Of a stretch of DNA of 64,000 bases, positions 1 to 64,000 are shown piece after piece. The notes under the pieces were generated by a model. The model was given only the letters and a program-made list of their open reading frames with translations. It ran no database searches and was not told where the DNA came from. The translations under genes and the position numbers were made by a program. The DNA is from Halichondria panicea (taxonomy: Eukaryota > Porifera > Demospongiae > Suberitida > Halichondriidae), in the NCBI RefSeq assembly GCF_963675165.1, contig NC_087381.1:6201378-6265377 (forward strand), given 5' to 3'. The stretch's first letter is position 1; each line of letters opens with the position of its first letter.

Positions 1-21
1 GTTATCTGTCAAGCCAATCAA

Positions 22-265
22 TAGTAGAACCTCGATCCATAAAACGGACACCATTGGAATCGAATAGCTTTGAAAAGGCTGTAGGGACCAAGCTACAGCT
101 AGGTTTTCACGATTGTACAAAAATAATGCTATCTCAGCAATCATTTTCTGCTAATTCTGGGTGTGTATGCCCGTTCTGGGAGGTTATTTTCCATTGCTAA
201 AGTTGATTGGGGACTAGAAAGCTGCTCGTTATACAGGGTAGAGAGATGGTCGCTCCTGAGCAGAG
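22..265 (+). mobile_element. Truncated pogo/Tigger-like MITE copy
   Basis: This stretch matches the complete element at 33289-33700 almost continuously: the AACCTC..CCATAAAACGGACACC end, the GGTTTTCACGATTGT interior and GAAAGCTGCTCGTTATAC. The right terminal inverted repeat is missing, so it is a truncated copy. Family assignment rests on the complete copy, which has CAGTGG ends and TA flanks. Confidence 0.6.
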
Positions 266-592
266 GGGGTGGGGTGTCGGACAAAGGTGAATCGTTACGT
301 AACAAGATTGAATTCTTACCATCAATACAAACTGATTATTTTCCAATAGAGCATTTTGCGTAAATGGGGGAAATTGGTCTAGAAAAGAAGATTTTGCAAG
401 TCTCTGTACCACAATTGCAACTGAAGCTATCCTTGAGGTTGTAAGCAGTTCCAATAAGTTTGTGAGGTACTACTAGTCCACACACTGACTGAATGTCTGC
501 ATGGAAGGATTCCATTTTGCGCAAAGCTTTCGTGCAATCTGTCTTTGTTTCCTACAATAGCTGACAATATTATTAATTGTCCATTCCCACAG

Positions 593-1342
593 TTCTGTAC
601 AGGGACGTACTGTGTTGTCCTGGGGCTACCCGACTGTGAGTGCAGTGCTGTAGAGCAAGCGTGTCATGTCTGTTGCCGTTTCCCCGATGGTAATTGCACC
701 TCGACACTCAATATGGCGGCAGAAGATATTCAAGGCCGTGCCGCTGACCTCCCGGGAGGAATGGGCGCCAATAAACAAATGGGCTTTCCTTGTGTCAATT
801 TCACTGGATACTGCGATTTCTTCAATACGTAAGTTAATTATCATTGCCGATCTCTGTATGTATACTGCTATCTATATTTACAATATCCCACTCTGTTAAT
901 ATAGTACGAGTGTTGTAAAATTAGGAGTACCCTCCCCCCCCCACATGCACACACACAGCTGCATGACAGTGAACGAGGATGGTGCCTGCAATCAAACCAG
1001 CAACTTAAGTACCAGTGCTGTGATTGGCATTGTGGTTGGATCATTGGCTCTTCTACTTGCTCTATCGGTGGCCGTCATTCTGCTGGTTGCTCTGAGGTAT
1101 CGGAAGTGTAAATCAAAGGCCTTGGGTATCAATGAAAGTAAACCACCAGATGTGTGAGTTCATCAGTAATTATATGATGTCATAATTATACCTATATAAT
1201 TATTATGCATGCATGAAGCCTGAAATTGTCGGGTGAGCTTTCCCACCATGAATATGATTACATCTGTGTATTTAAAGAGGCTAACTTGACTGGAAACCCT
1301 CAACCCTCTATAGCAGGAGATCTGAGGATACTTCAGAGATGA
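593..1342 (+). CDS. 3' end of an ADAM10-like membrane protein (Cys-rich exon, TM exon, tail exon)
   Basis: Three exons can be read: 593-828, 959-1153 and 1219-1342. The first encodes a cysteine-rich segment with ACHVCCRF and FPCVNFTGYCDFFNT. With the next exon it continues as CMTVNEDGAC, closely resembling the ADAM10 Cys-rich domain (known pattern HVCC..., PC.DFRGYCDVF..C). The second exon then gives one hydrophobic helix (AVIGIVVGSLALLLALSVAV) and a basic stop-transfer RYRKCKSK. The tail exon is homologous to the tail exon at 11009-11282 but has a 2-nt deletion; a shifted acceptor at 1217-1218 restores the frame through SHHEYDY, and it then stops early at TGA 1340-1342. No metalloprotease or disintegrin exon lies inside the window; those would be upstream. 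ADAM family membership is strong for the Cys-rich exon. Whether the product is a working protease is unknown. Confidence 0.65.
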
Positions 1343-1975
1343 AGCTTGAATTAACACCCTTTGATGCTTATGGGCCTGTGACAGTCCCCACGCATGTTGA
1401 CAGCTAAAGTTAGATTGTATAATTTATAGTCTTATAGCTAGCTGAATAGAATTATACAGAGAATATCAACTGTAAACACTAGTGGTGTAGAATGAACTGA
1501 TTTAGTTTCAAAGTTTCTCCTCATAATAATTTTTAATAATTTTACGTATATCAAATTAATTGTCTTTGTGAGGGATCGGGGATGTAGAGTACTAGAGATA
1601 CTGATTCAGTTTCATAGTCAATTTGAAGGCACTTAACAAAACTCAATACTTAAAATAATACAAAACACCTGTTTCTAGAGTGTTCTACTAACAAAACACA
1701 TTATCTAGAATGTTCTAGGATTTTCTACTGCAACCTAACTAGAATAGTCATTACTATAGTACTTGTGGTTTACCACATGATTAATTAGTAAGCAATGTCC
1801 TGTGAGGCCGTGTCCTCACAATCTTGTATTGTTTGTACGTGGACAGTAATGCTACATTGCTCATACAGCTGATGACAACGTTGTACGTGATTTTGCTGTC
1901 TAGGCTCAACAAGAAAGTAGGGCCGAAACAGGACCTGTGCATGTGTGTGTTGGTGGATTGGTGGATTGGTGATTG

Positions 1976-2006
1976 CATAGATAGAAAAGGAAGGGATTGG
2001 AAACGG
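1976..2006 (+). mobile_element. Solo end of the CATAGAT...GGGATTGGAAACG TIR family
   Basis: The sequence CATAGATAGAAAAGGAAGGG continues into ATTGGAAACGG and matches the TIR of the complete elements at 17446-18335, 24364-24896 and 36556-37317. No opposite end was found nearby, so this is a relic or a solo terminus. Confidence 0.5.
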
Positions 2007-2106
2007 AATCCACCAGATATAATTATACCAGCAGTCTACTGATCAGGGAGTGCCTGAGGACAGCATGGTCAAACTAGCGCCAGCAAAGTGAATCATATAA
2101 TTATAG

Positions 2107-2943
2107 TTATGAAAGGTGCAGGTGCGTTTAAAATAACACTGAAAGTGTTTTGATTGTTTAGCTAGTATGCAATAGGGCACTATAACTACGTTGATGTAAC
2201 ATACGTAATTATATAGTAGATATTGCTAGTGAATCATAATAGTTATTAGAAACTTTATAAGTGTATTACACAAGAGCATTCAGTACACACTGACAATAAT
2301 TATTTTTAAATCTCAGACGGTTTGAGTTTTATTACAGATTCCAATGGCTGTTTTTCAAACAGGGCTTTTCGTCCTTCTTCTGCTGGGATGTGCATTGGGG
2401 TTTTCTCACTCACTTTTGTCTGTTCGTGTGTAAGAGTCTCTCAGTCACAACAGCCCACTTAGGCATATTTTCGGACTGTGCCTCTAACGCTGTCACCGTG
2501 CATGCAGCTATATATATATAGAGTATGTTAAATGATTCCGGCGGAGGTTTTTTCCGCTATTCAGGGAGGAGATTATACCATATAAGATTACGTTACCCCA
2601 AATGTGTTTAATGAGACAATAATTAATGACTTCAAATCATTTAGCATGTATAGCCATGTCTTTGGTAACAGATGTAGCTTGTGGCGCATGTGCAAAAACC
2701 TCTTGTAGAAGTCACGCTGTGTAAACATAGCAGCCTGGAACCGAGGCTAGTACAAGTACACATTCACCTTCCTGTGCGCGTGGCGTGCAAACAATTTCGC
2801 TTTCTTAGCGCCTTCCTATAGAAACGCCACGGGTATTGCAGGTGCGTTTAAAATAACACTAAAAGTGTTTTTTGATTTTTTAGCTATCAATAGGGCACTA
2901 TAACTACGTAGATGTAACATACGTAATTATGTAGTAGATATTG
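2107..2943 (+). repeat. Direct repeat pair upstream of the receptor gene
   Basis: A block of about 110 bp occurs at 2107-2226 and again at 2836-2943. Both contain GGTGCGTTTAAAATAACACT, AATAGGGCACTATAACTACG and ATGTAACATACGTAATTAT, with small differences. The second copy ends about 90 bp before the receptor start codon. The spacing is about 729 bp. It could be a duplicated promoter module or the flanks of an old insertion; no coding potential was seen between the copies. Confidence 0.6.
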
Positions 2944-3260
2944 CTTATAATTATGTTGGTGTAATTATATATAGGACTAGAGTGAGTCAAATAAATATTA
3001 CTGCCATGCATTTCTCGTAAGATTCTGACTATGGCTAGCTCACAAACTTTGTGCTGCTTGTTCCTATTGTCTGTGCTCCTACATATATCACTTGGAGCTG
3101 GTGATGAACTCACCCTGGACATCAGTAAGTGCAATGGTCTTGTGTCTAGAACGTTTACTCTAACTCAGTCCTGCAAACAAAACTGCTGTGAATAGAATTT
3201 ATTCCTATAGAATAAAATAAAATTCTAGCTAGGATATCATAATTGTGATTTCTCTTCCAG

Positions 3261-4774
3261 ATCCTCTTGCTCCAAACACCAGAGGAAGCAGATATTTGCT
3301 CTGGCCTTCATGAACAATGCTGCTCATAATTCAAATACCACACTACAGGAAATCGGAATTTTCATCACCACTGAACAAGTAAGCTCACGTTTCACCCTAG
3401 AGACACGATGGCCGGGAGTGGATGGAGCAGGATTCACTGAGACCTCTCCTGGATCTGGGTTATGGACTCGCACGGAAATCGCTCGACGAGGAGAATTCAC
3501 TTTCATCAATCTGCCGGCAGGACAGGGTACCCAAGGAGACATAGCCGTGCAAAACAATGGAGAAACCGATGAAGCTGAAAGACAAAAGGGACTGTTTATA
3601 ACAGCAGAGGATCCAAACGATGATCTCACTGTATATGTGCTCAATGATGAATCTACAACAACTGATGCGTACATGGCTATTAACTGTGTCGAATTTCCAA
3701 ATGCTAAAAGTTACAAGTACTTTATCTTTTCATCTGGTGTGTTTGGTGGAGAGTCATTTCAGAGTCGATTTCTTTTTACTCCTTGTGAAAATGGCACTAC
3801 TGTCAATGTACAAGCCTCCCCAACCCAAACCCATCCCGGTTGGGTGAACCCTAGTCCTTCAAACCCAAGTGCTCGAGTCGAATCAACTTATGGGAGGGCT
3901 TTCAATCGTTTTGACACTGTGATGATTAGCAATAATGTGGATCTTACTGGCTCTATCATCACTTCTAACAAGCCATTGGCTGTATTTTCTGGGCATCAAT
4001 GTGGAAATCCTACTGCTGTTGGAAGTTGTGACTATCTTATAGAACAATTGCCACCTCATCCAACATACGGTGACCTGTTTTTCATGGCTCCCTTTGCTGT
4101 CAGACAAAGCGGTGAACTGTACAGAATTGGCTCAGTATCTGCTGGAGCACAAGTAACAATCAATTGTGAGTGTGCAGCAAGTTCAGCTGATGGGAATAAT
4201 CGAGTTGGACTTGTTAGCGCTGGAAATGGTGCTTACACAGCCACATTAAGTGCAGGACAATACGCTGAGTGCCTAACACCTCAGAGTGCTCAGACCTATT
4301 GTTGTGTTACGTCCTCTCAACCCGTTACTATGGCTGGATATACACTCGGCCGTGATGCTGAACCGGTTTTAGGTCGCTCTGAACATTTTGATCCTTCCCT
4401 ATATTACATACCGGCAGCTAACTCCTATTTGAGCAGCTACAGCTTTACTTCAGCCAAGGATTTGACCACTCAGTTCAACGGATATCTGAGCTACATCTTG
4501 CCCACTCGCATTTTCAATAATACTGAAGCAGATCAACAGAGGTTTCGTATCAATGGAGAAACTAGAATTCCTGACCAATATGAAGCCATCAACTGTCGAG
4601 TGGATGGTACTGATCAGGTGTGTGCTTATGGAGCTACCAGCAGCATGGGCCGAGGAAATTTCAACCTTACTTATGACAACATTGAAGATGGAGCATTCTG
4701 GGGATTTGCATACGGCTTTTCTTTTAGAGCTTCATTTGCTTATCCTTTGCCCTTTGAAATGGAGCCAGTTGGAC
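3261..4774 (+). CDS. IgGFc-binding-domain exon, frameshifted copy
   Basis: One large exon encodes an IgGFc_binding-type N-terminal domain of the kind found in FCGBP-like proteins. Diagnostic features are the LQEIGIFITTEQ opening, GDIAVQNN, the SNKPLAVFSGHQCGNPT block and the CDYLIEQLPPHPTYGDLFFMAPF block. Reading from 3310 gives 498 codons. In the first 50 bases the exon reads AGCAGATATTTGCTCTGG where the paralog reads AGCAGATTTGCTCTGG; the 2-nt insertion separates the signal-peptide exon from the domain frame. An internal start at 3310 would make a protein without a signal peptide. Sequence identity with the copy at 43722-45239 is very high. Confidence 0.8.
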
Positions 4775-4831
4775 GTAAGTTTCCTGAAAATTATTATGAC
4801 ATTTAATTACTATTTCTCTTTGTTTATGCAG

Positions 4832-5272
4832 TGGCCTGGATTCGAGCAGTGGATCAAGTTGTAGTGGAATCTAGTGTAACAATGGTCGATCTCATGTTTA
4901 GTATCACCCGTGGTGATCGATCAGAGCGTAGTAGAGCATATGCTTCCCTTCAATCCCTCACAGCTGAAGAAGGTATTTAGTCCACTATTATGCAGTCCAG
5001 TCTAATATTACTTGTAATTTCTATATCCATGCATGCAGGTTCTGATTATACTGCTCCTCCACCACAAAGAAATGGTGGGCTTGATCAAAATGGCAACCTG
5101 CGATGGGGAAGAGATGGCGCCACACTCCCCAACGTTGCATATGAAGTCACTATTTTGAATGATGACATTCCAGAGCCAGTGGAAGTGGTGGAGGTGATGG
5201 TGCAGTGTGTTGCAACCGAGAACTGCTACCTGCCCACAACTCGGTACACCATAACCATTATTGATGATCAAG
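4832..5272 (+). CDS. Calx-beta domain exons
   Basis: Two exons (4832-4972 and 5039-5272), both phase 1-1, encode one Calx-beta-like domain. The first gives VVVESSVTMVDLMFSITRGD, the early strands. The second gives YEVTILNDDIPEPVEVVEV and ends in YTITIIDDQ; the two acidic pairs match the calcium-binding positions of the family. The nearly identical exons at 45296-45735 carry the same splice sites. In sponges Calx-beta domains are known from adhesion proteins, which makes adhesion or recognition plausible but not shown here. Confidence 0.75.
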
Positions 5273-5684
5273 GTGAGTGTGAAAATGCTATTGTTATCAA
5301 GTGGGTGACAGACTCATGCATGTGCAATTGCTGTAAATGCAAGAATGCAAACTCCCACGTCAAAGATAAATATTATAATAAATGATAATTAGTGCATGCT
5401 TGTCATGTGGAGAGTGGACAGTTTTGGTAGACTAGAAATGTTAACATAATTCAGTTGCTTTACAGGGTTTTCAGGTAGTGAGTCACTATAATTAATTATT
5501 AGGATCATCTAGCTCAAGGATGATGTACTCTCTTATAGCTTGGCAACAAATACCTTAGTGAAAGTGCACAGACTTACGAAGCTGGCATGCATGCATGCAT
5601 TCAGTTGCTTTCGTTCAATTATGGTTACATTATTATAGCATTGTGTGATACTGTATAATCATATTGCCCATGCATCCCGTACAG

Positions 5685-8600
5685 GTGCCTGTCTTGACCT
5701 ACCTGCTTTCTCGCTTGGTTCCATCTCATACGACTTTAGGATTTTCACAGAGATTAATGGTCGACCATACGGAACAGTTGCCACGTATGAGTGTGATGAT
5801 GAAACTTTATTAGGAGAAGCTACAAGGACTTGTGAGGTTGGAGTGTAGTCAGGAAGTGTACCAAACTGCGGGAGTAAGTAACCATTGTCAGTATTTTATA
5901 AATCAATCTGTAAACCACGTTACGGTACAAGTATGTCATACCACGTCACTATCAGACCGAATCTTAAGTAGGTGCGTAGGTGTAGTGGTTAATTAGTTAA
6001 AAATGATATCAGCATACACGCATGTGGTTTGTACCTCCAGCCCACTTATTCATGGCTAACAGTTTACACAACTACAAGTGTTAGTGACGGATTCACTCCG
6101 AGATGTAGAATGGAATGTGCGTGGGAGTCGAATACTCCTCTTCATACACTCCTGCTTATAATGATCTCCAACCTCGAAAAATTAGTGCCTCGAAAATCGG
6201 TATTGAACCCAGTATATTGAAACCTCTCTACTGTAGGGGTGTGAGCAAAAAAGTTTACTGTACATTCCTCTTCACTATAATTATAAATTATGTACTAGTT
6301 AATGCACGATTGCGTTCGCCGAGTGCTACATGATGCTTCGAGAACTTCCGCGAGGCCAATAATATCCATAGAGCACGAGCGTAAAACAGTGCATTAACTA
6401 GTTTGTATATAGTTTTTAGCTTCTTGCCAATACTAATACCTATCGGCTCTAGTATAGAGCTAACTACTAAGTAGAATAGCAACCTTCTATGAAAAAATTT
6501 TGCTATTCCTGATTCTGGAGAGACCGCAATAGCCTTCAACGTACTGTACTGGTAAGCAAAACTAGCCTTTACTCGAGAATAAAGCCTTTGTTAAGCATTG
6601 CTAGAAGCTTATAGAATCACTTATAGCTGTACTTGCATTGCAACCATGGAGCAGTTGTAGCTATTGTAAAATTCTATGGCTTAAAAATCAATTATTTTGA
6701 CCACCAACCGTGTTCTAACTACCCCAGCCGTGCTGAACTACCAAACTGTTCCAAAAATTCCAACCATGCACAGAATAATAGAGCAGTCTGCGGTTACTAT
6801 ACAGTTGTAGATCATAATATTATAGTCTATATGGCATTTGTTAGCATATTGATCTTTGTACAAAAAACTACATGGTTTGTTGTGACTATAATATGGTGCT
6901 TCATGGCACTAGTAATCAATGTTAATTTTGAGGCACAATAGTGTTACAGTTATCGGCTTGTTTTCACACTGTTAACCAACTTTACATCCTTTTAAAGTGG
7001 TGTCTGAATGTCTGACACTGGCACCTATTCCAAATGGAGCTATTACATATGATCCCGATATGACCGCTGCTTTTGAAGTGGATACAGTGGCTACTCATAG
7101 ATGTGATGATGGTTTCATTCTAGTGGTCGGATCTGAGACTCGAGTGTGTTTAAATACAGGGATATGGTCTGGCCTGATTCCTGTGTGCGGAGGTACATAT
7201 TATAGATTCGTTAAAGCAAATTATTTAATTATCTCTTATCATGTTTGTTTTTATGTCATGTCAAAAGTAAAATGTCAGTTAACACCGTTAACGAACCGCC
7301 TTTCCCCAATTCCTGGATCCGCCCCCGACGCCCACACTGTGTGCATGTAATCAAACCTATTGTTGCAATGCAATCGTTGTTCAAGCATATCTGCTCGTGT
7401 TAATTGCCCAATCGCTATTCTTATTATTTTTACAGCAAAGCTATGTCCAGAATTGCCAAGCTTTCCAAACGGAGCTATTACATATTTTCCTGATTTTATT
7501 CCTGATTTTAATGACGGAACAGTTGCTACATATAGATGTAATCCTGGTTTCTTTCTGGTCGGAATTGCAACTCGAACGTGTTCAACCTCAAGTACTTGGG
7601 CTGGCCAGCCTCCTGTGTGCCAACGTAAGATTCGTTTGTGATATAATTATAGGCTCTGTGGGGGAGCAAATACTTTTAGTGCATTCTTAAATCATTTGCA
7701 AACTATAATTGTTCATATTTTTATGTATCTGTGAGTGTGGACATGTACACACAGGGTGTGTAATCAAACGAACTGTTTGCAATCTTATAGCCGATCGTTG
7801 TTCATGCCGCTAGTATATATTCTTGCCACTGAACAATGTATGTATGTTATCAACTCATGTGCGCAGTATTTTGTATACATAGTTCTCCTTTACAGAGGTG
7901 GAATGTCCAGCACTAGAACCCATTTCAAACGGAGTTATTATATATACTCCGGATATAATGGCTGATTATGATATGGGAACATTGGCTTTATATAGTTGTG
8001 ATTTTGGTTTCATTCTGGTTGGATCTGAGAGTCGACTGTGTGTAAGTGGAGGGATATGGGCTGGCCAGCCTCCTGAGTGCCAATGTAAGATTGTGTGTAT
8101 TTTATCAGCTCGTCTTCGTTTATTATCCTTTATACAGCTGAATGTCCAGCACTGGCACCCATTCCAAACGGAGTTATTACATATGGTCCTGATATGACTG
8201 CCGATTTTAATGTGGATACAATAGCTACTCATAGCTGTGATGCTGGTTTTCGTTTGGCCGGATTTGAGACTCGAGTGTGTTTACCCTCAGGGACATGGTC
8301 TCGTCTGATTCCTATGTGCCTCGGTACGTAAGGTTTAATATAATTTATAGGCCCTAAGAAAGATTATGCTGATGCGCATGTTGAAATCATGTGACAACTC
8401 CATTCTAACTGTCATGCCGAAATTTATGAATTTGAGAATAACAGCTTAATGCATGTATTTAGCCGGGCCAAACTCGCATATAATGTTGTATGTTATCATT
8501 AACTTGCATGCTTTGCTCTGTGAGTGTGAACATGCAACACGCAGGTTGTGTGTAATCAAACCAACTGTTGCGATGTGCTAGCCGATCGACTCGTTATTCA

Positions 8601-9566
8601 TGCAGCTCTTTTCTTTCTACTGAACAATGTGTGTGTGTTATCAGCTTGTGACAATTTGTATACATATCCTTTACAGCGGTGGAATGTCCAGCACTGGCAC
8701 CCATTCCAAACGGAGTTATTACATATGGCCCTGATATGACTGCCGATTTTAATGTGGATACAATAGCTACTCATAGCTGTGATGCTGGTTTTCGTTTGGC
8801 CGGATTTGAGACTCGAGTGTGTTTACCCTCAGGGACATGGTCTCGTCCGATTCCTATGTGCCTCGGTACGTAAGGTTTAATTGTTATTATAATAATTTAT
8901 AGGCCCTAAGAAAGATTATGCTGATGCGCATGTTGAAATCATGTGACAACTCCATTCTAACTGTCATGCCAAAATTTATGAATTTGAGAATAACAGCTTA
9001 ATGCATGTATTTAGCCGGGCCAAACTCGCATATAATGTTGTATGTTATCATTAACTTGCATGCTTTGCACTGTGAGTGTGAACATGCACACGCAGGTTGT
9101 GTGTAATCAAACCAACTGTTGCGATGTGCCAGCCGATCGACTCGTTATTCATGCAGCTTTTTTCTTTCCACTGAACAATGTGTGTGTGTTATCAGCTTGT
9201 GACAATTTGTATACATATCCTTTACAGCGGTGGAATGTCCAGCACTGGCACCCATTCCAAACAGGTCCAGTATACGTAATTATTGGCACACTAGCTGTTT
9301 CCTTTGATTTCAGGGGTCAAAGTACAATTATAATGTAGGTCATTGGTGTTAGTAATTTAATTGCATGTTGTTCAACTCTTATACAGGTCCATGTGACAAT
9401 CTTCCACCGTTATTCAACGGAATGATCACCTACAATACTTCCCAAGGACTTCATAATACTGTTGCCATATACACTTGTAATGATGGGTTCACACTTCTTG
9501 GAAGTCACCTAAGAATCTGTGGGGAGGGAGTGTGGGAGGAAGCTAGCCCTTCATGCTTACAAGATG
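5685..9566 (+). CDS. Sushi (CCP) exon array, copy 1
   Basis: Seven full single-exon sushi domains (5685-5873, 6998-7192, 7436-7624, 7896-8084, 8138-8323, 8677-8865, 9387-9566) and one 36-bp stump at 9228-9263. Each shows the CCP pattern: a first Cys, PIPNGAITY, a TYxC or THxC step, GF.L.G...R.C, then W.G..P.C. All are phase 1-1, so each encodes one domain and can be skipped without frame change. The first exon has an in-frame TAG at 5846-5848 in place of the conserved Trp codon. The 8138 and 8677 exons are close duplicates; the stump at 9228 is a third unit cut off after the first 12 residues. Confidence 0.8.
8138..9263 (+). repeat. Tandem duplication of a sushi exon plus intron, about 0.55 kb units
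   Basis: Segments beginning at 8138, 8677 and 9228 share the sushi exon start. The first two also share downstream intron sequence, including GGCCCTAAGAAAGATTATGC, TGTCATGCC and AGCCGGGCCAAACTCGCATA. Offsets are about 542 and 551 bp. The third copy stops after CCCATTCCAAAC. Confidence 0.75.
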
Positions 9567-9693
9567 GTAAGGTGGTAAGGTGCACAATACTGTGTCAATG
9601 TCAACAACTCTACTGGTGTGCACACACCATTAATTCCATACACATGTAACCTTATAATTATTAAAAGAGAATTGAAAATTAACCGTATACTTA

Positions 9694-9910
9694 AGGGCAC
9701 TCCAAATGATACTCTGGTTTCTGGTCCACCCGCCCGCATCACATTTATTGTTGGATTTCTACATCCTACGCATGCGCAGCAGCACTGCAGCACAACATAA
9801 TGTGTTAATGCGATATTCATAAGGTGAAATAAACAAATAATGAATAATGACAAAAGCCTCCCGCGCGCATGGCGGACTAGAAACCAGAGTGACAATACTT
9901 GGAGTGGTCT
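9694..9910 (+). mobile_element. Small TIR element (MITE) in a receptor intron
   Basis: About 35-bp imperfect inverted ends: GGGCACTCCAAATGATACTC followed by TGGTTTCTGGTCC on the left, and the complement of GGACTAGAAACCAGAGTGAC..TTGGAGTGGTCT on the right. Length is about 217 bp, without an ORF. It lies in the intron between the last sushi exon and the Ig exon. Confidence 0.65.
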
Positions 9911-9959
9911 AAGTTGAATAATTTTGTAGAGGTATAATTCAATTAATGTTCTCCTATAG

Positions 9960-11282
9960 CTGCAGTGATAACTTCAAATGGTGCTCCAATGGTTGGACAG
10001 AGCTTCTCCTTATTATGCACTGTGACTGAGACTGACTCACTTCATCTCACCATTTCCTACTACTGGTTCAGAGGACAACTGCCACTTACTACTACTTTTG
10101 GTATTCTCACCTTTGACACATTGTTCCTGTCAGACGCTGGACTGTACAGATGTAAGGTCACTGTGAGCTCTGATGAGCACCAAATTACTGTTAACTCAAG
10201 CTATGACATTGATTTCAAGAGTAAGCAATTTTTAAAAGTCAGTAGCTATATAATTATAATAAGCTAGTTCCCTTTGATCGTTTAATAATGCCATTTAAAA
10301 CTATCACTGTGAATATTATAGTTATTTGGATAACTAGATCTTAATTTGTGAGTGTGACTGTCGAAGAGCAGTTATGACTTCCTTATATTTATTGTAGGTC
10401 TTCACATCCAGCTGCGACTCATTATCAGTTCTAATTGTGGAGCATACACTCAGTCAGAAACAGCTGTTAAAACCAGCGACATCACTAATGAATTTTCCCA
10501 CAGTGTCGATGAACTTTGTCAATGTGGTTTCAACACCTCTCTTATCTCAAGACCATTTATCCGCTGCTTTGAGAACTCTCCAAATCATGTGACATACAGA
10601 GCAGTTCTGAGCAGTAGTGAAACGATCTCGGCTCTCATGATTTTCTCCTTCATTGATCGATGGAGCAAAGAGACTCCCAGCATCATTGTGCAGAGTGCAG
10701 GACTTCGCATCAACAGTACTTGTCCGGTGATTATTGCCAATCCTGATGGTCCCGAATGCCCTGAGGATCTCACTAATCGCACGTTGATAATAACAATAAA
10801 CACAGATAATACTCCACTTTTGAGTGTTGATGTTGTGATTGGCATTGTGATTGGTTCATTGGCTCTTATACTTGCTCTATTGTTGGTCGTCATTTTGCTG
10901 GTTTTTCTGAGATATCGGAGATATAAATCAAAAACCTTGGGTATCAACGTGTGAGTTCATCAGTCTATATTATGATGTCATATACACCTATATTATGCAT
11001 GCATGCAGGAGGCCTGAAATTGTTCTGGATGAGCTTCCTCACCACGACTATGATTACATCAGCACATTCCAAGAGGCAAACTTGACTGGAAACCCTCAAC
11101 CCTCTACAGCAGGGGACGATACTTCTGAGATGAAGTTTGAATTAAAGCCCTGCGATGCTTATGGGCCTGGAAACCCTCAATTACCCTCTACAGCAGGGGA
11201 CAATGCTTCCGAGATGAAATTTGAATTAACACCCTGTGATGCTTATGGCCCTGTGACAGTCCCCACCCACGTTGACAGTTAA
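9960..11282 (+). CDS. Ig domain, juxtamembrane domain, TM helix and cytoplasmic tail exons
   Basis: Exon 9960-10220 encodes an Ig-like domain: FSLLCTVTETDS gives the first Cys, YYWFRGQ the core Trp, and DAGLYRCKVTV the D-x-G-x-Y-x-C motif. Exon 10398-10950 encodes about 130 residues of a juxtamembrane domain with four or more cysteines (possibly SEA-like, uncertain) and then the helix VVIGIVIGSLALILALLLVV with basic RYRRYKSK. Exon 11009-11282 is the tail: HHDYDYISTF, then two repeats of SEMKFEL.PCDAYGP, ending at TAA 11280-11282. Tail tyrosines (YDYI and two AYGP) could be phosphorylation sites; no textbook ITAM or ITIM is seen. The frame is intact in all three exons. Confidence 0.75.
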
Positions 11283-12168
11283 AGTTAGATTGCATAGTCT
11301 TATAGCTAGCTGAACAGAATTATACAGAGTATCAAAACCGTAAGCGCTATTGGTATAGTAATGACCTTCAATGTTTCTCCTCACAATAATTATATGTTTT
11401 GTAGTTTTTCTATACACTAACATGGCACTAATAATATTTTCTACAAGAGACAGTGTTATGTACATAATTGTAGTTATGGGGCACATGCATGTATTATATA
11501 ATTATAGCAAAATAATGATCAAGTGGTGTGATTCCATGCATGCACGTACATATTAAAATACAGATTTTTTAGTGAAATTTTAGTGGGCAAAAAATTCTCG
11601 TTGCACTGCATGGAACAGCAGTGATTTTCGTGAGGAAACATTTATTGTGTACATGCACTGCATAAACATTATTGTCTATATACGTGCACTGCATGCATTA
11701 TGATATATAATTATGCTTTCCGGTAAACCTATAGGTTTTCGTGGGTAAACTTGTCATTGAGGTCAGCTTGCCCACGAATTTTTTGCCCCAAAAAATTACA
11801 CGTACATGTATACGTTGTATCTTGCTTATATTGCTGTTGCCGAGCCTGCATGCATGCATATGGGAGCGTCTGTTTCGAACGAGGACCTTTCCACTTTTGA
11901 GGTATTTCCTGTTCAATTATAGTATCAAAGGCAATTCTTAAGTTATTATTAATAATAATTATTATCTAGTTCCCAAAAAGTAACTATAGCTGACAGACAC
12001 ATGTAATGAATATCACTGATTTTTTCAAAGCACCAACCATGCAAATGCACAACGTATATGTACCTATACTATAGAAAAAAAAAAAAAAGGTAAATAATCA
12101 ATCAACAACAAAATCGTCATTTATCGTCATTTAATACTAGCGTCTTTCTCCGCCATGGAAGCGCCGAG
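11283..12168. other. Convergent intergenic spacer
   Basis: Lies between the 3' ends of the receptor (+) and the SNAPC4-like gene (-). AT-rich, with a poly-A run near 12076. The block 11575-11800 holds GTGGGCAAAAAATTCTCGTT and GCCCACGAATTTTTTGCCCC, a degraded member of the CGTATAGCRGGTA-type inverted-repeat family. No exon recognised. Confidence 0.45.
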
Positions 12169-14784
12169 CTAAAAAAATTTCACAGTTTTTCTCCTTTTGA
12201 CAGTTTCTGATGGAGACACACCAACGTCAATGGTGGCCGTCTCATTACCATCTTCCACTGATTCAGAAGGCTTTTGCTTTCTGTTAGAGTGTTCCTTACG
12301 TTCAATATCAGAGGGTGTGGTTCCAGCATCGGAGGGTATGGTGGTGAAATCCATTGCTTTGCTAGTGGATGGATGAGCAGCACTTTGTTCACTCGTGTTT
12401 GAATTATCAGGAGGACGCTTGCGTTTTCTGAATGAGAGCTTTTTCAGAACAGGCTTCTTCTGAACAGTTTTTCTGAACAGAGCATTTGAAAATTGCTCAA
12501 TAGAGGGTGGGTCAATAAGTCCACATTCTGTAGCAGTCTTTGAAGCACCTCTTTTGGGAGCCAGTTTGCGTGTCCTTTGTCGACTCTTAGCTGGCGCTCT
12601 TGTAGCAGTGTCGACCATCGAACTGTCAATGCTTTGGGCAACTTCTTCTACTGTTTTAGAGGCCACACCTTTCTTTCGTACGTACGTTCGTTTTGCTCTC
12701 TTGGATTGTGGACTTTTTGGTTTCTCGGCATTTTTTCGTTTTCGATCACCACCAGTAGTACTTTGACCAGTAGCTGTTGGCCGTTTCTGTGGTTTTTCAG
12801 GTGTTTGATATTTCTGTGTTGGACAATAAGTATCGTGGATAAGTATGTCATAGGTAGCGTAGACTTGTAGCCGGTAATGGTAGTCACCCACGATAGCTGA
12901 ATTGATGATGTTTGCACTTTTCTTCACGGGAGGTATGGGAACCTGAGACAGTGCAAAATGACGTGAGATGAGGTCATCGTTATTCAGAGGAGTGATAATC
13001 GGTCCAGTATTTCTCCGGCGATAAGGACGCGGGAATTTACTATAGCATATGTGGTTAGGCTCGTACACAATCATGTGAGCATCAGCTTCCATTAAAACGT
13101 CTTTCTCAGTTGCTATTTGAACGGGGAGATCAAATCCGGCCATTTCAAAGACGAATTTTTCCAATTCCAATCTCTCGTCTGTTTCCGTTCTCGGAGTGAA
13201 TCGAAGAAATTCAGCTGCCAAAACTCGTTTAATTTCCGTACTGTTCCCCCTACCAGCAGAGTTGGAAATAACAGGAATGTTGGATACAATAGAATCTGTT
13301 GTACCACTAGGCAATATATTAGTATCAGCCAATGGTTCATTCACGCTGAAAATAGAAGAACTCGTAGTAGTAACCATGGTTACAGCATTTAGTTTCTTTT
13401 GATCTGGTAACTCGTCGTCGTCCAAACTATTATTTGATTCTTCAGTTCCACCGTCCCCAGCATTGCTAGCAGCTGTTGTTTCGAGTGATTGCTCTGAAAT
13501 TAGCGGACGCAATACAAAACGTGGTCCCACAGGGAAATTCCCTTCTCTTCTGGGGATGTGGGCATTATGCAAGTCACGTGACACGGTATCCAACGGTGCC
13601 GTGTTCCTGTTCGATTCAACATTATTAGGTACGGATCCAGATTCAGTATTTCTAGCAGCTGTTGTTTCGTGTGATTCTGAAATTAGCGGACGCAATACAA
13701 AACATGGTCCCACAGGGAAATTCCCTTTTCTTCTGGGGGTGTGGGCATTATGCAAGTCACGTGACACGGTATCCAACGGTGTCGTGTTCCTGTTTGATTC
13801 CACATTATTAGGAACGGATCCAGATTCAGTATTGCCAGCAGCTGTTGTTTCGTGTGATTCTGAAATGATTGGACGCAATACGAAACGTAGTCCCACAGGG
13901 AAATTCTCTTCTCCTTTTATAGTGTTCGTAGAATCTGATTTCGTCCCCCCAATACTTGGTAAACATGCAATCTTTCCGTTCCCATCCCGAGTGCCAATGT
14001 CTGTAGGGGTTCTTGGATTAGACCCATTGGGCAAGTCACATGACACGGTATCATTTATCATCAATGGTGTCGTATCAGAGTTTCTGGTATATTGTTCAGT
14101 GTTCACGTGTGATTCCACATTATGAGGAATGGATCTAGTTTCTGTCCGAGTGGCCACTTCAGCTGGGGGTATATGAAAGGATCTCGGTAGTGGCTTGAGG
14201 ACGGGGTCAGAGGTCAAGGGGGCATGGTCACCAGATGCTGGACCATGCTGAGGCTTAACAATGTTGACTACAACATTCGTATCCATGGCGTTGGTCGTTC
14301 CCATAGCAACAGTGTGGTTCCCGGCTGTAACATTAGAGCTTGTATTATCATCATCATCATCTTGAGTGAGATCAATTATTGATTCAGGAGTAGATTGCGA
14401 TCCCGATTGTTCCCCTCCGTTCAGGGGGGCACCAACATTAGCCGACGTTGTGCCCCCTCTTAGATTAGAGAGAATATTCTGTACAGTTCCATCTATCGCT
14501 TGGTCGTTGGTTGGACAACTGGTCGACGATTGTCCTTCCTCGTTACGAGAATTGTGTAGCGGTTGAGAGCTAAACATTGTTGATGATCCGTTCTTAAGAG
14601 CGGCCGAATATCGTCGAAAATTATACGACGGTGGAACCTGGAGATCAGAATTGTCCCAGGAGATAATCCTGTCAGGACTTGGATAAGAGTCGGAATTGAT
14701 GATGGAGGATTTACGTTTGTCTCGTGTAGTGTAGCGATATTTAAACTTCTTGACTTTCTCTTTCACAACCTCAGGGAGATCAGT
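12169..14784 (-). CDS. SNAPC4-like last exon: long disordered basic tail with a 61-residue triple repeat
   Basis: About 870 codons, rich in Ser, Thr, Asn and charged residues, with basic clusters (RKRKNAEKPKSPQSKRAKRT, KLSFRKRKRPPD, ending KRRKTVKFF) likely to be nuclear-localisation or DNA-contact regions. An acidic stretch TQDDDDDN follows SIIDL and looks like a SUMO-interacting motif (inference). A block FPVG..FVLRP.ISE occurs three times with an exact 183-nt period (GGACGC on the plus strand at 13505, 13688, 13871). The segment around SRHFALSQVPIPPVKKSANI to YDILIHDTYCP is the only part that looks folded. It is spliced to a (GT)n-rich acceptor at 14785. Confidence 0.75.
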   Translation of the reverse strand, partial: TDLPEVVKEKVKKFKYRYTTRDKRKSSIINSDSYPSPDRIISWDNSDLQVPPSYNFRRYSAALKNGSSTMFSSQPLHNSRNEEGQSSTSCPTNDQAIDGTVQNILSNLRGGTTSANVGAPLNGGEQSGSQSTPESIIDLTQDDDDDNTSSNVTAGNHTVAMGTTNAMDTNVVVNIVKPQHGPASGDHAPLTSDPVLKPLPRSFHIPPAEVATRTETRSIPHNVESHVNTEQYTRNSDTTPLMINDTVSCDLPNGSNPRTPTDIGTRDGNGKIACLPSIGGTKSDSTNTIKGEENFPVGLRFVLRPIISESHETTAAGNTESGSVPNNVESNRNTTPLDTVSRDLHNAHTPRRKGNFPVGPCFVLRPLISESHETTAARNTESGSVPNNVESNRNTAPLDTVSRDLHNAHIPRREGNFPVGPRFVLRPLISEQSLETTAASNAGDGGTEESNNSLDDDELPDQKKLNAVTMVTTTSSSIFSVNEPLADTNILPSGTTDSIVSNIPVISNSAGRGNSTEIKRVLAAEFLRFTPRTETDERLELEKFVFEMAGFDLPVQIATEKDVLMEADAHMIVYEPNHICYSKFPRPYRRRNTGPIITPLNNDDLISRHFALSQVPIPPVKKSANIINSAIVGDYHYRLQVYATYDILIHDTYCPTQKYQTPEKPQKRPTATGQSTTGGDRKRKNAEKPKSPQSKRAKRTYVRKKGVASKTVEEVAQSIDSSMVDTATRAPAKSRQRTRKLAPKRGASKTATECGLIDPPSIEQFSNALFRKTVQKKPVLKKLSFRKRKRPPDNSNTSEQSAAHPSTSKAMDFTTIPSDAGTTPSDIERKEHSNRKQKPSESVEDGNETATIDVGVSPSETVKRRKTVKFF

Positions 14785-17700
14785 CTGTGTGTGTGTGTGT
14801 GTGGGTGTGGTATGGTGTGTGGGTGTGTGGGTGTGGGTGTGTGGGTGTGTGTAGGAGAGAAAGATGTCCGTGAAACATACAAGGAAATAGGCAACTCAAT
14901 TGAAAATGGACCAAAAAAGTCTACATGTGTATGTTTTGTACGTATAGTATACATAATAATATTGTGTACAAATGCACTGATCTAAGCACACCAAACAGCT
15001 ACTAAATGCATTGTTTAGTGAAATGGACGTTTCAACAATTAAGTAATAATAGTACTAATTTAGAAAAAACGCCGGCTTTTTTCAGCTCGAAATAAATAAA
15101 AGCGCACCATAATTATTGTTATGAAAATTGGAATTTTGGAACTCGTATTAGGGACAATCTACAGAAAATCAAATTTAACTTTGAACAGGCCTAATTTTAG
15201 AACGATGAATAGTGTTTTCACACTCGATCCCCCCTCCCACTCACAGTATCAGGGAGGGTGGTCACGTTCTTGATCAGGTGAGAGTATCGTTTGAGAGCCT
15301 GATTGGTGAATTGTTGAAACACTTCGTCGTCTGATTTCAGCTGTTTCCAACGCATACTGCACATGGCGTCCGTTCGCTGTGGGAGAGAACTCTTGGCTAT
15401 CTTAGACCACGGAATACACGCGTTGCTTCCTTTGTGTGTGTGTGGGTGTGTGTGTGGTGTGTGTGGTGTGGGGGGGAGGGGGGTGGAGGTCCAACAACCG
15501 TGCTCCTAGTAATAATGTTTGCTAAATCAGCATTTAACATGTTGTTGAGTGATTTAAAGCTAAAACTAGACCTTAAAGAATGCAACACGTAGCAAATATT
15601 TATATTTTAGGCGCACGGGTGTCAGACCTCCTCTGCATGGATGGAGGTCATATTGCAGCTAGCACAGTACTAATAATTATTACTGTAGCACCCATGCACA
15701 CAGTATACATGTACATGTACATTATATGTAAGTATATTCGTACATACATGGGATTTAACAATGTACAAGACTATGCATGTCAAGTATGCTATCACATGAC
15801 TCACCTTCGTACGGCTGACACGCCTCCAGCAATACTCGATCCTCGTCCTTACTGAACGGACCCTTCTTGAGGTCAGAGTTCAACACGTTCAGGTAGCGCT
15901 CACGACACTGGCTTTGGGAACGCCCGGGCACAAACTGACACACTTTCGACCACGCCTTCTTCCCGTAAACACCCACGCCTTCAATTAGTTTCTGTGAGTG
16001 CAAAGAATTGGGAAATGATCAACCAATTAATTAGTACAGTCATGCATTTTTAGAGCTACATGACATTGCACATGTATATGCATGTATATAATTATACATG
16101 TACTTGTCTATACATTGTATATAAAGAACGGACATAATTTCAGTTCTGGTGACCCAATTGCAATGATTTTTGTGGTTCTCTGAAAGCTTATAAGAAGCTG
16201 TCTCGGTTTCAGTTAATTTCAGGAACATAATTACAATTATTAAAAGCAATAATTATAATTATTAAAGCATTTATGGCTGTTGCAATAATTATTCTTAACT
16301 GCATGCACTCCACTCTGTTTATCAAAGGTTCAGGGACTCTGGGTACATTATGAGCTACTGAGTTAATTGCTTACCACATCTTCTGCTTTTGACCACTTTC
16401 CTTTCTTGATGTCAGGGCAGAGGGACATGGTCCAGCGGTAATAGCAGTTATTAGATGAGCGGCCGCCACCAACATAATGAGCCACTGAGTGTGTGTGTGT
16501 GTGGACATCATTATATGGTTACATCATAACAGATCTCCAATGTATTGCTGTATCATGTATACCGTATAGCAGATCATTTTCATGGGGGAAAAATCCTCTA
16601 ACCCTATGCGTCATGAACGGGTACCCTACACTGTAAGTGCACAAAGTTACTTTACGATTGATCGACGCAAGGTAATGCTTGTTTAATGCTTTGTTTGATA
16701 CCGTATAGCAGGTAATTTTCGTGGAGTAAAATATTCGTTATTTTCGTGGGCAAGCTGACCTCCACGACATTTTAACGTAGGCGTGGCTTACCGGAACGTA
16801 TGAATGCAGTGCAGGCAATGACATTTTTACTCACAAAAACCATCGTTTTCGAGTGGAACGAGAATTTTTTACCCCACAAAAATTACCCGCTATACGATAC
16901 TCTCTCTCTCTTTTATATCGACTTTGGATTGGAGTCACATGATACTTGATGCGTGAGGGACTGAGAAATTACAAATTGATCAGCATTAATGTCTTATTCT
17001 TATATAGCATTAATTGTATCCACATGCTCAAAGTTCGTCAACCCTCCTTCTCTGACCTTTGACCCAGTTTTGTCCGTACAGTTTTACTGCACTCTTGATT
17101 TTCTTGTCCTCGTCTTTACTCCATCGCCCACCACCCTTCCCAAGATTTTGAACAGTCTGGTACTGCCCCAGACAAGCAAACGCTGTGCGACCAGTCTACA
17201 GTGGGAGCTAGGTGGATAATACAGGTATACATATAGGTCCCTCCATTTTGGAAGTGACTATAATTATAGTTAGGCTCCGTCACTATAGGTTTTAATACAT
17301 GTATGGTCTAACATTTACTTTATGAAAGCTTAGAAGGAGCCCATCGGATGGTATGCTCAAATCCCAAACTTGGATCGGGTCATTTTCGAAAAAGAGCACT
17401 GGACCATGCATGCATGCATGGACCATTATGCATGCATAATTATAACATAGATATAAGAGGGAGAGGGATGGGAAACGCTACGTAAATAGCATTGACGATC
17501 CGCGTTTCGGTCAATGTTTTCTTCTTTATTTCCTCCAGCCCATGCTTTTAGCTAGTACTAGGCTATAAACTAGCTACTGAGCTCCATGTATTAGCAATGG
17601 CTAGTGGAACAGTCACAACAAGGTAGCAGCAATAGTTAGTGAGACCCCTCCAAGCAGTAAAAAGCAGCTTGGACAGGCAAATTCTTGAGAGGAGCTCTGT

Positions 17701-20700
17701 CAGTACCGTTGAGCATTCCAGTACAGTCACAGACATATGATAGAGAATTATGGAAATGTAGCAAAGTTCTGTCGTAAATTACTGTGCTGATACGACGAAC
17801 CAACTATCAATGAATACAAAGAGACATTTACCTACATTCAATCATTGATGTAACTTTCTAAATGGGTACACAAAAAGTCTGCTTTTAAAAACCAGCTTAC
17901 TAAGACAAAAATGAACATTACTTACCAACCTAAAGCCAAGTGGCTTTGATTTTACTTGCATACAATGCCCAGCTACTTAAGAAAGAGGGAATCATTAATA
18001 TTTTGGGCTGTAGTCACAGCCTCTCTTGTTAGAAGGTACACAAAGCCACTAGACAGAGCCGAAACGATAATACAACACTCAAAAAACTGCCTTTGAAAGT
18101 TTTTAAGCTCTTGGTGAGATACACAACGCTTCTATATGATGCACAGTAGGCGTGGATGCTCAGTACAGGACTAAGAGTCCCATGCAGTGGGGAGCTGTGA
18201 ATGATAGTAATAACATTTCCCGCTGGGTTGGCGGGGTGTCTATAGAGGCGAAACGCGGATCAACTTTTGGCATTACACAGAAGTGATTGTGCGCACGTGC
18301 TCCGTTTCCCATCCCTCTCCCTTCTTATATCTATGATAATAATTAGTATTGCAGAATAGTACGTAATCTCCTACTCACGCCTAGTTCCCGGGCTATCTCG
18401 GCCCAATCTCTCTCTTGGTGTTTACGAGCAATTTTGCTGAGATTTTTGTTCTCTTGAGGTGACCACACCTTCTTGTTGATTGACGGACAACTGTGATTGG
18501 TCCAATGGATGCGGCAATCATTCCCTGAACGTTTGTGCCCGAACTAAAATAGGAGGGAGAAATGAAATTACGATTATGCTCATCAGTTATAGACAAATTA
18601 AGTTGTAGCATTTTCAAGTGATCGGTATACATGTACTCATGACTATAATATAGTCATGATTATTGTTGTCTATAGTATACCGATCAATTTTTAGTACTTG
18701 AAAATTATATAGTTTACTGCTATAAAAACACAATTTTGTGATTGAAAAACATCACCACTTTAACAAAATCATCAAGAAAAATCAATCGACACACCCACCA
18801 TTTCGTAGGAGAGGGAACTCCAGTTGACCTCCTCCACAGTATTGTCACTGTACAGCTCTTCATCACTCAGTGCCCTGAGGGGGAAGGGGGAGGAGTTATG
18901 ATATGTGGTGGGTATATGCAACGCTACAATCATGCATACTCACATTATGTATCTAAGCATATACCGGCCATTGGAAAGGTAATTCGGAGAGCTATGAATG
19001 AAAATTACATGGTCTCAAAGATAGCTACTAAATCATGCAGCTGAATAATTACTAAATCAATACCACCATAGCAACGGTACAATGTAGACTCATTACTCAC
19101 TTGACTGCCTCTACTTTAGCGAGTACTAATTCCTTCAGCCTCGCCTCACTCGGGTCATCCTCACTCACATCATGAGTCTCCAGTTGCCTCAGGAGTGGTC
19201 GAGTGCGTCCCTCTATCAGCTGGAACCGTACACCCTCCACCAATCGAGTCTCAGATTGACGGGTCCCTGGGGTGTGAGAGAAATACAAGTATGCTGTGTG
19301 TAGGAGGGGGGGGGGTATATTCGTGCGCCCTTGGGGAATACATACAACTGCCCTCGGATATACAAATCCAATACACCCTTGATATCCATATGGTACAACT
19401 ATTATATATACCATGATGTGCTCTAGGAATATTCATTAAAACTCTAGGGTACACTGTACGTACAAATGCCACGTATACTCCAGGGGTACATTCATATACA
19501 CCCCTAGAGGATAAATGACTGTGGTCGGCCTAAAGCCCATGCTCCATTTTTTAAGGACCATCCTTTGATATATACATGTACATGTACCTACACGTAACAA
19601 AAAGTGTCGAAATTGTAAATATTATGGTTTGTCATGTGTATAATTATATACACACAGCAGAGATCAAAAGAGTGTTTACCAGTGGGTAGAAGCGAGTAAT
19701 TGGCGCTTTGTAATTATTTCAAAGTGTCGCCTTAAATTGAATAAGTATGGTATGGTTAATTGCGATGGTTGGTATAACCACCTCTTAGGCCTATAGGTGT
19801 TTAGTACTTTTGCACAACAATAAAGCTGCAAATAAATTAATGTGTCACTGGGTGTTGAATTTTAATTTGAGTATTGAGAATAGCCACATCTTTGAATTCT
19901 GCTGTAGGGTACATGTATGTTGTAATGATGTAAAAAACTTACAAGGTGACTCGGTATGTATTCTGTCCATTTCAGCATAGCTCCCGGCACCCTCGTGGCA
20001 AATGGGCGGGGACTAGGAGGAGGAGACAAAGAGAGGAGAGAAGATAATACTTGGTTACAGTGTATTCACAAATGTATTTGACTAATAATCTCTTAATTCA
20101 CCCAGAACTAAAGTTACATATACAAACGAGCCTTACCAGAGTTGATATATGTTTTTTTTATAAACGGAATACTAGTATGTCAATAATTATTAGTAAAGTT
20201 TTATTCTTTTTGTTTCAGACCACAGACCAAACACTTAATTATAATCTTTGTTATCAAACGATTCTAACTGAAGTTATGGGCAGCTATACTGAGTGATAAT
20301 GTAGACCCCACTTAACAGGAACATATAGGTTGCTTGAGGATACAAATGATGTAATGTTGCTCTATAATTATAGTTAGCCAATAACAATCAAGATCACGTA
20401 CTTATACATAATGTGTTATATAGCGTCCCTCAGCCCTCGAGTACTATAACCATGCATAGATATACATTGTAACTTTGATCGTAAATACATGCACACTCAC
20501 AAAGCCGAGATGGTCCCTGAAGTACTTGCCCCTCCTAAAGGTCGCCATTGACAACTTCTGCAACAACTGTGGTCACCATGCACACACACACACACACACA
20601 CACAGAGGGAATTAGTGATCGAAGTACGTGCAGTCTAATTATTATAGTATACATGTTATGATAATTATATCAGCACTTACATACATGATCTATAGTACGA

Positions 20701-22024
20701 TGGTGTTGTTGTAAAGTGCATGCATGTATGCAGCCAAGAGCAAATAAGATGCTATAGCTATGGAACTTGTGGTGAGTTCACATTTTATAGTCGACTAGGT
20801 ATAGTCTCTAACACATGCATGGGAAGTACAGAATGGAGATGTGCCCACACTGGTCGATTGGCAGTGTTTGGTTGGTACTATATCCACCTCTAATTTAATT
20901 ATGGTTATCGCATGTTTATATAAAAGGCAATAAAAACAATTTATTCACAGAATCTACCACATGTATGTATGTAGCCACATTCCTGCAAATTAGCATTACA
21001 TGCATGTACACTATAGGATGTCACACTATAAGATCACACTTGTGCAGTCAGTGTGTCCCACCTTCCTACATGTACGTCTTGGGGCAGTGACAGTGTCCAG
21101 TTTCTGCTTGTTGGATGCTATAGCAACCTCCAGTTTGTCCAGCTGCTTCTGTAGTCCCGCCTGTAGCAGTATAGGTACTATTATTTGAACAAGCATGCTG
21201 GTCAAACATTTATAATTATACAATATACAATAACACCATACAATAACACCAAGTGTCCACGTGGTTAAATATGTTGCTGATCAGCAGAAGCATGCAGCTA
21301 TTGTAACCGCTTCAGCTTAGCCTATAACAGTATAGCTTGCTACCTTGTTCGATGCAATAATTATGTCTAAGACTACATTTGTAAGAGCTCTGGACATCGT
21401 TTGCTGATTTTGTATGCAGAGGCTTCTCAAATTAATGGGCGTGGCTCAATGAGAGTCTGGTATCTGAATATTCAGCCATCCGGATGAGGTGGACTCCATG
21501 CAGGTGTTTGGATAATCGAGGCTCAACTGCATGTACACATAATAATTATACGTGCAATAATTATTATTACCTGGGCTTCATAGTTTTTCTGTAGACACTG
21601 TTTCAGTTTCTCAGTGCTTTGATCATCAGCCTTCTCAACAGTAGCTTTGTGAGTGGGTGGGGGAGGGTGTGAGTAGGTGGTGGGTGTGTGTGGGGGGTGC
21701 ATGTGGGTTTACTCAAATTTTTATATAGACATGGTATTAAACTGAATAGTAAGTAATAACGTTGGAGTGTATATATGCCTACCATCGATGCATGCATCTT
21801 AATAGCCGACCTGGATCAATAATTCAATATGCTTTTATACTGTCAGATACATCCACTTGTTTGTGGTATACAAAACTATGTACTTTCCAATACAACATTT
21901 TTAAAAATTACAAGACTTGGATCTTACACAGTAGCTCGGCTGAATTTCCTCCGTGCAAGATTATGTTTATTGATTCTAGATCTTTGGTTAGCTCTTCATC
22001 TTTGTCTTCTGAGAGAGCAGCCAT
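12169..22024 (-). CDS. SNAPC4: SNAPC4-like (SNAP190) Myb-repeat subunit of the snRNA-activating complex
   Basis: Thirteen minus-strand exons, in order: 22024-21928, 21644-21571, 21160-21062, 20566-20501, 20012-19943, 19266-19101, 18874-18799, 18543-18379, 17195-17057, 16484-16375, 15991-15805, 15429-15245, 14784-12169. All splice phases agree, giving 4050 nt, or 1349 aa plus stop. The start opens MAALSEDKDEELTKDLES. The family match is strong: NWSSLSYEM, then CPSINKKVWSPQENKNLSKI, DWAEIARELG, RTAFACLGQYQ, YRWTMSLCPDIKKGKWSKAED, YGKKAWSKVCQFVPGRSQSQCRERYL and DLKKGPFSKDEDRVL. These follow SNAPC4 Myb-repeat order. SNAPC4 is the DNA-binding subunit that recognises the proximal sequence element of snRNA promoters in the nucleus. 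The N-terminal exons are coiled-coil-rich. The long C-terminal exon is low complexity and poorly conserved. Confidence 0.82.
15245..18543 (-). CDS. SNAPC4-like Myb-repeat exons
   Basis: Five exons carry the Myb/SANT region. 18543-18379: VW...DWAEIARELG. 17195-17057: RWSKDEDKKIKSAVKLYGQN. 16484-16375: AHYVGGGRSSNNCYYRWTMS and GKWSKAEDV. 15991-15805: VYGKKAWSKVCQFVPGRSQS then GPFSKDEDRVLLEAC. 15429-15245: PWSKIAKSSLPQRTDAMCSM with RWKQL. Regularly spaced Trp residues and the RSxxQCRxRY helices are the DNA-contact signatures. The intron between the first two exons hosts the 890-bp TIR element at 17446. Confidence 0.82.
16697..16900. mobile_element. MITE of the CGTATAGCRGGTA family
   Basis: Ends are inverted: TACCGTATAGCAGGTAATTT with TCGTGG at the left, and CCACAAAAATTACCCGCTAT with ACGATA at the right. 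About 204 bp, no ORF. Related copies at 52875-53107 and 55482-55655 share the GTATAGCxGGTAxxTTT terminus. It sits in an intron of the SNAPC4-like gene. Confidence 0.6.
17446..18335. mobile_element. 890-bp TIR element, CATAGAT...GGGAxxGGAAACG family
   Basis: Left end CATAGATATAAGAGGGAGAG followed by GGATGGGAAACG; right end is its inverse, CGTTTCCCATCCCTCTCCC with TTCTTATATCTATG. No long ORF, so probably non-autonomous. Flanks are AT-rich and a target duplication cannot be defined with confidence. Located in a SNAPC4-like intron. Confidence 0.7.
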
Positions 22025-23433
22025 TTTTAATTAGTATAGATATGGTTTCCAGACATTCCAGAGCAGCCACGTGGTTGTTTAAAATGGTCGTCACATTCAT
22101 AATTCAAAATTATTTAATCCGGGTTGTTAATGATCTTTACCCATCCAAACTTGATTTGTCTAATATGCAGTGCATTGCACTGTCATAGGGTGCTGTTTGT
22201 CAAAACACCATGGTTGTGTAAAAACTGCAAGTTTACTGTACAATGTACATGAATACTTAGCTTAAATATATCAGAAATTTTGTATAGGATTCACATTAGT
22301 GTACGTATTATATACTGTATAAGCCGAATTCTCTTGCACTCTTCATGAAAGTGGATGCAGCACCTTCCCAAATGTGTGGCATTGCATCGTTGGCCCCCCT
22401 CAAAACATTTCGTAAGTTAGCCTTGTAAAGTTAAAGGTATAGCTTAATGTGTTAACCTGGTAATCTGGATAAAATAATATTGAGGTCACAGGAGGTTTCC
22501 CTGCATTGTCCTACCTAGACAATGACCACTTCTTATATTGTCTGCACAAGGTCATGTCGGTAAACCATAAGCAGATGTTAATCCTCCACTGAAAATTGAG
22601 AGTTCTATAGTATTTGTAACACATCCCATTTGAATGTTTATGTGACAATGAGTGAACTGGTTTTGGGCAGATATGTATGCCTCATTGTCTATGTAGTAGT
22701 AGTTCTCTATTGTAAATAATTATGGTATTATCGTTTTCTGGTGTGTACTGATGTATGTGACCATGTTTGGTAGTGCGTATAGTGACCAATGATGACCATT
22801 GTTTGGATGAGTTTCAGCTTTATGTCAGTCTGAGTGTTGTGTATAGATTGAGTTGGTGAGAAGCTATATATACTACTCCATTCAAAACAGAAGAAAAATT
22901 GCGGTAAGAGAAACTAGATTGCTACTAAAATAATAATCACAAGCATGGGGTTTGTTTATGCGTAGTTGAATATTAATTTTGCGTTATCTGGAACATTGAT
23001 TATCTGGGTGGGTTATAGATAAGTGCATGGGTGCGAATAATCAGTCTATACTGTATCAATAATTATTGTCATACCATGCAGTCCTGTTGTTTGTTACACC
23101 AGGCACGTGCTCAAAACCATCTCCGTGTGACACTATAAGAATATTGTATTATACTGCAGGTCTAAGCCATTTTAGGCATATGATCAGTCCCTATTATGAG
23201 CCATAACATTGCATGGCACTTGGTATGATATGGCTCACCAATCTTCCCCCTTGAGTCAACACACAGGTAGTCAGTCGTACACACTTAGTGAATCTATTGT
23301 GTATTAATTGCAGAAGTTGAGAGTGTTGTTACTATCACTAAAGCTGTGGCTGCTACTGATGATATTGATCGTATGCAAGCCGTGAGTGAGCTAGTGAGGT
23401 TACAGAGACATTGGAAGCAAGCCACTGCCTGAA
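22025..23433. promoter_or_regulatory. Divergent intergenic region between the SNAPC4-like and ANK-ROC genes
   Basis: The two start codons face away from each other (22024 on minus, 23434 on plus), so this 1.4 kb probably holds both promoters. A spliced 5' UTR exon of the ANK-ROC gene seems to begin at 23314, after ATTAATTGCAG. That exon carries a 38-codon open frame that ends at TGA 23430-23432, two bases before the likely ATG. No clear TATA box or initiator could be assigned. Confidence 0.4.
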
Positions 23434-26400
23434 ATGAGGTTAGTGCATGACGCCACTGTTGTTTCATTTTTTCATGCCAGCTATTAATCAGTCGGCATGG
23501 TTATAGACATTTAACGCGTATACGACTATTGTGTATTGTATATTTACCAAATGATTATACACACACATGCGTTACCCAAACTGCATGTGACTTTAGCTGT
23601 ACTCATTTATCTCATCATAGTGACGACAACCTTGCTAGACAACTCTACTGGGCTAGTCGTTATGGTGGTGACCAAGACGTGCTTGAGCTGCTACAGAGAG
23701 GAGTTCCACCCAACAACAGTGAATACTACACGAAACTGAAGGATGGATGTACTCCACTACATGAGGCATGTGCTCACAGCCATCTTTGCAGTGCAGAACT
23801 ACTCATTAAGTTTGGAGCGATTGTAGCTGCTAAAGATAATGATGGTTGGACCCCTTTACACTGGGCATGTTTTAACAACAGTAAGGACACTGCTAAGCTG
23901 TTACTGCAGCACCACTGTCCCACAGGTGAGCCTTTATATACTATAATGATAGTCCAGCTATGTCAATTAATCTGTGACCTAGTCCAGGAGGTGTGTGACA
24001 GTGCATGGCCGCCATTGTATATAGCGAGTAAAGCTTCACAGTTTAAAGATGCCTTTGAGTAGTCAATATAATTATATTCTTATATGCATGCATGCATGCG
24101 TGGTGGCCACTATATACTTACATGTATACAAACATAGCATCTTTAGCTATTTCTTTGCCCATGCATGTATGGTTTTCGATTGAAAATACTCTATACATTA
24201 GCTGAAACAGTTGGCAAAGCATTGCATTTGGTGATTCTGGAATGAAGAAATGAGCTATACTGCATGCATTGTTGATCACATGCATATAGACATCGTAATA
24301 CTCTATCTACAAGAGGCACTTCGTACATGCACTTCGTGCCTGCTGTCAGCTCATGCCTGCCACCATAGATAGAGTAGAGAGGGATTGGAAACGAAAGTGA
24401 TTCACGTGATGTTTTACAATGAAGTCTACGTAGTGGCTCTGGGACCATCCGTGTATCTCCTCATAACTCCCGCAAAAGCCCGGGAAACTTATTGTGTCCA
24501 AAGCATACATCTCAGAGCTACCCCCATTAATGAATCACATGCCCCCTGATAGTAGGTATCAATTGGAAATGAAGAAAATATAATCTCGATTGTCGTGAAG
24601 TAGCTAGAGGTACACAGAGCGCTTTTTCATGCTTGTGTTCCTATAGTACCTTTGATATAGCTAAGACTGTGTAACTAAACACTGTCCTGTGTCCCAAATG
24701 GCCTCAAGTATTAGAGAAAGTTGATGTTTAGCAGCAGAACTGCTCGTGGACTTCTTACATAGAGCAAAACAATTCTCATGAATTATTTATGTTTAGCCCT
24801 CGTGTTAAAAAGTAAGCCTCGATTAAAACCGCGGAGATACACGGATGGTACTTCAAGGGTACTTCCGTTTCCAATCCCTCTCTACTCTATCTATAGTTCC
24901 ACCAACCATGTAGATATTAAGACCCGTAGTGGACAGACTGCTGCTGATATGGCCAGAGGGAGATACCGTGCCTTGGCTCAACATGTGGAGAGGTTCCGGC
25001 CTGGACTTAGAGGTGAGTTGGCCATCAGCTGATGTACACTGCACTGGCGTAGGAAGCAAAATCCTAATGGGGGGGCTCTAGTTTTTTGAATGAAAAAAAA
25101 GTACGGCTGTCTACATATAGTGCAGCTTGGATAAATCATCTCTACTTAATAGCCTAGAAATATTCCCCTCCCCTTCCTACACCACAGGCACTGTCATGGT
25201 CAGTACAGCTATATAGATCAGTGGTTTCCGTGTGATGCACTTCTCAGTATGTCAAAGTTCATTACTAGCTGGAAATTTTTGCTATAAAGTACTAACTTTC
25301 CAAAAACAAATTAAAGAAATTAAGCACTTTGTACGTATTCAATGCAAGTACATGGAAGCTCAATTTTAGTTAGTAATCAGCTTCTCTGAGGGTATTTGGA
25401 ATCAGCTAATGATTTGCATTTTGTCTATCCTTCATAATTATTATGGTACGTACATCAAGTTCATTTGTATATAACCCTCCAAATAGTGCTATATATCCGA
25501 CCAGAAAAACATTTGCAATGTGAAAAATTGCTAGGATTGGCCAGGGGAACCACAAAAAAGCGTGGAAACAAGAAATCAGACGAGAGCATAACTCCAATCC
25601 GTTACAACGTCAATCACATGTACTGGTAGTTTGTTTTCCCGGCCAATATATATACCACGCAATTTTTACTGGTGGAGTGATGACCAATCCCTATATATAT
25701 TTACATTTTGGAATGTGCGGGCATATTATAATTATGATGATTTGATGTTCCTAAATACATGCAGTGTTTAGCACAGGTATACACACAGTCCAACATGCAC
25801 GGATCGTACTCACTGGTGACCTGCATGGAATGATGCATGTGGTGGATGGAAGCTGGTAGATGGATCTGGAACACATGCATGCAGTCTATATACTATGTAT
25901 TGTACATGTTCATGACGTTGTAACGGATTGGAGTTATGCTCTCGTCTGATTTCTTGTTTCCACGCTTTTTTGTCGTTCCCCTGGCCAATCCTAGCAATTT
26001 TTCACATTGCAAATGTTTTTCTAGTCGGATTCCTTTTCTTTTTCAGTACAGAAGTATATCATGACATGATATGCATAAGTGGAACATCAAGGGCAGTACA
26101 GAAGTTCAAGAAGAGAAGACAGGACTAATCAGATATTTTCTTCTCAAATATCTCTGGACTAATGATTATAGTAATGAGTATATTATTGCTTCAAGTTGAT
26201 AGATCTATGACATGATATGCATAAGTGGAACATCAAGGGCAGTACACAGAAGTTTATACAAGAAGAGAAGACAGGACTAATTTTCTTCTCGAATATCTCT
26301 GGACTAATGATTATAGTAATGAGTATAATAATTATTATTGCTTCAAATTGATAGATCTATGTTGAATTTGTGAATCAGTATTAAATGACAGTCATTTTAA

Positions 26401-29400
26401 AAACATGATATCTAGCCAGTGCATATAGCATGCCTGTCAGAGAAAGGGAGCTAGAGCTGAACTGTGCAAAGAAAAGCAACACCTCGCTGAGGCTCTGGGA
26501 AAGCACTGCACTGATTTTAGGCGCACGGTATCTATTATCAACTGGCCACTAAAGATGGCGGAATTGTCTAGGTAAGAGAAATAGAGACTGAGAGGTCATC
26601 TGCCTTGTGGAAGCAATCGCAAATCTGAAGAAGTGCTTTGTAATCCAGGTTGTAGTCGTTTGGAAACCCTGTGCAGAATGTCCTGGAGATGGCTGTACTT
26701 GGAGCAAATGCTGGGCAAGAAACTTACTTACTCACTCAGTCAGACAAAGAGCGGTGAAACGTCGAAATAGTGCAATTTTTAAAATGACAATATTCATTCA
26801 TTAAAATGTTCATGGATTATGAAATGAGAGATACAAAGAGAGAACAGGCTAAATAAACTATCTGTTCAGCCAGTTCTGCCTTTCCCTGCAGAGATAGAAC
26901 AGTTTGAACAGGAGTCAATATAATTGAAATATTGCTAAACACAGGCAAACCCACTGCCAATCTTATGTAAAACCTACTGGTTTTACTAATACACAGCTAT
27001 AGTACAATACCAATGTCCATGCAATCAGATGCATGACTGGACAATAATAATTATGACAATAAATTATGACAATATGACAATGCCTCAGGGAATATTAGTA
27101 TGCTCCCCCCCCCCATTTTTAGTCTTTTAATTTGGCTTCTATATATATATCTCACTATAACTAACTATTATGTAGATCCTCTGTCTTCGTACCCAACACT
27201 GGAACAGCTGAGTCAGCTGGAATATAACCAATGGTTTCAACTTGGTATTCGCTTGGGTTTGGGAAAGGATCAACTGGAAACTATAAAGAAGAACCAACAT
27301 CCCACAGCAGCAACTCTCCAGGCAGCCAAAATCAAGAATATTGACATGCTTTGGAAGGATATTGTGGAAGCTCTATTGAGCATTGGAGAGTACGAGTTGG
27401 CAGAGAGTGTGTGCACTCAGCAAGGTCAGCTTCTAAAACAATCTTGTTTTGTTTCTGAGACTCCATTACTATATGCGGTACCAGTACTAGAAACAATGTT
27501 GTATATATATACTCCTGATTTATCACAAAGGAATAAAGTCTCTTTTGCTATCCACAATTGTATACGCTGTCTAAATTGTGCTAACATTGCCAACTGCAGG
27601 GGAAGGTGAGAGTGCTCTGTCAGTGAGTGCATTCTATGGCTGGCTGGACTGGGTCAAGCGTCTTGTGGAAACTGTGAGCCTCAATCAAGAAGGTGAAAAT
27701 AGTCACGTTATAATTTCTGTCTATAGTTCTTCCAGTGTACATGTATACATAGTCTTCGTTATTCTTAGCCAACGCTACATTAATTATTACAAATAATGAT
27801 CTTGATTGATCGTTACGAATATCTTTACAATTAATATTCATAACTAGTGTTCAAGCTGGCGCTGTGCTAATGCCTCTCGCCATGTTTTTGCTTTCGCTTA
27901 AAAGTATTAGAGTGTTATATTAGTATTAAAGTTAGCTTATCTATATAAAGTCACTGAGAAGAAAAGACTTATTTACATGCATCTATTGTTGTATTATGTG
28001 GCTTACCAGGATCTCAAGAAAGAAGAAAATTGATTCTTCCAGGATCTGTAGTTCAGTGTATATAATATCTAAGAAGAAAAGACCTGTGTACATGCATATT
28101 GTTATCTATATTGTTATATGGTAGTGTTTTGTGGCTTATATACCAGGCCCTCAAAACAAAGATAATTCTGCCAGGAGGATCTTGGGATATTATTTTCTCA
28201 CACGTGGGGAATGAGCGCGCATGCGCATTACATCCACAGGAATAATTAAAGGGTGTGTCCAAAGAGATCAATTTCACAAATGGCTACTGCTAGCTAGCTG
28301 TTTTAACAGATATTTTCTGAGTATTGTAGCTAACAAAAAGCTAGCGCTTTAGTGCAAGGCTAACTCATATGTTGAATAGAAAGTTTGTGCGGACAGATGA
28401 TGCTATGAAAGATTCTGAAGAGACTGCAACAGCCTTCAATGTGAGTCAAACTAGCCATAACTCGAGAAAGAAGCTTTAGTTTGCTAATCCACGAATCAAA
28501 ATCCAAGAGAATGTGGCTAGAAGCCTATAGAAGCTGTTAGTTTTCGTTACATTGCAACCGTTGAGCAGTTATAGCTGGAATACACACACACACACACAGA
28601 CAGACAGACACACACACAGTCAGCTTTACCGTATCCCTCGTGCGGCTACGCCTCGAGGCATAATTATAGTGTGTACATGCAGGTACAGTCAACATGGCTG
28701 GTGACACCGCACTCTATCTGGCCTGTGCTAATGGCCACATAGAAGTGATGAAGTACCTCATCACCCAATCCCTTGGCTGTACTACAAATGGTGACTATAA
28801 TTATTTGCTTCTATTTTTGTGCATTACATTTATATATAATGCATAGACTATTATAGATCAGCTAATTACAAAGCAACAAAGAATGAATATGATTTCCAGT
28901 GGCGCACAAATAGAACAAGAAATTTTTTGGCACTTACAATAGAGTGCTGTTTAGCAATAGAACGTAAAGTAATTATAGCTGTTCCACGAGGACATCGCGT
29001 GTGTATAATATTCGCTAAAAGGCTCAAGAGCCCTCAGATGAATTTTGGCAGTTCTATTAATGATTATTATTAGGGTTCACCCACTCTAACAAGCTTTGCA
29101 TGTGCAACGTATAAAACACCGGTACGTAGGAGTTTCTCCCAGTTTTAATGTTCGCGTTAACTGCTCGAAAATTTATGGTGTGTAAATATTTTCTTACCTA
29201 AATACCAGCAAATTATTCCTGGCGCTCAAATAAATTTGAAGTTGGTGCTGTAATTAAAATAAAGACAGTATGTCTATGAAAAACAGTGAATTATGTGGAA
29301 TTTATGTTTTTTCAGATTACCTCTTGCTAGCCTCTGTCAAAGGGAATCGAAATCAAAGAGCTGTGGAATATCTTTTAGCAGAATGTCATTGTGATCCAAA

Positions 29401-32259
29401 TGTGACCGACAAAGAAGGCAAGACACCTCTCGATTTGGCCAATGAGCCTAACATCATAAAGCTCCTCTTGAAACACGGAGCCAAGGCTACCAATGTCTAC
29501 AAGGAACACAGCAAGCTAATCGGAAGGCTCTCCTCCAAGCGACCCCCACACCTTCCTCTGTCTGTGCTCATCATTGGCGATGGTGGCGTGGGGAAGAGCA
29601 CTCTGTTGAAGTCCATTATGAGCTCAAAAGGGTTTTGGTCTAAACTACGGAAGGCAAGACCAGTAGATGGTGTCGATGCGAGGACAGTGGGGATCATACC
29701 GTACGAAATATACACCAAAGAGTTTGGGAGAATCATCTACTTTGATTTTGCTGGCCAGAAAGAGTTTTACACGAGCCACTGTGCCATTCTGGAGAATGCT
29801 GTTCAAACCTCACCACCCATCATTATCCTCTGTGCTAAGCTTTTAGAAAGTGAGCAGGCGATTATTGATTCAACGTATCGTTGGTTGACCCTTGTCCACA
29901 ACCAGTGCACCAATCTGAAAGGCAAAGCACATGCGATAGTAGTTGGTAGCCATGCTGACACGGTAAAGAAAATGGGAGAAGATCCACGAGCCAAAGAGGC
30001 CATATTTGCCCCCATCATCAAACAATTCCCGAAGTTTCAGTTCACAGAGTTTATTCCAATGGATTGTCGTTTTGCTGATTCCGATGACATAACAAAAGCA
30101 AGAAAACTGATTCAGAAAAGCTCCGCTATTCTCCGCTCACCAGAAACCATCAGCCTAAATGCTCACACCTTTTACATCTACCTTGCCGAAAGCTTCAAAG
30201 ATAACCTTGCTTTGTCTTTGGGTATGAGAGAATTAAGAGCGATCTTAATGAAGGTCTGTCAAAACGCACTCAAGATGTTCTTTCTTTCATACCCAGCACT
30301 GTCCCTCACCTCATTGAGATCTGTGACCAGCTGCATGAAAGAGGTCTCCTCTTGTTTCTCCGCCAGCTCTCCACAAAAATCTTTCCTAGTTTTTGACCAA
30401 GCAACACTCCTATCCAGAGTAACTGGGACCGTGTTTGCTCCTGAAAATTTCCGCCAACACTGCAAGCTAGCTTCAAGCACTGGAGTGGTGCCTTTGTCGA
30501 AATTCAGCAAAGAATTCGATGGCTTTGACACAGAGATGCTGACTGCCTTCATGTCCCACTTAGAGCTGTGTTTCGAAATCACTGACAAGCAAGTCTTGGA
30601 TTTCATTTCAAAGGAGATTGATTCTACTGCTACTACTGGCAGAGATACTTCTGTTCTTGAGTCTGACACTCGATACCTCTTCTTTCCAGGGTTGATTCGA
30701 ATCGAAATTCCAGACCATGTTTGGGAAGAATCTCAAAGCATCAAGTACTACTTTGGCTGGATACTCCAAACCTCTCAAGACACGGAGTTTTTCGACCCTC
30801 GCTGCCTTCAAGTACTCATTCTGAGGATAGTGTTCACCTTCAGGCTTGCCCCTGCTCTGAGAGTACAGCGTGATGTCCCTTCTCTGCAAAGATTCTGCTC
30901 TGTGTGGAAGAATGGGATCTACTGGTGCGACGATGATGGAATCACTGCACACCTTGAGCTTGCTGAAAATGGTCGATCTCTTGCTCTCAAAATGCGCACT
31001 GACAAAGTTCAACCTGAAGGTCTGATTCATCGCTTCAGAATTATGAGCACAATCCGTGAGACTGTTGAATGTTTTAGCCACAATGTGAATGTGATAGAAA
31101 CTGTGATTGATCCAAAACTAGTTGTCTATCATCCTCTAAAAAATCCCTCTGACCCCCCATTGGTCAACATCAAAGATATTGCAGCAGCTGTCTCCTCCAA
31201 CAAAATAATGATCAAATCAACACAACAAGTTGGCCTCGCCTTTGAGCATCTCTTACAGTTTGAGCCGTACGCTGGCCTGGATCAAACCACCATACAGTGT
31301 ATCCACAGTGACAAGAATACCAAGAAAGATGAGAAAATCTCCGGAGCTTTCATTTCCCATTTTGCCGAACTGGTTATCAATTCAGATAATGAAAATCCAG
31401 ATCAAGTTGCTCGAAACAGTCGTATGTTCAGAATAATCCTGAGTCCATCTCAAACTTCAGTTGTCAAAATTCAGTCGGTCAGTCCCAGACAGGAGGTGAT
31501 CCAGGCCCTTGAGACGTGGAGGAGTGAGACTGGGGGAACTTACAGCTGTCTGAGGGAGACTCTCAATAAGTACAGCGTCTTCACTGGTAGAAACCCTCTG
31601 GTGAGTGTGTATTATGAATATACATGCATGACTGTCTAATTATACTCTAGCCCTTCATGCATGTACTACGTATATACAGGATCTAGCTGGTGTGGCTCAT
31701 GATGATATTGATCCCTCTGTGCTTAGTATCAGTGATGACGATCAAAAGGTGCGTTGTCCGCAGCTGTACAATAAATGTAAATTGCAACTCCTTTGCCCCA
31801 CCTTAATGAGCATTTCGGACTACTTTTAATGTACATGTACAAACTTGCTGTTTTAGAGTTTACACCCAAACCATGCAGAGTTTGTTTGTATGGTTATTAT
31901 ACTACTGATGTGTATAGGATCCAGGGACTACCAGCCTCCATGAGTTGGTGGTCAAGCATGGAGTCACTGACGAGCAGTTGGATCGAGAGATTGTACAAGA
32001 CGACCTTGCTCCAGTAGCTATGCACTTTGATGATGTGGAGCTCTACCTCAACCCACTGAAGTTGACTGACAATGAACAAGCTGACGTGAGGCGAGAGACT
32101 TATTTAAGTAGAAGCAATCAAGTGGCAGTGATCAACAGTTTGTCAATCTGGAGAAGTCACGAACCCAGCGAAGCAACCTTTAGAGCACTGATTAGTATAT
32201 TATTCGATATAGGGAAGGAAGATATTGTTACCAAGATCTGCCAGTACTTGAAAAGGTAG
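23434..32259 (+). CDS. ANK-Death-ANK-ROC-COR-Death protein (ROCO family, complete)
   Basis: Nine coding exons: 23434-23438, 23621-23925, 24914-25012, 27176-27424, 27600-27692, 28689-28790, 29316-31600, 31680-31748, 31918-32259. The total is 3549 nt, 1182 aa plus stop, with every phase consistent. The first coding exon is only ATG plus two bases; the spliced start reads MSDDNLARQLYWASRYGGDQ. Order of domains: ankyrin repeats (DGCTPLHEAC, DGWTPLHWAC, SGQTAADMARG), a death domain, more ankyrin repeats (GDTALYLACANGHIEV, GKTPLDLANEPNIIKLLL), a ROC GTPase with P-loop GDGGVGKST and DFAGQKEFY, a COR-like region, and a C-terminal death domain ending KICQYLKR. No kinase, LRR or CARD is seen. Architecture suggests a cytoplasmic GTPase switch that couples to death-domain partners, in the style of innate-immune or apoptosis signalling (inference). 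Confidence 0.85.
24364..24896. mobile_element. 533-bp TIR element of the CATAGAT...GGGATTGGAAACG family
   Basis: Left end CATAGATAGAGTAGAGAGGG then ATTGGAAACG; right end is its inverse ending CTCTATCTATAG. No ORF of note. It lies 17 bp before the third coding exon (24914) of the ANK-ROC gene. The exon still has an in-frame acceptor, TGTAG at 24909-24913, so splicing appears preserved. Confidence 0.7.
25495..26030. repeat. Long inverted repeat, 118-bp arms with 300-bp loop
   Basis: Arms 25495-25612 and 25913-26030 are near-perfect reverse complements (for example ATTGCTAGGATTGGCCAGGG and its inverse). The short ORFs on opposite strands inside the arms are the same sequence read twice and not genes. 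Sits in an ANK-ROC intron. Transcribed, it would fold into a long hairpin; origin as a foldback transposon is likely. Confidence 0.75.
26061..26362 (+). repeat. 146-bp tandem duplication
   Basis: Two adjacent units start at 26061 and 26207 (ATGACATGATATGCATAAGT) and end in TTGATAGATCTATG. They differ by a few small indels. Non-coding, in the large intron before the death-domain exon. Confidence 0.75.
27176..27424 (+). CDS. First death-domain exon
   Basis: A single phase 1-1 exon holds a complete death-like domain: YPTLEQLSQL, then WFQLGIRLGLGKDQLETI, MLWKDIVEALLSIGEYELAE. The W..LG..LGL...QL..I pattern is typical. Its symmetry means it could have been inserted into the ankyrin array by exon shuffling, and could be skipped. 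Confidence 0.75.
28310..28665 (+). repeat. Dispersed repeat ending in (CA)n and a CCTCG...CGAGG hairpin
   Basis: Shares GCAACAGCCTTCAATGTGAG, a CGAGAAAGAAGCTTTA-like block, GCATTGCAACC-type sequence, a (CA)n tract and the end TACGCCTCGAGGCATAATTA with the reverse-oriented copy at 45965-46290. Shorter relatives lie at about 6425-6660 and 39785-40010; the hairpin end also occurs at about 60432-60510. No ORF. Confidence 0.6.
29316..31600 (+). CDS. ROC-COR exon
   Basis: One 2285-bp exon encodes the last ankyrin repeat, the ROC GTPase and the COR-like dimerisation region. G1 is GDGGVGKST (about 29577-29603), G3 is DFAGQ (about 29742-29756), and the G4-like position is VVGSHAD (about 29940). The COR part follows from about 30170, with an LRYLFFP-like core (DTRYLFFPGLIRIEIPDH) and ends at NPL before the donor at 31601. 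It is an unusually large exon for this window, which may reflect a retroposed or intron-loss origin (inference). Confidence 0.82.
31918..32259 (+). CDS. C-terminal death-domain exon
   Basis: The final exon reads TTSLHELVVKHG, then VAMHFDDVELYLNPLKLTDN, INSLSIWRSHEPSEATFRAL, ISILFDIGKEDIVTKICQYL and stops at TAG 32257-32259. The L..W....P..AT.R.LI..L..IG..DI..KIC pattern is a death domain. It is preceded by a 69-bp acidic linker exon (31680-31748). Confidence 0.78.
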   Translation, partial: DPGTTSLHELVVKHGVTDEQLDREIVQDDLAPVAMHFDDVELYLNPLKLTDNEQADVRRETYLSRSNQVAVINSLSIWRSHEPSEATFRALISILFDIGKEDIVTKICQYLKR

Positions 32260-33288
32260 TATGTTCGCAGTTAAATGCACAGAACACTTAATCTAGGGTG
32301 GTTCTCTCCAATTTGAAAGTTCAGCAGCAGCTCAGTTCTAGAACAAATTAACTTGAAGAAAATCTAGATCTACGTCCAAGTGGAGAGTACACTTAATCAC
32401 TACAGTTGTGGTTTACCACTTGATCAATTACTTCCTCTAACAGTGCACATGTTGTATACAGTGTGCTATATGGTTTCAGTGATTTCCAGCTTTGATTTAT
32501 ACCCGAAATCATGTGTACTGCTTGAATCACTAGTATACCTTCTTTACATGCAGACCCAGTCATCTATGAGTGGTGCTGAGAGTGACTGACTGTATAAAGC
32601 TAGAGCTATGTGTAGGACTCTTGTACTGAATTGAACACACAGTAGCTATATAATTATTCTTGTTATTGTGTATGTGATTTTCCCCATGTCAGTCATGGCT
32701 TTACTAGTGAAATCTAATCTGTTTAACTCTTGTTACGTTAAGGATCTTTACCCAAGTAGATACACCTTCCCTTGTGTGGAGGCTACAAATAAGAGGTCAT
32801 AGACTTGGAGAGAGTATATCCAACGAAGTGGCAGTGATCAACCATACTATGATAGATTTATATACTGTATGTAGCTATTACTATAATGTTAACATGTAGA
32901 AACTTCTCATGTGGTGTACAATCAGAAGTGTATGCTAAGAGCGAAGTTTACTGCATAATTATAGTGACTCCTCTTCACTGCAGGTTGGTGGTGACAGTTA
33001 AGTCCATACTCAAAGCGGTAAATTCACTGCTAAATCATAATTCCAATAGATGAGAGGTCCCTGTCATCAGAAAGGCTCCAATACTCAGCAACTCCGGTAC
33101 AGAGAGTAAGACTACAATATCATCATCAGCAGTTGGTGATCAACGTACACTGAAGCAGTCAAGTCGGTACCCAAAGAGGTAAAGTCACTGTTGAATTATG
33201 TACTTGGTGTATTTGAGAGCATAGTATATAACAAAATGATACTGCTTGCCTCCCATTATGCACATGAGGTGTGAGAGGCGTGGTTATA

Positions 33289-33700
33289 CAGTGGAACCTC
33301 CATAAAACGGACACCATTGGGGAACAGCCTTTTGGCCGTTGTGTGTGCTCTATGAGTCATTTCTTGCGCTGCTGCAAATGAATCTTGAAGCTTTGCTAAC
33401 TGCTTCTTTGAAGCTTTGAAAAGGCTGTAGGGACAATCTACAGCTAGGTTTTCACGATTGTGCAAAATAATGCTATCTCAACAATAATTGTTCTGCTAAC
33501 TCTGGGTGTAGCTGTCCGTTCTGGAAGGCCATTGCTAAAGCTTATTGGGGACTAGAAAGCTGCTCGTTATACGGAGTAGAGAGGTGGTCGCTCCTGAGAG
33601 GTTGCTGAAGTTATTGTAGTTTCAATCCGGACCTGAGCTTTTGGCCGTTATATAGCGTGTGTTTGCACTTCGGAGGTGGTCGTTAATGGAGGTTCCATTG
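33289..33700 (+). mobile_element. Pogo/Tigger-like MITE, complete
   Basis: 412 bp with inverted ends CAGTGGAACCTCCATAAAAC at the left and GTTAATGGAGGTTCCATTG at the right, flanked by TA on both sides (33287-33288 and 33701-33702). CAGT-type ends plus a TA duplication are known for pogo/Tigger elements; no transposase is present. A truncated relative is at 22-265. Confidence 0.75.
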
Positions 33701-34302
33701 TACTAGCTGGTTCAGACTAAGGAAGGTGCAAAAAAATTCTTATTATATGCAATAACTTACAGAGATCTAGTGAAGTTGTTACTAGAACTGAGAAAAGAGA
33801 AGAATATAGCTGAACAAATCTGTCAGCACTAGACTTACTTGTCTCCATTTTGTACAGGAGGTGCATGTGAGAGGTGTGGTTACTGGTTCGGACTAAGTAA
33901 CTGATTGTACAGGTGTTGAACTATACAGGGCCTTCACTCTCAGAACAAGTGCGCCTGAGATCGAGACTGGTACGACAGGCGCGAGGGGAGGAGGGGGGCG
34001 ATCAGTATAATTATGTGTACATACTGCATATGTGCTCCTGGCCCACATTAAAACTTATAAGCATGCGCAGAAATTCAACGCGACTATATCTTTCGAATGT
34101 ATACATTAATTCACAGATATTTTATATCAGTGACCAACATCACACAAATGAAATGATGAAAATAATGTGTGTGTGTGAGGAGAGCTGCATTCAGTAACTG
34201 GCACTGTATAGACTGTGAAGACCATAGAAGACTGTATTGGTGTATTTTGAGAATGCACTGTCACATAATGTTACCGCTGTTGCGCTGTTAATGGGGGTCC
34301 TA

Positions 34303-34366
34303 AAATATTAAAATTCTAGGCCTGGGGGGGGCCCAATCTCATGGGGGGCCTAAAATTTTATGACAC
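34303..34366 (+). mobile_element. Right end of a TGTCATAAAATTTT TIR element
   Basis: Ends GGGGGGCCTAAAATTTTATG then ACA, followed by CCGGTACTATAGATTGCTCT, exactly as at the right end of the full element at 40181-41104. The left end is missing here. The shared flank shows that the target region itself is repeated. Confidence 0.6.
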
Positions 34367-35616
34367 CGGTACTATAGATTGCTCTGGGCTACAAACTACA
34401 ACATTATACATTGTATTGTCATTTGTTGCATTTTGAGTGGGCAGATCAAAGGAAACACTGTGCCAATATCTGCCATATGGCACAGGTCAAGCCTTGAACT
34501 GTGCCACTATCTAGATACTGGCATAGTATGGCTGAAGTTACCTAAAGCCCAGTGGTAGGTAGCCTCGATCCCAGGCCGATCCGTCTCCAATTGAACGCTA
34601 GGTCGCCTACTAGGCCTGGTATTGATTGTATTTGGGCGTGATCTGGGCGTGGTTTTTTAATAAATTGACTCTGGTACAACAAAAAATGAATCCTCCAACA
34701 GTGGTCTTCAACAACAGCCTCTGGGGCAGTATACAGCAGGAAATACTTCCCAGAAGACACTTCTTTGGCAGTGGCAACCAAATTTTTGTCGATTCCTTTA
34801 TTGCTACTGAGCTACTGAGGATGGCAGCAGAAACACCTCTATTGTTTAGACTCCTGCCTGGTCAATTATGAGTCTCATGATGAGAGATACAAGGGGAGAG
34901 ACAATTAACAAGAACAACACTTTTGTCAACAGGAGGAGCCTTGGTCCTACCTAGCTTGTAGTCCATTAAAAAGGGTAGCAACTGATATAGCAGAGAGACT
35001 TGCCATACCCCGTTGGGAACCAGATAAACACGTCCCTTCCCTCAAACAGGAGCTTGAGAGCCTGGGCCTGTTCTGCCATGAGAGTGAGGCCATCTTGCTT
35101 CAAACAAACAACGCGTTGCATGCCATAGCTAGCTAGCTATAAATTGAGAACATGACACGGAGCTACATCACTGTAAGTTTTACGGGAGTAAAATGCCTCT
35201 ACGTACACCTTTAGTATTACAGAAAAAAAGCAGGAAACAAAATGTGAAGAATCTCTGCTTTAGTTTCCGGTTCCTGCCACGCCCAGATACAATCAATACC
35301 AGGCCGTATTTTTCAACTTCGTTCTATTAAAAAAAAATCGGCCTGGGACCGAGGCTAAGTGGTAGGCAGAAAACGTTTTTCATGCGTCTGGAGCATTCCA
35401 CAGCCACCACAAATAGTTGAAACTAGTTGTCCTATAAAAGGAGTGATGTGTACACAGAAAGGAATGCACAAGGAATGCAGTTGTTACACAGCTCACTGGT
35501 GCGCACATGGTGCCTTTGCCCTCGAGGCCTGCGGCCCTCGGGCCTAAGTCACTACTGAGCCAATATATCCCATGTGGCACTCATGCATGTGTCACATCTA
35601 TAACTTACAAGAAAAA

Positions 35617-36060
35617 AAATTATTGTAGCTAGATGCTTTGTCTAGTAACATAATAACAGAACTAGAATGGAAGAGAGAAGCTCTAGAGTATTTTTTGGCT
35701 TTGTTTTTGGCTTTGTTTGAGAGTAGTATATAGGAGCCACTCGTTTCTTGGGCAGTGTGCTGTACTTTTTTGCTGCAAGGCTGCATGGGGGAGGAGCTGG
35801 ATGTATGGAAGTGCTGGGGTTCTAGCTTTGGCTTCTTCCTTTGGCTTTGTTCAAGAGTAGTATAGGAGCCGCTCGTTTGCTGGGCTTGTTTGCTGCAAAT
35901 TCTTGCTTAGATGTCTTCCTTTCGCTTTGTGAGAGTAGTACGAGCCGCTTGTTTCTTGGAAAGTGTTGTTTGCTGCAAAACTGGTGGAGGAGCTGGATGT
36001 TTCCATTTTGTGGGTGGAGCTAGGTCCAGGACTATAATTTTATAAACTGAGGTGGAGGAA
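35617..36060 (+). repeat. Segmental repeat unit with internal AGCCGCTCGTTT subrepeats (copy 1 of 3)
   Basis: Begins AAATTATTGTAGCTAGATGC and contains repeated GAGAGTAGTA..GAGCC(A/G)CTCGTTT..TTGGG..GTGTGCTG..TTTGCTGCAA modules and GGGGGAGGAGCTGGATGT. Further copies are at about 41165-41600 and 41958-42400. Open frames here are shadows of the repeat. Confidence 0.65.
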
Positions 36061-36151
36061 CATGGTTGACTAGTGTCTAAACGTATTAATTTGAGTGAAT
36101 AAGGTTTCAGGTAATGATTCATAACTGCTTGAAAATTCAAAACCCCTGCAG

Positions 36152-36200
36152 ATCCTACTGCTCCAAACACTAGAGGAAGCAGATTTGCTCTTGCCTTCAT
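36152..36200 (+). pseudogene. Relic of the IgGFc-binding exon 5' end
   Basis: After an acceptor-like CCCCTGCAG the sequence ATCCTACTGCTCCAAACACT continues as AGAGGAAGCAGATTTGCTCT and TGCCTTCAT, matching the first 49 bases of the exons at 3261 and 43722. It then breaks into unrelated AT repeat. The preceding intron end also matches 43630-43721. Confidence 0.75.
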
Positions 36201-36393
36201 TATATTCATATATATATATTATATTTATTCAGAATCAATTATATCCCGTTGCTACGTTGTTGCCAAGTGCAATATGCAGCATAATGCACTGACCGCAAAG
36301 TCATAATGCACTAACCACAAAACGCCCCTCCGGCATTAGACAGACAATTAAATTAAGCAGACAATTATTGTATCATGAGAAATAACAAGTATA

Positions 36394-37593
36394 CAGTAGA
36401 CTCTCGCTATTCCGGCTCCCTGAAGTACGGCCACCTCGATATACCAGCCATTTGGCTTGGCATGGAATGCTAGCTATATGTTTACTGCACAAAACTCACC
36501 CTGAAGTACGGCCACTCGCTATTCCGGTTACCGGCCAGTGCTGGCTGTCCCAAACCATAGATTGAAAAGGAAAGGGATTGGAAACGACCAGGCCCCCCTG
36601 TGTAAAAGGTTGAAACACTCCGCGTTATATTTCGCGCTCGCAAATATTTTCGTGGTTGATCGTTTTGTGTTGTATTTTAACTGTTTCTAGCTCTCCTATC
36701 CACTAGCGATCACTCAGGGGCTGTGAGGTACTCTAGAGAAGTAAGTTTATACCACTGACAAGCTCTGAGTCTGTTGTCTTTACTCTGTTTCCAATTTTTG
36801 TTGAGTTAAGCTTGAATTACTCTATGTCAACTTTTCTCTTTCCCTGCTGTGAAGTCAAAACAGCAAAGTACATTGCTTGACTTGGTTATTATGTATCTAA
36901 GTGCTACATAGAATGGCTTCATGCTATGGATAAGCTGTACTGTTCATAAACGTTTGCAGTATAGTCCTTCAAACTGCTTTAGTATACTTTCAGTATACTT
37001 TTAGACACACCACGGGCCTTGACCTCCCACGACTTCATAGTAAGGGCTATTCCTTCTTTTATAGCATTTATTTGTTTAGTGATAGTGGCTGCGTGGCTTA
37101 GTTGACTTTTTAGAGCTAGATTCTCTTAACTTTTTAGAAAAATCAACATTAAAAGTGATCTATTTCACTGTTTCTATGCACAGCACATTGTAGAGCAGTC
37201 AAGACAGGTAATGTGCTGACTATAAAAATAATCCTTTGTAGTTTTAGCCACACCCTATAACGCGGAGTGTTTCACACAAACATTTTCGTTTCCAATCCCC
37301 TTCCTTTTCAATCTATGCCCAAACAGGGTTTTCAATGTAATTTTATATGTGTATTACGGCCGGATATGACCTTTGGGTGTGGTTTAGCAAATAAAATTGA
37401 ATTACACTTAAATAGAGAACAAAATGATTCATTATTCTACATTATCCTCGAGACAAGAATCGCAAAAGTAGTCATTAGATTCTAGGTAAGGTTGTTTTTA
37501 AGCCGCGGCTATTTCCTGAGCTGCAGCCACCTCGCTATTCCGGCGGCCAAGCTGCATGGTCCCAAGGGTGACCGGATTAACGAGAGTCTACTG
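36394..37593 (+). mobile_element. Pogo-like TIR element (1.2 kb including a nested insertion)
   Basis: Inverted ends CAGTAGACTCTCGCTATTCC and GGATTAACGAGAGTCTACTG, flanked by TA on both sides. Internal motif CTGAAGTACGGCCAC is repeated. Without the nested 762-bp element and its duplication the host would be about 430 bp, MITE-sized. No transposase ORF. Confidence 0.75.
36556..37317. mobile_element. 762-bp TIR element nested in the pogo-like element, with 7-bp target duplication
   Basis: Ends CATAGATTGAAAAGGAAAGG then GATTGGAAACGA and the inverse at the right. It is flanked by CCCAAAC at 36549-36555 and 37318-37324, a 7-bp target-site duplication. This is the best-defined member of the family also seen at 1976, 17446 and 24364. 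No long ORF. Confidence 0.8.
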
Positions 37594-38124
37594 TATATCA
37601 AAGTAAGTCCAGCCATGCAGGAATGTTCAGCTCTACTGGAGTTTCTTTGCAACCATGCAGGTTTTAAAATTGTCCAAGGTTCATTTTGTGGAAGATTCTG
37701 TGTTCCTAGACCTAGTCCTCGACTTTGTGATGCATGTCAATTCTGCTTCACCATAGCACTAGAAGCGGCTCTTTTTGCTGGGGGCTTGAGCTGTTTTGCA
37801 GCAGTGTAGAGGCGAGTTTCTTTGGCTTGGTTGTGATGCCGAGGATAGTGGAGGGCTGTTCAAGCAGCAGTTTAAAATACACTGAGTAGTGGGGTGGGGC
37901 TGTTTCTTCGCAGCAGTAAGTAGGACTTACAACCTGGAGTAATGATTATGACAAATAATGGATAGTGTGATGTCGAAAGTATAATTTTAAAGATAACAAT
38001 AACAAAATTGCCATTAGCTGTGTCAACCAAGCCGGTCGATGTCATAATAATTATGTATTATGGGCTATATAGGATAGTGACAGAAATAATGCCATTCCCA
38101 GTAAGATTTTGTCGAGTTTAGACT

Positions 38125-38218
38125 ATGGCTAGCTCCAACAATTTGTGTTGCTTGTTCCTATTGTCTGTCCTCCTTCATACATCACTTGGAGCTGGTGATG
38201 AACCCACCCTAGACATCA
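38125..38218 (+). pseudogene. Orphan signal-peptide exon of the receptor family
   Basis: ATG at 38125 opens MASSNNLCCLFLLSVLLHTS and ends at the same phase 1 donor (ATCA|gtaagt) as the exons at 3031 and 43234. Upstream sequence (GTAAGATTTTGTCGAGTTTA) is also shared. No second exon follows before 43722, so it is either a relic of a lost gene copy or an alternative first exon for the 43.2-kb gene; the phase would fit. Confidence 0.6.
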
Positions 38219-39034
38219 GTAAGTGGTGTTGCATGTGCATGTGCTCTAATCAGCTCTTCTATCAACTGATAATATTATATAGCCTTAGATCCCACTTGTG
38301 TGTGTTTAGCAGGGAATTATGAGCCATAATCTCATAGTTTCCCAGGGAATTATAAGCTTGAGGGTATAAAGTACAAGTATAATTTTTTTGAATGCACACA
38401 GAAATGATAATAAAGCTGTAGCTAGCTGCATGATAATTAGCTATGGCTGTTCAGTTTTTTCACTACCAGTTTCTATAGGGTTTGCTGGGTTGATGGTAGG
38501 GTTCACCAGTATCTTTTCTTGTCTCTATGAGGAACACTAAGAGCCAATGATTATAACAGTTCTGGGTCCATTGTCACAAGCATGAAAGCATGTCTTCAAC
38601 TTGTAGCATTTGTCAACTTCGCCTGACTTCTGTTTCTATCCTGCAGCCATGTTTCAAACAGTAGACTCCTGTGTCTTTTTGGGAACGATAGTGCACTGTA
38701 GCATTGCTGCAAGCTGTTCCTTGCTAGCTAGCCGTACATATCAGAACAGTTTACTGAGCTGGGGGTGGGGCTTGAGTGCAGAGAAAAGAGGAGGCTGGGC
38801 TCATTTGTTGCAGAGTGCTTCCTGCACAAGATGGAGTCACTAGTTTTCCATTCCAATGTTGAAGAAGGCCAATGAAAGGTTATTTAGCAGAGAAGCAGAA
38901 ATCATCTAGCTTGTCAAAACAGGACATTTTCAAAAATAAAGCTGTTGCTAAGGCTTGCTGCTTTTATAGATACACTTCTTGCCTGAGGCAGCCAATGAAA
39001 AGTGGGATCTAAATCAGTTAGCACATGTGCATTT

Positions 39035-39110
39035 GGTATCTATGGTTATAGTGTCCCTCATCCCTCGGGCAAAGCCCTCGTGATATGGGACACTATAACA
39101 CATAGATACC
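39035..39110. repeat. Foldback hairpin (copy 1)
   Basis: GGTATCTATGGTTATAGTGT and its inverse ACACTATAACACATAGATACC surround a CCCTCGGGCAAAGCCCTCG loop. A close copy is at 42596-42672. Confidence 0.7.
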
Positions 39111-39341
39111 TCATGCCCATGTACTATCTATAACTTAGATCATGTTTGCCATAAATACTGCAATTTGATTGGCTAAAGGAAGTGTTCTATCCAACTTAGA
39201 AAATCATGTGCTTATTTAGAAAATCATGTACTTACTTAGAAAATCATGTACTTCACTTAGAAAATCATGTAGCAAAGATTAGATAAGAACATTCAAATCT
39301 GATTGGCTAAATACTCATGGTTGCTATGATCTAAAATGCTT

Positions 39342-39470
39342 AGACACTGTTTAGGAAGTTTCCACATGATTTAGAAGTCCTCAGGGCTAGTAGAACCCTC
39401 ACTGCGTTCGGGATACTACAACCAGCCCTTTGGGCTTCTAAATCATGTAGAAACTTCCTAAACAGTGTCT
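39342..39470. repeat. Foldback hairpin (AGACACTGTTTAGGAAGTTT type)
   Basis: The arms AGACACTGTTTAGGAAGTTT..CATGATTTAGAAG pair with the inverse across a loop containing CTCACTGCGTTCGGGATACT. A reverse-oriented copy is at 56390-56520, and homology continues outside the hairpin (GTACATGATTTTCTAAG-type repeats). Confidence 0.75.
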
Positions 39471-40014
39471 CATAGAAAATGCTTGTCACAAAAATGGTGC
39501 AATCTGATTGGTTACTTGGAGGTCCTTTATTTCTCATAGAGACCTCTCAGTCATTCAGAGGTCTTCTATGGAGGTCCATTATATATGTTCACTACATGCA
39601 TTTAACATTTTTTACATGATACATACAATCATACATGGAATGCTTAGCAACATCTATTTTATGCACAAGTACACACAGTTTATGTTGAAGTCATAGTAAC
39701 GATGATGCAGTGCATCATTAAAAACTAATTTTTAAAAGTCTTTGTGTTCTGCAGTGCCGCTTCGTAGCTTTAACCTCACTCTTGCAGCTACCAATAGCTA
39801 GTGCTCTAATGCAGAGCTAACTACTAAGTAGAATAGCAACTTTCTATTAACCGTTTTTGCTATGCAAGAGACGGAAACTGCCTTCAATGTGAGTTTTTTT
39901 ATGTAGACTAGCCAGAGCAAAGCTTTAATGTTGCTTGAGGTTTGTAGAAACAGAGTCTTCTTTGTATTAATAATAGCTTAGCTTGCTTAGCACTCGTCCA
40001 ACGGTCACTATGGA

Positions 40015-40105
40015 GTTTTGAGACCCTTAGGCCCTTAGTAGCACCCTTGCTACGCTCGAGATGCTACAGCCTCGGGCCTTCGGGTCTCAAAATCCCATAG
40101 AGACC
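40015..40105. repeat. Foldback hairpin
   Basis: CTATGGAGTTTTGAGACCC and its inverse GGGTCTCAAAATCCCATAG enclose CTTGCTACGCTCGAGATGCT. The loop design (stem plus CTACGCTCG-type core) resembles the other foldbacks in 39-43 kb. Confidence 0.6.
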
Positions 40106-40180
40106 TTGGACTCAGCCTATAACTATTATTTAGATCCCATTTGAGTGTATTTAGCAGGGAACTATGAGCTATAGTACCGG

Positions 40181-41104
40181 TGTCATAAAATTTTGGGCCC
40201 CCCCCATGTTTACACCCCAGGGCCTAGAATTTGAATATTTTGGGCCCCCCGGGCCTAGAATGTTAACAGTTTAGGCCCCCCAGGGGTCCATTCTGTTAAA
40301 ATTCTAGGCCCCCAACTGTGAGATTAGGCCCCCTCTTTTCTGCTATTCTTTTCTGCACGATAGAACAAAAATGAACGAAGTCAAAGAGATATAATATTAT
40401 GGTAAGGTTAGCTCTATTAGTTGACAAAGCATCAAAGAGACATGCATGCAAATACTCTGTATAAAACAACAATTCATATCTTCTTCCATATGTTTTGATT
40501 TCCTACATGGAAGAAAATCGATGTAAATTGTTGTGGAGATGCTCCAGTATATAGCATCACTAGCTCATGCAGCTCTCAATATGCATGGAATCATAGAGAG
40601 AAGAGAGAAACTCTTTTATCTATGGTGGAATCACAGTATACATGCATGTAATAAGTGCACAAGCAAGTGAGCCCTGTTAGACTGATGGAGCTAGTTTCTT
40701 TTGTGTAAAGCTCATTGTTTGAAGATTCTAGTAGTCCAGGCTTGATAAGCTTTTTGGAGTAACCCAGCTGCTCAAAAGCAGCAACCTTGAAAATCCGGGA
40801 TATATGAGGTGAATAACAGTTTCCTTTTCCTTTGTAATCTGGCTGACCAATTCGGCCCCTATATGACATAGGCTATGTGCTTCGTGCTGCATGAGGCCTG
40901 ATCCATGGAATGGTGCTGTGATGGCTGTGACCAGTTGCATGAAATGTGTGCGTGTGAGGAGAGCTCTAGTTTTATGTTGTTGTACTTTTGAGAATACGCT
41001 AATAATTTAATGGGGGGCGTAAACTTTTAAGAGGGGGCCTAGAATGTTAAAATTCTAGGCCCGGGGGGGGCCCAATCTCATGGGGGGCCTAAAATTTTAT
41101 GACA
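40181..41104. mobile_element. 924-bp TIR element inserted at CCGG
   Basis: Ends TGTCATAAAATTTTGGGCC and GGCCTAAAATTTTATGACA. It is flanked by CCGG on both sides. The repeated flank at 41865-41884 (CTATAGTACCGGTACTATAG) is the same site without the element and with one CCGG, so the target duplication is 4 bp. 5'-TGT..ACA-3' ends and a 4-bp duplication recall Ginger-type elements (inference). No transposase ORF. Confidence 0.75.
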
Positions 41105-41164
41105 CCGGTACTATAGATTGCTCTGGGCTACAAACTACAACAAGAAGATATACATGTAATAACA

Positions 41165-42400
41165 TAAAAATTATTGTAGCTAGATGCTTTGTCTAGTAAT
41201 AACAGAGCTAGAATGAAACTGAAAGAGAGAAGCTCTAGTTGTTTTTTTTGCTTTGTTTGAGGGTAGTAGGAGACACTTGTTTTTTGGGCAGTGTGCTGTA
41301 ATTTTTTGCTGCAAGGCTGCATGGGGGACATGTGTATGGAAGTGCTGGGATTCTAGCTTTGGCTTCTTCCTAAAGTTCCTTGTTCAAGAGTAGTATAGGA
41401 GCCGCTCGTTTGCTGGGCTTGTTTGCTGCAAATTATAGCTTATATAGGTGTCTTCATTTTGCTTTGTGAGAGTAGTACAAGCCGCTCGTTTCTTGGGAAG
41501 TGTGCTGGGCTTGTTTGCTGGAAAACTGGGGAGGAGCTGGATGTTTCCGTTTTGTGGGTGGAGCTAGGACTATAATTTTAACTAAGGAGGAACAGGGTTG
41601 ACTTGAATAGAGACCACAGATTTAGTAGAGACACAGAGATGCCAACTTCAGATATTAGTTTTCAAAAGAATAATGATGCAGTTACTAGGTTGGCTGTTTA
41701 TATAGGTTGACTGTTGCTAAGCTAGTGCATTTATAGTAGCCAATAGGTTTTGGGATCTAAGTTATAGTTATAGAACATGGGCAAGAGGTATCTATGTGTT
41801 ATAGTGTCTCAAAGCTCGAGGGTTTATAGATCCCATTTGAGTGTATTTAGCAGGGAACTATGAGCTATAGTACCGGTACTATAGATTGCTCTGGGCTACA
41901 AACTACAACATTGTACATTGTATTGTGATTTACAAGAAGATACACATGTAATAACATAAAAATTATTGTAGCTAGATGCAATATAATAACAGAACTAGAA
42001 TGAAAGAGAGAAGCTCTAGTTTCTTTTTTTTGGCTTTGTTCGAGAGTAGTAGGAGACGCTCGTTTTTTGGGCAGTGTGCTGTGCTTTTTTGCTGCAAGGC
42101 TGCATGGGGGAGGAGCTGGATGTATGGAAGTGCTGGGATTCTAGCTTTGGCTTCTTCCTAAAGTTCCTTTCACTTTTTTCAAGAGTAGTATAGGAGCCGC
42201 TCGTTTGCTGGGCTTGTTTGCTGCAAATTATAGCTTAGGTGTCTTCCTTTCGCTTTGTGAGAGTAGTACGAGCCGCTCGTTTCTTGGGAAGTGTGCTGGG
42301 CTTGTTTGCTGCAAAACTGGGGGAGGAGCTGGTTGTTTCCGTTTTGTGGGTGGAGCTAGCTAGGACTATAATTTTGTCCATCAAACTGAGGTGGAGGAAC
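41165..42400 (+). repeat. Segmental repeat units, copies 2 and 3
   Basis: Units at about 41165-41600 and 41958-42400 repeat the 35617 unit, including ATTGTAGCTAGATGC, GCAAGGCTGCATGGGGGA and the AGCCGCTCGTTT modules. Both are followed by AGAGACACAGAGATGCCAAC and GGTTGACTGTTGCTAAGCTA. Between them lies the empty CCGG site at 41865-41884. Confidence 0.65.
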
Positions 42401-42595
42401 AGGGTACGGGTTGACTTGAATAGAGACCACAGACTTAGTAGAGACACAGAGATGCCAACTTCAGATATTAGTTTTCAAAAGAATAATGATGCAGTTGCTA
42501 GGTTGGCTGTTTATATAGGTTGACTGTTGCTAAGCTAGTGCATTTTTAGTAGCCAATAGGTTTTGGGATCTAAATCAGTTAGAACATGTGCATTC

Positions 42596-42672
42596 GGTAT
42601 CTATGGTTATAGTGTCCCTCATCCCTCGGGCTAAAGCCCTCGAGCTTTGGGACACTATAACACATAGATACC
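42596..42672. repeat. Foldback hairpin (copy 2)
   Basis: Near-identical to 39035-39110: GGTATCTATGGTTATAGTGT, a CTCGGGCTAAAGCCCTCGAG loop, and the inverse arm. Confidence 0.7.
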
Positions 42673-43233
42673 TCATGCCCATGTTCTAACCATAACATAG
42701 TAAACATGCACTTTAATAAAACTATAATAACGCAGGTTGTGTTTAATCAAACAATTGTGCAATGTGCTATAGGCGATCGTTGTTCATGCTTTCCATCGCA
42801 GCACAGTATTATACAATGTGTGTATAATTATATATGTTCAGTTATATATAAGCTCATGTTGCCCAATATCGATATGACATAATTATTACCCAATCTTAAA
42901 TTGTAATGAATCTCATTAATATCACTTGCGAGTAATTAGAATCACAAGTTGTGGTAATACTGGGGATCTATATCAACACATCTAGGTGTAGCAAGAGTCT
43001 GACAACCTGGAGTAATGATTATGAGCCTAATAGTTTGGCTGACGAGGATAGTGGATAATGTGATATCAAAACTAAATTAACAATAACAAATTAACAGCAG
43101 TTGCCATGCATTATCTGTGTCAACCAAACAGTTGATCGAAGTTGTATATGTAAGGCTATATAGATTTAGTTAGTGAGCCAAGTATATACGGTTCAGCCAT
43201 TCCTCGTAAGATTCTGTCGAATTTAGACTAACT

Positions 43234-46200
43234 ATGGCTAGCTCACAAAGTCTGTGTTGCCTGTTCCTATTGTCTGTCCTCCTTCATATATCACTTGGAG
43301 CTAGTGATGACTTCACCATTGATAGCAGTAAATGCAATGGTCTTGTGTCAGCTGTATCTATAGACAATGTTTTGGAGGTGTCAATGGGATTTAGAAGCCC
43401 AAAAGAAATATTTAGGTATACACTATTCAAGTGGCTGAGGGCTTCTAAATCACATGGACAACACCGACAAAACTGTGTCTATAGATGGTAGTGCGCATGC
43501 GCAAATCTTGCCCTCAAGTACACGGAATACTATAGGTATACTAAGTAAATTGTAAGTATACTAAGTCCCACAGTACTATACCTGCTCTGAGGCACTTTTT
43601 CCATGTACTTCCCATGTATAGATCTTATCAACTAGTGTCTATTAAACGTATTAATTAAAGAGTACTTAAATGTACTCCTGATTTTAGTGAATGATTTATA
43701 GCTGCTTCAAAACTCCTGCAGATCCGAATGCTCCAAAATCCAGAGGAAGCAGATTTGCTCTGGCCTTCATGAACAATGCTGCTCAAAGTTCAACTGCAAC
43801 CCTACAGGAAATCGGAATTTTCATCACCACTGAGCAGGAGAGCTCAAGTTTCACCCTAGAGACACGATGGTTGGGAGTGAATGGAATAGGATTCACTGAG
43901 ACCTCTCCTGGATCTGGGTTATGGTCTCGCATGGAAATCGCTCGACGAGGAGAATTCACTTTCATCAGTCTGCCGGCAGGATGGGGTACCCAAGGAGACA
44001 TAGCCGTGCAAAACAATGGAGAAATCGATGAAGCTGAAAGACAAAAGGGATTGTTTATAACAGCAGAGGATCCAAACGATGAGCTCACTGTATATGTGCT
44101 CAATGATGAATCTACAACAACTGATGCGTACATGGCTATTAACTGTGTCGAATTTCCAAATGCTAAAAGTTACAAGTACTTTATCTTTTCATCTGGTGTG
44201 TTTGGTGGAGAGCCATTTCAGAGTCGATTTCTTTTTACTCCTTGTGAAAATGACACTACTGTCAGTGTACAAGCCTCCCAAACCCAAAACCATCCTGGTT
44301 GGGTGAACCCTAGTCCTTCAAACCCAAGTTCTCGAGTCGAATCAACGTATGGGAGGGCTTTCAATCGTTTTGACACTGTGATGACTAGCAATAATGTGGA
44401 TCTTACTGGCTCTATCATCACTTCTAACAAGCCATTGGCTGTATTTTCTGGGCATCAATGTGGAAATCCTACTGCTGTCCGAAGTTGCGACTATCTTGTA
44501 GAACAAGTGCCACCTCATCCAACATACGGTGACCTATTTTTCATGGCTCCCTTCGCTGTCAGACGAAGCGGTGAACTGTACAGAATTGGCTCAGTATCTG
44601 CTGGAGCACAAGTAACAATCAATTGTGAGTGTGCAGCAAGTTCAGCCGATGGGAATAATCGAGTTGCACTGGTTAGCGCTGGAAATGGTATTTACACGGC
44701 CACAGTGGGTGCAGGACAATACGCTGAGTGCCTAACACCTCAGAGTGCTCAGACCTATTGTTGTGTTACGTCCTCTCAACCCGTTACTATGGCTGGATAT
44801 ACACTCGGCCGTGATGCTGAACCAGTTGTTTTAGGTCGCTCTGAAAATTTTGATCCTGCCCTATATTACATACCAGCAGCTAACTCATATTTGAACAGCT
44901 ACAGCTTCACTACAGCCAAGGATTTGACCACTCAGTTCAACGGATATCTTAGCTACATCTTGCCCACTCGTATCTTCGATAATTCCACAGCAGATCAACA
45001 AAGGTTTCTTGTAAATGGAGAAACTGGAATTCCTGATGATCAATATCAAGCCATCAACTGTCGTGTGGATGGTACTGATCAGGTGTGTGCTTATGGAGGT
45101 ACCAGCAGCATAGGCCAAGGAAATTTCAACCTTACTTATGACAACATTCAAAATGGAGCATTCTGGGGATTTGCATACGGATTTTCTTTTAGAGCCTCGT
45201 TTGCTTATCCTTTGCCCTTTGAAATGGAGCCAGTTGGACGTAAGTTTCTCAAAATTCTTTTACATTTCATTTTATTATTCTCTTTGTTTATGCAGTGGCC
45301 TGGATTCGAGCTGTGGATCGAGTTGTAGTGGAATCTAGTGTAACGATAGTCGATCTCATGTTCAGTATCACCCGTGGTGATCGATCAGAGCGTAGTAGAG
45401 CATTTGCTTCCCTTCAATCCCTCACAGCTGAAGAAGGTATTTAGTCCACTATTATGCATTCCAGTCTTAATTGCTTGCAATTTCTATATCCATGCATGCA
45501 GATTCTGATTATACTGCTCCTCAACCACAAAGAAATGGTGGGCTTGATCAAAATGGCAACCTGCGATGGGGAAGAGATGGCGCCACACTCCCCAACGTTG
45601 CATATGAAGTCACTATTTTGGACGATGACATTCCAGAGCCAGTAGAAGTGGTGGAGGTGATGGTGCAGTGTGTTGAAACCGAGAATTGCTACCTGCCCAG
45701 AGCTCGGTACACCATAACCATTATTGATGATCAAGGTGAGCGTACAAATGGTATTATTGAGGCACATGTAATTGCTTGCATGCAGAGCTCCATGTAAAAG
45801 ACAGTATACTTGTTATGTGGAGAGTGGACAATAATTATCTATGATACGCTAGAAACATAAAAACGCATGTATGCAAATGGTACGTATAATTATGCCGTAG
45901 TTGCGGACATCCCTGGATGATACGCTCTAGTTGCTTGGTATCAGTAATCATTCGGTTGAGTTATTATGCCTCGGTGCGCATGCGCAAGCGAGGTATACGG
46001 TAGTGTGTTTGTGTGTCTGTGTGTGTGTGTAGACTGTTTCAGCTGCTCAAGGATCAATGAAGTGTAAGTAAGAGTTTCTATAGGCTTCTAGTCATGTTTT
46101 CTTGGCTTGGTATTTGTGGATTTGCAAAATAAAGCTTCATCTCGCTAGTTTTGCTTACTTGGAATGCCATTGCAGCCTTTTCAGAAGAGTCCGTAGCAAA

Positions 46201-48052
46201 ACTTGTTCACCGAGTGTTGCTACTCTACTTAGTAGTTAGCTCTGCACTAGAACGCTAGCTATTGGTAGCTGCAAGAGTGAGAAGAGAGCTGCAAGGCTCT
46301 GCTGACTTGCAGCCATTAATTTTAGACTTGAACTTTTGGCATCGATCGTTATTAACAACAATCATCTTCGATCATTACCCACTCCTTGAGTTTCCCTGCG
46401 ATTCTGGATTCTGCATTTAAAAATGTTCACATGATAATTATAATCAATGTGTGTATAAAAGCTAGCTATTAGTAGCTTTATGTTATGTAGCTTTGGCATC
46501 TCCACCGAGGCATCAGCACCCACGGTGCTTTCATTTGTATAAGCATTGTATTGCCCACCTTTAGGTGCCTGTTCTCCTGACCTACCTGCTTTCTCTGATG
46601 GCTCCATCTCATACAACTATGAGTTTTTCACAGAGATTGGTGGTCGACCATACGGAACAGTTGCCACGTACGAGTGTCGTACTGGAACTTTAGTAGGAAA
46701 CCGAATAAGGATTTGTGCGAATGGAGTGTGGTTAGGAAGTGTACCAAGCTGCGGGGGTAAGCTAGGTTACCATTCACTGTCAGTATTGTGGCATCCTATA
46801 ATTATAATCAATCTCTCTTGATCCTATTATACATAGTGGTCAGAGTCATGTTTGGGTTTGCAACTCTTTCCTATAGGGATAACTTGATTGGCACTATAAT
46901 TATTATAGCTTCCATTATTATAATAGTTATACTTCAGCGTCCTCGCTATTTATTTATTGCTCTCATACTCGATCTTATATGAATGTGACAAATCTCATAC
47001 AACCAGATACGCATGTAGCTATAAATGGTCTCACAATTGTGACTAGTTCAAGTACACAGCTCTGGGCAATTATATTGGTTAATTTTGAGGCGCTAGTGTT
47101 ATGTACAGTTATTGACTCGTTTTTTGCAAGTTGTTATCCAACTTCGCATCCTTTTACAGCGGTGGATTGTCCAGCACTGGCACCCATTCCAAACGGAGCT
47201 ATTGCATATGATCCTGATACGATTGCTCCTTTTGATGAGGGAACAGTGGCTACTCATACCTGTAATGAAGGTTTCATGCTGGGTGCCGGATCTGAGACTC
47301 GAACGTGTTTAGAAACAGGGAGGTGGTCTGGCTTCACTCCTGTGTGCCGAGGTATGTAGATTCGTTTCGGTTATTTATCGAATTATCTACTATCATGCGC
47401 TACAACTTCATTTGATGTCATGTCAAAAGTTAGAATTGCAACTTCGCATGCACTAGTTATGATCTGCATGTGCATGCCTTCATTTTTATGCGTCTGTGAG
47501 TATGAACATACATGTTGTACGTGGCATGTATGTTGTATGCAATCAAACTTACTGTTAATTTGTCACGTGCCTATATCCGATCGGTGTTCATGCATACAAT
47601 ATGTGCATGTGTTATCAGCTCGTGTTGCCCAATATTTTGTGTACGACTATTCTACATAATTATTCTCCTTTACAGCGCAATGTCCAGCACTAGAAAACAT
47701 TCTAAACGGAGGTTCTATTTTATATTTTCCTGACTTTACTCCTGATTTTAATGACGGAACATTGGCTACATATACCTGTGATCCTGGTTTCCGTCTAGTC
47801 GAAATTGCAACTCGATTGTGCCAAATCTCAATGACATGGACTGGCCAGCCTCCTGTGTGTGAACGTAAGATTCAATGATAGTTTATATAGCTCTGGAAAA
47901 CAAATCATTAGCACGGTAGTGCTAGTAGTAGGGTTGGGTTGTACCATTATAGTGCAGAATTATTTTATCACCTGATAATTGCAAAGTATGCTTTGAATCA
48001 CTGTTCATCTTGTAAGTTCCGTTCCGGTGCATATCTCACTGTGTATTTTACG

Positions 48053-48093
<41 letters not shown>

Positions 48094-51000
48094 CTCTGTG
48101 TCCTATATTGCCGCCCGTAGACAATGGAAGGGTTCAATACTCTCCTGACTTCATACCTGATTTTAACGTGGGTACTGAGGCCACGTACACTTGCAACTTT
48201 GGGTTCCGTCTGATTGGACAGATGGTTTTAGAGTGTGAAGGAAATGGACTGTGGTCAAATTTTCCTCCAATGTGTAAAGGTGAGGAATGAGCCTATAATT
48301 ATGAGCCTCTTATGAAAAAGGACATGGACATGGAAATGAGACCGAGTATTATCAATGTTGTATTATACATATGACTTGAGGCTATACGCGTGCATTGATT
48401 GTGTAGCTGCTAATAACTCTAGATTAGTGAACGCTCAACAGCATGTACATATCTCAAGGTTGCCCTAACGGGACTTACAATTCTCTTTGTTGAAAAGAGT
48501 CTGTTCGTCTTTGTTCCTATGTATCTGTGCATGCGTGTTTTGGTGTGTCAGTGTGTAGCTCTGTACCATGCACATTTGCTTATAATTATGGAAAGCAAAC
48601 GGCAGCGCTGTATTGTGTATAACACTTGTAGGTATTCAACCACTTTGTGTATAACTCCTCTCCATATAATTATGGCGATACGGTCATAGCCATGCACTTA
48701 CGAAACGTGATCCCCGTAGTTAGACGCTCCTTCTCCATCTTATGCATGGGCTCCAGCTACCTTCAACTGCTGTGTATAAGACCTCCCTGCCAATAACTTG
48801 ATCATGTAATCTAGAACACGATGGAGACTGTATGACTTTTATCACATGCTTGTAACCTTGATAACATGACACCAGGCCCGTACCCCATGGGGGGGAGGGG
48901 TTCCATCGAGCCACCTCTTAGTTAGATTTAAACACATGCACTCCTATATATACACTTCAACAATCCTTTTGTACCAAAGTTAAGACCTTATTATGTTATA
49001 GAGATCTGCTAATAAATTATGCATGGTTGGTCAGCTTAAGTTTAATTATATATTTGTTTCTTATTTTACCGGCCCCGACACTTACATCTCTTATACAGCT
49101 CAATGTCCAGAAAACTGACACCTATTCCAAACGGAGCTATCACATATGGTCCGGATATGACTGCTGACTTTGATGTGGGAACAAATGCTACTCATACCTG
49201 TAATGAAGGTTTCATTCTGTTGATCGGACCTGAGATTCGAACGTGTCAAGACACAGGGAGATGGTCTGGCTTCATTCCTGTGTGCCGACGTACGTAAGAT
49301 TTGCTTTGTTAGGCTCTGAGAAAGTAAACTATTCAGTAATAAATTATCGTACTTACGTACCTACCTGTGCTAAGCGTGTGAGATGTTAGTATCTCTCCCT
49401 GCATGTGCATGCTTCGAATTTTTATGCGTCTGTGAGTGTGAACATGCACACACAGGTTATGTGTAATCAAACCAATTGTTTGCTATATGCTAGCCAATCA
49501 ACTCAATCGTTAATTGTTTATGCAGCTATATTCTTGACACTGAACAATGTGTGTGTGTTATCATCTCGTGACAGTTTCTTGTGCATATCCTTTACAGCGG
49601 TGGAATGTCCAGCACTGGCACCCATTCCAAACGGAGCTATTACATATGGTCCTGATATGACTGCCGATTTTTTGATGAGGGAACAGTGGCTACTCATACC
49701 TGTAATGATGGTTTCATTCTGGGTATCGGATCTGAGACTCGAACGTGTTTAGAAACAGGGAGGTGGTCTGGCTTCACTCCTGTGTGCCGAGGTATGTAAT
49801 TCATTAGGGTAAATTATTATTGTGAATTTGTCGGAAGTTATGAATTTGATAATGCACGCCTTTAGTTGCGTGTGCCAAGTACACTATATATTTTGGCATG
49901 TGCGTGTTTATGCATCTGTGAGTGTGAACATGCACGCACCTGCAGTGTGTAATCAAACCAACTGTTTGCGATATGCTAGCAGATCGTTGTTCATACATAC
50001 AATGTCTTTTGTGTACAATTATTCCACTAACACAATTATTCTCCTTTATAGCGCAATGTCCAGTACTGGAACCCATTCAAAACGGAGCTATTACATATTT
50101 TCCTGATTTTATTCCTGATTTTAATGACGGAACAGTTGCTACATATAGATGTAATCCTGGTTTCTTTCTGGTCGGAATTGCAACTCGAACGTGCTCAATC
50201 TCAAGTACTTGGGCTGGCCAGCCTCCTGTGTGCCAACGTAAGATTCGTTTGTGATATAATTATAGACTCTAGGGACACAAAATCAAAATTGCATGCACTT
50301 AGCTGTGTCAAGAGTATTATATTTTGTCACTGCATGCTTTGCATTTTATGCGTCTGTGAACATGCACACGCAAGTTGTGTGTAATCAAACCAATTGTTTG
50401 CGATGTGCCAGCCAATAGACTTGTTTTCTATATTCTTGACACTGAACAATGTGTGTGTGTGTTATCATCTCGTGACAGTCTTTTGTGTATACTACCTTTA
50501 CAGCGGTGGAATGTCCAGCACTGCCATCCATTCCAAACGGAGCTATTACATATGGTCCTGATACAATTGCTCCTTTTAATGTGGGAACAGCGGCTACTCA
50601 TAGCTGTAATGATGGTTTCATTCTGGGTGCTGGATCTGAGATTCGAACGTGTTTAAACTCAGGAATATGGTCTGGCCTGACCCCTGTGTGCCGAGGTACG
50701 TTGATGTCATGCTGAAAGTTAATCTATTTAGCTGTGTGTGCCAAGTGCACAAGATATGTTGTGATATGTATGTGCATGTTTTGCATCTGAACATGCACGC
50801 ACCTGCAGTGTGTAATCAAACCAACTGTTTGCGATATGCTAGCAGATCGTTGTTCATACATACAATGTCTTTTGTGTACAATTATTCCACTAACACAATT
50901 ATTCTCCTTTATAGCGCAATGTCCAGTACTGGAACCCATTCAAAACGGAGCTATTACATATTTTCCTGATTTTATTCCTGATTTTAATGACGGAACAGTT

Positions 51001-51558
51001 GCTACATATAGATGTAATCCTGGTTTCTTTCTGGTCGGAATTCCAACTCGAACGTGCTCAATCTCAAGTACTTGGGCTGGCCAGCCTCCTGTGTGCCAAC
51101 GTAAGATTCTTTTGTGATATAATTATAGACTCTAGGGACACAAAATCAAAATTGCATGCACTTAGCTGTGTCAAGAGTATTATATTTTGTCACTGCATGC
51201 TTTGCATTTTATGCGTTTGTGAACATGCACACGCAAGTTGTGTGTAATCAAACCAATTGTTTGCGATGTGCCAGCCAATAGACTTGTTTTCTATATTCTT
51301 GACACTGAACAATGTGTGTGTGTGTTATCATCTCGTGACAGTCTTTTGTGTATACTACCTTTACAGCGGTGGAATGTCCAGCACTGCCATCCATTCCAAA
51401 CGGAGCTATTACATATGGTCCTGATACAATTGCTCCTTTTAATGTGGGAACAGCGGCTACTCATAGCTGTAATGATGGTTTCATTCTGGGTGCTGGATCT
51501 GAGATTCGAACGTGTTTAAACTCAGGAATATGGTCTGGCCTGACCCCTGTGTGCCGAG
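43234..51558 (+). CDS. IgGFc-binding/Calx-beta/ten-sushi receptor ectodomain, probably the 5' part of the adhesion GPCR gene
   Basis: Exons: 43234-43327 (signal peptide MASSQSLCCLFLLSVLLHIS), 43722-45239 (IgGFc-binding, 505 full codons), 45296-45436 and 45502-45735 (Calx-beta), then sushi exons 46565-46756, 47160-47351, 47676-47864, 48094-48279, 49099-49289, 49598-49791, 50052-50237, 50504-50695, 50915-51100, 51367-51558. All internal exons are phase 1-1. The fifth and sixth sushi exons are each two bases too long and lose frame; skipping them would keep the rest in frame. No Ig, TM or stop exon follows. The next recognisable exon (52392) starts in the matching phase and belongs to an adhesion GPCR, so the two are probably one gene (inference). 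Role: secreted-pathway, cell-surface recognition or adhesion. Confidence 0.72.
43722..45239 (+). CDS. IgGFc-binding-domain exon, intact copy
   Basis: A 1518-bp phase 1-1 exon, uninterrupted. It begins NPNAPKSRGSRFALAFMNNA, includes LQEIGIFITTEQ, TSNKPLAVFSGHQCGNPT and CDYLVEQVPPHPTYGDLFF, and ends FEMEPVG before GTAAGT. These blocks match the IgGFc-binding N-terminal domain family. It is the reference for recognising the 2-nt insertion in the copy at 3261-4774. Confidence 0.85.
45296..45735 (+). CDS. Calx-beta exons, second copy
   Basis: Exons 45296-45436 and 45502-45735 repeat the 4832-5272 pair nearly base for base, with ILDDDIPEPVEVVEV and YTITIIDDQ. Both are intact and phase 1-1. Confidence 0.75.
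45965..46290 (-). repeat. Dispersed repeat, reverse copy of the 28310 family
   Basis: Starts at a GCCTCGGTGCGCATGCGCAA hairpin, then a (TG)n tract, then CTTCATTGATCC-like and CTAGCGTTCTAGTGCAGAGC sequences shared in opposite orientation with 28310-28665 and with 6425-6660 and 39785-40010. Located in the intron before the first sushi exon. Confidence 0.6.
46565..51558 (+). CDS. Ten-exon sushi array
   Basis: Each exon is one CCP domain with four Cys and a C-terminal Trp. Two types alternate: PIPNGAITYGPDT..GF.LGAGSE.RTC (type A) and PIQNGAITYFPDFIPDFNDG (type B). Exon 48094-48279 is preceded directly by a (CA)n tract serving as the acceptor region. Exon 49099-49289 reads CCAGAAAACTGACACC where relatives lack two A's. 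Exon 49598-49791 joins GCCGATTTT to TTGATGAGGG, giving two extra bases. Exons 50052/50504 and 50915/51367 are an exact-period duplicate pair. Confidence 0.8.
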
Positions 51559-51720
51559 GTACGTTGATGTCATGCTAAAAGTTAATCTATTTAGCTGTGT
51601 GTGCCAAGTGCACAAGATATGTTGTGATATGTATGTGCATGTTTTGCATCTGAACATGCACGCACCTGCAGTGTGTAATCAAACCAACTGTTTGCGATAT
51701 GCTAGCAGATCGTTGTTCAT
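50052..51720 (+). repeat. 863-bp tandem duplication carrying two sushi exons
   Basis: The block from about 49930 to 50860 recurs with an exact 863-bp offset through about 51720, exons and introns alike. Differences are a handful of bases, for example GGAATTGCAACTCG versus GGAATTCCAACTCG. The homology ends abruptly after AGCAGATCGTTGTTCAT near 51720. This is a very recent unequal crossover or an assembly duplication. Confidence 0.85.
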
Positions 51721-52391
51721 GAACGTTTATTACGTGTAAGGCTGTGCTAAGTGCACATGAGATGATACATTTTGAGTTTATCTTTGCCTGCTCATCGGCA
51801 TAAACCACCGAGGGCTAGTTACTTCTTGCCACATGCAGTACAATGTGTGTATGTTATCAGCTCATCTTCTACAATCCTTTGTTTAAACAATTCTTCTCCT
51901 TTATACAAGTATATATACATGCATATAAGCTGCAATTTTTAAATCCTCACAACTTTCTCAGAGCCTATACGAGGCACACAGGAATCAGACCTTGCCATAT
52001 CCCTATAGCTGTGTCTAACTATAGTTGCATGAACTAACGATAATTATAGTCAACGTAAGATTCATGTATTCACTAATTAAATTCCAATGACTGCTACTAA
52101 TAAGTACAATGCATGGCATAAAAAGGTAAAAGATCAATGGAGAATATAATTTAAAGGCCTATAATTATTATAATTATTGTCAAGATTAGTATGCTTATGC
52201 ATTATAAATTAAGGCACACATCAAGTTATGTCATGAATAACGTCTGCATGATTGTGAATATTTATATGTGCCGTGCAGTTGTTAAATTAATGTCCTCCCC
52301 TCCCCCATCAAAAATGGATGTAACGTATGAGCTCCATAACTATTCTCTCTCTATATAATATAGCTTGTATACAATGCACACACGTTTACAG

Positions 52392-52624
52392 CTGGTTGTG
52401 AAGCAGAGATATACCAGAATCATTCTTGGCCCAACACGGCACTTTGGTCTACTGCACTGTCCCCTTGTCCATGTGTTGAAGTATTGGGTGTGTTCGCAGG
52501 GAATGTCAGCAGACAGTGCTCTGGGTCAATCAGTGAGGGAGGTATGTGGAAGGATGAGCTTGACCTCAGCAGCTGTGAGACTACACTTTCAGATATATCC
52601 CGGGAATTGTGTGAGATTACAAGC
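52392..52624 (+). CDS. Hormone-receptor-like (HRM) exon
   Basis: Encodes AGCEAEIYQNHSWPNTALWS, SPCPCVEVLGVFAGNVSRQC, GMWKDELDLSSCETTLSDIS and ends CEITS at phase 0. The order Cys..Trp..Cys-Pro..GN.SR.C..G.W..C is typical of the HRM module placed before GAIN in adhesion GPCRs. Confidence 0.68.
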
Positions 52625-55600
52625 GTAAGTGGTTTGAGGAAGTTGAAATATATCTGTTAGACAACTGCTGCTGCAGCATGACTACTTCTATACAGCCAAC
52701 GTTTTCTAAAAAATTATATTTTAGTTACTTTTGTATGGTGTAAATTTTCATGTATTTCATATTAAAGAGAATCATACGAAAATTAAGTTATTCTACCGCA
52801 ATGGATTCAACATCACTATCCTGAGCTGTACGAATATTAAAAATACGAATGGATAGTCATAAAACCAACGTTGATATACGGTATACTGTATAGCGGGTAT
52901 ATTTTGAGGGTATAAACTTTCGCGGAATGACCTTAAGAAAGGTTTTTACGGAATAACAGCCTTTCTGCAATGCATGCATGCATGCATGCATGCATGCACA
53001 TGCGATAGTAAATTCGTGGGTATAAATGTCCGCGGTTAATTCTTGATCAGCGAAAACCACGAAAATGTTTATACCCTCGAAATATAATTATTATATCCGC
53101 TATATGGCAGTTAGAGCTAGCTGAATTCCTCATTAGCATTCGCAAAGCTTGATAATGGTGTTGGATATTCACAAAACATTGTAGTAATACAATAATATTT
53201 TTTGTCTGCAAAAGAACACATTACAGTTTAGTATTTGAGGTATAAGATAAGATGCCATGGTCAGACACCGAAAGCACCACAACCACTGAAACCTTGTAAC
53301 GTGTGGGAATAGGTTACTGTATAAATTGTGTACTTTAGTAGAGCATCAACTTTGAACTGAGCTACACATGTACAGCACAAAGATGGGCTCCAATGTGAAG
53401 ATTATCGGTATCTCAGTGGCAGCATTTGTGCTACTGACAATCACACTATACGGAAGTCTATCCTTTGCTGTGTGGAATCTACATACCCAAAGTGCGAGTC
53501 TAAAGTCTGATAATCAAAGTCTAAAAGAGAACCAAATCATTGAATTACAAAATCTAAAGACTGAAATGCAAAGTCTAAAATCTGCAAATGAGAACCTACA
53601 TAACAAAATCTCTGAATTGCGAGGTTTTGTTCAAGCTATAAATCCAAACCCTCACTCGAGTGATGAAGCCACGGTGATGGACACACTAAAGCGACTAACT
53701 CGACAATCCGGCTCCTCTCAAAGTGCTACTGATCTACTTGCTGATGCTCTGGCAGAACTAATTGAAAAGAAACTCTACACTATAATGGACTGTGCTAGAG
53801 ATGACGCTGATAATTTAACCGACTGTTCGCTCAAGCCAGGCCCAAAGGGGGACAAGGGATGCCTGGGTGATCAAGGTAAAGAAGGCCCTCAGGGAATGAA
53901 CGGAGAACCTGGGGTCAAAGGACACATCGGTTACCCTGGTCATAAAGGGGAGGTGGGTCCAAAGGGTCCTAGCGGCAATCCCGGTCCAACGGGGCACCGA
54001 GGGGTTAAAGGAGATATGGGCGAGATCGGTCAACGAGGTGAGGCGGGGGTTAAAGGTGACGAAGGTATGAAAGGAGAATATGGTTTCCCTGGACACAAAG
54101 GCGAGAGTGGCGGGCCAGGTGCCAAGGGGATTAAAGGAGATCGAGGCTTTGGAGGCAATAATGGACAAAAGGGAGAGAAAGGAATAACGGGGGAACAAGG
54201 TCCACCAGGACCTATTCCCACCACACAACCACCAACTACTAGAGCGGTGACTACACAACCACCAACTGTTCCCTCTGAGAGGTGTAGTGGTCCTGGATGG
54301 AGGAAGGTGGCATCTCTTGATATGACTAATACTAGCCAAAACTGCCCTCAAGGACTAACACTGACTGGCTACTCAAAACGATCATGTGGTCGAACACATA
54401 CAAATTATTATGCTTGTTCATCAGTCACCTTTCCTGTTAGTGGGGGTCAATACAGTCGAGTGTGTGGGAGAGCAAAGGCTTATCACTATGGGTACCTGTA
54501 TTCCTTTCTTGGGTATAACCGTGACTCACGTGGTATCAATGCACAGTACGTTGATGGACTAAGCTTCACTCATGGAACACCCAGGACACACATTTGGACA
54601 TTTGCAGCTGGTTATTATCAAGGAATCAGTGGTGATACTAGCAATAATTGTCCTTGTAACACTGGTAACACCGACGGCTCCCCTCCTTTTGTTGGTAATG
54701 ACTATTTCTGTGAGAGTGGCGTAAGCTCTTTTTCTGCACGTGGAGGTAACATATTTTACCCTGATGATCCACTCTGGGATGGTCAGGGGTGTATCCATGG
54801 CAACCCATGCTGTCAATTGAACACCCCACCGTGGTTCAACCAAACACTACCAACCCCCACAACTGATGATATTGAAATGAGACTATGCTTGCTTCAAACA
54901 GATCCTTGGGGTAACATTGCTCTTGAACAAATGGAACTATACGTCTACTGATGAACTAGAAACACTGAACATTGATCTGACTCTGTGAATTATCCTAGAT
55001 GTAAATATTGTAACAGATATTAGTTTTGTGAGCAAAAAACCTTGAGGGTATAAAGATCGTGGTGTCATACAAGTACCAGTAGTATTGGCAATCTTACTTT
55101 TGCGAACCATTAACATTAATTTGCTAATTTTATTTGATGTTGTAATATTTACGGTAATAATTGTTCACCTGTAGTAACAGAGGTTATCTGATGCTTGACC
55201 CCGGTAGCGCTGTCCATCACCCACACCTCCCCCCGACACACACACACCCGAGGAGCTGAGGGGTCAAAGGGCAAAGCTTGTAGTCCAGTTCCCCGGGAAA
55301 GGAACTCAGCCACACCCACTTCCTGTACAGGGGAAGGGGTTAGAACAGTATTACCATAATCACAGTTAACCAATAACGAGCTTTCAAAGGTAGCTACCAG
55401 AATGGCTGAATTGTATGATCACACTTGCACAGGGAGCACCTACAATGCAGAATACCAATATATCATTATGTATGTATGTACCGTATAGCAGGTATATTTT
55501 GAGGGTATAAAAAAATGCCTTTAGAAAGGTTTTCGCGGATTTAATTTTCGTGGAATAGCGTATTTTTACAGCATGCATGCATAGTCGCGGTACATGCCTA

Positions 55601-58600
55601 ATCCGTGAAAATCACGAACCTTTATACCCTCGAAATATACCCGCTATACAGTATACAGTACTCATACGTAACGACACTGTATACAACCCTTTTTACCTCA
55701 CTTGAAATGCTTACATTATTAGAGAAAACATAAGTCAACCTAGCTACAGTGCACACAGTGGGATCACACTATAGGCTCTGTACACTAGCTACAGTGCACA
55801 CAGTGGGACCACACTATAGGCTCTGTACACTAGCTACAGTGTGCACAGTGGGATCACACTATAGGCTCTGTACACTAGCTACAGTGCGCACAGTGGGACC
55901 ATGCACACTATAGGCTCTGTACACTAGCTACAGTGCGCACAGTGGGACCACACTATAGGCTCTGTACACTAGCTACAGTGTACACAGTGGGACCACACTA
56001 TAGGCTCTGTGCACTAGCTACAGTGCACACAGTGGGACCACACTATATAGGCTCTGTAAACTAGCTACAGTGCACACAGTGGGACCACACTATAGGCTCT
56101 GTACACTAGCTACAGTGCACACAGTGGGACCACACTATAGGCTCTGTACACTAGCTACAGTGCACAGTGGGACCACACTATAGGCTCTGTACCTAGCTAC
56201 AGTGCACACGGTGGGACCACACTATAGGCTCTGTACACTAGCTACAGTGTACACGGTGGGACCACACTATAGGCTCTGTACACTAGCTACAGTGCACAGT
56301 GGGACCACACTATAGGCTCTGTACACTAGCTACAGTGCACACAGTGGGACCACACTATATAGGCTCTGTACACTAGTCTACATAATAGTTAGACACTGTT
56401 TAGGAAGTTTCTACATGATTTAGAAGCCCAAAGGGCTGGTTGTAGTATCCCGAACGCAGTGAGGGTTCTACTAGCCCTGAGGACTTCTAAATCATGTGGA
56501 AACTTCCTAAACAGTGTCTAAGCATTTTAGATCATAGCAACCATGAGTATTTAGCCAATCAGATTTGAATGTTCTTATCTAATCTTTGCTACATGATTTT
56601 CTAAGTGAAGTACATGATTTTCTATTGAAGTACATGATTTTCTAAATTGGATAGAACATTTCCTCTAACCAATCAGATTGCAGTATTTATGACAAACATG
56701 ATCTAAACACCGCAAGTCAATATTAAAATAGCATCTCTGCTTCTTTCTTGCCTTTCAAGTGAGGTGAAAGGTTGCAGCCATGCAGCACCATAGTACACTG
56801 TACTATAAGGAGACTCACTGATTGCCTGTTCAGGACCAGACACTGAGGTCCATGCACTAGGAGGAGATCACATGATGACAAGTAGTCATACTGTGTGAGG
56901 CCACTACCCGTGGACCGCATCCGTTCCCGTAGCAACTGCTCGGACCTGAGAACAATTCGATTCAGTATTCAAAATGTACAACTATACCAGCACAGCATAG
57001 AAGATCAAATGCTATAATGTCATGTGATACGTTACAGTGCATAGTTATACAGGACTAAGATATGTCTGGTAGACCTAATTCCACATCTTATAATGTAGCT
57101 AGATAGACAATTAATAGATCTGTACTGTAAGCACTAGCCATTAAGCAGGCACGGAGGAATATATTGTAATGCAATATACATCAGACATAGCCTCATCCCG
57201 GGCTGATTTTTTTTTTAAGTTGAAAAATACTAGCTAGAGACAACAAGGCTGGGAACGAGGCTACCTCAGTTAGTGCTATATCAATACAACTACAAATAAA
57301 TTGTCTTTTCATTGATGTCTTTATATAAAGGGTATACCAAATAGGCTGACTTTTTGAAAAGAATAATACACTATGGCAGGCACATTGATAAAATCAGTGA
57401 AAGTAGTTATTTTCGGTAAACCAAGTATATACTACAATATGCTGAATGTCATCACCTTCTTTCGTCTTTGGCTGCCACCAGTAGCCAGTGTAGCAATCAA
57501 ATTCCTCTTATATGATAAAGGAGGGTGCTCCAGCTGACCTCTGGCCGGGCCCCAGGCTTGTCTGCAAAAATAGAAAATAAGTTGTGACATAAATTATTAC
57601 TATAATTATAGCGGGTTATTTTCGGGGGGGGGGGAATCAGTTTGTGGATCTTATTTTCATGGTTGCTACTTGCACTGCAGGTAAAAGTAGTCTAAGGTCG
57701 CTTCATTCATGGTCCAGTATTCAACCACACAAATGATAAGACATCAAATGCACCACAACATAACTTAGAAACCCCAGAGATAAGATATTAAATAAGAGGT
57801 CACCATATAAATTGACTTCAGTATAGAGTATCAACTTTGAACTGATTTACGCATGTACAACAAATAATGGATTCAAATGTGAAGATTATCGGTATCTCAG
57901 TGGCAGCCTTTGTGCTACTGACAATCACACTATACGGAGGTCTATCCTTTGCTGTGTGGAATCTGCATAGCCAAAGCGTGAGTTTAAAGGATGAAAATCT
58001 GAACCAAAACTCTGAATTGCGAAGTTTAAAAGAGAACCAAATCACTGAATTGCGATGTCTAAAATCTGAGAATGCAAACCTACAGAACCAAATCACTAAG
58101 CTGCAAGATATTGTCGGAGCTAATCCAAACCCTCACTCGAGTGATGAAACCACGGTGATGGACACACTAAAGCGACTAACTCGACAATCTGGCTCCTCTC
58201 AAAGTGCTACTGATCTACTTGCTGATGCTCTGGCAGAACTAATTGAAAAGAAACTCTACACTATAATGGACTGTGCTAGAGATGACGCTGATAATTTAAT
58301 CGACTGTTCGCTCAAGCCAGGCCCAAAGGGGGACAAGGGATGCCTGGGTGATCAAGGTAAAAAAAGGCCCTCAAGGAATGAACGGAGAGCCTGGGGTCAT
58401 AGGACTCAGTTTTTTGCTGTATTGAAATGAATCTCTCTGCCTTCCTATAGGGACTCTCATCAAATATGACAACTCAAGTGTCCAATCAGATTGCCAACAT
58501 CACATCCAAACCTCAAAATCTGACTGCAAGTCAACTCACCTTGGTTACTGCAATAGTAGAGCAAGTAGCAGTAGAAGCTGCTGTCAACCAAGAGGTGAAC

Positions 58601-60471
58601 ATTGTTACTTACCAATGAGTTATGACTCTATCACATGTCCAGGTGAGGGACAACTATCTTCAAACAATCAACAATATTCAGCAAGCCGATGTTGACGTCA
58701 TCTATGAGAGCCAGCTAGCAATGAATTCATCAACAAGGTATGTTGCAAGTATAATTATTGTCACTGTGGGTTGTTTCTTCATGTAAGCCTCACAAAAGGC
58801 CAGTGCTAACTCCCGCTACGTATTTTGTGATAGGCCTTTTCTTATCCAATTTGTTTGCTGTTTTCCTTTTCCCTGCATGTATGTGTTTAGTTGAAACCCA
58901 TGATCTTTGCCAAAGTTGATGTTTACCCTCCCGGTATAGGATTCTTGCAAGCCTCGAAACATTTCTGGACAATCTCAATACTTCAACTGTTTCCAGAAAC
59001 TCCACAAGCATGCAATCAGACTGTTTTAAGTTTTGAAACATTTGCTATGACAGTGCAAGATTTAGACCCTGACAGTTTCCAGGGCCAGACATTTGTTGTT
59101 GATTTAGGCCCTGTCGAAGAGGCAGTGAACAATACTGGCGTTATTGACCAAGATGCTCTGATGACGGCTAATGATTACACAGCTGATAACAGATCAGATA
59201 TTGATTCCCTTAGTGAAGACACCGAAAACTCAACAGCCTCTCTACGCTTAAGCCCTTTGATTCTTAAAGAATGCCCTACAACAAACCGTTCACTTCGGCA
59301 AAGATTAAGTTACTCTGTTTTTTTGTCTGATGTGCTTTTCCTTCCTGAGAACAGAAGTACTAATCAGGTGTGATCTATTGTGGTGGCTGCAAGACTAGCT
59401 TGTCTGCAGACCAACAAGACAGTGCTCTCAGTACCAGTACGGACAAGCTTTCTGATCAGGATGACGGTATGAGCAATTTAAAAATATGTAAGTAAGTTCT
59501 TTGTGATTTGTCTGCAGAATAATATTGAAAACAGTAGCTGTGCTCTGTATAAGACTCAAGGTAAGTGCCCGGACTTTGCAGCTTTAACAAGCTCACTATA
59601 CCTTTCATTTTTTCTATCTTTACTATTTCAGATCAGTTTGGAGCTTGGGACACTGCTGGATGTAAAGAGATAACCAGTTCCAATGGGAGAAAAGATTGCG
59701 AATGCAGACAATTGGGCCACTTTGGAATACTCTTTGTAAGAAATATATACACTACAACATTTTGATCTCCTCACGATTACAGGATTTGAATCCAACGTCA
59801 TTACCTGAAAATCTTGCAATTGCTTTGAGCACCATCACATACATTGGCCTGAGCTTGTCTGTAGTGTGTCTTCTGGTGTTTATATTCACCATTTTTATCA
59901 GCAAGTAAGTAGCAACCTGCCCAGTTTGTTCGGCGTTTCTATTCTCTTTCGTAGGAAACTCCTCGCTGATAAACAAAACCAGATTCTCATCAACATGAGT
60001 ATTTCACTGATGTTTCTGTACTTCACCTTCCTCATTGGAGGGTTCACTGTTGGTGTCCCACCTCTCTGTGGGCTCATGTCTGCCCTCCTGCAGTACTTCT
60101 TCCTAGTGTTTTTTTCCTGGATGGCTGTAGAAGCTGTCTGGCTCTACCTCAAACTGGTAGTGATAATGGGATCTCAGTCCCTCACCTCCAAGTTCATGCT
60201 GAAGGCTGGAATTCCAGCTTGGTGTAAGCAATCGTTAATAATGCTTATCTTGAGAGATTGCTTGTGTACTCAGAGTTGATATAGTACATTCAGTTTTGTT
60301 GCTATAATTATGTTTTTGAGGGTGCTTTTATATTATACTCCACATGCAGTACTGCCCTTTATGATTGTTGTCATCAGTGCTGGGGTGGGCTACCAATACT
60401 ACAGCAACCTATACTAGTAAGTACCTACAGTTATGCCTCGGTGCGCATGCGCAATTAAGCGGGGTATACGG

Positions 60472-60514
<43 letters not shown>

Positions 60515-62838
60515 GAAGGGGGTGTAGTAAGTACAAGGCTAACTGGGTTAGATGAAACTGCACCCGCTGAAACGTACCATTTTGACTCAAACGGAATGCA
60601 TATTAATTAATTTTTATGAAGGACATTCAATAGACAGTTTATATTTTTCCGGTATTCAGAGGAGCACCAAACCCGTCATTGCCAGTCTACAAGTTTTGGT
60701 ATCATTAATCTCCTGACTTGTGAATAGCTCAAGGAAAGGCGGGACCACTCCCATACATGCAAAGTCCGAGTGTCACTGTCAAACCATAGACTCAATGGTT
60801 AAACACCACAAAACATGCTGTTGAAAAGCAAGCTAAAAAAAATTTGATTTTGTATTTTGTTTAGGAAGTACAACTATATTAATTTAGACAGGCAAAATGT
60901 AACCTTTTAGTGATTCAAATAGAATAGATCTAGATTTAGCAGTGGCGTAGCCAGAGGGGTGCAGAGGGTGCTCCAGCACCCCCCCTCTGGCCTTAGACTC
61001 TGCTCCATAAGTTCATTTTACTAACTAGCTAGCTAGCTGATATGAGATACCGTATTCACCCAAATTACCGGGACACAAAAAAATAATTACGGCTTGCAGT
61101 GTCTCTTGGAATAGAGCAAGAAAAATTACGTTAAAGTCGAAGTGTCCCTTGTATTAGGGTGTCCCGTATAGTAATTAGAACGAATATTTCCCCATGGTAT
61201 ATGTACACGGCCTCGATTCCAGGCGGAGGCTAGCTCTGCAGCTAAAATGTATTTCGTGCAGTTTAGAAGCTGTGTAGTTCTTTTACCTATAGTTCCCTTA
61301 GAAACCTACTGCTCCTGACCAATATAGGAGAGCCCAATTCTACTTGCTGCATCACTACTGCTGACTTTTTCCCTTAGGCGCCAGTTCCCTTGCCTACCCC
61401 CCTCTTGCTGATTGTGTCTAGGAGCTTTCCACTAAGCAACGCGCAGCCCCTCCCCTTCTGGTCACGCTCCCGCATTGTGCATGCTCTTTTTCATTCTAAT
61501 TAGATCAGGACGTCTACATTTCCGTCCGAAGTGTCCCTTAGAATGGAGTGTCCCGGTAATTCGGGTGAATACGGTAAATATAGAGCTCTCTTGCACGATC
61601 AACTCAAAACTCCACCTCCAACTAGCTAGCTCCACCTCCAAATATTCATTCCAGGCATTCCAGTCAGTGCACATGTGCAAAGCAACGTGGCTGAGCAGAC
61701 CGAGCAGACCACCACACCGAGGTCCCCCACAGAGTTGCATACTGTTCAGCAGCTATCACCATCATCATCATATGTCACTCTTTCAGTTGAGCCCAGTTCA
61801 CAGAGCAGCACTGCAACTGCAAGTGGCTTGTCACCCTGTCCTGCTAATTCACAAGCAGAACCTGGTTAGCAGCTGCATGATTTAATTGTCACAACTCAAA
61901 ACAATGCATTTTATAGGATATCTTCAAATGAAGATGTGGCTTAACCACCAGCACCCTCAAAGCAGCAGTACCCTCATTTCTTTAGCTAGATTGCGTTAGA
62001 ATCAATCTCAGAACATGTAACAACAAACATTTTCTGGGGGAGTGTCCCCAGACCCCCCCCCCCATTGGAGCCACATTTTGCACTGCCAGTGCGCTCTGCG
62101 CACGTAATTCGGACAATCCATTCATCCAGCACCCCCTCTCTCAAATCCTGGCTATACGCCCCTGTTTAGGGTGATCTTTATATTAGTCCGCAAAATACTG
62201 AATGCGGATGCAGGTGCATGCAAAGTTCTGTGTAGTTAATATACCAATGTACATTTTTATGAATAGGGCATGTAATATATATACGGTATTTAGTACCAAC
62301 ATCGATCACATACACACATCATTATTCATTCAGCTGTCATCCTACTGAATGGCCTTTCTATTATGGATTCATTCTTCCTTTTGTCATCATCTACGTATTC
62401 AACTGGTCCGTATTTGTTGCCATCATGGTGTCCATTTGCAAGCATTATAGAAACCTGCAGTCACTAAACGAGAGCTCCGTACTTCAACAGTTGAGGAATG
62501 TTAAGAAGAACTTGGTCATTGCAATGTGTCTATCAGTTGTACTTGGCCTGGGTTGGGGCCTTGGACTAGTATCAACAAGCTCTGGTCTTGTGGAGCTGTC
62601 ATTCACATTCCAAGTGATATTCTCGATCTTTGTGGGTTCTCAAGGTGTGCTAATTTTTATTATATATGGTCTTCGAAGCACTAACTTCCGCCAGACATGG
62701 ATAAAACTCTTTAGTGGCTGTAGATCAAACACTGATAACTTTGTGTCTTCTGAGAAAGGAAATACTAATCCACGAGATAATTCTAGCACTGTCAGAGTGG
62801 AGTTATCGAGCATGAACACATTACCAAGCAAACAGTAA
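52392..62838 (+). CDS. Adhesion GPCR (HRM-GAIN-GPS-7TM), with two apparent lesions
   Basis: Exons: 52392-52624, 58451-58594, 58643-58737, 58940-59466, 59518-59560, 59632-59735, 59783-59904, 59955-60223, 60350-60416, 62334-62838 (stop TAA 62836-62838). The first exon is a hormone-receptor-like cysteine module, then a GAIN domain, GPS and a complete class B2-like 7TM bundle with a short tail. Phases match throughout except exon 58940-59466, which is one base long and also has TGA at 59371-59373 where glycine would fit. So either this allele is inactive, or there are two assembly errors. The intron 52625-58450 hosts other genes. The entry phase (1) equals the exit phase of the upstream sushi exons. 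Adhesion GPCRs signal from cell-cell or cell-matrix contact through the tethered agonist after the GPS. Confidence 0.72.
52875..53107. mobile_element. MITE of the CGTATAGCRGGTA family
   Basis: Ends TACTGTATAGCGGGTATATT with TTGAGGGTATAAA and the inverse TTTATACCCTCGAAATATA..TATCCGCTATATGGCA. About 233 bp with a (TGCA)n core. Located in the adhesion GPCR intron. Confidence 0.65.
53383..54951 (+). CDS. Type II transmembrane collagen-like protein with Cys-rich C-terminal domain (single exon)
   Basis: An uninterrupted frame from 53368 to TGA 54949-54951. The start is set at the second ATG (53383, MGSNVKIIGI) because the paralog at 57867 conserves that start but has a stop between the two ATGs. 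Domains: signal-anchor helix (ISVAAFVLLTITLYGSLSFA), a coiled coil (SLKSDNQSLKENQIIELQNL), a helical region, an unbroken run of about 40 Gly-X-Y triplets (53839-54208), a Thr/Pro linker, and a C-terminal domain of about 220 residues with many Cys (CPCNTG, CIHGNPCCQLNTPPWF, DDIEMRLC). That last domain is not one I can name. Likely a trimeric cell-surface protein facing outside. It lies inside the adhesion GPCR intron on the same strand and has no introns itself. Confidence 0.85.
   Translation: MGSNVKIIGISVAAFVLLTITLYGSLSFAVWNLHTQSASLKSDNQSLKENQIIELQNLKTEMQSLKSANENLHNKISELRGFVQAINPNPHSSDEATVMDTLKRLTRQSGSSQSATDLLADALAELIEKKLYTIMDCARDDADNLTDCSLKPGPKGDKGCLGDQGKEGPQGMNGEPGVKGHIGYPGHKGEVGPKGPSGNPGPTGHRGVKGDMGEIGQRGEAGVKGDEGMKGEYGFPGHKGESGGPGAKGIKGDRGFGGNNGQKGEKGITGEQGPPGPIPTTQPPTTRAVTTQPPTVPSERCSGPGWRKVASLDMTNTSQNCPQGLTLTGYSKRSCGRTHTNYYACSSVTFPVSGGQYSRVCGRAKAYHYGYLYSFLGYNRDSRGINAQYVDGLSFTHGTPRTHIWTFAAGYYQGISGDTSNNCPCNTGNTDGSPPFVGNDYFCESGVSSFSARGGNIFYPDDPLWDGQGCIHGNPCCQLNTPPWFNQTLPTPTTDDIEMRLCLLQTDPWGNIALEQMELYVY
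55482..55655. mobile_element. MITE of the CGTATAGCRGGTA family
   Basis: Ends TACCGTATAGCAGGTATATT with TTGAGGGTATAAA and the inverse TTTATACCCTCGAAATATAC then CCGCTATACAGTA. About 174 bp, closely related to 52875-53107. Confidence 0.65.
55741..56374 (+). repeat. 45-bp tandem array, 14 copies
   Basis: The unit is CTAGCTACAGTGCACACAGT then GGGACCACACTATAGGCTCT and GTACA. Fourteen GGCTCTGT instances were counted, with small variants (GTGCACAGTG, ATGCACACTATAGG, one CTATATAGG). Non-coding minisatellite. Confidence 0.9.
56390..56700 (-). repeat. Foldback hairpin plus flank, reverse copy of 39120-39470
   Basis: 56390-56520 is the same AGACACTGTTTAGGAAGTTT foldback as 39342-39470 in opposite orientation. 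Homology continues to about 56700 (ACATGATTTTCTAAGTGAAG, AATCAGATTGCAGTATTTAT). Confidence 0.7.
57867..58430 (+). pseudogene. Decayed copy of the transmembrane collagen gene
   Basis: MDSNVKIIGISVAAFVLLTI opens a frame nearly identical to the gene at 53383 through the helix, coiled coil and CSLKPGPKGDKGCLGDQG. A run of A's has an extra base (GGTAAAAAAAGGCCC versus GGTAAAGAAGGCCC), which shifts the frame. Homology ends near 58410, and the GAIN exon of the adhesion GPCR starts at 58451. The collagen run and C-terminal domain are absent, so it is a truncated duplicate. Confidence 0.8.
58451..59735 (+). CDS. GAIN and GPS exons
   Basis: 58451-58594 and 58643-58737 encode amphipathic helices (LTASQLTLVTAIVEQVAVEA) of GAIN subdomain A. 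58940-59466 begins ILASLETFLDNLNTST, must shift one base before AMTVQDLDPDSFQGQTFVVD, and continues to RLSYSVFLSDVLF; TGA 59371-59373 follows STNQV and the same frame resumes as SIVVAARLACLQTNKTVLSV. 59518-59560 and 59632-59735 give the GPS: CALYKTQ, FGAWDTAGC, CECRQLGHFGILF. The canonical cleavage tripeptide H-L-T is Q-L-G here, so self-cleavage is unlikely. Confidence 0.7.
59783..62838 (+). CDS. Seven-transmembrane exons
   Basis: TM1 is in 59783-59904 (ITYIGLSLSVVCLLVFIFTI). TM2-TM3 are in 59955-60223 (INMSISLMFLYFTFLIGGFT; CGLMSALLQYFFLVFFSWMA with EAVWLYLKLV). TM4 is in 60350-60416 (LPFMIVVISAGVGYQYYSNL). TM5-TM7 are in 62334-62838 (CHPTEWPFYYGFILPFVIIY; LVIAMCLSVVLGLGWGLGLV; VIFSIFVGSQGVLIFIIYGL). 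The Cys before TM3 and the Cys of CHPTEW would form the conserved disulfide. All phases agree and no stop is present, so this part is intact. Confidence 0.85.
60940..62164. mobile_element. hAT-like TIR element in the last adhesion GPCR intron
   Basis: Left end CAGTGGCGTAGCCAGAGGGG; right end ATCCTGGCTATACGCCCCTG, inverse of the left with mismatches. TTTAG flanks both sides. CAGxGGCGTAGCC ends are known for hAT-type non-autonomous elements (inference). It contains a second element at 61048-61576. Confidence 0.6.
61048..61576. mobile_element. 529-bp TIR element nested in the hAT-like element
   Basis: Ends TACCGTATTCACCCAAATTA with CCGGGACAC, and GTGTCCCGGTAATTCGGGTG with AATACGGTA: a 29-bp near-perfect inverted repeat. 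No transposase; short ORFs inside are not supported. Confidence 0.75.
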
Positions 62839-63730
62839 TCCCCACATAATGAAGAAAAGAACTGAAGTATAAAGACAAGATAAGATAAATAGCTGAGTTT
62901 CTAGCTGCTTCAGTTACTAGCTATATACTTAGAAGGTTGGAGGGACAGTTATCCCATTTTTATTGTAATTACAGATATTGATTTAGCATGAACACTGAAG
63001 TCACTGAAATGATAATTTTTATAATGGTTGTGGGCTGTTGGGAAGGAATGAATGATTGTGCTGGGATCACTAGTTTATGTTATGCTGGTTTTTATATATA
63101 GCTACCCAACACACTCATAATAATTATGTACCCATCAAAACCACTTCCCCTCACACCCACTACCCCCACTGCTCCCCACATCCATTATACCAACGCCTAG
63201 TACCCCCCAAAACCACCCACTTCTCCCACAACGCATGTGTAGTTCATGATGTGTCTTGACTTTTGGGCTTGATTTTTATAAAATTAATGGTGGACTTGAG
63301 ACACCTCCTGTAATTCGTATAATTATGCACTCAATTAAGTCTCAACTGAGTGTACTAATTACAGGGGGTATCTCTATTTCATTGAGTCCACCATTAATTT
63401 TAGTGATTCCACTGTGTAGATGGTTTTGCATGTGCATGTTGCGGCTGGGTAGTTTTAATTTACCCATGAACTACCCGCTAATGCCGCTCTACAGTAGCAG
63501 AAAGTAACAATTAACGTTGTTAAAACAGGAAGTACCTATACTATAGACATGAAGTCACAATTAATACACAAGAAAACCACTACTTACTATGACATATAAA
63601 AACTATTACTGAATTACTATGACATATAAAATTATACCGGAATACTACGATGGCCCTGAGTGTTACTATAGCTATACCCACTTACCGATTCAAGACACTC
63701 CATCTATATTTATAGCAGTTTAAGTTTGCA
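62839..63730. other. Intergenic spacer with a foldback
   Basis: Lies between the adhesion GPCR stop and the ODC-like start. Contains a foldback at 63280-63401 (AAAATTAATGGTGGACT with its inverse AGTCCACCATTAATTTT). A C-rich tract at 63150-63230 and AT-rich sequence make up the rest. The promoter of the ODC-like gene should lie near 63500-63730; no clear element was recognised. Confidence 0.5.
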
Positions 63731-64000
63731 ATGGAGATGCAGATTAGTGAGACCAGCATAGTGGTGCTGGACATTGTACATGATGGCGAGGCTGCTCTGA
63801 GGGAACATATCAAGAACAAAACCACTGCTTTACAGAGGAAAGAGGTAATGCTATTATATACATTCTGTGTGGCTATTCACGGATACTTTTCTATAATTAT
63901 ACCATAACCAGGCCATTGATGATTCCTTCTATGTTGTTGACATTGCATGGTTGGGTACTGGAGCTCCATAGAGACTGGGTGACTGCCCTGCCCACTATCA
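63731..64000 (+). CDS. Ornithine-decarboxylase-like, 5' part, with an apparent 1-nt insertion
   Basis: Exon 63731-63844 encodes MEMQISETSIVVLDIVHDGE then ALREHIKNKTTALQRKE. The next exon from 63912 gives AIDDSFYVVDIAWL. The expected ODC/antizyme-inhibitor continuation (a DxFYVxDLG block followed by a W.xALP.hxPFYAVK region) is seen in the next frame as LELHRDWVTALPTI. In the current frame GGT ACT GGA GCT CCA is followed by TAG at 63969-63971. A GGG run at 63959-63962 with one base too many would explain this. ODC decarboxylates ornithine to putrescine in the cytosol; the pyridoxal-phosphate lysine and catalytic residues would lie beyond the window. The alternative is an antizyme-inhibitor-like relative. 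Confidence 0.6.

Follow-up and report, generated by a model that had tools for sequence, protein, structure and literature searches.

The outer halves of a family of predicted receptors in the sponge Halichondria panicea are closely alike and, as read from the genomic sequence and from gene models, are joined to several different ends that signal or are secreted. One of these ends is an adhesion-type seven-transmembrane (7TM) part, although the 7TM receptor copy lying in the region analysed here appears to be broken. That region, the window, is the whole stretch of 64,000 nt that was analysed (GCF_963675165.1, NC_087381.1, forward strand 6,201,378-6,265,377). It contains two genes, A and B, with the following exons:

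3031-11282, + strand: gene A, front followed by Ig-like, TM and tail exons
3031-3124, + strand: gene A signal-peptide exon, phase 0 to 1
3261-4774, + strand: gene A IgGFc-binding exon, starting at the conserved acceptor (Pfam 128.0 bits)
4832-4972 and 5039-5272, + strand: gene A Calx-beta-like module, two exons
5685-9566, + strand: gene A sushi exons, the last at 9387-9566 with a phase-1 end before GTAAGG
9960-10220, + strand: gene A Ig-like exon, CTATAG/CT ... A/GTAAGC, phase 1 to 1
10398-10950, + strand: gene A membrane-proximal/TM exon
11009-11282, + strand: gene A cytoplasmic tail exon
38125-38214, + strand: extra copy of the signal-peptide exon, upstream of gene B
43234-62838, + strand: gene B, front followed by HRM, GAIN, GPS and 7TM exons
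43234-43327, + strand: gene B signal-peptide exon
43722-45239, + strand: gene B IgGFc-binding exon (Pfam 119.8 bits)
45296-45436 and 45502-45735, + strand: gene B Calx-beta-like module, two exons
46565-46756, 47160-47351, 47676-47864 and 48094-48279, + strand: gene B first sushi block
49099-51558, + strand: gene B second sushi array, nearly identical 863-bp units

The sequence-only reading had taken the two fronts for close paralogs, and this holds: the IgGFc-binding exons are 90% identical in protein, the undamaged sushi exons are phase 1-1, and IgGFc_binding (PF17517) lies above its cut-off of 25.6 bits in both genes. Sequence search gave no solved-structure relative of the IgGFc exon at E 0.01, and a predicted structure was set aside (mean pLDDT 41.8). 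The Calx-beta assignment is weak. Pfam gave nothing for the module at 45296-45735 even at E 5, its hhalign profile comparison with true Calx-beta repeats gave E 2.2e-4 with a probability of 45%, and the equivalent module in the relative P0040 scored 19.9 bits for Calx-beta (PF03160), under the cut-off of 27. The window module is thus only weakly Calx-beta by sequence; true Calx-beta repeat arrays were found in other paralogs.

Gene A had been proposed to continue into an Ig exon, and the phases at the junction from 9566 to 9960 do match. The Ig-like exon itself reached the cut-off of no Ig family in Pfam, its best match being V-set with 20.3 bits against a cut-off of 26. The region from 10398 to 11282, encoding the TM and tail, has a 93% identical copy at C5:6455845. 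Gene A also carries lesions: its IgGFc exon contains two surplus nt roughly 33 nt after the conserved acceptor (an open alternative model begins this exon at 3233 rather than 3261), and its first sushi exon (from 5685) contains an in-frame TGA when read in phase 1.

Gene B had been read as running in phase into an adhesion GPCR made up of the following exons, between which lies one unrelated reading frame:

52392-52624, + strand: HRM exon, phase 1 to 0, donor GTAAGT (Pfam 20.4 bits)
53356-54948, + strand: intronless collagen-like ORF that lies in the intron between HRM and GAIN and does not belong to the receptor
58451-58594 and 58643-58737, + strand: GAIN exons
58940-59436, + strand: main GAIN exon, 497 nt
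59518-59560 and 59632-59735, + strand: GPS exons, motif CECRQLGHFGILF
59783-59904, 59955-60223, 60350-60416 and 62334-62838, + strand: 7TM exons

The junctions fit. That is, the sushi exon 51367-51558 with its GTACGT donor suits the phase of the HRM acceptor at 52392, and the phase 0 end of the HRM exon at 52624 suits the phase 0 start of the GAIN exon at 58451. The HRM scores below its cut-off of 26.2 bits in the window, compared with 28.3-31.3 bits at seven paralog loci. The frame from GAIN to 7TM is not intact. At 497 nt, the main GAIN exon is longer than its 493-nt counterparts in P2, P8 and P10 owing to a 4-bp insertion near 59008 (in P12 the exon has 502 nt and is in frame), and it contains an in-frame TGA at 59371-59373 where P2, P8 and P10 have GGA. 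GAIN was assigned by eye from position and sequence, Pfam reporting no GAIN family. Could gene B nevertheless be an intact, functional receptor, its GAIN lesions being assembly errors, a minor haplotype or spliced around? The inner splice sites are preserved from HRM through the last exon, but the two lesions are separate and sit in one exon that runs from phase 2 to 0 and therefore cannot be skipped, and lesions are also present in gene A and in two of gene B's sushi exons, which makes this very unlikely. The GPCR part of gene B in the window is most likely a decaying copy.

A further question is whether the front and the 7TM part belong to one gene at all. Exon 48094-48279 corresponds to the final exon of the apparently secreted paralog LOC135335916 (P1), so the IgGFc and 7TM parts need not share a transcript in the window. 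We lean towards the view that the IgGFc gene ends at this exon, giving what is apparently a secreted protein, and that the sushi array 49099-51558, HRM and 7TM form an adhesion-GPCR copy of their own that is headless and broken. The P1 locus has a 90% match to 47900-48589, and the database model P0035 ends at the corresponding exon; left unspliced, the exon reads MCKGEE followed by a stop at 48288-48290. Moreover, besides the damaged GAIN exon, two exons of the second array, 49099-49289 (191 nt) and 49598-49791 (194 nt), are out of frame and hit stops in phase 1. Against such a split, exon 48094-48279 also has a usable phase-1 donor (GTGAGG) at its end, and no family-type signal-peptide exon was found between 48279 and 52392, including ahead of the second array. 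The sequence-only reading would have been contradicted by an adhesion GPCR starting with its own signal-peptide exon, and this is the arrangement in P2 (C5:5988101-6018100), the paralog cluster whose GPCR exons are mostly the nearest to those of gene B, with no IgGFc in between; it also speaks for the split. The exon copy at 38125-38214 is a possible alternative first exon of gene B; the database model of P1 begins with the sequence of P1's far signal-peptide exon. AG-preceded acceptors in gene B give exon starts at 48094 and 49099; the gene B query used in the search for relatives included a sushi piece that was unspliceable as taken (starts 48097 and 49110, without AG).

Of what had been observed, then, the paralogous fronts and the fitting splice sites stand and the intact GPCR in the window does not; the idea of a modular sensor holds for the family, for which the window's gene pair is a poor witness. 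The combination of IgGFc-binding, Calx-beta, sushi and adhesion-GPCR parts does exist outside the window, in LOC135335851 and at C5:4275101-4286691 (P12). The predicted model of LOC135335851, isoform X2 (P0001), which matches locus P10, scores 197.5 bits for Calx-beta, 118 for IgGFc, 72.4 for Sushi, 51.8 for 7tm_2, 31.5 for HRM and 28.2 for GPS (cut-off 22.5). Its 7tm_2 match spans only positions 3-134 of 250, so the seven-helix part of this isoform is incomplete, unlike the genomic GPCR exons of P10, which are open. P12 has 24 exons encoding 1980 aa with no internal stop, GT donors and AG acceptors at 23 of 23 sites each, an intron of 58 bp between sushi and HRM, a 7tm_2 match of 103.4 bits over profile positions 3-250 of 250 and a GPS match of 29.2 bits. 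Its database representative P0002 has a different N-terminus (with PF21672) and is without IgGFc. From HRM to the stop the frame is open in all three mapped C5 paralogs, with identical exon lengths, and also in P12.

Among the close HRM loci on C5, an IgGFc paralog lies within 25 kb upstream in only 5 of 11, one of them with its own signal-peptide exon between. In P8 the conserved donor leaves the signal-peptide exon out of phase with the IgGFc exon, and in P4 the signal-peptide exon is broken. Genome-wide (121 of 122 IgGFc matches and 150 7TM rows out of 164 matches, merged into groups), 20 of 111 7TM groups have a same-strand IgGFc match no more than 18 kb upstream. But 12 groups have a same-strand downstream IgGFc, because of the tandem arrays, and 2 an opposite-strand one, so that the pairing is suggestive only.

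The GPS reads QLG, with no H-x-S/T autoproteolysis site in any of the four database proteins checked or in P2, P8, P10, P12 and the window, and the GPCR form is therefore probably uncleaved. Its absence does not disqualify an adhesion GPCR, since the paper that defines the motif speaks in its title of cleavage-resistance in these receptors (PMC13062082).

The sequence-only reading had proposed one sensor with two membrane outputs, and the family turns out to have more. Thirteen full-length fronts, 70-100% identical to that of gene B, continue into 7TM, tyrosine-kinase, TM-tail, Ig-TM-tail or VWD ends or lack a membrane part, although some of these assignments are inferred. Among predicted models, similar fronts carry a kinase in P0006, P0040 and P0043, TM-tail in P0005 and no output module in P0035; VWD scores 24.8 bits in P0003 and 23.4 in P0004 (cut-off 22.9). 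P0005 probably represents C5:6626133, and P0006 C2:7396031. The H. panicea models LOC135335851, LOC135332039, LOC135335889, LOC135335845, LOC135335846 and LOC135335916 were predicted independently and are named 'uncharacterized protein'; four of the six match loci examined here (P10, P5, P7 and P1).

In a tree built from the fronts, the outputs lie roughly as scattered as shuffled labels: with gene B labelled 7TM and P3 labelled VWD solely by its C-terminal domain, 10 label changes were counted (shuffled mean 9.98, minimum 6), on 15 tips that give low power against a weak link between front and output. Without P2, which has no known output, there were 9 changes (mean 8.94, minimum 5); gene B relabelled as secreted gave 10 versus 10.43, and with P2 secreted too, 9 versus 10.09. 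Across five label or tip variants, 24-100% of shuffles were at or under the observed number.

We consider it likely that this is a tandemly expanded family in which a shared front has been placed on different C-terminal modules. The front consists of signal peptide, IgGFc-binding, Calx-beta-like and sushi exons, often with Calx-beta repeats, lying between phase-1 introns. Through duplication and exon shuffling, probably with gene conversion as well and perhaps recently, it would have been joined to HRM-GAIN-GPS-7TM, TIG-TM-tyrosine kinase, TM-tail, Ig-TM-tail, a VWD end or none. Its ligand would most likely be a surface or matrix component of microbes or of other sponge cells, while the module behind it would set the outcome (signalling through G proteins, phosphorylation on tyrosine, a different membrane output or secretion), the GPCR form probably signalling uncleaved via a tethered sequence. 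A rival view, to which we give somewhat less than an even chance, is that the fronts look alike and scattered because gene conversion homogenises the IgGFc exons among fixed receptor types with no swapping of outputs. The IgGFc copies do cluster on C5, and those of P7 and P10 are 97% identical in this exon; but P0044, P0045 and P0046 have the same kinds of output (adhesion GPCR or kinase) or repeats without IgGFc, implying that the IgGFc module was gained or lost. A stronger version of the shuffling model, to which we also give somewhat less than an even chance, is a germline combinatorial system in which phase-1 exon exchange couples one conserved IgGFc-led sensor freely to GPCR, kinase, single-pass and secreted outputs. 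One ligand class could then trigger different pathways, and the sensor would change more slowly than the combinations.

Ectodomains that are almost identical but carry different signalling ends are familiar from KIR/LILR paired immune receptors and plant RLK/RLP pairs. There the end is a kinase, ITIM/ITAM or nothing, whereas the sponge family includes 7TM, kinase and single-pass forms as well as apparently secreted ones. ADGRV1 is an adhesion GPCR with Calx-beta repeats. The HRM-GAIN-GPS-7TM output is like that of adhesion GPCRs (family B2), including the G6-like sponge models P0044 and P0045, but the family described here has IgGFc-binding and sushi domains ahead of it and QLG instead of H-x-S/T, and its front type also occurs on kinases and single-pass proteins. 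A passage of PMC12716839 lists Calx-beta among adhesion-GPCR domains. The Figure 1 legend of Schmittmann et al. 2021 (PMC8242945) names IgGFc-binding, Calx-beta, Sushi, GAIN, HormR, GPS and 7TM in receptor models from the H. panicea transcriptome; shared fronts or output exchange are not described in the passages concerned. The same study reports that H. panicea yielded no canonical Toll-like receptor (PMC8242945). Such a family would bear on how sponges sort microbial and self signals: with closely similar sensors placed on G-protein, tyrosine-kinase and secreted outputs, one could test directly whether sensor or output sets specificity. It would also be a case of animal receptor outputs still being exchanged by exon shuffling.

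An ADAM10-type tail at the window start was dropped as a further output, because among the IgGFc copies listed none lies between C5:6016507 and gene A. The IgGFc exon shows dN/dS of 0.20-0.76 in 55 of 55 pairs (11 genomic copies). A word-limited search with the sensor region of P0001, in which 7993 candidates were scored, gave 13 matches, 5 from H. panicea and 8 unnamed or hypothetical/RHS-type from other sources.

The union of IgGFc-binding, Calx-beta, sushi and adhesion-GPCR modules proposed by the sequence-only reading is, judged from predicted gene models that also include HRM, GPS and 7TM, real outside the window (C5:6201378-6265377). In the genome examined (131 Mb, 39 contigs), where H. 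panicea database proteins agreed exon by exon with the fetched loci, the paralog locus P12 (C5:4275101-4286691, minus strand) holds 24 exons encoding 1980 aa with no internal stop; all 23 donors are GT and all 23 acceptors AG. IgGFc (122.1 bits), Calx-beta (107.1), 7tm_2 (103.4), Sushi (41.5) and GPS (29.2) were over the Pfam cut-off, and HRM was under it (22.5 bits). The front of this model (signal peptide, IgGFc-binding, Calx-beta-like and sushi) was chosen by our own exon-chaining script, with start and end forced by us, and then hand-trimmed. The same six families occur in an independent database model, LOC135335851 isoform X2, which matches locus P10 and in which HRM reaches 31.5 bits; its 7tm_2 match ends at profile position 134, but in the genomic sequence of P10 the exons stay open throughout. 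At P12, however, the representative database protein (P0002) has a different N-terminus, without IgGFc. The gap between sushi and HRM is 58 bp in P12 and less than 90 bp in P8 and P10, leaving scant space for a gene boundary. A literature search found no paper with both 'IgGFc' and 'adhesion GPCR'; for IgGFc with sponge receptors it found one, on H. panicea itself, whose Figure 1 legend names the domains, a legend that alone does not establish their combination (PMC8242945). For Amphimedon, a paper whose main text lacks IgGFc, Calx and sushi reports HRM in eight or more adhesion GPCRs (PMC4302439), and Calx-beta is listed as one of the adhesion-GPCR domains (PMC12716839).

Within the window, the two genes are arranged as follows.

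3031-11282, gene A: signal-peptide exon (from 3031), IgGFc, Calx-beta-like exon pair, sushi exons, Ig-like exon, transmembrane (TM) exon, tail
43234-62838, gene B: gene A-type front up to the sushi exon at 51367-51558, then HRM, GAIN, GPS and 7TM
52392-52624, HRM exon of gene B
58451 onwards, GAIN exons of gene B, with GPS and 7TM exons downstream, to 62838

Of the shared front that had been claimed for these genes, the IgGFc part stands, being well over the Pfam cut-off in both, whereas the Calx-beta assignment in the window is weak. Further along, the HRM of gene B and the Ig domain of gene A are under the cut-off. The matching phases were borne out: undamaged front modules are phase 1-1, and the HRM exon passes from phase 1 to phase 0, in agreement with GAIN. 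An extra signal-peptide exon lies at 38125-38214 (+), 5 kb upstream of gene B; in the paralog P1, where two are present, the model begins with the far one.

Gene B most likely does not encode an intact GPCR. Its main GAIN exon has 497 nt versus 493 nt in P2, P8 and P10, and reads GTG TGA versus GTG GGA there. The ten exons from HRM to the stop are open and of equal lengths in all three of these paralogs but not in the window; P12 is also open, with a GAIN exon of 502 nt. Gene B also loses the frame in two of its sushi exons (49099-49289 and 49598-49791). In gene A, there is a surplus of two bases some 33 nt into the IgGFc exon, and the first sushi exon contains a TGA. The sushi and IgGFc lesions could be rescued by alternative acceptors or by skipping of symmetric exons, but the asymmetric GAIN exon could not.

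Gene B may, moreover, be two genes, a front gene ending early and a GPCR with its own start. The segment 47900-48589 matches P1 at 90%, and the P1 database model (P0035, 916 aa) terminates at a sushi exon within it. In most GPCR exons, the last excepted, the nearest relative of gene B is P2, whose GPCR has its own signal-peptide exon upstream (C5:5999977-6000069) with no IgGFc in between. Together, these two observations suggest that such a division, which the sequence-only reading named as refuting it, possibly applies in the window. On the other hand, the stretch between 48279 and 52392 yielded no family-type signal-peptide exon, and the gene B exon matching the last sushi exon of the P1 model ends in a phase-1 donor.

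Thirteen full-length IgGFc copies were found, 70-100% identical to the gene B exon. The C-terminal modules (outputs) following the front are these.

7TM: P8, P10, P12 and gene B (damaged, linkage doubtful)
Ig-TM-tail: gene A and P4
VWD end: P5 and P7 (models P0003 and P0004 narrowly over the VWD cut-off)
VWD-like: P3 (matching C-terminal domain)
TIG-TM-tyrosine kinase: P0006 (probably at C2:7396031)
TM-tail: P0005 (probably at C5:6626133)
No membrane part: P1 (database model)
None identified: P2

TM segments in P0005 and P0006 were judged by eye. On C1, more distant fronts (P0040, P0043) are followed by kinases too, and outputs of these kinds also occur in P0044, P0045 and P0046, which lack IgGFc. 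An IgGFc paralog within 25 kb upstream was absent at six of the 11 close HRM loci on C5.

In a 15-tip tree of IgGFc exons, nearest neighbours differed in output in several cases. Pairs included P7 (VWD) with P10 (7TM; support 90), P8 (7TM) with P0005 (TM-tail; support 95) and gene B with P1 (support 84). The output label changed 10 times (shuffled mean 9.98; minimum 6), and in variants (gene B and P2 scored as secreted; uncertain tips or the C1 outgroup dropped) 24-100% of shuffles gave no more changes than observed. The front is thus no visible predictor of output, at the low power of 15 tips, and tree scatter alone does not separate moving outputs from homogenised fronts. The IgGFc exon is under constraint, since dN/dS was 0.20-0.76 in every one of the 55 pairwise comparisons among 11 genomic copies.

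The GPS reads CECRQLGHFGILF in all four database GPCRs checked, without the H-x-S/T given as the reference GPS motif in PMC13062082. Most likely, the receptor would be uncleaved at this site and retain the tethered stretch GHFGILF; from its domain types, the front might recognise a microbial or sponge-cell surface. A second IgGFc-adhesion GPCR type (C4:3598900-3604800) is a compact series of IgGFc, EGF-like, GAIN, GPS and 7TM with a canonical HLT cleavage site; IgGFc and 7TM were assigned by Pfam match, the remaining modules by eye from open frames.

Other elements were also seen in the window. A 908-aa open frame at 12172-14895 (-) gave no match in a Pfam search at E 0.01. The end of an upstream gene at 458-1404 (+) encodes an ADAM10-type cysteine-rich domain (40 bits, cut-off 28), a TM and a gene A-like tail, with no IgGFc paralog listed over ~185 kb upstream. 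The HRM-GAIN intron of gene B contains an intronless membrane-collagen-like ORF at 53356-54948 (+; Collagen 67.8 bits) and a truncated copy of it at 57846-58427 (+). A tandem array with ~45-nt spacing lies at 55675-56397, and a 257-nt inverted repeat, 99% complementary, at 39214-39470 and 56391-56647, 17 kb apart. Finally, a long ORF at 29258-31636 (+) matches a Roc GTPase domain (29.6 bits) and ankyrin repeats.
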